36,714 nucleotides of DNA from Nevskia sp. (GTDB lineage Bacteria > Pseudomonadota > Gammaproteobacteria > Nevskiales > Nevskiaceae). Below, one piece after another: positions 1 through 36,714 of this stretch; within the stretch, counting starts at the first letter, position 1, and each line of letters opens with the position of its first letter. Position numbers and translations under genes: made by a program. The notes beneath the pieces are model-generated. The model was not told the DNA's origin. It ran no database searches and was given only the letters and a program-made list of their open reading frames with translations. The stretch is taken from NCBI GenBank assembly GCA_028291645.1, contig JAQGNU010000088.1, positions 1 to 36,714 of the forward strand, read 5' to 3'.

Positions 1-2
1 TG

Positions 3-620
3 CTGGTCACCAACTATCCCAAGGATACTTACTTCCTGCAGCTATCCGGCTTGTATGGGCTGGCCGGCGACCAGAAGAAGCAGTTGGAGGTCATGCACGC
101 GGCTTACCTGGGCGGCTACGTCACCAACACCAGCGACGTGTTGAATCTGGCGCGCCTGTATTTGGCCCAGGATGCACCGCAGCGCGCGGTGGAATTGATC
201 ATCGCCAAGATGAAAGACAAGACGCTCGCGGTCAATGTCGAAACCTTGCAGCTGTTGGCACAGGCGATGAGTCTGGCGAAGGACATCGAACAGTCGGTTC
301 CGGTGCTGGTCAAGCTTTCCGCCATGAGCGGCTTAGCGAAGCACTTCACCTACTTGGGTCAAGCCTACAATCAGCTCGGCGATTGGCCCAAGGCGGCAGA
401 AGCTTTCAACGCCGCGCTGCACGCAAAAGACCTCGACAATGCGCCGAGTATTCAGATGCAGATGGCCACAGCGCTCTACAACGGCAACAAACTGCAACAG
501 GCGAAAGACGCATTTGCCGCGGCGTCTGCATCGTCGAGCGAACACGATGCCGCGAGCAACTGGGTCAAATTCATCAATACCGAGATCGAGCGGAATGCGG
601 CGTTGAAGACCAAAGGATAG
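3..620 (+). CDS. TPR protein, 3' part (enters from the left edge)
   Basis: The reading frame is open from base 3, so the 5' end lies outside the window; an internal TTG at 51 is not the real start. About 205 residues are visible, ending at TAG 618-620. They are built of tetratricopeptide-type helical pairs (LYGLAGDQKKQLEVMHAAY; HFTYLGQAYNQLGDWPKAAEAF; MQMATALYNGNKLQQAKDAF). The composition resembles the TPR component found in some proteobacterial TonB/ExbBD loci; that is family recall, and no ExbB, ExbD or TonB is visible here. Such repeats mediate protein-protein contacts, probably in the periplasm. The next gene starts about 100 bases downstream on the same strand. Confidence 0.75.
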   Translation: MVTNYPKDTYFLQLSGLYGLAGDQKKQLEVMHAAYLGGYVTNTSDVLNLARLYLAQDAPQRAVELIIAKMKDKTLAVNVETLQLLAQAMSLAKDIEQSVPVLVKLSAMSGLAKHFTYLGQAYNQLGDWPKAAEAFNAALHAKDLDNAPSIQMQMATALYNGNKLQQAKDAFAAASASSSEHDAASNWVKFINTEIERNAALKTKG

Positions 621-726
621 TGCATGGTCTCTATCGATGAGATCGCTCGATCGTCGACCGCGGATGCAGAACCAGGTTAAGCGCCGCGGCAAGCATCATG
701 CAGCGGCGTGTCAGGAGCATTCGATC

Positions 727-1317
727 ATGACGTTAAAACGTATCCGTCGGACGATGGCAATTGGCCTGATCATCAGCGTCAGTCTGACGCGGCAGACGGC
801 AGCGCAGTCCATTGCCGATCGCTCGTTTGCCGCGCCGACATCCGCGCGCTCGGCATCGGAGCGGCCGACGCAATCCTGGGGCGACTTCACAGCCTTGAGA
901 GCGCCCTTATCGCATTTGGTGGTGACGTCGCCATTCGGCATGCGCTTCAACCCTGTCATGAGGCGGCCGGTGTTTCATTCGGGCATTGACTACGGCGCGC
1001 CCAGCGGCGCACCGGTTTACGCTGCGGGCAGCGGTGTCGTGGAAGCCGCTGGCGAATCCAGCCATTCCGGTATTTTTGTGCGGATTCGTCACAACCGCGC
1101 GGTTGAAACGGTATACGCGCACTTGCATCGCATCATGCCCGGCCTTCGTGCGGGATCGGTGCTGCGCGGTGGCGACGTTCTCGGCTTCGTCGGTGCCTCG
1201 GGTTTTGCCACGGGGCCGCATCTGCATTTTGAGCTGCTTGTGAATGGCAAGCCCGTCGACCCCGCGGGCGCGGATGTCCCGCACCTAGTGCAACTGGCGG
1301 CGCTGAGTCGGCGCTGA
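727..1317 (+). CDS. Secreted M23-family metallopeptidase (LytM-type)
   Basis: A 196-residue protein with a signal peptide (basic MTLKRIRR, hydrophobic core, likely cleavage near TAAQS at 24-28). An M23/LytM zinc endopeptidase domain spans roughly residues 60-180. The motifs HSGIDYG (H84, D88), AHLH (H132) and GPHLHFEL (H165, H167) give a complete set of zinc and catalytic residues, so it should cut peptidoglycan cross-links in the periplasm or regulate such cutting. The ATG at 727 is chosen because AGGAG lies 9 bases upstream and the signal peptide begins there; an earlier ATG at 637 would add an implausible basic tail. Its TGA overlaps the ATG of the next gene (TGATG), implying translational coupling. 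Confidence 0.9.
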   Translation: MTLKRIRRTMAIGLIISVSLTRQTAAQSIADRSFAAPTSARSASERPTQSWGDFTALRAPLSHLVVTSPFGMRFNPVMRRPVFHSGIDYGAPSGAPVYAAGSGVVEAAGESSHSGIFVRIRHNRAVETVYAHLHRIMPGLRAGSVLRGGDVLGFVGASGFATGPHLHFELLVNGKPVDPAGADVPHLVQLAALSRR

Positions 1318-3563
1318 TGGCCGCGCGCATCTGCAGGTTTCTTGTATTGGCCGCCGTCGGCGTCTTCTACGCCGGACGTGTCGCCGCGGCGCTGCCTGAA
1401 TTCGCGTCGACGGTAGAACAATTGAAGGAGCGGGCACTCGACATCAATGTTCAGGCGCAAACCACCGATGAGCGTATCCGCTTTCCGACCAAGGCAAGCG
1501 TCACGCTGTATGTGGGTTCGCAGGCGTCGGACCTCAGGATTGTTTCCGCGCGCGTCAGCATCGATGAGCAGCCGCCGTTCAGCTACGTGTTCGGGCCCGG
1601 CGAATCAGAGGCGCTCGATGCCGATGGTCTTTATCGTCTGGCGCATTTCAGTGCCGCGGTCGGCGAACATCGCATTCATGCCCAGTACCTCATTCAAGCC
1701 CGACAGGGCGCGCCGCAGGACGTTCCGAGCCCAGTAGAGTTCACCGGCACCTTTTTGAAGCAGGCGCAGCGCGCCGAGCTGGAACTTACGCTCGGGCGCG
1801 ATGACGTGTTATCGCCGGCGACTTTGCACCTTCAAACCTGGGCCGCGGTAGCGGAGAAAGCGGGTCAATGGGGAGCGCCGCTGCTGCGCGCACTGATCGG
1901 CGACGCGCACCCCACAAGCGGTCGCTACGTCCCGGGCGATATCGACGATCCAAAAATCCGCAATGCTCGATTCCTCGCAAAAAATGGCGACTATCTGGTG
2001 GCGGCGGCGCGCCTTTCGCGCTTGCAATCGGAATGGGCACCCACGTCGATGGCGCCGGCTTACTACTGCGTGCTCGCAGATGTACTCGTAAGTTACGGCA
2101 TGCTCCATCGCGCCCAGACGATCGCGGAGCGTGCCGCCCAAAGTGGCGTTGCCACGGCGGATCTCGCAGCGGTGCGGTTGCGCGTGGCGGAGGCCTTTTA
2201 CCAGCGCGGTGATTTCGATACCGCTGAAAAAGTCTTGGTCAAAGTGCCGCATCGGACCGGCGGCGTTGCGCTTACGGACTGGCAGGATTTGCAAACGCGG
2301 CTGCTGCTTGCGCAAGGGCGCACCCGCGAGGCGATCGCGCTCTTACGCAAGACGGCGAACGATGCCGACTTCCGCAGCTACGTCCGCTACTACAACCTCG
2401 GCGTCTCGCTGTTGGCGAGTGGCGCGGCAGGGCAGGGCGTTACGGTTCTGGACCGCGTCGGTGCGGTTGCGGGTAGCGCCGACGAGCTCGAATTTTTGAG
2501 CGACAAAGCCAATGTAATGGTCGGGGCTTATTTCGTGCGCAGTGGTCAAGGGGCGAGTGCAATTCCGACGCTGGAACGCGTTCACTTGCGCGGTCCGTTC
2601 TCGAATCGTGCCTTGCTCAATCTTGGCTGGGCGTATCTCGCGCCAGCCGGCACGGTGCAAACGCCGGTGGCCTTGGGCGACGAGCGCATCGTCGGCGCGC
2701 CGCCCGAAACCATCGGCGCGCAGAGCCGCAATCTGGGTGACCACAATCTTTATCAGCGCTATCACCTGCGGCCGTATGCGATCGCAAAGCTCAGCGCGGA
2801 TGACGACGCACAGCTGAAACGTGCGCTGGCGGTCTGGTCCGTATTGATCGAACGAGATCCCGCGGATAGCACGGTGCCGGAAGGCATGTTGGCGGTCGGC
2901 TGGGCGCTCGACCGTATCGGGGCGCATCAGGAAGCAGCGCAGCTGTATACGCGCGCCGTCAAAGCTTTGGAACAAGGCATCGGGGCGATCGACGGCGCAC
3001 AGCAATACGTCGTCACGGGGCGCTGGATTCCCGCGGTGCTTCGGCAGGGGCATACCGATGGCGTGCGCTTCGAGCGACATCTGACGCGCTTGCCGTCTCC
3101 GCAGATCGCGCCGTATCTTCGCGACGGTTTCGCGGAACGTGCTTTTCAAGACGGTTTTGCCACTTATCGCGATCTTGAAGTATTGACCGCCAATGCAAGC
3201 GACTGGGAGCGCCGCCTTCAGGCGCTCGGTCCGATGCGCAAGGATTCGATCGACGATTCATCGTCGCCGCAGGCAGCGGCGCCGCCCACCGCAGACGCGC
3301 TACCGGCTCCGACGGATATCGCTTCGACGCATGCTTCGATATCCGAAGCGACGGTCGACGACGACATCTCCGCGCAGCGCGCCCGCATCGCTGCCTTGCA
3401 GGCCGATCTCGCCGCCGCTGCCGATATCCAGGAGAAAGTGCTGCAGGATCAGGTGTTGAAAGACCTCGCGGTTCAGCGCGATTGGCGCGCCAAGCTATTG
3501 GGCGGCGCGCGCTTTGAGTTGGCTCGAGTCTACGACGGCGTTATGCCTGGGCAAATACATTGA
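1317..3563 (+). CDS. Large exported TPR-repeat protein
   Basis: A 748-residue protein starting at the ATG that overlaps the stop of the M23 peptidase gene by one base. An N-terminal signal peptide (cleavage near GRVAAALPEF) is followed by a beta-rich region of about 110 residues (TKASVTLYVGSQ, PPFSYVFGPGE). A long array of TPR-like helices then runs to about residue 600 (for example VRLRVAEAFYQRGDFDTAEK and SYVRYYNLGVSLLASGAAGQ). After a Pro/Ala-rich linker comes a short coiled coil (ISAQRARIAALQADLAAAAD). It is probably a periplasmic scaffold working with the upstream peptidase and TPR protein. I do not recognise a named family. The C-terminus ends at an apparent rearrangement junction, so the last few residues may not be native. 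Confidence 0.8.
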   Translation: MAARICRFLVLAAVGVFYAGRVAAALPEFASTVEQLKERALDINVQAQTTDERIRFPTKASVTLYVGSQASDLRIVSARVSIDEQPPFSYVFGPGESEALDADGLYRLAHFSAAVGEHRIHAQYLIQARQGAPQDVPSPVEFTGTFLKQAQRAELELTLGRDDVLSPATLHLQTWAAVAEKAGQWGAPLLRALIGDAHPTSGRYVPGDIDDPKIRNARFLAKNGDYLVAAARLSRLQSEWAPTSMAPAYYCVLADVLVSYGMLHRAQTIAERAAQSGVATADLAAVRLRVAEAFYQRGDFDTAEKVLVKVPHRTGGVALTDWQDLQTRLLLAQGRTREAIALLRKTANDADFRSYVRYYNLGVSLLASGAAGQGVTVLDRVGAVAGSADELEFLSDKANVMVGAYFVRSGQGASAIPTLERVHLRGPFSNRALLNLGWAYLAPAGTVQTPVALGDERIVGAPPETIGAQSRNLGDHNLYQRYHLRPYAIAKLSADDDAQLKRALAVWSVLIERDPADSTVPEGMLAVGWALDRIGAHQEAAQLYTRAVKALEQGIGAIDGAQQYVVTGRWIPAVLRQGHTDGVRFERHLTRLPSPQIAPYLRDGFAERAFQDGFATYRDLEVLTANASDWERRLQALGPMRKDSIDDSSSPQAAAPPTADALPAPTDIASTHASISEATVDDDISAQRARIAALQADLAAAADIQEKVLQDQVLKDLAVQRDWRAKLLGGARFELARVYDGVMPGQIH

Positions 3564-3624
3564 CGATGTAAGCGCGCATCAGCGGGTCGTCCTCCGCCCA
3601 GGCGCAGCGATGATGATCCTGCAT
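3541..3624 (-). pseudogene. tag: 5' stub of a DNA-3-methyladenine glycosylase I gene (tag)
   Basis: On the minus strand an ATG at 3624 has an excellent ribosome-binding site (AGGAG eight bases upstream). It encodes MQDHHRCAWAEDDPLMRAY and then, after about 3567, runs into IVNVFAQA and a stop. RCAW-x3-DPL-x2-AY is the characteristic N-terminus of Tag (RCxWxxxDPLYxAYHDxEWG), but the following HDEEWG and the remaining ~165 residues are gone. The break falls at the 3' end of the TPR gene. I read it as a deletion or insertion scar; the recognition rests on about 18 residues. Confidence 0.6.
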
Positions 3625-3670
3625 GGTGCGAGCTCCTGTTCCGGCTGCCTTATCTGATCGGTCGCTTGAT

Positions 3671-4417
3671 TCATCCTTGCGCAGTGGCACGGACGACCAG
3701 TTCATTGACGTCGACATTGTCCGGCTGGCTGATGGCGAAGCTGATCGCTTCCGCGACGGCCGTAGCTGGTATCGATGCCTGTTCCAACATTCCGCGCACC
3801 GCCGCCTTGATCTGCGGATTGCCGATTCCATCGAACAGTTCAGTGCGTGTGAAACCAGGGCTGACGACCGTCACGCGCAAGTCTTTGCTTTCCTGCCGCA
3901 GCCCTTCGGAGAGTGCGCGCACCGCGTACTTGGTCGCGCAGTAGACGGCGGCGGTCGGATCGACCCGGTACGCCGAGACTGAGGCCACATTGATGATGTG
4001 TCCGGCGCCTTGCTTGCGCATGATCGGCAGCACCGCGGCGATGCCGTGGAGCACGCCACGAAGGTTGACGTCGATCATCTGGTTCCACTCGTCGATCCGC
4101 AATTCCTCGACCAGGGACAGCGGCATGACGCCGGCATTGTTCACCAGCACGTCGACCCGGCCGTAACGCTCGTGCGCGGCTGCGACGAAGGCTTTGACGC
4201 TGTCCAGCTCGGTCACGTCGAGCACCTGATGAAACGCTTCGCCGCCGGCGTGCTGGATGTCCTGCGCGACTGCGGCGATCCGGTCCGAGCGCCGCGCGCC
4301 GAGAATCACCTGATGGCCGTTCGCGGCGAGGTGGCGGGCTGTGGCCTCGCCAATGCCGCTGCTGGCGCCGGTAATCAGCACGACCTTGCTTGAAATTGGC
4401 GAGGATGGGTTCGTCAT
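3671..4417 (-). CDS. SDR-family NAD(P)-dependent oxidoreductase
   Basis: A classical short-chain dehydrogenase of 248 residues. The cofactor loop TGASSGIG is at 16-23, NNAG at 93-96, the catalytic serine at S146 (NVASVS) and YCATK gives Y159 and K163. An Arg-rich segment after beta-2 (GARRSDR) suggests a preference for NADP. ATG 4417 has GGAG seven bases upstream; the open frame extends to 4486, but the extra residues precede the normal SDR start. It is divergent from the AraC regulator at 4645, a frequent regulator-target arrangement. The substrate is unknown. Confidence 0.9.
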   Translation of the reverse strand: MTNPSSPISSKVVLITGASSGIGEATARHLAANGHQVILGARRSDRIAAVAQDIQHAGGEAFHQVLDVTELDSVKAFVAAAHERYGRVDVLVNNAGVMPLSLVEELRIDEWNQMIDVNLRGVLHGIAAVLPIMRKQGAGHIINVASVSAYRVDPTAAVYCATKYAVRALSEGLRQESKDLRVTVVSPGFTRTELFDGIGNPQIKAAVRGMLEQASIPATAVAEAISFAISQPDNVDVNELVVRATAQG

Positions 4418-4500
4418 TGGATGCTCCGCTTTGAGTGCAGCCAGGAGCACGCTCCCGATGGCGGAACTATGCGATGAGGCGACCATCCGGCGTTATCGCG

Positions 4501-4534
4501 ATCCTGCAAGAGTTCTATACGATTCTGCAAAGTT
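4501..4534. promoter_or_regulatory. Direct repeat, candidate AraC-type operator
   Basis: ATCCTGCAAGAGTT (4501-4514) and ATTCTGCAAAGTT (4522-4534) are direct repeats offset by 21 bases, two turns of the helix. Head-to-tail sites at about this spacing are the usual binding arrangement of AraC/XylS proteins. The repeat lies in the 227-base gap between the SDR gene (minus) and the AraC gene (plus), so it could control either or both. Confidence 0.5.
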
Positions 4535-4644
4535 GCTTCGGAGTGGCTCGTTCAGTGCGCAGGATCGAATATGATCGAGACGCCACGATAGCTCAGAGAT
4601 ATGGTAGGTCTGCGTTGATATCGACCCTTAATCCACATCAAGAA

Positions 4645-5523
4645 ATGGCATCGATCATTGCCCGTTTCGCTGCGAGCGACGGCGAGTACTCGACTGCGAT
4701 CAGCAGCCTTTTCTTTAATCGGCGCTCATCCCCGACGCAGCCCCTGCATCTCGCCCAATGGCCTTGCTTCGCGCTCGTGGTACAGGGCGCCAAGAGCCTG
4801 GGGCTCGGGCGGGAGATTTATCGTTACGGTGTTGGCGATTATCTCGTGGTCTCGATCGACCTGCCGGTCGTGTCCCGCGTAACGCAGGCGAGCCCTGCAG
4901 CGCCGCACTTGGGTCTCGGCATGGCGATCGCACCGGACCGGCTGCGAGAAGTCCTCGGCCGGGTCAAGCTTGCGACCTCGATTGTTGCCCCAGACGCAAT
5001 GCGAGGCGTGGCTGTCAACGCCGCTCCGGCGGATCTCCTCGATGCTGCTGTGAGACTGTTACGACTGCTTGATCGACCCGCGGACATTCCGGTCATGGCG
5101 CCGCTGATCGAGCAGGAGATTCTCTACCGCCTGCTGACTGGCCCGTTCGGCCCGCGCCTGTTGCAGATCGCGATGACCGAGACCCCCAGCAACAAGATTG
5201 GCCAGGCCATCGCCTGGCTGCGAGAGAACTTCAAGCGGCCGCTACGCATCGAACAACTGGCGAAGCGCGTCGGCATGAGCGTCTCCTCGCTGCATCATCA
5301 CTTCAAGGCTGTCACCGCAATGACGCCGATGCAGTATCAGAAGCAACTCCGCCTTCACGAAGCGCGCCGCCTGATGTTGATGGAGCGCCTGGACGTCGGC
5401 ACCGCAGGCTACAACGTGGGATACCAAAGCCCGTCACAGTTCAGCCGGGAATACAGCCGGCTCTATGGTCTGTCGCCACTGCGCGACGTCGGACGCATGC
5501 AAGTGGCGCCAGCGACTGAATAG
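4645..5523 (+). CDS. AraC/XylS-family transcriptional regulator
   Basis: A 292-residue regulator. The N-terminal cupin-like ligand domain (RRSSPTQPLHLAQWPCFALV, then VVQGAKSLGLGREIYRYGVG) matches the AraC_N type often found beside SDR genes. The C-terminal ~100 residues hold the double helix-turn-helix: LRIEQLAKRVGMSVSSLHHHF and then AGYNVGYQSPSQFSREYSRL with the closing LSP. The start MASIIARFAASDGEYSTA at 4645 fits the family N-terminus; the frame is open from 4435, but those residues look unlike the family and no good ribosome-binding site decides it. It probably activates the divergent SDR gene. Confidence 0.85.
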   Translation: MASIIARFAASDGEYSTAISSLFFNRRSSPTQPLHLAQWPCFALVVQGAKSLGLGREIYRYGVGDYLVVSIDLPVVSRVTQASPAAPHLGLGMAIAPDRLREVLGRVKLATSIVAPDAMRGVAVNAAPADLLDAAVRLLRLLDRPADIPVMAPLIEQEILYRLLTGPFGPRLLQIAMTETPSNKIGQAIAWLRENFKRPLRIEQLAKRVGMSVSSLHHHFKAVTAMTPMQYQKQLRLHEARRLMLMERLDVGTAGYNVGYQSPSQFSREYSRLYGLSPLRDVGRMQVAPATE

Positions 5524-5541
5524 CCCGCGCCTGCCGCGGGC
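5523..5541. terminator. GC-rich hairpin at the end of the AraC gene
   Basis: GCCCGCG (5523-5529) and CGCGGGC (5535-5541) form a perfect seven-pair stem with a five-base loop, starting in the stop codon of the AraC gene. No T-run follows. It lies between convergent genes and may stop transcription from either side. Confidence 0.4.
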
Positions 5542-5599
5542 GTGGCAGAAGGCTATGCGCCCAACGCCGCTTCAGCCGGGCCTTCAAGTCTATGCGCGG

Positions 5600-7819
5600 C
5601 TAAGCAGCGGACACTTTCGAGCCTGCTTCTGTGGCAGATGCCGCAGCGCCGGTCCGTAGCCCGCCCTTCAATGGCTTGACGTTCACCGGTATCGCAGATT
5701 GCTGCGGCATGTAGTTGATCGTCGAAAGCTCGCGGGGATCAATCGAAATCAGATTGGCGGTATGCCCATCGCGCACGCCTTCTTCTGCAGCCCAGTGATG
5801 CGTCATCGACACCACGCCTCGGCGAAGCGTGCGATCTTCCGCCAGAAGTCCCGCAATCTTTCCGTGTTTCGATTGAATTTCCACGGCCTGAGCATCTTGC
5901 AGACCGGCCGCCGCGATGTCTTCCGGATTCATGAACAAGCGATTCGCCTGGTACCGAGCCTTGATCCGCTCATTCAAACGGAACGAGCTGTTCATGATCT
6001 CCAGCAGGCGCCGGGAGCACAGCAGATAGTCGTAACTTGCATCCGCCGTCTTGACTAAATAATCGTGGAGTTCCTGCAGAACATCATCGGGCATCAAATC
6101 CAGGCGAGCCGTATCGTCTTTGTCTGCAGGCTGAATAAGCACGGGCGCGACGTCCGGCGATATGGCGCAGGCTTGCCGCTTTAGATCCGCGTAACTGACC
6201 GGCGCATTGCTGTAGGCCCAGGAAAAAAAATCGTCGACGCTGGGCTTGTTTTGCATGTCGACCTTAAGGCCGCCGGGGATCAATCCATATTCCGCACCGT
6301 ATGGCCCGATCTTCAAGGTAAGTTGAACATCCAGCCTTTTCGCAAGCCCCCAAACGAACTCCCAATCTTCGATCACACCCGCGGGCTTTTCGAGAACGGG
6401 CGGGGTGTACTGCATGAAGGGCACCATTCCCCATGATTCGGTGAGCGCTGCGATGTCGTGCTTCTCGTAGGGCAAGGCAGGAGCAATGACGTAGTCCGAC
6501 AACTCACTCGTCTCCGTCATGCGCGGATCAACTGTTACCAAGAGATCGAGATGTTCCAGTGCGGCACGCGTTTTTTTGGGGTCGGAAATAGAGACCGCCG
6601 GATTTGCGCCAACGATGATCAGCGCCTTGATCTGCCCTTCAAATATTGCCTGCGGCAGCAATGCCGCTGGAAATTCGCCCATCAGACGTCCAGCGCCTTC
6701 TGATGAAAAGCGCGGACCGTCTTTCTCCCAAGTCCGCGTAGGGGGATATACGGCTTCCTTTGCGCAATTGATATTGATGAACCCGGCCGCCGCCTCTTCT
6801 CCAGCACGCTTGTACCCGGCACAGATCGCATTCAGCGCCTCGGTGAGGTGCTCCGAGAGATTGCAATTCGAAGCCATGTTGTGGCCCGTGCCCGAACCTA
6901 TGCTCACCTTCTTTGCATCGCGCAATATTTGCGCAGCCTGCTCGATCAACTCTGCTGGCAATCCGGTACGTCGCGCGACACTTTGCAAGTCGAACACGGC
7001 GACGGCTCGATGCAGCAGGTCCAGGTGATCCACGAACTGGTCGCAAAAGTCTTGGTCATGCCAGCCGTTGTCGAGAAGGATCTTGATCAGTCCGCCCATC
7101 AGTGCAGCATCCTGCCCCGGGATGATCTGCAGATGGATATCGGCCAGCCGCGCTGTTTCCGTTTTGCGTGGATCCACGACGATCAGCTTGGTGCCGTTAC
7201 GCTTGGCATCACGCAAGGCCTTGCCGGGATTCCAACCACTGGCCGGGTTCAATGGAGCGCCCTGGTGAGAGACCACCGGGTTTGCACCGATCAGCATCAT
7301 GACGTCGAGGTTCTGGCTTAGCGAAGGAAGCCTCTTTCCCGTTGCGAACGCGCCCATCCGTAGCGCGGTCACCCATTTCGCCGATTGATCGAGCGACATG
7401 GCCGACAACAAATGCGGAGTGCCGATTTCGCACATCAGCGACTTGAGCATGCTCTGGGTGGTCAGCATGCCGGCGCCCATATAGCTGGTCGTGCCGGTCC
7501 ATACCGCCACACTTTCCGGCCCATAGGTATCGATGACCTGACGCAGCCGTAAAGCAATTTCGTCCAGCGCGACCTCGGCATCTATGTCGACGAAACTGCC
7601 GTCGTCGAGTTGCTTCTTCGACGACTTAAGACGCTGGTCTGCACCATCACCATTGTGCAAGTCGACACTCGCCAGGCCCTTGATGCAGAAATACCCTTTA
7701 GTCAGGGGATGATCCTTGTCCCCACGGGCCTTGACGATGTGCCCGTCCTCCACATCGAATTCCATGCCGCAGTGACCCGCGCAGCTTCGACAAAACGATT
7801 TAACGGTCTTAATAGTCAT
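5600..7819 (-). CDS. Molybdopterin-dependent oxidoreductase with one [4Fe-4S] cluster (DMSO-reductase superfamily)
   Basis: A 739-residue single-subunit enzyme. Cysteines C10, C13, C17 and C45 (FCRSCAGHC ... GYFC) form the N-terminal [4Fe-4S] motif. Molybdopterin-binding segments include MMLIGANPVVS, LIVVDPRKTE, IIVGANPAVS and VTVDPRMTETSELSDYV. The C-terminal bis-MGD-binding domain starts near YLLCSRRLLEIMNSS. No Tat signal is present, so it is probably cytoplasmic. Around residue 150, where formate dehydrogenases and Nap enzymes carry Sec or Cys, I see none. ATG 7819 is preceded by GGAG eight bases upstream; the frame is open to 7906. It has no electron-transfer partner gene beside it. Substrate unknown. 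Confidence 0.85.
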   Translation of the reverse strand: MTIKTVKSFCRSCAGHCGMEFDVEDGHIVKARGDKDHPLTKGYFCIKGLASVDLHNGDGADQRLKSSKKQLDDGSFVDIDAEVALDEIALRLRQVIDTYGPESVAVWTGTTSYMGAGMLTTQSMLKSLMCEIGTPHLLSAMSLDQSAKWVTALRMGAFATGKRLPSLSQNLDVMMLIGANPVVSHQGAPLNPASGWNPGKALRDAKRNGTKLIVVDPRKTETARLADIHLQIIPGQDAALMGGLIKILLDNGWHDQDFCDQFVDHLDLLHRAVAVFDLQSVARRTGLPAELIEQAAQILRDAKKVSIGSGTGHNMASNCNLSEHLTEALNAICAGYKRAGEEAAAGFININCAKEAVYPPTRTWEKDGPRFSSEGAGRLMGEFPAALLPQAIFEGQIKALIIVGANPAVSISDPKKTRAALEHLDLLVTVDPRMTETSELSDYVIAPALPYEKHDIAALTESWGMVPFMQYTPPVLEKPAGVIEDWEFVWGLAKRLDVQLTLKIGPYGAEYGLIPGGLKVDMQNKPSVDDFFSWAYSNAPVSYADLKRQACAISPDVAPVLIQPADKDDTARLDLMPDDVLQELHDYLVKTADASYDYLLCSRRLLEIMNSSFRLNERIKARYQANRLFMNPEDIAAAGLQDAQAVEIQSKHGKIAGLLAEDRTLRRGVVSMTHHWAAEEGVRDGHTANLISIDPRELSTINYMPQQSAIPVNVKPLKGGLRTGAAASATEAGSKVSAA

Positions 7820-8041
7820 GATCCAACTCCGTTGCGTTGGCCGGACTCGTTTTACGCGCGTCGAAGCTCTATGCAGTCTAGCGAAAGCACTACGAGGACG
7901 GAGCAACGGTTCTGCTGAGCTATCACTCAGCGCCTCCGAAAGCGCCCGCTACGTTCAGCACAAGCTCGACATTCATTCCAGCGTGAGCAAACCGATACCT
8001 TTCCATGCGGCACATCCGAACCGACTGTGCCGCATGACGGC

Positions 8042-8079
8042 ACAATAAGATATATCAGTTATATGATCAAGTTGATCAT
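8042..8079 (-). promoter_or_regulatory. Candidate promoter with overlapping palindromic operator for the molybdoenzyme gene
   Basis: ATGATCAA-G-TTGATCAT (8063-8079) is a perfect palindrome in an AT-rich patch. On the minus strand it contains TTGATC (8070-8065) as a -35 box, followed after 17 bases by TATTGT (8047-8042) as a -10 box. This would transcribe leftward into the molybdopterin oxidoreductase gene with a leader of about 215 bases. A regulator on the palindrome would cover the -35 element. The regulator is not identified. Confidence 0.5.
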
Positions 8080-8240
8080 GGCGGCGTCCGCATCGCTCAG
8101 AGCCAGTTCGCGCCCGCGCCGCCGGGCATCTGCGCTGCGGTGCCCACGATCTGGTCGAAACATGTTTGGCTGGGTAGTTGGCGAGTGCCCGGACGCCTTG
8201 CCGACGGAAGCGCCAATGCATCGGCACTCAACGCAGAGAT

Positions 8241-8278
8241 GAAAACCTTTTGACAGAAATGTTTTCCTGTTGTACCGT
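8241..8278 (+). promoter_or_regulatory. Regulon operator O1 fused to the promoter of the DUF1329 gene
   Basis: GAAAACCTTT (8241-8250), spacer TGACAG and AAATGTTTTC (8257-8266) form the regulon operator with one mismatch between arms. TTGACA (8250-8255) is a consensus -35 box; 17 bases later TACCGT (8273-8278) is a plausible -10. Transcription would start near 8285, about 200 bases before the DUF1329 start. Confidence 0.7.
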
Positions 8279-8485
8279 AAAGCTCAAGGATGTGCTGCAG
8301 GCGCAACACTACGCAGATGCATGTTTAAGATGCACAGCGTGGGGGCCAATATAAAAAAATCTCAGGGTGGCGCTTTGCAGCGCCGAGACCGTTTGTTGCC
8401 GGTACTACAAGTTTGGCAGCGCTAGTAGCCGCATCCGTAGAGCAGCATCGAAGAGGTCCGCATGGATCCGAATTGGAGGAGCAAC

Positions 8486-9859
8486 GTGATAAAGCTGAAA
8501 TCTGCGGGTGTATCTTTTCTGTTGGTCTTGAGCGCCGGGTTCCTGGCGTTTCCCTCGTTGGCAAAAGTGCCCGCTGACCAAGCCAATCAGCTTGGCGGAG
8601 ACAAGTACACCTGTACGGGTGCCGAGAAGGCTGGCACGCCAGGTGGCGTGGCCGAGTACAGCGGCAAGTGGCTGGATTCGTGGCCGGGGATGAAGAGCAA
8701 GAGCGGCTACGATCCGGGTCCCTACGCGGACGAAAAGCCGCTGTTCACGATCACTGCACAGAACATGGCGAAGTATGCCGACAAGCTGACGGACAGCCAA
8801 AAGGGCATGTTCCAGCACTATCCGGCCGAATTTCGGATGAATGTCTACCCCAGCCATCGCGACTTCCGTGTTCCGGAGGGCGTCTGCAAGGCGGCAAAGA
8901 CGAATGCACTTAACGCGGAACTCATCGACAACGGCCTCGGGGCGACGTCGGTAACCCGAGCGCAGGCCTTCCCGTTTCCACAGAGCGGCTTGGAAGCGCT
9001 CTGGAACATCACGCTGAACAACTACGGCGCGATGAACGAGGCCATCATTTACGACTCGGCCGACATCTACGCCAACGGCAGCACCTCCTGGGCACGGCAT
9101 CGTTTCCGCTCCATCCGGCTGCCATTTGACCTCAACGCATACGGCCTGCCGCAAGGCGAGTGGAACACCTTTGCCTGGGACGGGCTGCTGGCGCCGCCGC
9201 GCGACAAAGATTCCCTCAACGTAGCGCAAGTGCCGAGCAATTTCGCAAAAAATCATAATGCGGTTTGGCAATACAATCCGGGCACCCGGCGGGTACGCCA
9301 GCTGCCGGACGTCGGCTTCGACTATCCCGAACCCCCCTCCGGCCAACGCACGGTGGACGAAGATTATCTCTTCAACGGCAGCCCGGAACGGTACGACTGG
9401 AAGCTGGTGGGCAAGCGTGAAATCTACGTCCCCTACAACAACTTCAAAATCAACGATCCGTCGCTGAAGTACAAGGACATTCTCGGCGCGAAGACGGTCA
9501 ATCCGGAATACCAGCGGTATGAGCTGCATCGGGTATGGGTGATCGAAGGCAATACCAAGCCCGGTGTGCGTCACATCTACAAGCGTCGCATCCTGTATGC
9601 CGACGAGGACTCGTGGTTTGCACTGTGGTCCGACATCTATGACGCGCGTGGTCTGCTCTGGCGCGCGTCGTGGATCGACTATCACTATTCCGCGGAATGC
9701 GCGTGCTACCACCGCGGTGTGTCCATTTATCAGGATTTGCTGTCGGGAAACTACGAGGTCGCATACCTGGTGAATGAAACGGGTACCTGGTGGAAGCTCA
9801 ACGACCCGAATAACACGCTGGACCTGTACGGGCCAAAGTCAGCCGAGCATGGTCACTAG
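8486..9859 (+). CDS. DUF1329 protein, exported
   Basis: A protein of 457 residues (465 if ATG 8462 is used). The GTG at 8486 is preferred because GGAGG lies six bases upstream. A signal peptide (IKLKSAG, then a hydrophobic core, cleavage near SLAKV) is followed by a DUF1329 domain: AEYSGKWLDSWPG, FPQSGLEALWNITL, NPEYQRYELHRVWVIEG, RHIYKRRILYADEDSWF, DARGLLWRASW. Members usually pair with a DUF1302 barrel protein and often an RND transporter, and are thought to handle hydrophobic substrates at the outer membrane. The DUF1302 gene follows at once. Its promoter contains operator O1, placing it in the TetR regulon. Confidence 0.88.
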   Translation: MIKLKSAGVSFLLVLSAGFLAFPSLAKVPADQANQLGGDKYTCTGAEKAGTPGGVAEYSGKWLDSWPGMKSKSGYDPGPYADEKPLFTITAQNMAKYADKLTDSQKGMFQHYPAEFRMNVYPSHRDFRVPEGVCKAAKTNALNAELIDNGLGATSVTRAQAFPFPQSGLEALWNITLNNYGAMNEAIIYDSADIYANGSTSWARHRFRSIRLPFDLNAYGLPQGEWNTFAWDGLLAPPRDKDSLNVAQVPSNFAKNHNAVWQYNPGTRRVRQLPDVGFDYPEPPSGQRTVDEDYLFNGSPERYDWKLVGKREIYVPYNNFKINDPSLKYKDILGAKTVNPEYQRYELHRVWVIEGNTKPGVRHIYKRRILYADEDSWFALWSDIYDARGLLWRASWIDYHYSAECACYHRGVSIYQDLLSGNYEVAYLVNETGTWWKLNDPNNTLDLYGPKSAEHGH

Positions 9860-9928
9860 GCGCACCAGAGTCACGCGTCGGTAGTTCGAGTTATGTGCTG
9901 GGGCAGTTGCCAGTTCCAATGAAAGAGC

Positions 9929-9957
9929 CCGACGCCAAAAAATACTAATGGCGTCGG
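9929..9957 (+). terminator. Hairpin between the DUF1329 and DUF1302 genes
   Basis: CCGACGCCA (9929-9937) and TGGCGTCGG (9949-9957) make a perfect nine-pair stem with an 11-base AT-rich loop, followed by TGCATCTTTT. It could be a partial terminator or an RNA stabiliser that sets the ratio of the two proteins. Confidence 0.45.
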
Positions 9958-10087
9958 TGCATCTTTTCGCATCACGAACGACCCGGAAGAAACGGACCGG
10001 GTTTGTGATCAACGGCTTTTGCGATTGGGTACTGGGCTGCAGCGGCTTTCAGACGTAAGAAAAAAGTGGGACTGGGAGGGAGAACAG

Positions 10088-11926
10088 ATGAATAAGCGTC
10101 AACACAAGATCATTCTGCAGCGGACCGCCGGACTGGCATGTGCACTGGCCGGGACCATCGGGGCGGCGACGTTCAGCGTTCCTGTTTATGCCGGCAGCAT
10201 CGACCTCGGCGGCGATTTCGAGGCGGAGTACAAACTGACCGTCAACTACTCCGCGTTGATGCGGCTGAAAGATCCAAGCGGCAGTCTCACCAACGGGCCG
10301 GTGAACGCCACCACCATGTTGCCGACAACCGTCAACTACGACGACGGCGACCGCAACTTCAAGCAGTACAGCCTGATCAACAATCGCGTCAGCGGTCTGG
10401 CGGAACTGATCGTCCACGGCCCCAACTATGGCCTCTCTCTGAGCGGCGATGGATTCTACGACCAGGTCTATCACCACCCGAATGACAACGATTCACCGGA
10501 TACCGTTAACAAGACGGGCCAGTACAATAAGTTTACGCGGGGCGCTCGCTACTACGACGGTCAGCGGCTTCGCCTGCTCGATGCGTATGCGTACGGAAAC
10601 TGGCGGCTTGGCCCTCAGCAGGACATCGACTTGCGCATCGGCAGACAGGTGAATGCCTGGGGCGAGGCGCTGTTCTTCTCGGGAATGGCAACCGCGATGT
10701 CGCCGGCGGACGCCACCAAGGCCAACATCCCGGGGATTGAAGTCAAGGATCTCTTGCTGCCTACCTATCAGGTGGCGCTCAAAATGGGCCTCACCGAAGA
10801 TTTGACCCTTGTCGGCTACTACAAGCTGCAATTCAAACCCACCGAACTGAGTCCGGCCGGAGACTTCTTTTCGACTGCGGACGTGGTTGGTCCGGGCTCG
10901 CAATTTATCTACCTGAGTCAGAATCCGTTTTATAGAATCCCGCTACCGGCTCCGCTGAACCTGCCGCTCGGGCAACTGGTTCCCGGCACGCCGCAGATAT
11001 GGACCGCACCACGCGGGCCCGACCTCAAACCGAGCAACTTCGGCCAATACGGTGCCGGTCTGAAATTCCGGCTGACGGATCAGACCAGTGTGGGTGCCTA
11101 CTACCTGCGCTACACCGACACCGCACCGATGATATCGCTCAACCCGGGCTATCAGGTCTTGATTGCGCCTTTGGTTACGCTGCCACAGGTCTTGCAGGGG
11201 CCGTTGCAGGCGGTTGAGCGCGGCATTCTGACAGCAATTGGTTTACCGCCTAGTGTGCCAATTCCATTGGTGACTGCACCACTGACGACGCAGGTGCTTG
11301 GGCAAAAAGTACCGGTGTCCTACAACCTCGGCTATCAAGACGGCATCCATATGGGGGCGCTGAGCTTCTCCACGCAGGTGTTCGGCGTGAGCGTCGCCGG
11401 AGAAGCCGATTATCGTGATGGCATCGATCTGCTGGTAAACCCCGCTTCCCCCAGCAACACCCGCGGCAAGACCATGCAGTTCGACACGAGCGCAATTCAG
11501 GCTTTGGGACACGGATGGTTCTGGGACTCGCTTCAGCTGGTGGGAGAAGCGCAATACATCCATATCCTCAGCGCCACGCCGGTCGGTGGCGTGAGTGAGC
11601 TGACCAATGGCACAGGTCATGGAAGCAAGAATGCCTGGGCGTATTCCACCCAGGTCATAACGGGCTGGAACAATGTGGTCTCCGGCTGGGACATTTCCGT
11701 GCCGATCACCTTCTCGGCAATCGCCAAGGGATCGCCACCGCCGGGAACCTTCGGCGCGCTGTACGGCGAAGGCGATCAGCGTGACTCGGTGGGCATCACG
11801 TTCAGCTACCTGCAGCGGTTGAGCCTTGGCCTGACCTACAGTGGCTTTCTGGGCACGCCGAATGTGGAGCAGCATCCATACGCCGACCGCGACAACATAG
11901 CTTTCTCCGCCAAGTACCAGTTCTAG
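10088..11926 (+). CDS. DUF1302 outer-membrane beta-barrel protein
   Basis: A 612-residue protein starting at ATG 10088 behind GGGAGGGAG. The signal peptide ends near VYAGSIDLGG (residues 33-42). The mature part has alternating polar and aromatic strands typical of DUF1302 porin-like barrels (RIGRQVNAWGEALFFSGMAT, TSVGAYYLRYTDTAPM) and ends in the aromatic AFSAKYQF, an outer-membrane insertion signal. A DUF1302 protein of Pseudomonas aeruginosa (SphA) acts with sphingosine, which supports a role with amphipathic lipids. It is paired with DUF1329 upstream and probably passes a hydrophobic substrate through the outer membrane. No copy of the regulon operator lies directly before it, so expression may depend on read-through from 8285. 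Confidence 0.85.
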   Translation: MNKRQHKIILQRTAGLACALAGTIGAATFSVPVYAGSIDLGGDFEAEYKLTVNYSALMRLKDPSGSLTNGPVNATTMLPTTVNYDDGDRNFKQYSLINNRVSGLAELIVHGPNYGLSLSGDGFYDQVYHHPNDNDSPDTVNKTGQYNKFTRGARYYDGQRLRLLDAYAYGNWRLGPQQDIDLRIGRQVNAWGEALFFSGMATAMSPADATKANIPGIEVKDLLLPTYQVALKMGLTEDLTLVGYYKLQFKPTELSPAGDFFSTADVVGPGSQFIYLSQNPFYRIPLPAPLNLPLGQLVPGTPQIWTAPRGPDLKPSNFGQYGAGLKFRLTDQTSVGAYYLRYTDTAPMISLNPGYQVLIAPLVTLPQVLQGPLQAVERGILTAIGLPPSVPIPLVTAPLTTQVLGQKVPVSYNLGYQDGIHMGALSFSTQVFGVSVAGEADYRDGIDLLVNPASPSNTRGKTMQFDTSAIQALGHGWFWDSLQLVGEAQYIHILSATPVGGVSELTNGTGHGSKNAWAYSTQVITGWNNVVSGWDISVPITFSAIAKGSPPPGTFGALYGEGDQRDSVGITFSYLQRLSLGLTYSGFLGTPNVEQHPYADRDNIAFSAKYQF

Positions 11927-11988
11927 CATCAGGCGGAGACTTGCCTGACAGCAAGCGCTGACGGTTCGCGATAGGACGATGGCCCAGT

Positions 11989-12014
11989 ACCTCAGCACCA
12001 CCCGATGCTGAGGT
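11989..12014 (+). terminator. Hairpin after the DUF1302 gene
   Basis: ACCTCAGCA (11989-11997) and TGCTGAGGT (12006-12014) form a perfect nine-pair stem with an eight-base loop, 62 bases after the DUF1302 stop. The T-run is weak (GTTGTG). It is a likely transcription end for the DUF1329/DUF1302 pair. Confidence 0.5.
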
Positions 12015-12162
12015 GTTGTGCATCAGCCCCGATGCCCCGTGGTAGCTACGCCATGCCTAAGACATTCGAACCTGTCGCCGCCCAAGCAGTGTTTTGCCGC
12101 CAGCATCGCACCGGTCGTCGCCGACGCTGCGATCGGTCAGTTGGAACAGAGTGCGTGCGAAC

Positions 12163-13065
12163 GTGAAGATACTCGTTGTCGGTGGCACCGGGCTGATTGG
12201 CGGCCACCTGGCCTTGCGCTTGCAGGAACTTGGTCATGCCGTTGAGCTCGCCGCACGCAAACCGCCCGCTGCGACTACTGCATTGGCGAAAATGCCGTTT
12301 TACCAAGTTGACTATATCGGGCAGGAGCCGGATCGCGATCTTCTGGCACGGTTCGACGCGATCGTATTCGCCGCAGGCAACGACGTCCGGCACGTGCCGG
12401 CAGGCGCCGATGCAGATGTCCACTGGCAACGTGCCAATGCCGAGGCAGTCCCGCGTTTTATGGCCGGCGTCAAGCGTGCCGGGGTGCGCCATGCAGTCCT
12501 GATCGGCAGTTTCTATCCGCAGGCTGCGCCTCATCTGGTGAAGAAGAACGCCTACATCGCTTCGAGGCTCGCGGCCGACGAGGGGACACGCGCCCTTGCA
12601 TCGGATGATTTTCACGTAGTGGTATTGAATGCGCCATTTGTAGTGGGTCATGTTCCCGGGCTCGTTGTTGCGGGATATCACGCGATTGCCCTATGGGCAC
12701 TCGGGCGCATGCCCCAGGTCGAGCGTTACGTGATTCCCGGCGGCCTCAATGTCATCTCGACCGACACGCTGAGTGACGCCGTCGCCGGTGCTCTGGCCAG
12801 GGGCAAGAGCGGCAAGGCCTACCTGATCGGCGACGAGAACCTCTCGTTTCAGAGTTTATTCGAGCTCTTCTTCAAGGCAGGCGGCGATGACAAGCCGCTT
12901 GAAGTGCGGGATCAGGAGCATCCGTTCCTGCCTGACGCGGTGGTCTTCGCCGGTCGCGGGGCGACGATTTACTATGAGCCCAGTCCCGACGAAGTTTCCG
13001 AACTGCGCTATCGCCGCAACGATGTCGCCAGAACGGTCAAGCTGATCGTCGACGCCGCCCGGTGA
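12163..13065 (+). CDS. NAD-dependent epimerase/dehydratase-like protein (atypical extended SDR), copy 1
   Basis: A 300-residue protein. The Rossmann loop GGTGLIGG follows the start (VKILVVGGTGLIGGHLALRL). The GTG start at 12163 is chosen by alignment with the paralogue at 32591; the frame is open from 12094. FAAGNDVRHVPAG and IGSFYPQAAPHLV are shared almost unchanged with the paralogue. The SDR Tyr-x3-Lys is replaced by Tyr-x3-Arg (NAYIASR), so standard catalysis is doubtful. Later motifs (LNAPFVVG, GDENLSFQ, EVRDQEHPFLPD) are also conserved between copies. It is convergent with the esterase gene at 13165. Function unknown; substrate binding or redox sensing are alternatives to catalysis. Confidence 0.8.
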   Translation: MKILVVGGTGLIGGHLALRLQELGHAVELAARKPPAATTALAKMPFYQVDYIGQEPDRDLLARFDAIVFAAGNDVRHVPAGADADVHWQRANAEAVPRFMAGVKRAGVRHAVLIGSFYPQAAPHLVKKNAYIASRLAADEGTRALASDDFHVVVLNAPFVVGHVPGLVVAGYHAIALWALGRMPQVERYVIPGGLNVISTDTLSDAVAGALARGKSGKAYLIGDENLSFQSLFELFFKAGGDDKPLEVRDQEHPFLPDAVVFAGRGATIYYEPSPDEVSELRYRRNDVARTVKLIVDAAR

Positions 13066-13164
13066 CTTGCGGCGTGTCCTGACGCGGTTCGATCGACGTC
13101 TTTTTCTGCAGGCGTCGCCGTACTGGGCCATGATCGGCGACGTACGCAGAATGTTTCTGAAAAT

Positions 13165-14133
13165 TTAGGCGAGATGCTCGCCTATGAAACGAATTTGCTC
13201 GGCAAGGCACTCGGCATCCTCCGGCGCGCCGCCAAAACCTCCGTGAGGCATGGCTTCGAAGACATGTAGCTCAGCGGTGATGCCCGCCCGCCGCAGCGCC
13301 CGGTGCAGGATCACGGTGTTCGATAAAAAGAGATCGCGCGTGCCCGAGATCAGAATCGTCGGCGGGAAGCCTTTGCTGAAATCTCCAAAGACCGGCGACA
13401 AATAAGGATTCTTAAGGTCGGCACCGTCTGCATAGAGCGCGATCGAATCCGTCAGGCGCTGTTGCAGAACCACATCGATAACTGCATTGGTCTCGAAGGT
13501 ATCGCCCGACTCCGTCAGGTCCGCTTCCGGAGTGAAGAGAACAGCCGCGCCCGGAAGGGGCAGACCCGAATCGCGCGCTTTCAGGATCAGTGCCGCAGCA
13601 AGTCCGCCGCCGGCAGAACCACCGTACACGGCCACATTCTCCGGCTTGAAGCGCTCAAGCACATAACGATAAGCCTCGAGCGCATCGTCAAGCGCCGCCG
13701 GGAATGGATGCTGAGGCGGCATGCGATAGTCAGACGAATAGACCTTGCAGGAAGCCATCGCCGCGACCGGCAGCGCCATGTGTGCCGCGAGCAAGCCGCC
13801 GCCGACCACGAAGGCGCCGCCATGGAAATACAGCATGGCCCGGGCCGCATTGATTTTCGGGACCGCTTTGGAGGTGATCTCGTACAGAGACGCTGCGGAA
13901 AGCTGGCGCGTCGTGATGTCGGCCGGAAACAGCTGAGGGAGTGCCGCGCACCGCTCCGCCAAAAGGCGATCGATCATGGCGATCGTTTCTGGCGTCCATT
14001 GGATATTTTCCGTCCTTGGAACTGCGGCCGCGAGAAACTCTTGAGCAGCGAGGCTGATGCTCTTCGGGACAGGAATCCTGCGAGCAGGGACAATCAGCCC
14101 CTCGATCTCCGGCTCTTCTTCAGATCCATTCAT
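13165..14133 (-). CDS. Alpha/beta hydrolase, HSL-type esterase/lipase
   Basis: A 322-residue enzyme of the hormone-sensitive-lipase family. HGGAF (104-108) builds the oxyanion hole, GGSAGG carries the nucleophile S173, and the remaining triad lies in SGTRDLF (Asp) and AMPHGGF (His). No signal peptide, so cytoplasmic. ATG 14133 has GGAG eight bases upstream. It is last in a five-gene minus-strand run, 48 bases after an SDR gene. It probably hydrolyses an acyl ester made or taken up by this pathway; the natural ester is unknown. Confidence 0.88.
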   Translation of the reverse strand: MNGSEEEPEIEGLIVPARRIPVPKSISLAAQEFLAAAVPRTENIQWTPETIAMIDRLLAERCAALPQLFPADITTRQLSAASLYEITSKAVPKINAARAMLYFHGGAFVVGGGLLAAHMALPVAAMASCKVYSSDYRMPPQHPFPAALDDALEAYRYVLERFKPENVAVYGGSAGGGLAAALILKARDSGLPLPGAAVLFTPEADLTESGDTFETNAVIDVVLQQRLTDSIALYADGADLKNPYLSPVFGDFSKGFPPTILISGTRDLFLSNTVILHRALRRAGITAELHVFEAMPHGGFGGAPEDAECLAEQIRFIGEHLA

Positions 14134-14181
14134 TGCAAATTCTCCACTGCACGAAAATCCACGGTGTCGATCCTTTCCGGA

Positions 14182-14946
14182 TCAGGAACGCATCGTCGCT
14201 CCGCCGTCGACGCTGATCACCTGGCCGGTGATGTACGAGCCTTCGTCAGACATGAGCAATGCACCAAGGGCTGCGATATCGTCGGGACGACCCAGGCGGG
14301 ATTTTATTGGCGTCAAACTGATCGCGTGCTTCTCGAATTCAGGCCCAGTGACGGCCGCCAGGCTCGGATGCATGATCAGGCCCGGAGCGATGACGTTCGC
14401 GCGAATGCCGTCGCGGCCATAACGAGTCGCCACGTGGCGCATCAGCGCGTGGCCGGCGACCTTGCTCATGCTGTAAGCAACTCTGACTTCGCCGGGAACG
14501 TGCGCCGCTCCCGAACTGGTATAGACGATGGAGCCGCCGCCGCGAGCGATCATCGACGGCAGCACCTTCTGGGTGCAGATCAGGAATCCGCGCGCGTTTA
14601 CTTGCATCATCTCGTCGTAAACGTCCAAAGGCAGATCGAGAACGCCGACGTTCAGCCTTCCATCCGCGAAACACGCGAAATTGGCGTGCAATCCATCGAG
14701 TCCGCCGAAAGTGTCGCAGGCCAGGGTGACCGCCGCGGCGACTGACGCCTGGTCGCTGCCATCCAATTGCGTCGCGATTGACTTGCCTCCCGCCGCAACG
14801 ATGTCCTTGACGACCTTGCCGGCGCTGCTTGCATCCATATCCCCCAATACCACCGACGCGCCTTCCCCGGCATAGCGTCGCGCCAGCTCACTGCCGATGC
14901 CGCCACCACCGGCAACCAATATCACCTTGTTTTCCAGTCGCTTCAT
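14182..14946 (-). CDS. SDR-family oxidoreductase
   Basis: A 254-residue classical SDR. The cofactor loop is AGGGGIG (12-18), a variant of TGxxxGIG. The usual NNAG is changed to HANFA (near 87-91). Catalytic S144/S145, Y158 and K162 (YSMSK) are intact. It ends with the typical GQVISVDGG. GAGGTGTCGA precedes ATG 14946. It is the fourth gene of the run beginning at 18607 and probably interconverts an alcohol and a ketone. Confidence 0.88.
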   Translation of the reverse strand: MKRLENKVILVAGGGGIGSELARRYAGEGASVVLGDMDASSAGKVVKDIVAAGGKSIATQLDGSDQASVAAAVTLACDTFGGLDGLHANFACFADGRLNVGVLDLPLDVYDEMMQVNARGFLICTQKVLPSMIARGGGSIVYTSSGAAHVPGEVRVAYSMSKVAGHALMRHVATRYGRDGIRANVIAPGLIMHPSLAAVTGPEFEKHAISLTPIKSRLGRPDDIAALGALLMSDEGSYITGQVISVDGGATMRS

Positions 14947-15016
14947 TCGACACCTCGATAGTTATTCGCAAGGACAGCCTGCAAGCGGCCGGAGATGGTA
15001 GTCATGCCCACCTCTG

Positions 15017-15856
15017 CTACAGCTTTGGTAGCGTCAAGGCATCGCCGATCACTGTCTTGCCATCCAGTGCGTGCAGCGGTTGTTGAAGCATCTCCAGGAC
15101 CTGGCGACTTTTCATAACGCGGCCGTTCAGAGGCGCCACGGTCAGCAGAAATGCGGCCTCGGCCATCATTTCGACGCTCTCACCGGCGCTCGGATTGGTG
15201 CGCAGGTAGGCGATCGCACCGGGCGAACTGCCGCCGGTGATGACGACGGCGCAGGGCAGCAGCGCATTCGCATGAATGCCTGTTCCGTGCAGTTCGGTTG
15301 CAAGCCCCAGGGTAAAGCGATCCAGCGCGGCCTTGGAAGCGCCATAGAACACGAGCCCCAACACCACTTGCACGGAGCCTGAATAAGGAATCTCCATCGC
15401 GGTGGCCCCTGCACTCGTGATGTTGAGGATGCGGCCGTAGCCCTTTTCACGCATGGCAGGCAAAGCCTGCTGGATCAGGTCGATCGGCGCATGAAAGTTG
15501 ACCTCGAAAAGCTTGTGCCGATAGGTGTCGTCCATCGCGCTCGGCTTCTGGTAATTATTCGTCGCCGCATTGTTCACCAGAATATCGACCGGTCCGAAAT
15601 GCGCGGCGGCTCTTGCGATATAGCCCGCTCTGAAGGTCGCATCGGCGAGGTCCAGCGGCTCGATCGCCGCCCGGCCTCCCGCCTGCCGGATCGACGCCAG
15701 CGTTTCCTCGACCCCTTCGTCCTTTGCGGTGCGGGATGCGATGACCACCGCCGCGCCATGCGCCGCCAGCCGCTGCGCAATGGCGCGGCCGATTCCGCGC
15801 CGGGCACCCGTCACCAGTGCGACGCGGCCATCAAGCGATTCGTTGATTCTGTTCAT
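15017..15856 (-). CDS. SDR-family oxidoreductase with a long Ser-Tyr loop
   Basis: A 279-residue SDR with TGARRGIG (16-23), NNAA (95-98), S148 and YGASK (Y171, K175). The distance from catalytic Ser to Tyr is 23 residues rather than about 13 because of an extra segment (EIPYSGSVQVVLGLVF) that must lie beside the active site. It ends with QVLEMLQQPLHALDGKTVIG instead of the common xVDGG tail. ATG 15856 is preceded by GGAGG. It is 70 bases upstream of the next SDR gene and part of the same operon. Confidence 0.85.
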   Translation of the reverse strand: MNRINESLDGRVALVTGARRGIGRAIAQRLAAHGAAVVIASRTAKDEGVEETLASIRQAGGRAAIEPLDLADATFRAGYIARAAAHFGPVDILVNNAATNNYQKPSAMDDTYRHKLFEVNFHAPIDLIQQALPAMREKGYGRILNITSAGATAMEIPYSGSVQVVLGLVFYGASKAALDRFTLGLATELHGTGIHANALLPCAVVITGGSSPGAIAYLRTNPSAGESVEMMAEAAFLLTVAPLNGRVMKSRQVLEMLQQPLHALDGKTVIGDALTLPKL

Positions 15857-15884
15857 TCATCCTCCATCGATTCTGTTTATTCAT
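15845..15884. repeat. Short tandem duplication at an SDR start codon
   Basis: GATTCTGTTCATTCAT (15845-15860) and GATTCTGTTTATTCAT (15869-15884) differ at one base and have a 24-base period. The unit carries the start-codon region of the downstream SDR gene, so a second, out-of-frame ATG-rich copy lies just before the real start. Confidence 0.6.
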
Positions 15885-15927
15885 GTTCCATCGCGGCGCT
15901 TCGAGCGTCGCCGCCGATGTATCCGGC

Positions 15928-17178
15928 TCAACGCTCCTCTTCGATTCCGTAGTGCCGGACATAGTCGGCGTAGCGCTGACGCTCGCGTTCCAGGTCGACG
16001 ACGTCCGCATAGGCATATTCGTGTTTGCCATGCTTCGTTCGCGGCCGTTCTTTGACGTAGCGTTCGATCTCGGCACTGCCTTGCTCGGTGAACGGAAGCC
16101 CGAGCTGCTCGTAAGCGCGCCGGATTTCGCCGAGCGCATCGGCCATCAGTGGCTTGAAGTGAATGTCCGCGATCTGCGCCGCCGGAATCACACCGGACTC
16201 GCGCTCGGCGATGACCTTGTTGACGATCCGCGACATGCCGGCGTTCAGCATTTCCGAAGCCTGCGCAGCATCGAACAGGTCCGAGCGCATCAGCCGCGTG
16301 CTCGCCATCAGGCTGACGAAGGACTGCACCACCGCCGCCGGATCGCGATGCGTATGGATGATGCGCGCGTCCGGGTAGACCTCCAGCAGCGCGGGTATGT
16401 GCGGCATGTGGCCGCCGTACTTCAGCACCCAGCGCCGCTGCTTCCCGGACTGGAATTGCAGGATCTTCAGGATGCGCTTGTGCATCTCCAGCGCTGGCCG
16501 CACATCGGCTCGGGCGTTCCATTGCGCATAGCTCGGCACATTGTTACGGCTGAAGAAATGACCGCTCCTGAATTCGTAGGCCATCAGTTGGGAACACTCT
16601 TCGGGCAGGTCCCAACGCTGCTCATGCTTGGAGACGAGGCTTTCGTCGATCTCATATTGGATGCGCGTCTCGGCCTCGCTCCACGCGATGCGGGCCGCCA
16701 CGTCCTCTTCCGGCGACAAGCGACTGTCGATGGGACAAGGCAGCCGCATTTCCCACAGCAGCGGTGCGCGGTGCGCCGGATCTTTCGACAGGTACTCGTG
16801 AAGAATGGTCGATCCGGTCCTGCCCATGCCGATGATGAACACCGGCGCCGCGATTTTCTCGCTCTGCACCTCGGGATGTCGCTTCTCGAACGCGATCACG
16901 CGCAGGCGGCTCTGCAGCACGCGCCGAATCTCTTCGCCCGCGACCAGGCGGCCGATCAAGCTGAGCTGTGCTTCCCGGTTGAGGGCGTCGATCAGAACCT
17001 CGAGCCCTTCTCTGAAGCTGTCGCTGCCGAAATCGCTCAGTCCGGTCTGGGCCTTCGCATCCTCCAGCAGTTGCGCCACGTTCATCGGAACCACCTTCTC
17101 GGGACCCAGATAGCGGCCGGCAGTGTTGAGTTCCCGGACCCAGTTCGCCTGGGGCACCTGTCTTTCGTTTGCTGTCAT
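15928..17178 (-). CDS. PAPS-dependent sulfotransferase-family protein
   Basis: A 416-residue protein of the Sulfotransfer_3 type. The 5'-phosphosulfate loop is IIGMGRTGST (115-124), and the 3'-phosphate segment is IIHTHRDPAAVVQSFVSL with R278 and S286. It would transfer sulfate from PAPS to a hydroxyl or amine. Relatives in actinobacteria and proteobacteria often sit with DUF1214-like and SDR genes, as here. No signal peptide. The upstream DUF1214-like gene ends 28 bases before it. The acceptor is unknown; a sterol-like alcohol is one option. Confidence 0.85.
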   Translation of the reverse strand: MTANERQVPQANWVRELNTAGRYLGPEKVVPMNVAQLLEDAKAQTGLSDFGSDSFREGLEVLIDALNREAQLSLIGRLVAGEEIRRVLQSRLRVIAFEKRHPEVQSEKIAAPVFIIGMGRTGSTILHEYLSKDPAHRAPLLWEMRLPCPIDSRLSPEEDVAARIAWSEAETRIQYEIDESLVSKHEQRWDLPEECSQLMAYEFRSGHFFSRNNVPSYAQWNARADVRPALEMHKRILKILQFQSGKQRRWVLKYGGHMPHIPALLEVYPDARIIHTHRDPAAVVQSFVSLMASTRLMRSDLFDAAQASEMLNAGMSRIVNKVIAERESGVIPAAQIADIHFKPLMADALGEIRRAYEQLGLPFTEQGSAEIERYVKERPRTKHGKHEYAYADVVDLERERQRYADYVRHYGIEEER

Positions 17179-17206
17179 CTGCTTGCTCCGGCTTTTTGAG
17201 TGCCAA

Positions 17207-18607
17207 TCAATACTGGCGGTAACGTTGGGCTACATGTCGTTGCCGAATGCGTATTTGTTGAATTCGATCTTGTTTGCTGAATACCGGAGTGTCTTTCGGC
17301 AGGAATTCCCGCAACTGATCAATGTGAATCAGCCGGGTTTTCACCTTGGGGAGCTGCTCCGCGGTCGGCATCGTGGAGTAGGTAAAACGCACCGTCAGAT
17401 AACCGGATTCGTACTTCATCGTGTCCATCCAGTTCTGGATGCCTGGATCGCGTGCGCTGACCACGTAGCGATAGACGCCGTCGCTGCTGCGATAACTTTG
17501 CAGGTGATTGAGGCTGGTCACGTGATTGGCAAAGTCATACGACTCGCCCCAGTAATTGGCCAGATGGAACCCGAGCTGGTCTGGTTGCACGGCCATGGCG
17601 AGCTCGATCACCAGGACCTGGTCGTCCTTCAGCTCGAACAGGCCTGCGGTCATGGCGTTGGTGGATTGCCCGCCGCCCGACTTGGTGGTGTTGGCGCGCG
17701 GTTTGAACAGGTCGTTGACCGGCAAGGGGACGAGGGAGCCGGTCTTGTGTTGGGGCGACAGCAGGCGCGGGTCGAGAGGTTGCGCGTACAGCGCCGTCCA
17801 GTACGTCATGTGGTTCTTGACCAGCAGGCCCAGCTGGCGCAACTGTGCTGCGGTGTCCTTTGCGGTCCGTACTTTTGGATACTGGCCTGCGGCGCCGATC
17901 CGTTCGATGTACAGCTCGTCCAGCGGCGCTTCCTTTTCCCAATCCCCAAACAACTCACGGATATAGAGCCGCGAGGCGTGCATATCATGCTTGAGTACAT
18001 CGCCACGTCCTACCACGCTGTCCTTCTTCGCTGTCGTCGGGATGAAGTTGCCGGTATAGCCCTCGGGTCGGGCGGGGCCGATCAGGATTTCGAAGCTGCC
18101 ATCGGCGTTGACTTGAATTTCCAGCGAATCCAACTTGCCTATGGTCGCCTTGCTGCCGTCGAGGTTTTCCTGCACTCCGCCGCTGTCGCCTGGCGCGACG
18201 GTATGGGCCTCGAAAATGACGTAGTTGGGCGCATAGCGCTTGGCCGATGGGTTGCGGATTCCTCCGTTCCAATGGGAGAAGTCAGCCGCCTTGGCGGTGA
18301 CGCGGTACAGCACATCCGGTTTGATCGGTGCGTAAAGATAGGAGCAGTCCGCATTGTCGATGGTGTATTTACTGAGCAATGCCGGGTGGTGCTGGATGTA
18401 GGGGAAGTCGGCGTCCTGCTGCAGTTCGGTTTCGATCAGCCGATGCAGGTGGCCCAGCATGTAGCGATAGCCCTCCGCGCTGGTTCTGTCCGCTGGTGGG
18501 GGAGTGAAGTAAGTGGGATCCTTCATCGCCGCCCGCGCTTCATTCAGCTTGTGCATGAAGTCGTCCCAGGCGTCGTCCAGTGACTTGAGATCATCGTTCT
18601 GTGTCAC
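17207..18607 (-). CDS. DUF1214-like protein of unknown function
   Basis: A 466-residue protein. The GTG at 18607 is chosen because AAGGAG lies about ten bases upstream and VTQNDDLKSLDDAWDDFMHK looks like a natural N-terminus; the frame is open to 18754. The middle contains WNGGIRNPSAKRYAPNYVIF and ADGSFEILIGPARPEGYTGN, resembling the DUF1214 pattern (x-DGS-x-P-x-P-x-GNW), and then SRLYIRELFGDWEKEAPLDE. No signal peptide, no membrane segment. It is first in the run with the sulfotransferase, two SDRs and an esterase, divergent from the AraC gene at 19019. The family assignment is by pattern only. Confidence 0.65.
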   Translation of the reverse strand: MTQNDDLKSLDDAWDDFMHKLNEARAAMKDPTYFTPPPADRTSAEGYRYMLGHLHRLIETELQQDADFPYIQHHPALLSKYTIDNADCSYLYAPIKPDVLYRVTAKAADFSHWNGGIRNPSAKRYAPNYVIFEAHTVAPGDSGGVQENLDGSKATIGKLDSLEIQVNADGSFEILIGPARPEGYTGNFIPTTAKKDSVVGRGDVLKHDMHASRLYIRELFGDWEKEAPLDELYIERIGAAGQYPKVRTAKDTAAQLRQLGLLVKNHMTYWTALYAQPLDPRLLSPQHKTGSLVPLPVNDLFKPRANTTKSGGGQSTNAMTAGLFELKDDQVLVIELAMAVQPDQLGFHLANYWGESYDFANHVTSLNHLQSYRSSDGVYRYVVSARDPGIQNWMDTMKYESGYLTVRFTYSTMPTAEQLPKVKTRLIHIDQLREFLPKDTPVFSKQDRIQQIRIRQRHVAQRYRQY

Positions 18608-19018
18608 CGCAGCTCTGCTCCTTTTGACTGATGCCAGATCTCTGGACGTCAGTTCCGCTGTGTAGTGATATCGTCTGACCGACGGCCTCTGCCCCCCTTG
18701 CGTCCCCAGCGTGCTCAGGACGATTTCACGACCGTGAAAATCAAGGCCCTCCACGTAACGTCGGCTGCTGCGCTAGAGGCGCACAACGCTCGCTGGTCCA
18801 CTCCGCGTGCAGACATCGGAGCCGGTTGCTGCGGACGGTTCGATCGCCTAAGGTGAAGACAGTAGCCGCCGCCGGATGTACAGGAACGCCGGGCTTAGGC
18901 CTTGTTCAGATGCAGGTAGCGATTGACTCGTATGAGGTACAGATGCTCGACGAGTCAGTTGCTGGATTGATTGTAGTGATGGCCGCCGTCGCAAAAAATA
19001 GACAGAGCCCGCGAAGAT
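18608..19018. promoter_or_regulatory. Divergent control region with inverted repeat
   Basis: This 411-base gap separates the minus-strand DUF1214/sulfotransferase run from the AraC gene. TGACTCGT (18924-18931) and ACGAGTCA (18950-18957) form a perfect inverted repeat with an 18-base spacer, a candidate site for the adjacent AraC protein. I find no copy of the AAAACATTT operator and no convincing gene. Confidence 0.4.
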
Positions 19019-20206
19019 ATGGACGATCTCACTGACCTGCAGCCGGAACGCGCGCTGGCCGGGTTCTACTACAGCCTGATCAGCGACCTCGCAATCGGCA
19101 GGCATCAGCACAGTGCGGTCGTCGAGGCCTGGAACAAGCTCACAGTCTCGCCCTGGACCGCCAGTCCGCATGCGCACACGCACTCGGATGCCTACCTGCA
19201 GGTCTTCCGGGACACGTTCCAGCACACCGATCGGTTTCTGCGACTCTGCCAGGACTGGCGCTCGCGCTTCGACGATCAAGGCACGCCGCTGCCGCAGGTC
19301 GATGTGCGGCGCTTTCTGACGGACGCCATCCAAATTCAGCTGCACTCGCCGCACACGCATCACGACTTCTTCTACATCCATCCGACATTCCGGCCGAACA
19401 GCGTGATGGATTTTTCGATCCACCACCCGTACGCAGCGGACTTCTGGACCCTCTACGTGACAGAAGCCGGGAGCGGGTTCATCCGCACCGGGGAAGCGCC
19501 AACGCGCACCCTGCGTCCCGGCAGCGTGGTGCTGGTGCCCCCCGCATGTGACGGCGAAGCCGGGCGGCAACCGGATGCCGCCGAATGGCGATGCCACTGC
19601 CTCGGCTTTCGCGCCAAACCGCAGTGGTTCGACCTGTTCGCCTGGATCTTCTCGCTGCAAAGGCCGGTGATCCTTGCGCCGGCGGCGGGCGCCGAGCTGG
19701 AACTGATTCGCAGTGATCTCAACCAGATTTCCACGATCAGCTATCGGCGCGGCGACATCAACGAGGCGCTGTGCTTCAACATCATCGAAAATCTATTGAT
19801 CCGGTTGTATCGGCTTAATCGACACCACGGTGCGCACGGGGCAAATCCTTCAACCGTTGAGCCGAGCGACCCGAGAATCGGCGCCGCCGTCGATCTGATG
19901 CTGAGACACTACAACAAAGCTCTGAACGTCAAAGACATTGCCGATCAGGCCCGGCTATCACCGAGCCGCCTAGGTACGCTGTTCAAACAGCAGTACGGCG
20001 TCAGCCTGATTCAGTGGCGCGACGCCATCCGCCTGGACAAGGCCAAGGAACTGCTGGCGAACACCGACCTCAGCATTGCCAGCATCTCCGGTCACGTCGG
20101 TTGGGACGATCAGCTGTATTTTTCGCGGCGGTTCAAGAACCGCTACGGCGATTCGCCGCGAAGCTATCGGAAACGTCTCAACGGCGACCTTATCACCACG
20201 ATTTAG
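19019..20206 (+). CDS. AraC-family transcriptional regulator
   Basis: A 395-residue regulator. Its N-terminal ~280 residues form a cupin-like sensor (TLYVTEAGSGFIRTGEAPTR, RTLRPGSVVLVPPACDGEAG). Residues about 290-390 are the AraC DNA-binding domain: LNVKDIADQARLSPSRLGTL, FKQQYGV, then ASISGHVGWDDQLYFSRRFK and SPRSYRK. Unlike most AraC proteins it has about 100 extra residues before the cupin (FYYSLISDLAIGRHQHSAVV). ATG 19019 has only a weak ribosome-binding site. The position argues that it controls the divergent five-gene run ending at 13165. Confidence 0.85.
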   Translation: MDDLTDLQPERALAGFYYSLISDLAIGRHQHSAVVEAWNKLTVSPWTASPHAHTHSDAYLQVFRDTFQHTDRFLRLCQDWRSRFDDQGTPLPQVDVRRFLTDAIQIQLHSPHTHHDFFYIHPTFRPNSVMDFSIHHPYAADFWTLYVTEAGSGFIRTGEAPTRTLRPGSVVLVPPACDGEAGRQPDAAEWRCHCLGFRAKPQWFDLFAWIFSLQRPVILAPAAGAELELIRSDLNQISTISYRRGDINEALCFNIIENLLIRLYRLNRHHGAHGANPSTVEPSDPRIGAAVDLMLRHYNKALNVKDIADQARLSPSRLGTLFKQQYGVSLIQWRDAIRLDKAKELLANTDLSIASISGHVGWDDQLYFSRRFKNRYGDSPRSYRKRLNGDLITTI

Positions 20207-20259
20207 ACGACCGCAGCACCAAAAGTTTATAAGTGCGACCGGTGGAGCAGATAACCGCT

Positions 20260-21228
20260 CTACAAATTCTGTAGCGCGTGGTACTTGTTCACGGCGGACT
20301 TGAACCAGTCCAGGTAGAACAAGGTCGCTTTCCGGCTGATCCCGGCCTTGGGCACGAGGACGTCGAAGCCGTGGTAGGCGCCTTCGTAGACCTCGCACGC
20401 CACCGGCACACCGGCCTGCCGCAGGTTGCGGACATACTCCAGGGTCTCGTCCTTGAAGGGGTCCAGATCGCCGACGAAGGTGCACGTGGGCGGAAGTCCG
20501 CGGTAGTCCGTGGCTCGTGCCGCCGCGGCGTATGGCGGCACATCCTTGCCGTAGAGCTCTCCCAGATAGACCCGCCAGGCAACCTCGTTCGCCACCGAGT
20601 TCCAGACCGGCGCGTCATTGTCGATGCTGGACTCGGTTTTCATGCGGTCGTCAATCATCGGGTACAGCGGCATCTGGAACGCGATTCGCGGCTCGCCGCG
20701 GTCACGTGCGTAGAGCGTCAGCGCGGCAGTGAGGCCGCCCCCGGCGCTCATGCCGGCCACCGCGATCTGGTCAGTCCGCACGCCGAGCTCCTCGGCGTGC
20801 TGGCGCAACCACAGGAGTGCGTCGTAGCAGTCATCGAGGGCCGCTGGGAACGGTGATTCGAATCCCAGCCGGTAGTCCGGCGCCACGATCACACATTCGC
20901 TGGCCCCGATCAGTCGGCGAAAAACCGCAACGTCCTGCTCTGGCACGCCGATAAGGTAACCGCCGCCATGCGCCCACAAGATGCCGGGCACCTTGTTTCC
21001 GCTGGGATGGCACGACTTGTAAATCACGATACGCAACTGCTTCCCATCCCTGCGCGGCAAGTGCGTTTCGATCACTTCCAGGTCCTTGGGTCGATCACTT
21101 TTGCGGAGCAGCGAGGTCAGCCACTTGAGCCTGCGAAACGCTGCCGGCGTCGTCGGGCGCAGCAACACGCGAGCAACGCGGGCCATCCACCGCAGTTCGT
21201 GATCGATCATTCGATTAGTGATGCGCAT
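20260..21228 (-). CDS. Alpha/beta hydrolase, HSL-type esterase
   Basis: A 322-residue enzyme. HGGGY (87-91) is the oxyanion-hole motif and GMSAGGG gives nucleophile S161. GDLDPFKDE supplies the Asp and EGAYHGFDV the His. The start MRITNRMIDHELRWM at 21228 is preferred; the open frame runs to 21384 and would overlap the preceding gene by 44 bases with unconserved sequence. It is last in the PQQ dehydrogenase/KstD/esterase run. It differs clearly from the other HSL esterase here (13165-14133) outside the motifs. Probably hydrolyses an ester or lactone intermediate. Confidence 0.87.
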   Translation of the reverse strand: MRITNRMIDHELRWMARVARVLLRPTTPAAFRRLKWLTSLLRKSDRPKDLEVIETHLPRRDGKQLRIVIYKSCHPSGNKVPGILWAHGGGYLIGVPEQDVAVFRRLIGASECVIVAPDYRLGFESPFPAALDDCYDALLWLRQHAEELGVRTDQIAVAGMSAGGGLTAALTLYARDRGEPRIAFQMPLYPMIDDRMKTESSIDNDAPVWNSVANEVAWRVYLGELYGKDVPPYAAAARATDYRGLPPTCTFVGDLDPFKDETLEYVRNLRQAGVPVACEVYEGAYHGFDVLVPKAGISRKATLFYLDWFKSAVNKYHALQNL

Positions 21229-21340
21229 AGGGACTAGCAACCTTCGGTTTGGCGCCGCACTTCTATAGAAAACTCTAGCAGCGTCATGGATATCGACATA
21301 AGGTGCACCGCAGTTCAGCCAGGTTTTCTGATTCCGTGTC

Positions 21341-23047
21341 CTAAGCTCGCGCTGTGCAGGCATGCTCGGCGGCCAGGAAACCAAACGTCATCGCCGGGCC
21401 CAGCGTCGCCCCTGCGCCTGGATAGAAGCGGCCGGTGACAGAGGCCGAGCAGTTGCCGATTGCATAGAGCCCTTCGATCACGGCGCCCGACGAATTCACG
21501 ACCCGTCCGCGCGCATCCGTCAGCAGTCCGCCCTTCGTGCCGATGTCGCCAGGATAGATTTCAATGGCGTAGAACGGTGCGTCGGTGACCGCTGCAAGGC
21601 AGGGATTCGGCTTGATGCGCACGTCACCATAAAGAAGGTCGTAGGGGTTCTCACCGCGGGCGAAATCCGCGTCCTTGCCGACGCCGGCGAAGGCATTGAA
21701 CCGCGCAACCGTTGCAACGAGCCCCTGTGTGTCGACTCCGAGCAGTGCCGCCAACTCGGGCAGACTCTTCGCGCGCTTCAGCAGTGCGTTCCTGATCGTG
21801 CGCGGCTGCAGCCAGTTCAGGTGCATGCCATCGGCCAACAGCGGACCGAACGGGTAGTTGCGCTTGTAGCGTGAGTCGAAGATCAGAAAGGCAGGCAAAT
21901 TGCCGTGCTGATACATCGCTTGTACGGCAGTGGTATAGGCGACCGATTCGTTGAAGAAGCGCTTGCCCTGTGTGTTGACGACGATGGCGCCGGGCATCGA
22001 TCGCTCGGTGAACAGCATGCGCGCCCGATCTTCGCCTTCGATGGTGATGGTCGGTCCCCACCAGGCTTCATCGAGCAGTGCGGTTGCCGCCCCGACTGCT
22101 TGCGCGGCGACCAGCATGTCGCCGGTGTTCGAGGGATTCGCCGCGGACCAGCGCGCGCTCGTTGGTTTGGGTAGGTAGCGATCGCGCAGCTCCTGGCTAT
22201 GCTCGAAACCACCACTGGCCAGGATCACCGCCTTTCGAGCCCGGATGTTGCTCGGCTTGCCGTCTTGGCGGACACACAAGCCGATGACGCGCCCGGAGTC
22301 ATCGGTGATCAAGTCCTTTGCCGGGCTGTTGAGCCACAAAGGCACGCCGCTTTCGAGCAGGGACTTGCGCAAGCGTCCGATCAAGGCATTGCCCATCGTC
22401 AGCCGGCGTGATTGGCGCGAGCGGAACCGCCAGGGCAGATCGAGGAAATAGCGCAAGGCGAGACTGATGATCAGCTTGAACCAGCCCGGCGACTTGGATA
22501 ACAGAATTGCGCCTTCGGTATTGGTGTATCCCATCAAACCCATCACGCGTGTTTGCGTGTGGGGCTCCTGCATGTGGCGAAAGTCCTCGCCCAGTTCGCT
22601 GGCTTCGAACGGCAGCGGATCGATCGAGCGTCCGCCCGGTTTGGCCCCCGCAAGATGCTGGTAATAATCGGCGTAGTAGCTCATCGCCTGAAACTGCACC
22701 TTGGTGTGGTTGGTCAGCCAGTGCAGCATCCGCGCCGCGTTGCCGACATAGGCGGCGACGTTGGCCTTGGGAACATCGTCGCCGGTCAGCGCCGACATGT
22801 ACCGCAGCGCGTCCGCTTCGGAATCCGCGATGCCGCAATCGGCCATCAGGTGATTCGCGGGAATCCACAAGCCGCCGCCGGACGTCGCCGAAGTGCCGCC
22901 ATAGCGCGCCGCCTTTTCGACGATCAATACCTCCGATCCCGAATGCCGTGCGCGCAATGCGGCGGTCATTGCTCCGGCGCCGGATCCGACGACGACGATG
23001 TCGACGGTTTTGTCCCAGGTGATCTCGGCTGTAGCTTTTGTTTCCAT
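21341..23047 (-). CDS. FAD-dependent oxidoreductase, 3-ketosteroid-delta-1-dehydrogenase-like
   Basis: A 568-residue flavoprotein. VVGSGAGAMTAAL (20-31) is the FAD loop, followed by the KstD-type GGTSATSGGGLWIPANHLM. AMSYYADYYQHL (121-132) matches the active-site tyrosine region. Near the C-terminus GRFYPGAGATLGPAMTFG has Y542 and G546 at the four-residue spacing of Tyr487/Gly491 in Rhodococcus KstD1, which bind the 3-keto oxygen. It would introduce a C1-C2 double bond into a 3-ketosteroid or a similar cyclic ketone. ATG 23047 lies ten bases after the PQQ dehydrogenase stop, so the genes are co-transcribed. No signal peptide. Family assignment is firm; steroid specificity is inferred. Confidence 0.85.
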   Translation of the reverse strand: METKATAEITWDKTVDIVVVGSGAGAMTAALRARHSGSEVLIVEKAARYGGTSATSGGGLWIPANHLMADCGIADSEADALRYMSALTGDDVPKANVAAYVGNAARMLHWLTNHTKVQFQAMSYYADYYQHLAGAKPGGRSIDPLPFEASELGEDFRHMQEPHTQTRVMGLMGYTNTEGAILLSKSPGWFKLIISLALRYFLDLPWRFRSRQSRRLTMGNALIGRLRKSLLESGVPLWLNSPAKDLITDDSGRVIGLCVRQDGKPSNIRARKAVILASGGFEHSQELRDRYLPKPTSARWSAANPSNTGDMLVAAQAVGAATALLDEAWWGPTITIEGEDRARMLFTERSMPGAIVVNTQGKRFFNESVAYTTAVQAMYQHGNLPAFLIFDSRYKRNYPFGPLLADGMHLNWLQPRTIRNALLKRAKSLPELAALLGVDTQGLVATVARFNAFAGVGKDADFARGENPYDLLYGDVRIKPNPCLAAVTDAPFYAIEIYPGDIGTKGGLLTDARGRVVNSSGAVIEGLYAIGNCSASVTGRFYPGAGATLGPAMTFGFLAAEHACTARA

Positions 23048-23057
23048 CGCTGCGGCC

Positions 23058-25025
23058 TCAGTCGGGCAAGGTAAAGGCAAGGATCGCGTCGCCCGGCTCG
23101 GTGCCCAGCGGTGCGTGGCCGCCGGCGGCGATCACGACGTATTGCTTGCCGTGCGGTTTTACGCGATAGGTGATCGGCGTTGCGTTGCCCGCGTAGGGAA
23201 GTTCGTAGCGCCACAATTCGTTGCCCGTATCCGCGTCAATCGCACGGAAGTAGCGGTCCATCGTCGCTGCTACGAAAATCAAATCACCACCAGTTTGCAA
23301 GTTTCCTCCCGAGTTCGGCGTCCCCCACTTCAGCATGCCACCGACCAGGGGCGCGAGGTTGTGCAGCGTGCCGAGCGGCCGCTCCCACAGTCGCTCACCA
23401 GTGGTCAAATCGATTGCGACCAATTTGCCCCAGGGCGGCGCGATGCAAGGCGTTTTCCACGGCGACAGGAAGGGGCCGCGTGTCACCACGTAAGGCGTGT
23501 CTTCCTGCGGTCCGAATCCGACCAGATCGCTGCCGTCGCTGCTGCCGTGATAGCCCTCGCGGCGTTCCAGCTTGATGACGAATGGTGCTGCTTGAAGATT
23601 GACGATCATGCGGTTGCGATGCGGATCGATTGACACGGAGCCCCAGTTCACGCCGCCGCCGAGACCGGGATATTCGAGGATGCCCTTCAACGAAGGCGGC
23701 GTGAACACGCCCTTGTAGTCAAGCGCATCGAACTGCGCTGCGCATTTCCCCTTGTCGTAGCCGGTCAGGCCCCATAGATCGGCGTGCGACAGTTCGAGCG
23801 GATAAAGCGGTGCCGGCTTGGTGGCGAAAGGCTGCGTCGGTGAAGCGGTTTCACCCGGCACGGTCGACGCTGGAACGGGCCGCTCCTCGACCGGGAACAG
23901 CGGCACTCCGGTGGTCCGATCGAGCAGAAAGACTTGTCCGACTTTGGTCGCCTCGACCAATGCAGGCACAGGTTTCCCGTCGACATTTCTTTCGAAGAGT
24001 ACGGGCTGGGCCGCGACATCGTAGTCCCAAAGGTCGTGATGAACCGTCTGGAAGTGCCATCGCACAATACCGGTGGCGGCATCCAGGGCGACAACCGAAG
24101 AACCGTAGTAGTCCATGTTGCCGCGTTCCTTGCCGCCGTAATGATCAGGCGCCGGGTTGCCGGTGGGAACATAAATAAGCCCGCGCTCCGGATCGGCCGA
24201 CATCAGCGACCAGACATTCGGCGTTCCGCGCGTCAGCGTTGCGCCCTGTTTGACTTCGTTGGCCGAAACCGCGTGCTGATCGGGCGGCACCGGATCCCAA
24301 ACCCACTTCAATTCGCCGCTACGGGTATCGAAGGCGCGGACGGCGCCGCTGGGCGCGTGCAATCGCTGGACATCCTTGACGAATGCGCCGATGACTACGA
24401 GCCCATTAATGACCAGAGGAGCGGAAGTAGGGTAGTACTCGGCGAGTCGAACTTCGCCGATGCCGTCGAGCAAATTGATGTGCCCGCCATCGCCGAAATC
24501 CTTGCAGGGGAGCCCATCCGCAGCGTCGACTGCCCAGAGTTTCGCGTCGACGGTTCCCATGAAAATCCGATCTCGGCACTTGTCTGCTGCCGCCGCGTTC
24601 TGGTCATGCCAGTACGCCACACCGCGGCATACGGGCGTGTAGACACCCGTTAAATCGGTCTTCGAATCGAACTTCCACCGCTCGGCGCCGGTTTCTGCAT
24701 CCAGAGAGATGATCCGGTTGAAAGGGGTGCAGAAGTAGAGCGCGTCGCCGACCATGATCGGCGTCACTTCCAGCGCTGTTCCTCCATGTTGCTTGTCGCC
24801 CTTGGATAAGTCGCCGCTGTGGTAGGTCCAGGCAGGGCGCAATCGGGATACATTGTTCTTTTGAATGTCGCTCAGTTCGGAGTAGCGTTGAGCAGACGGA
24901 GTGCCGCCTACGGTCGGCCATTCAGAAGTGGCGTCTCCATTGATCGTGGACGCTGGACTGCCCGTGCAGGCGCACAGAAAAACCGTTAAGGCACCGATTA
25001 AAAAAACCATCCGAGACACTCGCAT
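23058..25025 (-). CDS. PQQ-dependent dehydrogenase, exported lipoprotein-like
   Basis: A 655-residue quinoprotein of the glucose/quinate dehydrogenase branch: an eight-bladed propeller with VSRLRPAWTYHSGD, TPIMVGDALYFCTP, SLDAETGAERWKFD, WGTPNSGGNLQTGGDLIFVA and KQYVVIAAGGHAPLG. An N-terminal hydrophobic segment ends in FLCAC, a plausible lipobox with C20 as acylation site. The five membrane helices of Gdh are missing and so is a cytochrome domain. GGAGG sits two bases before ATG 25025, so GTG 25019 may be the true start. It should oxidise an alcohol or aldose in the periplasm; no PQQ synthesis genes are in the window. Operators O2 and O3 lie upstream. Confidence 0.87.
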   Translation of the reverse strand: MRVSRMVFLIGALTVFLCACTGSPASTINGDATSEWPTVGGTPSAQRYSELSDIQKNNVSRLRPAWTYHSGDLSKGDKQHGGTALEVTPIMVGDALYFCTPFNRIISLDAETGAERWKFDSKTDLTGVYTPVCRGVAYWHDQNAAAADKCRDRIFMGTVDAKLWAVDAADGLPCKDFGDGGHINLLDGIGEVRLAEYYPTSAPLVINGLVVIGAFVKDVQRLHAPSGAVRAFDTRSGELKWVWDPVPPDQHAVSANEVKQGATLTRGTPNVWSLMSADPERGLIYVPTGNPAPDHYGGKERGNMDYYGSSVVALDAATGIVRWHFQTVHHDLWDYDVAAQPVLFERNVDGKPVPALVEATKVGQVFLLDRTTGVPLFPVEERPVPASTVPGETASPTQPFATKPAPLYPLELSHADLWGLTGYDKGKCAAQFDALDYKGVFTPPSLKGILEYPGLGGGVNWGSVSIDPHRNRMIVNLQAAPFVIKLERREGYHGSSDGSDLVGFGPQEDTPYVVTRGPFLSPWKTPCIAPPWGKLVAIDLTTGERLWERPLGTLHNLAPLVGGMLKWGTPNSGGNLQTGGDLIFVAATMDRYFRAIDADTGNELWRYELPYAGNATPITYRVKPHGKQYVVIAAGGHAPLGTEPGDAILAFTLPD

Positions 25026-25134
25026 CTCCTCCGCGTGCTACAGAATTCATGCAAAATTATTTTGCGTGCGGCAGGCTTAAATTAATTAGCGTGCAACCAC
25101 GCCCGCCCGCTTTTCAGCCAGCGTAAGCCAAAGA

Positions 25135-25158
25135 AAAACATTTGTACATAAATGTTAC
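25135..25158. promoter_or_regulatory. Regulon operator O2 near the PQQ dehydrogenase gene
   Basis: AAAACATTT (25135-25143), spacer GTACAT and AAATGTTAC (25150-25158) match the 9-6-9 operator with seven symmetric pairs in the inner arms. The spacer here is GTACAT, not TGACAC. It lies 110 bases upstream of the PQQ dehydrogenase start and 104 bases from O3, so it may act on the leftward operon or help form a loop with O3. Confidence 0.65.
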
Positions 25159-25254
25159 GACTGCGTCTTCGTCGAAGCCCTGCAATCGGACAGGCGATTC
25201 GTAATACGTATCGATAATGTCGACGCCGTTAAGACCGGCTCTCATGGTATGGAG

Positions 25255-25298
25255 ATCCAGTAAAACATTTTGACATAAATGTTTTACTGGATTAGGAT
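25255..25298 (+). promoter_or_regulatory. Regulon operator O3 fused to the amidohydrolase promoter
   Basis: ATCCAGTAAAACATTT (25255-25270) and AAATGTTTTACTGGAT (25277-25292) are perfect 16-base inverted repeats around TGACAT. TTGACA (25270-25275) is a consensus -35, and 17 bases later TAGGAT (25293-25298) is the -10. Transcription should begin near 25305 and read the amidohydrolase gene at 25425. A repressor bound here would cover the whole promoter. Confidence 0.8.
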
Positions 25299-25424
25299 GC
25301 CTCCGATGCAGGATGGTCGGCGTTGTGCGCTCGAACGAGACGACAACGACGATGGCAGAGCCGAACAAGGCGCGACCATCCACTGCCGCTGAAATAATTC
25401 CCAATAGTTGAGGAGGAGTTTGAA

Positions 25425-26531
25425 ATGTCTGTTACCGCCCCCGAAGTCAAACAACGGTTAGTCTCGGCTGACTCCCACGTCTATTTTTCCGGAGATTGGA
25501 TCAAACAGCGCTTGCGCAAGGACTTGCATAAAGTCTGGGACGAGGGGATGGCCAAGGCCGCGGACTACAACGAGAAAGTCCAGCGCGCCGGGCAGCCGCA
25601 ACTGCACATGGAGGACTTTGTCGATCCAGAGGCATCAAAGGATCTGGGCTACAAGGAGCCGGCAGCCAAGATCGCGGCGATGGATCGCGACGGTGTCCTG
25701 GCGGAAGTGATCTTCCCGGAAGTCGGCGGCGCCGCCGTCTGCCATCCGGCGCTGATGGGCAACGACTGGAAGGAGATGTTCAAGGGCTACAACCAGTCGA
25801 TGGCGGATTTTGCCGCGTACAATCCGGATCGCTTGCTGTGTGCCTACCAGCTGCCCCTGATGGATATCGATTTCGCCGTCAAGGAAGTCACCCGGCTCGC
25901 CAAAGATCACAAGGCGCGTTGCGTTCAACTGACGCCGTTCCCGAGTGACAGTGGTCTGCCGGACTTTCAGGACAAGGTCTACGAGCCACTGTGGAAGACG
26001 ATCGAAGAGACCGGCTTGACGATCATGAACCACCTGGAACTCAGGGCCAGCCTGTGGGACGTTTTCCGTCGCGATCCGACGCCGCAAAAGGGCATCTTCA
26101 CCGGGCTTGCGTGGGCGCCTCTGGCGGAGGCGATCTGTTTCTGGATTCTGACCGGAACGCTGGAAAAGTATCCGAAGATGAAGGTGATATTCGTCGAACC
26201 GGGACTCGGCTGGCTACCCTGGTTCTTCGAGTCGGTGCTGGATCCGCGCATGCACCTGCACTATGAGTTCCCAGGCGTGAAGCGTCTGCCGAGCGAGACG
26301 TTTCGTGCGCAATGCGGCGCAACGTTCATGTACGAGCCGAAAGGGCTGAAGGCCTGCTATGACTTCTTCGGCGCCGAATGCCTGTACTGGTCGACCGATT
26401 TCCCACATCCGGCGACGTGCTGGCCGAATTCACAGAAGCAGGTGATCAGCCAATTCGCGGAAGCCGGTATTCCGGAAGGCGACCGTCGCCAGATCATTTG
26501 CGACAATGCGCTGAAGACGTTTGGTCTTTAA
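25425..26531 (+). CDS. Amidohydrolase-family protein (COG2159 type)
   Basis: A 368-residue TIM-barrel protein of the Amidohydrolase_2 group, which includes ACMSD-type decarboxylases and hydrolases. It begins VSADSHVYFSGDW, where the usual N-terminal His-x-His metal pair is Asp-x-His, as in many uncharacterised members. Further family segments are EVIFPEVGG, NHLELRASLW, VIFVEPGLGWLPWFFES and the C-terminal STDFPHPATCWPNS, whose Asp is the conserved metal or catalytic residue. GAGGAGG lies about seven bases before ATG 25425. Its promoter is operator O3. It probably hydrolyses or decarboxylates a pathway intermediate in the cytoplasm. Confidence 0.85.
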   Translation: MSVTAPEVKQRLVSADSHVYFSGDWIKQRLRKDLHKVWDEGMAKAADYNEKVQRAGQPQLHMEDFVDPEASKDLGYKEPAAKIAAMDRDGVLAEVIFPEVGGAAVCHPALMGNDWKEMFKGYNQSMADFAAYNPDRLLCAYQLPLMDIDFAVKEVTRLAKDHKARCVQLTPFPSDSGLPDFQDKVYEPLWKTIEETGLTIMNHLELRASLWDVFRRDPTPQKGIFTGLAWAPLAEAICFWILTGTLEKYPKMKVIFVEPGLGWLPWFFESVLDPRMHLHYEFPGVKRLPSETFRAQCGATFMYEPKGLKACYDFFGAECLYWSTDFPHPATCWPNSQKQVISQFAEAGIPEGDRRQIICDNALKTFGL

Positions 26532-26586
26532 CGCCCCTCCGGCTGCGTGCCACCCGCGTCAATTATCGAGATTGGCGCGAGCGGTC

Positions 26587-26609
26587 GCCGCTTCCGCCGT
26601 TGAAGCGGC
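26587..26609. terminator. Hairpin between convergent amidohydrolase and TetR genes
   Basis: GCCGCTTC (26587-26594) and GAAGCGGC (26602-26609) form an eight-pair stem with a seven-base loop; GCGG and CCGC outside can extend it past a small bulge. There is no clear T-run. It fits a bidirectional transcription end in the 108-base convergent gap. Confidence 0.5.
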
Positions 26610-26639
26610 CGCCCCTTCGTAGTTGGTTCGACCGAACTT

Positions 26640-27248
26640 CTACAATCCGGAGAGCATGATCTGCAGTGCCATCTTGACGTGGTGCAGATGGGTGCTCAGG
26701 TTCCGAACCTTGCGTTCGAAAACGTTTTCCATCGACAGCCCGGTGATGCAACAGTGCGCAAAAGTCAGGGCTTCGCGGATCTTGGCATCGCTGATCTTGG
26801 TATCGTGGAACACGTCACGGATGACTTTCAAATGGGCGCGTCCGCGACGCTGCTCCCATGCCCGCACCGGATGTGTCTCGTCGCCGCGCGTCGCCAGCAG
26901 AATCTCCACTGAAACCCAGCAGTAATCGCTCTGGTAATGAACCCACATGCGTTCTACGAAGTGATGAATGCGATCGGCCATGGACCCAGTGTGAAGTTCA
27001 GGTACGTCCATGACTTCGATGAACCGGTTATAGGCTAAGGCCAGAATCGCTTCGAGGATTTCTTCCTTCGATCTGAAATGATGCTGTGCTGCACCCCAGG
27101 TCATGTCGACGCGCTGCGCGATGCGACTCGAACTCGCAGCGGCGAAGCCGCCTTCCTTGATCAACTCGATCGTGGCGTTTATGAGTTTCTCGCGGGTACG
27201 TTGAGCTTTGAGCGCCTGATGGCCCAGCGGAACATTCGTTTTGATCAT
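26640..27248 (-). CDS. TetR-family regulator, copy 1 of the regulon pair
   Basis: A 202-residue TetR protein. The N-terminal HTH is RTREKLINATIELIKEGGFA, then ASSSRIAQRVDMTWGAAQHH with recognition helix TWGAAQHHF. The ligand domain (FIEVMDVPELHTGSMADRIH onwards) is divergent from other TetR proteins but aligns along its length with the second TetR at 35757. ATG 27248 is preferred; the frame is open to 27302 but those residues overlap the operator. Operator O4 lies 23 bases upstream between this gene and the divergent DapB-like operon, so it probably represses both itself and the operon until an effector binds. Confidence 0.85.
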   Translation of the reverse strand: MIKTNVPLGHQALKAQRTREKLINATIELIKEGGFAAASSSRIAQRVDMTWGAAQHHFRSKEEILEAILALAYNRFIEVMDVPELHTGSMADRIHHFVERMWVHYQSDYCWVSVEILLATRGDETHPVRAWEQRRGRAHLKVIRDVFHDTKISDAKIREALTFAHCCITGLSMENVFERKVRNLSTHLHHVKMALQIMLSGL

Positions 27249-27270
27249 TTTTGATTCTAGTCCCTTATAA

Positions 27271-27307
27271 AAAACATTTTGACACAAATCTTTCTGCGCC
27301 ATACCAT
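27271..27307 (+). promoter_or_regulatory. Regulon operator O4 fused to the DapB-EXPERA-DapB promoter
   Basis: AAAACATTT (27271-27279), spacer TGACAC and AAATCTTTC (27286-27294): the left arm is perfect, the right arm has two mismatches. TTGACA (27279-27284) is the -35 and TACCAT (27302-27307) follows after 17 bases. On the other strand a TATAAG lies at 27267-27262, close to the TetR start, so one operator can control both directions. Confidence 0.7.
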
Positions 27308-27357
27308 ACGGCGACCAAAGAATAAATCACCCGCGGCAGTGGGAGGAGAGCGAATAA

Positions 27358-27417
27358 ATGCGTATACAAGCAAGGTGGACACGCTTCCGTCCGCCGTCCC
27401 CACTGCTGCAATCTTGA
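27358..27417 (+). CDS. Possible 19-codon leader peptide
   Basis: ATG 27358 follows a strong GGGAGGAGAG ribosome-binding site and opens a 19-residue frame rich in Arg and Pro (MRIQARWTRF, then RPPSPLLQS), ending at TGA 27415-27417. The following gene starts at ATG 27426 in another frame and has no ribosome-binding site of its own. Translation of the leader could deliver ribosomes to that start. Alternatively it is not conserved and the downstream gene begins at an in-frame GTG (27339 or 27372). Confidence 0.4.
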   Translation: MRIQARWTRFRPPSPLLQS

Positions 27418-27425
27418 GCCGCGGC

Positions 27426-28511
27426 ATGCCCCGACTTCGTGTCATTCAATGCGGTACTGGTATTGCAGGTAAACAGGCGCTGCGCGCAATTCTGACCAAC
27501 AAGTCACTCGAACTGGTCGGTCTGCAGGTACATAGTGCCGCCAACGCCGGTCGCAAGGCTACAGACATCGCTGGTATGCCGGACCCGTGCTGTGATGTTT
27601 TTGCGACGAATGACCTCGGCAACCTGTCCCGGCTCGAAGCGGACATTGTCTGCTACATGATGCTGGTCCCCGACGTCGATGCCATTTGCACGTTTCTCGC
27701 ATCCGGCAAGAGTGTCGTCACCACTGCCGGCCTGATGTGGCCAGCCTGGGCTGACGAAACCAGCATGCGCCGCTTGGAAGAGGCCTGCCGGCAAGGCAAG
27801 GCATCGTTTTACGCGACCGGCATCAACCCGGGCTGGGCCGATGAAATCCTGCCGCTGACGATGTCGGTGATGTGTCGCGAAATCCGGCAGATTCATATTC
27901 GAGAATACGCAGACTGTTCGAAGTACCCGGCGCCGCACATCATCAGCGTGATGGGCTTCGGCAAGCCGCTCGAGGACATACACGCCGGGCGGCTGCCGGA
28001 TATGGCGATCATGCGCGAGTTTTTCACGCAGACCGTCGCGGCATTGGCGCACGGCCTGAAGCTCAAGCTGGACGACATCACCGAGTCGCGCGAGTTTGTG
28101 ATGGCCCCGCGCGCCTACGATATCGCCGCCGGTCATGTGCCGAAAGGCACGATCGCCGGCCAGCGCTGGCGCTGGCAGGGCATCGCAGCGGGGGTGGCGC
28201 GTATCGTTCAGGATACGTACTGGATCACCGCTTTCGATCTGGGCGAAGGCTGGCCGCAGGCTGCTGACGCGAGCAACGATACGCAGTGGCGGGTGACGAT
28301 CGAGGGCACGCCTTCGCTGCGTTGCACTTTCGAGCCCCGCTACACTTTTTCCGAGCAGGCGCTCAGCGGCGTGCCGGACTTCAATCCTTCGGGCCTGGCT
28401 ACGGCGATGGCGGCAGTCAACAGTCTGAAGCCGGTGCACGAGGCGCGCAGCGGCGTGCTGACGAGCGCCGATCTTCCGCTGCCGCGCAGTCATCAACTTG
28501 CCCATGGCTGA
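27426..28511 (+). CDS. DapB-like NAD(P)-dependent oxidoreductase, copy 1
   Basis: A 361-residue protein of the family annotated as dihydrodipicolinate-reductase-like or NAD(P)H-dependent amine dehydrogenase. The Rossmann loop is VIQCGTGIAGKQAL (5-18); ASGKSVVTTAGLMWPA and FYATGINPGWADEILPLTMS are family hallmarks. The start at 27426 is set by alignment with copy 2 (29000 region); no ribosome-binding site lies before it. Its stop overlaps the start of the EXPERA gene by eight bases. It reads from the O4 promoter. The reaction is unknown; relatives act on amines or keto acids. Confidence 0.82.
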   Translation: MPRLRVIQCGTGIAGKQALRAILTNKSLELVGLQVHSAANAGRKATDIAGMPDPCCDVFATNDLGNLSRLEADIVCYMMLVPDVDAICTFLASGKSVVTTAGLMWPAWADETSMRRLEEACRQGKASFYATGINPGWADEILPLTMSVMCREIRQIHIREYADCSKYPAPHIISVMGFGKPLEDIHAGRLPDMAIMREFFTQTVAALAHGLKLKLDDITESREFVMAPRAYDIAAGHVPKGTIAGQRWRWQGIAAGVARIVQDTYWITAFDLGEGWPQAADASNDTQWRVTIEGTPSLRCTFEPRYTFSEQALSGVPDFNPSGLATAMAAVNSLKPVHEARSGVLTSADLPLPRSHQLAHG

Positions 28512-28998
28512 TCGCAGGCGCTACCGGGCGTACGACGCATTTTTCATTGCCGCATTCGGCATGTTCGTGCTGGTCGCCTTCGTGCACGAGCCGCTGTTCT
28601 ATCTCTACTGCGGCTGGGATGGCCTGCGCCACGATTCCTGCACCAACGCGACGGTTGCGCAAATCTGGAAGAGCTATGCGAAGGCCGATCCGGTGTATTT
28701 CGACATGCCGTTATGGATGGCGCTGATGATCGGCTTCGATAGCATCTTGCTGAGTCCGTTCTACGTCTACGCAATCTATGCCTTCGCCACCGGGCGCGTC
28801 GATACCCCGCTGTTCCGCGCCGTGGGCTACACGGTAAGCGGGGCGCTGATCTACGCCATGGTGCTGTACCTGACGTGGGAAGTGATCAGTGCAAAGCAGT
28901 ACGGCACGTCTTTGCTTCCGGTGATCGGCTACAACCTGCCCTGGGGCCTGGTCCCGCTGCTGCTGGTAATACGCCTTTATCACGGAGGGAAAGCGTGA
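28504..28998 (+). CDS. EXPERA-domain membrane protein (TMEM97/EBP-like)
   Basis: A 164-residue integral membrane protein with four predicted helices (about 12-32, 70-95, 103-125, 139-158). The segment ADPVYFDMPLWMALMIGFDS (61-80), followed by LSPFYVYAIYAFATGRVDTP, matches the EXPERA pattern shared by eukaryotic TMEM97/MAC30, TM6SF and the sterol isomerase EBP. Those proteins bind or convert sterols, so a bacterial version in this operon may bind a steroid-like compound. It overlaps the preceding gene by eight bases and shares GTGA with the following one, so all three are translationally coupled. The family call is from pattern memory; enzymatic activity is not shown. Confidence 0.7.
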   Translation: MADRRRYRAYDAFFIAAFGMFVLVAFVHEPLFYLYCGWDGLRHDSCTNATVAQIWKSYAKADPVYFDMPLWMALMIGFDSILLSPFYVYAIYAFATGRVDTPLFRAVGYTVSGALIYAMVLYLTWEVISAKQYGTSLLPVIGYNLPWGLVPLLLVIRLYHGGKA

Positions 28999-30074
28999 CG
29001 AAAAAATATCGGGTGATTCAATATGCCACCGGCGGCGCGGGCAAGCATGCAGTCGCCGGCATCGTCGGGCATCCACAACTCGATCTTGTCGGGCTGCTGG
29101 TGCATAGCAAGGACAAAGTCGGCCTCGACGCCGGTGCGATCTCCGGCATCGGACCGGTGGGTATCACCGCGACCGACGACATCGAAAAAATCGTAGCGCT
29201 GCCGGCGGACTGCGTCTCCTACATGGCGCTGTGGCCCGATGTCGACCTGATCTGCCGCTTTCTCGAATCGGGCAAGAATGTGGTGACGACCTCGGGCCTG
29301 CTGTATCCGAAGTTCTTCGGCCCGGCGCTGGTGGAGCGGTTGGAGAAGGCCTGCGCAAAGGGCGCGACTTCGGTCCATGGCACCGGCGTCAACCCGGGCT
29401 TTTCCGGCGAGGTCTTGCCGCTCACCATGTCGGTGATGAGCCGTCGCATCGACCAGATCTTTGTTCGTGAGTTTGCCGACTTCCGCACCTACAACTCGCC
29501 GGAGCTGAACCACGACATGCTGGGATTCGGCCGGACGATCGAGGATGTGCGCGGGCACAAGCACCCGAACTTCGACCTGATGATGCAGTTTTTCCACCAG
29601 TCCATCGCGATGGTGGCCGATGGTCTGGGCATGCCGCTCGAACGGATCGAGCAGACCGAGGAATACGGCCTCACCGCAGCGGGAACGCAGATTGAATCCG
29701 GACCGGTGCCGGCGGGCACCATCGGCGGCATCAAGACGCGTTTCTCCGGCATCGTCGGCGGGCGGCCGATGATCGTTATTCAACTGGTTTGGGTAGCGAC
29801 CTATGATCTGGGCGAGGGCTGGCCGTCGCCGCAGGATGCGAGCAACCACACCCAGTGGAGCGTCACCATCGAAGGCGAGCCGTCGCTGCGCTGCGTGTTC
29901 GAACAGGCGTCCAGCTTCGAACACAAGAACGCCAACGAATCGCACACCGCGCCCGCGATGATCTGCACGGCGATGCATGCCGTGAATGCGATTCCCTACG
30001 TCTGCGATGCGGCGCCCGGCATCCGCACGTTTCTGGACTTGCCGCTGATGGCCGGACGTTACGCCGTGCGTTGA
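28995..30074 (+). CDS. DapB-like NAD(P)-dependent oxidoreductase, copy 2
   Basis: A 359-residue paralogue of the enzyme at 27426. VIQYATGGAGKHAV is the cofactor loop; ESGKNVVTTSGLLYPKFFGP and SVHGTGINPGFSGEVLPLTM mirror copy 1, as does YDLGEGWPSPQDASNHTQWS. GTG 28995 overlaps the EXPERA stop (GTGA) and has GGAGGGA seven bases upstream. Copies 1 and 2 differ enough that they may form a heteromer or act on successive intermediates. No signal peptide. Confidence 0.85.
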   Translation: MTKKYRVIQYATGGAGKHAVAGIVGHPQLDLVGLLVHSKDKVGLDAGAISGIGPVGITATDDIEKIVALPADCVSYMALWPDVDLICRFLESGKNVVTTSGLLYPKFFGPALVERLEKACAKGATSVHGTGVNPGFSGEVLPLTMSVMSRRIDQIFVREFADFRTYNSPELNHDMLGFGRTIEDVRGHKHPNFDLMMQFFHQSIAMVADGLGMPLERIEQTEEYGLTAAGTQIESGPVPAGTIGGIKTRFSGIVGGRPMIVIQLVWVATYDLGEGWPSPQDASNHTQWSVTIEGEPSLRCVFEQASSFEHKNANESHTAPAMICTAMHAVNAIPYVCDAAPGIRTFLDLPLMAGRYAVR

Positions 30075-30228
30075 CGTTGTGGCATCCGGTGAACGCGCGC
30101 TGTTGATGTAGAACCTGATCGAAACCTTGGACTGCAGCTAGCGAAGACTCCGCGTTCGCGCGGCGAAGATCGACTGCGACCAGCCAGCGCTCAACTGCAG
30201 CGAAGCTCTGTTCGCGCAGTCGCGCGGC
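30075..30228. repeat. Imperfect direct repeat between convergent genes
   Basis: The gap between the DapB-like and P450 genes holds two related blocks beginning ACTGCAGC, near 30131 and 30194, each followed by GCGAAG or GAAGCTC and TTCGCGC. No gene or clear terminator is visible. Confidence 0.35.
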
Positions 30229-31428
30229 TTACCGATGCAGCCGCAGTCGCAGCGACTTCATGCTGGTGATTGCCGCGTAGGGCTGCCACTCGATCCGCTG
30301 TTCCAGCAGTTCGATGCGGCGCACGTGCCGGCTGCAGACTTCGAAGAAAGCCTGCAGCTGCGCGCGCGCCAGCGCCTGGCCCAGGCAGAAGTGCGGGCCC
30401 AGGCTAAACGTGAAGTGGCGCTGCGGCGCGCGCGACAGGTCGGGCTGGTCGGCGTGTTCGAACGCGCGCGGATCGCGATTCGGTGCCGGGACCGGCACGA
30501 TCACCGGCTCGCCGGCCGCGAAACGCACGCCGCAGAACTCGCCATCCTGCTTCGCCACCTTGTTGGCGATCAGCGTGTTCGGCGGATACAGGCGCAGGTT
30601 TTCCTCGACGAAAGCGGCCACGCGCGCAGGCTCTGCGCGCAGCGCGTCCAACAGTTCCGGGTGTCGTGCGAGCAGTAGCAGGCCAGTCGACATCGAACTC
30701 GCAGTCGACTCGATCGCACCGATGAACAGGTTGAGGAACAGCACGATCACCTCGTCCTCGCTCAGTGTCTGCTGGCTGTCTTCCACGTCCAGCAGACGCG
30801 CCAGCAGATCGTTGCGCGGCTTGATCCGACGTTCGCGGATCTGTGTGGCGACGAAGGCGAGCAGCTCGCTGAAGATCTGGTTGGTGCGCTGCACGATCTG
30901 CGGCGTGACCTCGCGACCGAAGGCCTTGGCCTGGCCCTCGCGCACCAGCGCGTCGACGCGCGCGCGGTCGCCTACGTCGATGCCCAAGTATTCGCCGATG
31001 ACTTCGAGCGGCAGCTGGCTGGTAATCGGCTGCAGCACGTCGACGTCGCGGTCGAACAGCGGTTCCAGCATTGCCGGCAAGCGCCGTTCCACTACGCCGC
31101 GCACAAATTGCACCTGCTGGTGGCCGAGCGCTTTCAACACCAGGCTGCGCACACGCAGATGCTCGGCGCCGCCCATCGCACCGAGCGCCTGCCGACGGAA
31201 CTCGTACAGCGCATCGCCGGGTTTGAAGCCGCGCCGTGCGAGCAGCGAGATGCCTTCGTTGACGAACAGGCCGGACAACAGCAGCGCGCTGACGTCGGCA
31301 TGACGCAGGATGAGCTTGCTGCCGTCGTTGGTGATGGCGACGCGCGTCTGCTCGCGCAAGTCGGCCAGCACCGGCGACGGGTTCTGCCAGAACGCGGGAT
31401 CGCGCAGGTCCAGTTCGGGCAGCGTCAT
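30229..31428 (-). CDS. Cytochrome P450
   Basis: A 399-residue soluble bacterial P450. The haem loop FSLGPHFCLG (341-350) gives the thiolate C348, and E276-x-x-R279 is the K-helix pair. The I-helix reads FIGAIESTASS (235-245), where the usual GxDT has E240 and S241, so the proton-relay threonine position is serine. It would insert oxygen into an unactivated C-H bond; the partner ferredoxin and reductase are not obvious nearby. Its ATG overlaps the stop of a small upstream ORF (ATGA), and a palindrome lies in the putative promoter. Confidence 0.92.
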   Translation of the reverse strand: MTLPELDLRDPAFWQNPSPVLADLREQTRVAITNDGSKLILRHADVSALLLSGLFVNEGISLLARRGFKPGDALYEFRRQALGAMGGAEHLRVRSLVLKALGHQQVQFVRGVVERRLPAMLEPLFDRDVDVLQPITSQLPLEVIGEYLGIDVGDRARVDALVREGQAKAFGREVTPQIVQRTNQIFSELLAFVATQIRERRIKPRNDLLARLLDVEDSQQTLSEDEVIVLFLNLFIGAIESTASSMSTGLLLLARHPELLDALRAEPARVAAFVEENLRLYPPNTLIANKVAKQDGEFCGVRFAAGEPVIVPVPAPNRDPRAFEHADQPDLSRAPQRHFTFSLGPHFCLGQALARAQLQAFFEVCSRHVRRIELLEQRIEWQPYAAITSMKSLRLRLHR

Positions 31429-31580
31429 GCCGCCGTTCCCGGCGAACCGCTGTCTGCGGCTGCACGCTCGGCGATCAGCGCCGGGCAGCGGTGGCTGCGC
31501 GCGCAGGACGCGCCGCGCACTGCGGACTGCGTGATCGTCCGGTATGCGCCCAGCATGGGACTGCGGATGCCTTGTTTCAT
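31425..31580 (-). CDS. Small ORF coupled to the P450 gene
   Basis: A 51-residue frame from ATG 31580, preceded by GAGGAGACGAA (an excellent ribosome-binding site). Its TGA (31427-31425) overlaps the P450 ATG (31428-31426) in the classic ATGA arrangement, and the P450 itself has no separate good site. The peptide is basic, with SCARSHRCP at 25-33 (two cysteines five residues apart). It resembles no ferredoxin or known family. It may be a real partner peptide or only a translational lead for the P450. Confidence 0.5.
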   Translation of the reverse strand: MKQGIRSPMLGAYRTITQSAVRGASCARSHRCPALIAERAAADSGSPGTAA

Positions 31581-31660
31581 TTCGTCTCCTCGCGCGAGCA
31601 CCTCGGCGCGCGACGTGCGCCGGCGCGAAAACCTCGTTGCGGTCCGCGGATATTTAATGC

Positions 31661-31687
31661 AAGTATATCTTGACTGAGTAGTCAAGA
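31661..31687. promoter_or_regulatory. Palindromic operator upstream of the P450 gene
   Basis: TCTTGACT (31668-31675) and AGTCAAGA (31680-31687) are perfect inverted repeats around GAGT. On the minus strand TATACT (31667-31662) directly follows and could be the -10 of the P450 promoter. TTGAC-N-GTCAA sites are common for TetR-type repressors. It differs from the regulon operator, so another regulator is likely. Confidence 0.5.
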
Positions 31688-31696
31688 CGTGAAACT

Positions 31697-31992
31697 AAAT
31701 GGTCGCAGCGTCCACAAGCGATGATGCCGCTGGCGATCACTTCGGTGCTGTGCGAGACGCTGATGGTCGGGCTCGGCATCGGCCTGAAGGCGGCCACGCT
31801 GCCGGTGGTGGCGTTGGTCGGCGTCACGCTGGCAGCCAGCGTCGTCACCTGGGCGTGGTTGCCGATCAAGTTCCAGGCCAGCATGGGGCGCTGCTGACTT
31901 TCATGTTTCTGAGAAACATGATCGGCGCGCTGGTGCCGATTCCGGCGCTGTCGCACTTCCTGCTGCAGACTCAACACGTGCGCAAGACCTGA
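31697..31992 (+). pseudogene. Decayed C-terminus of an RND/MMPL transporter
   Basis: One frame gives MMPLAITSVLCETLMVGLGI, then GLKAATLPVVALVG and VTLAASVVTWAWLPIKFQAS, ending at TGA 31895. A second frame continues GALLTFMFLRNMIGALVPIP, ALSHFLLQTQHVRKT to TGA 31992. Together they are the last membrane helices of the RND transporters normally encoded with DUF1329/DUF1302. One G appears lost in the ATGGGG run near 31883, and the GxGVDYGIYI segment with the following loop is deleted between VALVG and VTLAA. Everything N-terminal is missing. Confidence 0.75.
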
Positions 31993-32089
31993 GGGCACAC
32001 TGCAGCACTCGAATCATCGCGGGGGAGCTGAACATGCTCCCTCGTTTTGCCCAGAGCGTGATCAATGCAATTGAATACCGGAGCAGACC

Positions 32090-32509
32090 ATGAGCCAGGA
32101 GCAACGCAACAAGCAGTTGGTGCGAGACTTCATCGACGCGCTCAATCGCGGCGATGTCGCCGCCATCGCCGACGCCTATACCGACGATGGCTACTGCCTG
32201 ACGATGGGCAATACGCTGATCTCGGGCAAGTTCGGCAAGGCGCAGGTGCGCCAGGCGGCGGGGTTGATCTACCAGGCGTTTCCGCAAGGCATTCATTTCA
32301 CCATCGATGCGATGACCGCCGAAGGCGAGCGCGTCGCGCTGGAGGCGCACTCGGAAGGACTGCATGCCTCCGGGCGCACCTACACCAACCAGTATCATTT
32401 CCTGTTCGAGTTCCGCGACGGCCAGTTGGCGGTGCTGAAGGAATACATGGACACCGAACGCGTGACGGAGATTCTTTGCGGTGGACAACGGCGGCCGGCG
32501 GGCGCATAG
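32090..32509 (+). CDS. SnoaL/NTF2-like protein (ketosteroid-isomerase-related fold)
   Basis: A 139-residue single-domain protein: NKQLVRDFIDALNRGDVAAI, YTDDGYCLTMGN, VALEAHSEGLHASGRTYTNQ, then YHFLFEFRDGQLAVLKEYMD. This is the cone-shaped NTF2/SnoaL fold, used by isomerases, hydrolases and lyases of polyketides, terpenes and steroids. A GGAG lies about eight bases before ATG 32090. It stands 82 bases upstream of the atypical SDR copy 2 and is probably co-transcribed with it. The reaction cannot be assigned. Confidence 0.85.
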   Translation: MSQEQRNKQLVRDFIDALNRGDVAAIADAYTDDGYCLTMGNTLISGKFGKAQVRQAAGLIYQAFPQGIHFTIDAMTAEGERVALEAHSEGLHASGRTYTNQYHFLFEFRDGQLAVLKEYMDTERVTEILCGGQRRPAGA

Positions 32510-32590
32510 CGGCTCGGAGCATCGCTGTGAAACCATTTACGACATTGCCGCGATGATCTGCGGTGCGCGGTCCACGAACTGGAGTTGCCT

Positions 32591-33499
32591 GTGAACATTC
32601 TGGTGGTCGGCGGCACGGGTCTGATCGGTGGACATGCGGCGTTGTGGCTCGCGCAGCAGGGTCATAACGTGAGCATCGCGGCGCGCAAGCCTGCGTCGCC
32701 GGAAACGCCGCTGGCGAAATTGCCGCTGCTGCAGGGTGATTACCTCGCCGGTGATTTCAGCGTGCGGCGCTTGTCGGGTTTCGATGCGCTGGTGTTCGCG
32801 GCGGGCAACGACATCCGCCACCTGCCGCCGGGCGTGGACGAGAAGGCGCACTGGCAGCGCGCCAATGTCGAAGGCGTGCCGCGTTTTTTCGCAGTGGCGC
32901 GCGAAGCCGGCATCGGTTGCGCGATCTATATCGGCAGTTTCTACCCGCAGGCCGCGCCGCAGCTGGTGGCGAAAAGCGACTATGTGCGCGGCCGCCTGCT
33001 GGCCGACGAGGGCGTGCGCGCGCTGAATACTCCGGCTTTTCGGGTCTGCAGCCTGAATGCACCTTTCGTCGTCGGCAGCGTACCCGGCCTGGTCGTGCCA
33101 GGGCTGGCTGCGCACGCAGCTTATGCACTGGGGCTGATGCCGCAGCTACCGGTTTTCGCGATGCCCGGCGGCGTGAATTTCATCTCGACTACGAGCCTGT
33201 CCGAAGCGATCGCCGGCGCACTCGAGCGCGGCGCGCCCGGCAAGGCCTATCTGTTGGGCGACGAAAACCTGTCGTTCCAGGACTACTTCGGCGAATACTT
33301 CCGCGCGGCAGGTCGTTCGGCGCCGCTGGAAGTGCGCGACGCAGAGCATCCGCTGCTGCCCGATTCGGCGCTGTATGCCGGCCGCGGCGCAAGCCTTTAC
33401 TACGAGCCGGCTGCTGCCGACGTGGCGCTATTGAACTATCGGCGCGAGGACGTGCGTCGAACGCTGCGGGAAATCGTCGAACTCCACCAGCAACACTGA
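32591..33499 (+). CDS. NAD-dependent epimerase/dehydratase-like protein (atypical extended SDR), copy 2
   Basis: A 302-residue paralogue of the protein at 12163, roughly 60% identical by eye. GTG 32591 follows GGAG by seven bases; a TTG at 32585 is also in frame. NILVVGGTGLIGGHAA is the cofactor loop, FAAGNDIRHLPPG and IGSFYPQAAPQLV are conserved, and the catalytic Tyr-x3-Lys is again Tyr-x3-Arg (SDYVRGR). GDENLSFQDYF and EVRDAEHPLLPDS match copy 1. Keeping the same change in both copies argues for a defined function of the family rather than decay. Confidence 0.82.
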   Translation: MNILVVGGTGLIGGHAALWLAQQGHNVSIAARKPASPETPLAKLPLLQGDYLAGDFSVRRLSGFDALVFAAGNDIRHLPPGVDEKAHWQRANVEGVPRFFAVAREAGIGCAIYIGSFYPQAAPQLVAKSDYVRGRLLADEGVRALNTPAFRVCSLNAPFVVGSVPGLVVPGLAAHAAYALGLMPQLPVFAMPGGVNFISTTSLSEAIAGALERGAPGKAYLLGDENLSFQDYFGEYFRAAGRSAPLEVRDAEHPLLPDSALYAGRGASLYYEPAAADVALLNYRREDVRRTLREIVELHQQH

Positions 33500-33520
33500 A
33501 CGCGGCGTGCTCAGTGCGGT

Positions 33521-34639
33521 TCAGTCCGAGATGCGGATTTCGAGGCTGCGCAGCGTCTTCAGCACGGCGCTCGACAGCTTTGCCTTGCGGCCTGCGCGAT
33601 TGAAAAGGCGTGCGCGCAGCGCTTCGCCGCTGTCGAGGTAGAGACGTTCCATCGCGCGGTGCAGGATGGCCTCGGTGCTCAACTCGGCGTGTTCGCCGTT
33701 GACGCGCGGCACGCCTGTATCCAGACACATGAACAGCTGCTCGGCGGTTGTGGCGAAGCGCGCCGCACCGCTGCTGCCGAGCACGCGGCTGAGATCGGCC
33801 TCGATGCGCCCAAGGTTGTCGAGCGAGTCGCGAATCAGTCGCAGGCCGGAATCGGTGAGGAAAATCATCGTTGAACGGCGGTCGCAGGGATGCTGCCGGC
33901 GCTGCACGTAGCCGAGCTGCTCAACCTGTTTGACCACCTGGCTGATCGCCTGTTTCGAGACGTTGTTGATGCGTGCGAGATCGTTGATCAGCGTGCCGTG
34001 CGGCGAGCTGTAGGTCAGCACCTGCGCGAACGACATCTTCAATCCGCGATAGCCGCTGGCTTTGTCCAAATCCATCAGCGTGCGCTCGCAAAAAGTCGCC
34101 AGGCCGGCCAGGCACAGCGGCAGCGCGGCGGCAGGATTGTGGGGTGGCGCCGCATCGGCGCGCGGCGCCACCAGCGCGTTGAACAGCTGCGTGCAGCTAC
34201 GCTTGAAGTCGGCCAGCGCTGCCGCACCGATTAGCTGCGATAGCTCTTGCTCGATGCGCGCGGAGGTGGCTTCCGCACAGGCGGCCAGTCGCTCGCCTTT
34301 GCGTGTGAGCAACAGCCGTTTGGCGCGGCGATCGCTGAGGTCTGGCTTGCGCGACAGATAACCCAGGCGCTCCAGTTCGTCGGCGATCTGCCCCGCCACC
34401 TGCTGCGTAAGCCCGCAGTATTGAGCGATGTCGACCAGCCGGCGGCCCTCCGGACGCAGCTGGAACAGCAGTTGCACGAACGGCGCGCGCACGCCGGAAT
34501 AACCCTGCGCCGTGCAGGCGGATACGAGCTGCTGATTGAGCGCGCGCGCGACCACAGAAATATGTCGCGGGAGATTGTTGGCGAAACGGGCGAGAACGAG
34601 CTTGCGGTCGATCCCAGGCTGGGTGGCGGAAAGCGACAT
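33521..34639 (-). CDS. Fused double-MarR transcriptional regulator
   Basis: A 372-residue protein with two complete MarR domains. The first (about 15-155) has RLVDIAQYCGLTQQVAGQIA and the wing KPDLSDRRAKRLLLTRKGER. The second (about 180-330) has TLINDLARINNVSKQAISQV and the wing RQHPCDRRSTMIFLTDSGLR. MarR proteins are normally single-domain ~150-residue homodimers, so this is a pseudo-dimer on one chain. About 40 further residues follow. The start MSLSATQPGIDRKL at 34639 is preferred over ATG 34681. It is convergent with the SDR copy 2 and divergent from the SDR gene at 34945. Confidence 0.85.
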   Translation of the reverse strand: MSLSATQPGIDRKLVLARFANNLPRHISVVARALNQQLVSACTAQGYSGVRAPFVQLLFQLRPEGRRLVDIAQYCGLTQQVAGQIADELERLGYLSRKPDLSDRRAKRLLLTRKGERLAACAEATSARIEQELSQLIGAAALADFKRSCTQLFNALVAPRADAAPPHNPAAALPLCLAGLATFCERTLMDLDKASGYRGLKMSFAQVLTYSSPHGTLINDLARINNVSKQAISQVVKQVEQLGYVQRRQHPCDRRSTMIFLTDSGLRLIRDSLDNLGRIEADLSRVLGSSGAARFATTAEQLFMCLDTGVPRVNGEHAELSTEAILHRAMERLYLDSGEALRARLFNRAGRKAKLSSAVLKTLRSLEIRISD

Positions 34640-34944
34640 GGCGGCGGGGACAATCACTGGCGGAAACAATGCCGCGAACATAGCCTAAGGTGCTGCGCAG
34701 GGCTACCGCCCGCTATGTTCTGCCGCGTCCCGCGCAACACCGCGGACTTGCGTCGCCGCAGTCTGATATAGGCACAAAGTCCGTTCGCCGCTACTCCAAT
34801 ATGAGTAGGAACGGCTGCCGTGGATTGACTAGGCTTGTGCGCCGCGAGCGGCTGATCGCCTGGTCGGAGGATCGCTGCAAGTGAATCACAAACCATGCTG
34901 GTGACCGGCCTGCGCCCGATCCCACCTCAACCGAGAACCGAACG
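34640..34944. promoter_or_regulatory. Divergent control region with palindrome
   Basis: A 305-base gap between the double-MarR gene and the SDR gene. CTACTC (34791-34796) and GAGTAG (34803-34808) form an inverted repeat around CAATAT, a possible MarR site. The short frames here have no good ribosome-binding site or protein-like sequence. Confidence 0.4.
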
Positions 34945-35715
34945 ATGAACAATGGATTTCCGCAGGGCGCAGTCCTGGTGCTGGGCGGCAGTGGCGGAAT
35001 TGGCCGGGCAGTGGCGCTGTCATTCGCGCGCGCGGGAACCGATGTGGCTGTCGCCTACCGATCCAAGCAAGCTGAGGCGGAGAAGGTTGCCGGCGAGATC
35101 CGGGCGCTCGGGCACAAGGCGACGATTCATCAGGCGGATGTGACGCAGCCGGCGCAGGTCGAAGCGATCGTCGCGGCAGCGCTGCGCGAGCATCAGCGCA
35201 TACACACGGTGGTGTTTGCCGCCGGACCGGTGGTCGAGCAGATGCTGATCGGCGCGACTCCGCACGATCTGTGGCGCAAATCGATCGATATTGAAGTGCA
35301 TGGATTCTTCAATGTCGTGCAGGCGACGCTGCCCGCATTGCGCGCGGCGGGCGGCGGCTCTTACGTGCATCTGGGTTCGGCAGGTCATCTGTGGTGGCCG
35401 CACAAGGACGGCTTGTCGGTGGCGCCGAAAGCGGCCAACGAAGCGCTCATACGCGGTATCGCAAAAGAGGAGGGCGTAAACGGCATCCGCGCCAACTCGG
35501 TGCTGGTCGGAGTGATCGAGGCCGGCATGTTTCTGGAGTTGCTGGAGCGCGGCGTGTTCGATCGCAAGTGGATCGACGAGACGCAGAAGCTGCTGGCTTT
35601 GAAGCGCTGGGGCAAGCCGGAGGAAATCGGCCATGCGGCGGTGTTCCTCGCCTCCGATAAGGCGGCCTACATCACCGGCCAGCAAATCAATGTGTCCGGC
35701 GGATTCGGCGTTTGA
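34945..35715 (+). CDS. SDR-family protein lacking the catalytic tyrosine
   Basis: A 256-residue SDR. LVLGGSGGIGRAVAL is the cofactor loop. The NNAG position reads FAAGP. The serine of HLGSAG is present, but Y-x3-K is replaced by S-V-A-P-K (GLSVAPKAANEAL), so the general-acid tyrosine is missing. The tail YITGQQINVSGGFGV is typical. The fold and cofactor site look intact; it may use other chemistry or have lost activity. It is divergent from the double-MarR gene, which may regulate it. Confidence 0.85.
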   Translation: MNNGFPQGAVLVLGGSGGIGRAVALSFARAGTDVAVAYRSKQAEAEKVAGEIRALGHKATIHQADVTQPAQVEAIVAAALREHQRIHTVVFAAGPVVEQMLIGATPHDLWRKSIDIEVHGFFNVVQATLPALRAAGGGSYVHLGSAGHLWWPHKDGLSVAPKAANEALIRGIAKEEGVNGIRANSVLVGVIEAGMFLELLERGVFDRKWIDETQKLLALKRWGKPEEIGHAAVFLASDKAAYITGQQINVSGGFGV

Positions 35716-35756
35716 GCGAGTGCGTAGCCGACGAGAATTAAAAACGATGGTCGCCG

Positions 35757-36404
35757 CTACATTTCGGTGAGCATGATCAGCATCGCCATTTTGATGCGCT
35801 GAAGATGGCGATCGACATTGCGGGTGCGGGTCTCGAATACCCGTTCTATCGTCAAGCCGTCGAGGAAGCAGTGGGTGAATCTCAGCGCCTCGAGCAAATG
35901 AGTATCGTCCAGCTTGGAGTCGTGAAAAACCTCGCGCAGCGTTTTCAAATGGCTGCGCGCCTGGCGCTTTTGCAGGTTCGCCGATACTTTTCCGGAAAAT
36001 GCCCGGGTGGCCAGTAAGATTTCCAGCGCAACCAGGTAGAGATCCTCCTGGTAGTGCGCCCACATCCGGTCTACGAATAAGCTGACGCGGTCGGCGAGCG
36101 ATCCCGTGCGCAAGGCGGCGTCTGCCATCCTGATCGTGAACCGCTCGTGCGACATCTCCAGGATCGAGTCGAGGATGTCCTCTTTGGTGCCGAAGTGATG
36201 TTGCACCGCGCCCCAGGTGGTTCCCGCCCGTTCGGCGATCTTGCTCGAACTCGCCGCCGCAAAGCCGCCTTCCTTGATCAGAGAAATAACCGCATTGATG
36301 ATGGCTTCACGCGTGCGTTTGGTTTTTAAAGCCTGCCGGCCGAGCACGGGCTCCTCTGTTACCGCTGGTTTTTTACGCACGGGGGAATCGTTCGGGAAGT
36401 TCAT
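35757..36404 (-). CDS. TetR-family regulator, copy 2 of the regulon pair
   Basis: A 215-residue TetR protein. Its HTH is RTREAIINAVISLIKEGGFA, then ASSSKIAERAGTTWGAVQHH, and the recognition helix TWGAVQHHF differs from copy 1 by one residue. The ligand domain keeps FVDRMWAHYQEDLYLVALEI, LLATR and LREVFHDSKLDD, all aligned with copy 1. ATG 36404 has no clear ribosome-binding site but is preceded by TATATA, so the transcript may be nearly leaderless. Operator O5 lies 180 bases upstream. The two proteins probably share one operator but respond to different ligands. Confidence 0.87.
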   Translation of the reverse strand: MNFPNDSPVRKKPAVTEEPVLGRQALKTKRTREAIINAVISLIKEGGFAAASSSKIAERAGTTWGAVQHHFGTKEDILDSILEMSHERFTIRMADAALRTGSLADRVSLFVDRMWAHYQEDLYLVALEILLATRAFSGKVSANLQKRQARSHLKTLREVFHDSKLDDTHLLEALRFTHCFLDGLTIERVFETRTRNVDRHLQRIKMAMLIMLTEM

Positions 36405-36441
36405 TCAAATATATAACGGCTCGAGTTATTGGAATAGCGTG

Positions 36442-36501
36442 ATTGGCCGCACGAGCCTGTTCGGCGCCCAGGAATCCGAACGTCGCCGCCGCGGCTAAGG
36501 C
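36442..36501 (-). pseudogene. Possible remnant of a KstD-like C-terminus
   Basis: On the minus strand the frame reads ALAAAATFGFLGAEQARAAN, which parallels the intact KstD C-terminus GPAMTFGFLAAEHACTARA at 21341. Nothing upstream of it in frame looks like the rest of the enzyme. I take it as a scrap of a second FAD dehydrogenase, but about 20 residues is thin evidence. Confidence 0.35.
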
Positions 36502-36582
36502 TCGCCCCGATCGCCGTGCTCGATACGGCCTGATCACGCGTCCATGCCCGACTGCCGAGCCCCAAAGGTGCTTCGGCAATGC

Positions 36583-36624
36583 CCAGCAAAACATTTTGAC
36601 ACAAATGTTTTGCTGGATTAGGAT
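36583..36624 (+). promoter_or_regulatory. Regulon operator O5 fused to a promoter pointing out of the window
   Basis: CCAGCAAAACATTT (36583-36596) and AAATGTTTTGCTGG (36603-36616) are perfect 14-base inverted repeats around TGACAC. TTGACA (36596-36601) is the -35 and TAGGAT (36619-36624) follows after 17 bases. The layout, including CTGGATTAGGATG, is the same as in O3. It should drive a gene to the right of the window. Confidence 0.8.
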
Positions 36625-36714
36625 GGGTGGGAGTAGGCGCGTATTGGCGGTGTGTGGCGTGTTGGGCGCGGTGGCGCCCTATGCGGACGGGCCGGTGAGC
36701 CTGGGTGACGCAGG

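Follow-up and report, generated by a model that had tools for sequence, protein, structure and literature searches.

Known and Predicted TetR-Type Regulators of Steroid Genes

The known regulators of bacterial steroid degradation are few, and the accessible text of one report speaks of a "very short list" (PMC8700777). In actinobacteria, the cholesterol-catabolism repressors KstR and KstR2 are TetR-type proteins served by several intergenic palindromes at steroid genes, their own gene included. The KstR2 motif, as given in the available part of its description, is the 14-bp AnCAAGnnCTTGnT (PMC3068626). Among proteobacteria, the estradiol repressor of Caenibius tardaugens, EdcR, is likewise a TetR repressor sitting over steroid-gene promoters and is released by a steroid; the accessible text assigns it a TetR_C_11 domain and proposes TnnCnnTACnAnTnGTAnnGnnA, which overlaps the −10 box, as its operator (PMC8700777). 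The same organism carries a further TetR, EGO55_16300 of bsd I, which is found beside an amidohydrolase in a bile-salt cluster and for which its authors, in the part of the report at hand, propose other palindromes than the one described below (PMC12882949).

The DNA analysed here, called the window, is the whole 36,714-base contig C168 of a Nevskia genome (3.83 Mb, 234 contigs). It has the general layout of these systems: TetR-type genes, intergenic palindromes at putative steroid genes, a palindrome at a tetR gene itself and, as in C. tardaugens, an amidohydrolase beside one of the tetR genes, tetR1. The details differ. The two TetR proteins score 34.2 and 33.4 bits on the KstR model NF033703, the cutoff of which is 280. 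The KstR2 motif, in the form available to us, is absent from the five sites, and allowing one mismatch yields two chance-level matches in the window, at 4377 and 32108. The preliminary description of this DNA did not recognise the motif as that of KstR or KstR2, and the sequence evidence agrees. The EdcR motif has no match in the window at up to two mismatches, and Pfam finds TetR_N alone in the two proteins and not TetR_C_11. Model score, operator motif, and domain content speak against identity with KstR, KstR2, or EdcR.

Among the listed open-licence papers on steroid and estrogen degradation and on TetR regulators, judged by titles and the beginnings of abstracts, none describes the present operator; the listed papers that match both arms together with the word operator include none on steroid genes by title. 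TetR repressors of steroid genes are an established type of regulator, and the present one differs from KstR, KstR2, and EdcR in operator or family score. We propose, with a probability of roughly 0.82, that the palindromes are the operators of one TetR clade (TetR1, TetR2, or both) that governs a steroid-catabolic repressor regulon.

Palindromic Sites in the Window and the Genome

Five copies of the 24-base core AAAACATTT-N6-AAATGTTTT are found in the window, each with zero to two mismatches (Table 1), and 100 dinucleotide shuffles of the window yield no match to it. The five palindromes first reported are real, with some correction to their positions. The starts given at 25135 and 27271 stand, the start given at 8241 is one base early, and those given at 25255 and 36583 mark not the core but the beginning of the longer perfect arms, which do reach 16 bases at O3 (9 + 7) and 14 bases at O5 (9 + 5).

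Table 1. Predicted operators, candidate repressors, and presumed target genes in the window.
Feature	Position	Strand	−35; −10-like hexamer	Remarks
O1 operator (predicted)	8242..8265	+	TTGACA 8250-8255; TACCGT 8273-8278	1 mismatch; upstream of DUF1329/DUF1302
O2 operator (predicted)	25135..25158	− (presumed)		2 mismatches; spacer without TGACA
O3 operator (predicted)	25262..25285	+	TTGACA 25270-25275; TAGGAT 25293-25298	exact; arms 16 bases; amidohydrolase 139 bp downstream
O4 operator (predicted)	27271..27294	+	TTGACA 27279-27284; TACCAT 27302-27307	2 mismatches; between tetR1 (22 bp) and the DapB-EXPERA-DapB genes
O5 operator (predicted)	36588..36611	+	TTGACA 36596-36601; TAGGAT 36619-36624	exact; arms 14 bases; tetR2 183 bp away; KshA ahead on C144
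TetR1, candidate repressor	26640..27248	−		start set at ATG 27248; Pfam TetR_N; homologue alignment
TetR2, TetR1 paralogue	35757..36404	−		Pfam TetR_N
DUF1329 protein	8462..9859	+		presumed O1 target
DUF1302 protein	10019..11926	+		presumably O1 operon member
PQQ-domain dehydrogenase	23058..25025	−		presumed O2 target
KstD-like FAD protein	21341..23080	−		PQQ dehydrogenase operon; best NCBIfam model 3-ketosteroid-delta-1-dehydrogenase
Amidohydrolase	25425..26531	+		presumed O3 target
DAP_DH_C-domain dehydrogenase (DapB-like)	27426..28511	+		presumed O4 target; start presumed, homologues align from about here
EXPERA (EBP) protein	28498..28998	+		O4 operon
Second DapB-like dehydrogenase	28875..30074	+		O4 operon

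The whole genome contains nine places with up to three mismatches, confined to contigs C168, C78, and C144, versus one for the reversed control pattern; with up to two mismatches the counts are eight and zero. These eight places correspond to at most seven distinct sites because an identical stretch of 127 bases closes C168, closes C78, and opens C144. This pattern suggests that the assembler, working at k = 127, left an overlap at a repeat. By eye, on the ORF lists, all eight lie outside genes. The sites are placed between genes, as the preliminary description had it, and matches are not as frequent within genes as between them. A proviso concerns O4, which falls within the ORF of each neighbour when that ORF is drawn at its greatest length; homologues of both begin further in.

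The Presumed Regulon

From gene order, the regulon would comprise DUF1329/DUF1302, the PQQ dehydrogenase with the KstD-like protein, KshA, the amidohydrolase, DapB-EXPERA-DapB, and tetR1. The PQQ dehydrogenase/KstD-like operon, on the minus strand, is 109 bp from O2. The joining of these genes and an unseen one into a single regulon, as originally proposed, holds as far as can be judged from sequence. The unseen gene is a KshA-type Rieske oxygenase, the first gene on C144, whose start is 127 bases past the operator. A steroid is put forward as the putative substrate on account of this KshA (KshA_C, 182.6 bits, cutoff 23.3) and the KstD-like protein, the latter with 618.4 bits on the 3-ketosteroid-delta-1-dehydrogenase model and thus below the curated cutoff of 789.

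A further strong site is found at the end of C78, and a weaker one precedes a LuxR-like gene on C144. The order on C78 is the end of a KshA gene, EXPERA2, an aldehyde dehydrogenase, two SDRs, a hydroxyisobutyrate-dehydrogenase-like protein, a KstD-like FAD protein, and the operator; the small protein labelled EXPERA2 has no Pfam match. The first 88 bases of C78 are 94% identical to the end of the C144 KshA gene, and a search of the genome for KshA returns one full copy and one 34%-identical relative. The simplest layout would be a pair of KshA copies behind separate operators, with the body of one copy absent from the assembly. A mixture of strains could also account for these ends.

Two Candidate Repressors

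TetR1 and TetR2 are 54% identical over 193 residues and score 42.6 and 41.8 bits on TetR_N, the DNA-binding domain of the TetR/AcrR family (PF00440, cutoff 24). The AlphaFold2 model of TetR1 is all helices (pLDDT 90.7). Among the 50 Foldseek matches listed for this model, titles name TetR-type regulators or leave the regulator unnamed (best E 8.3e-5), and these generic TetR matches give no hint of a ligand. The recognition-helix residues are common to TetR1 and TetR2, so the sequence does not assign either protein to a given site. The same residues are invariant in 13 alignment rows that were found without the peptide pattern, which proves little.

Co-Occurrence of the Sites with the TetR

Seventeen congeners were searched. 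Just two of them, G021 and G023, encode the TetR, and with it eight further sites near orthologues of the cluster genes. In G021 the sites precede KshA, DapB, DUF1329, ALDH (ALDH/SDR), and CMD genes; in G023 they precede DapB and KshA, with a weaker one before EXPERA2. Across the family, a close TetR homologue (E ≤ 1e-12) is encoded by 12 of 58 genomes, and in 11 of the 12 KstD1 and the PQQ dehydrogenase are encoded no more than a few kilobases away from it, the contig ending first in G021. At up to one mismatch, a site is present in 4 of the 12 genomes with the TetR versus 0 of the 46 without; at up to two mismatches, the figures are 7 of 12 (none in the other five) versus 4 of 46. Operator and gene cluster may have been inherited together within the family, which would explain part of this co-occurrence. 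In four genomes of group g10, a variant of the motif is found 17–59 bases before the aligned KshA start, and four Solimonas genomes retain just a variant before KshA, with scores of 7.5–18.5.

Of 368 other gammaproteobacteria sampled, seven have a single place with up to one mismatch and none has two; the reversed control pattern is found in 10 of the 368. The TetR search (E ≤ 1e-10) covered the seven site-bearing genomes and found the TetR in none of the seven and in all four positive genomes of the same run. The single places, including an exact one in G194, are taken as chance.

Eighty named loci were retrieved by TetR alignment, 41 with close relatives and 39 with distant ones. Two of the close loci, L058 and L059, are G023 and G021, so 39 of the 41 are independent. 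Twelve sites of G000, G021, and G023 served to train the scoring matrix, the maximum of which is 33.7. A site scoring at least 16 is found at 31 of the 41 close loci and at one of the 39 distant loci (L112, 16.9), and single-base shuffles of the 80 loci, one per locus, reach 13.3 at most. The available stretch of ten close loci, among them six of the seven Solimonas loci and L059, shows no site at that score. A midpoint-rooted tree of 63 proteins takes in 61 of the 80 named loci, 19 distant loci having been deliberately omitted. It gathers every row with a site of at least 22 into a single group of 43 with full support, and the other 20 rows lack such a site. The operator is common to Nevskia, Halieaceae, Spongiibacteraceae, Porticoccaceae/SAR92, and some alphaproteobacteria, and a variant of it occurs in the Solimonas group. 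Ten site-adjacent proteins outside the family include two AMP-binding ligases, two P450s, a histidine kinase, and one protein without a match; the others are an acyl-CoA dehydrogenase, a CoA-transferase, a luciferase-like protein, and a nitronate monooxygenase.

A common recognition helix was considered as evidence for a common operator and dropped. The locus scan had been selected on the recognition peptide TWGA[AV]QHH, and all 39 distant TetRs have this peptide, 38 of them at loci below score 16. It would seem that the helix alone does not predict the operator, or that the operators of the distant TetRs lie elsewhere. The distant loci have a G+C content of 0.66 versus 0.58 for the close loci.

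Could a different regulator of the cluster bind the sites, with the TetR merely accompanying it? An AraC-type protein (4435 or 19019), a double-MarR protein (33521), and the LuxR-like protein of C144 are all encoded within or beside the cluster; the weaker C144 site precedes the LuxR-like gene, and LuxR-like or MarR relatives are also present at several marine loci. The presence of the TetR at the loci is by design, as they were retrieved through it, but 11 of the 41 close loci have a site no more than 300 bp upstream of tetR, a zone that would receive 0.9 of the 54 sites if they were spread evenly (G021 and G023 have none within 300 bp of tetR). In addition, AraC matches are found at 0 of the 41 loci, and L070, L078, and L088 have sites with AraC, MarR, and LuxR-like relatives all unmatched. 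We consider binding by one of these other regulators quite improbable.

Overlap with a Putative Promoter

At four of the five window sites, TTGACA is followed by a −10-like hexamer at a distance of exactly 17 bases, as the preliminary description had noted; the exception is O2, at 25135. Among the sites of the source genome, G021, and G023 with a TGACA spacer, all 12 have TTGACA at motif positions 9–14 and TANNNT 17 bases on, although the 12 are partly non-independent: O5 and the C78 site are in the same 127-base repeat, and others are orthologous. For example, the G021 site before DUF1329 has TACCGT at the same spacing as O1. The −10 hexamers at the 12 sites are TAGGAT, TAGCAT, TAGTAT, TACCAT, and TACCGT, which agree with TATAAT at just three or four of six places, giving 9 or 10 of 12 consensus letters overall. 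The arrangement is lacking at 8 of 20 examined sites, namely O2, the C144 LuxR-like site, one site each in G021 and G023, and the four of group g10. In the latter, TTGTTA, TTGTTG, or TTGTCC is found two bases earlier, with 6–8 of 12 consensus letters.

These positions suggest a simple mechanism. A TetR dimer or a pair of dimers would occupy each 24-bp site. In Nevskia, where the site covers the −35 box of a putative sigma-70-type promoter, the bound protein would shut out RNA polymerase until released by a steroid or by an intermediate from early in its catabolism. Some TetR proteins activate, and the weak −10 hexamers could need help, such that the TetR might instead be an activator or a dual regulator. 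This we regard as unlikely: the Nevskia site covers the −35 hexamer, a usual position for occlusion, and the sites before tetR suggest autoregulation. Repression by the TetR clade is the reading that we retain.

The identification of operator with promoter element, as first proposed, appears to hold for Nevskia, where the two overlap, and does not hold in general. In other genera, 0 of 34 distinct sites have a spacer starting with TGACA. In Croceicoccus estronivorus the operator precedes a P450 gene (227.6 bits) and, by eye, follows a separate TTGACA. As the spacer is not TGACA outside Nevskia, the operator is probably the older part.

Mirrored Flanks

At several sites the two outer flanks are mirror images, with letters that change from one site to the next. 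The flank test took in 15 of 16 Nevskia sites, and removal of near-identical sites reduced the sets from 15 to 14 for Nevskia, from 4 to 3 for the Solimonas group, and from 40 to 34 for other genera. Of the 14 distinct Nevskia sites, 5 have 4–8 extra complementary bases outside the 24-base core, versus 3 of 273 cross-pairs, a count equalled in 0 of 20,000 permutations. The mean number of matches over eight flank bases is 3.57 versus 2.25 (permutation 0.00135). Since the mirrored letters vary between sites, they are not a wider recognition sequence. Mirrored flanks are found at 1 of the 34 sites in other genera (SAR92 locus L080, 10 bases; permutation 0.21) and at 0 of 3 in the Solimonas group, so the trait belongs to Nevskia and to a single marine pair. 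A Porticoccaceae locus, L074, has the left flank of L080 and L081 and no mirrored right flank.

Long perfect arms, extended by mirrored flanks at these 5 of 14 sites, and the 127-base exact repeat that starts with one copy might be expected of a mobile inverted repeat or a hairpin or terminator element. The core, however, recurs across families while the flanks differ, and 12 Nevskia sites are at promoter spacing before genes. Such an element is very improbable, and it was set aside as the main explanation because genera share the core only.

With the palindromes taken as operators, the flanks invite a tentative proposal. Quasipalindromes are known to mutate by template switching (compare PMC7202029, PMC8794818). 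Operators might lengthen by self-copying: the promoter spacer would hold the downstream flank constant, and the upstream flank would be rewritten as its mirror by a template switch guided by a hairpin. If this is true, every site would acquire an extended palindrome peculiar to itself. Selection for hairpins could also lie behind the mirrored flanks.

Implications

In one genus the operator appears to be fused with the −35 box, and in other genera the two are separate. The operator would let the targets of a whole regulator clade be listed from sequence, for testing in cultured strains, and the sites are a possible source of steroid-responsive promoters for biosensors.

Operator Variants and Flanks

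In the four genomes of the Solimonas group (L045–L048), KshA is preceded by a variant of the operator, AAAACATTG-N6-AAATGTTTY (or TTTT), and the TTGNNN found with it is offset two bases from the Nevskia register. Mirrored outer flanks occur in 5 of 14 Nevskia operator sites, the flank letters varying from site to site. At the marine TetR loci L074, L080, and L081, the corresponding sites share a left flank, which is mirrored on the right in L080 and L081 only.

Positions of sites, repeats, and regulator genes
Feature	Locus	Position
Mirrored-flank operator	window	25255-25292
Mirrored-flank operator	window	36583-36616
Mirrored-flank operator	L040 (Nevskia)	3153
Mirrored-flank operator	L041 (Nevskia)	7439
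Mirrored-flank operator	L041 (Nevskia)	11514
Corresponding operator	L074	8055
Corresponding operator	L080	8049
Corresponding operator	L081	8067
127-base repeat	window	36588-36714
127-base repeat	L010	1-127
127-base repeat	L011	6428-6554
LuxR-like protein (label by eye)	L010	5372-6589
Two MarR-type stretches, single protein	window	33521-34681

Regulators

A TWGA[AV]QHH helix is common to the 39 distant TetR proteins (L098–L137 except L124), many of them from Myxococcota and so-called Deltaproteobacteria MAGs; scanning of their loci did not find the operator. A weaker operator lies about 100 bp upstream of the LuxR-like gene of L010, the contig opening with KshA, and genes resembling it are near TetR at several marine loci. 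Pfam returned HTH_20 alone for its product, under cutoff.

A Repeat at Contig Ends

Sequence comparison of three contigs revealed an identical 127 bases, situated at the end of two (the window and L011, of the same genome) and at the start of one (L010). The first base of the repeat is the exact start of the operator. Its source is probably a duplicated KshA leader, which would have broken the assembly.
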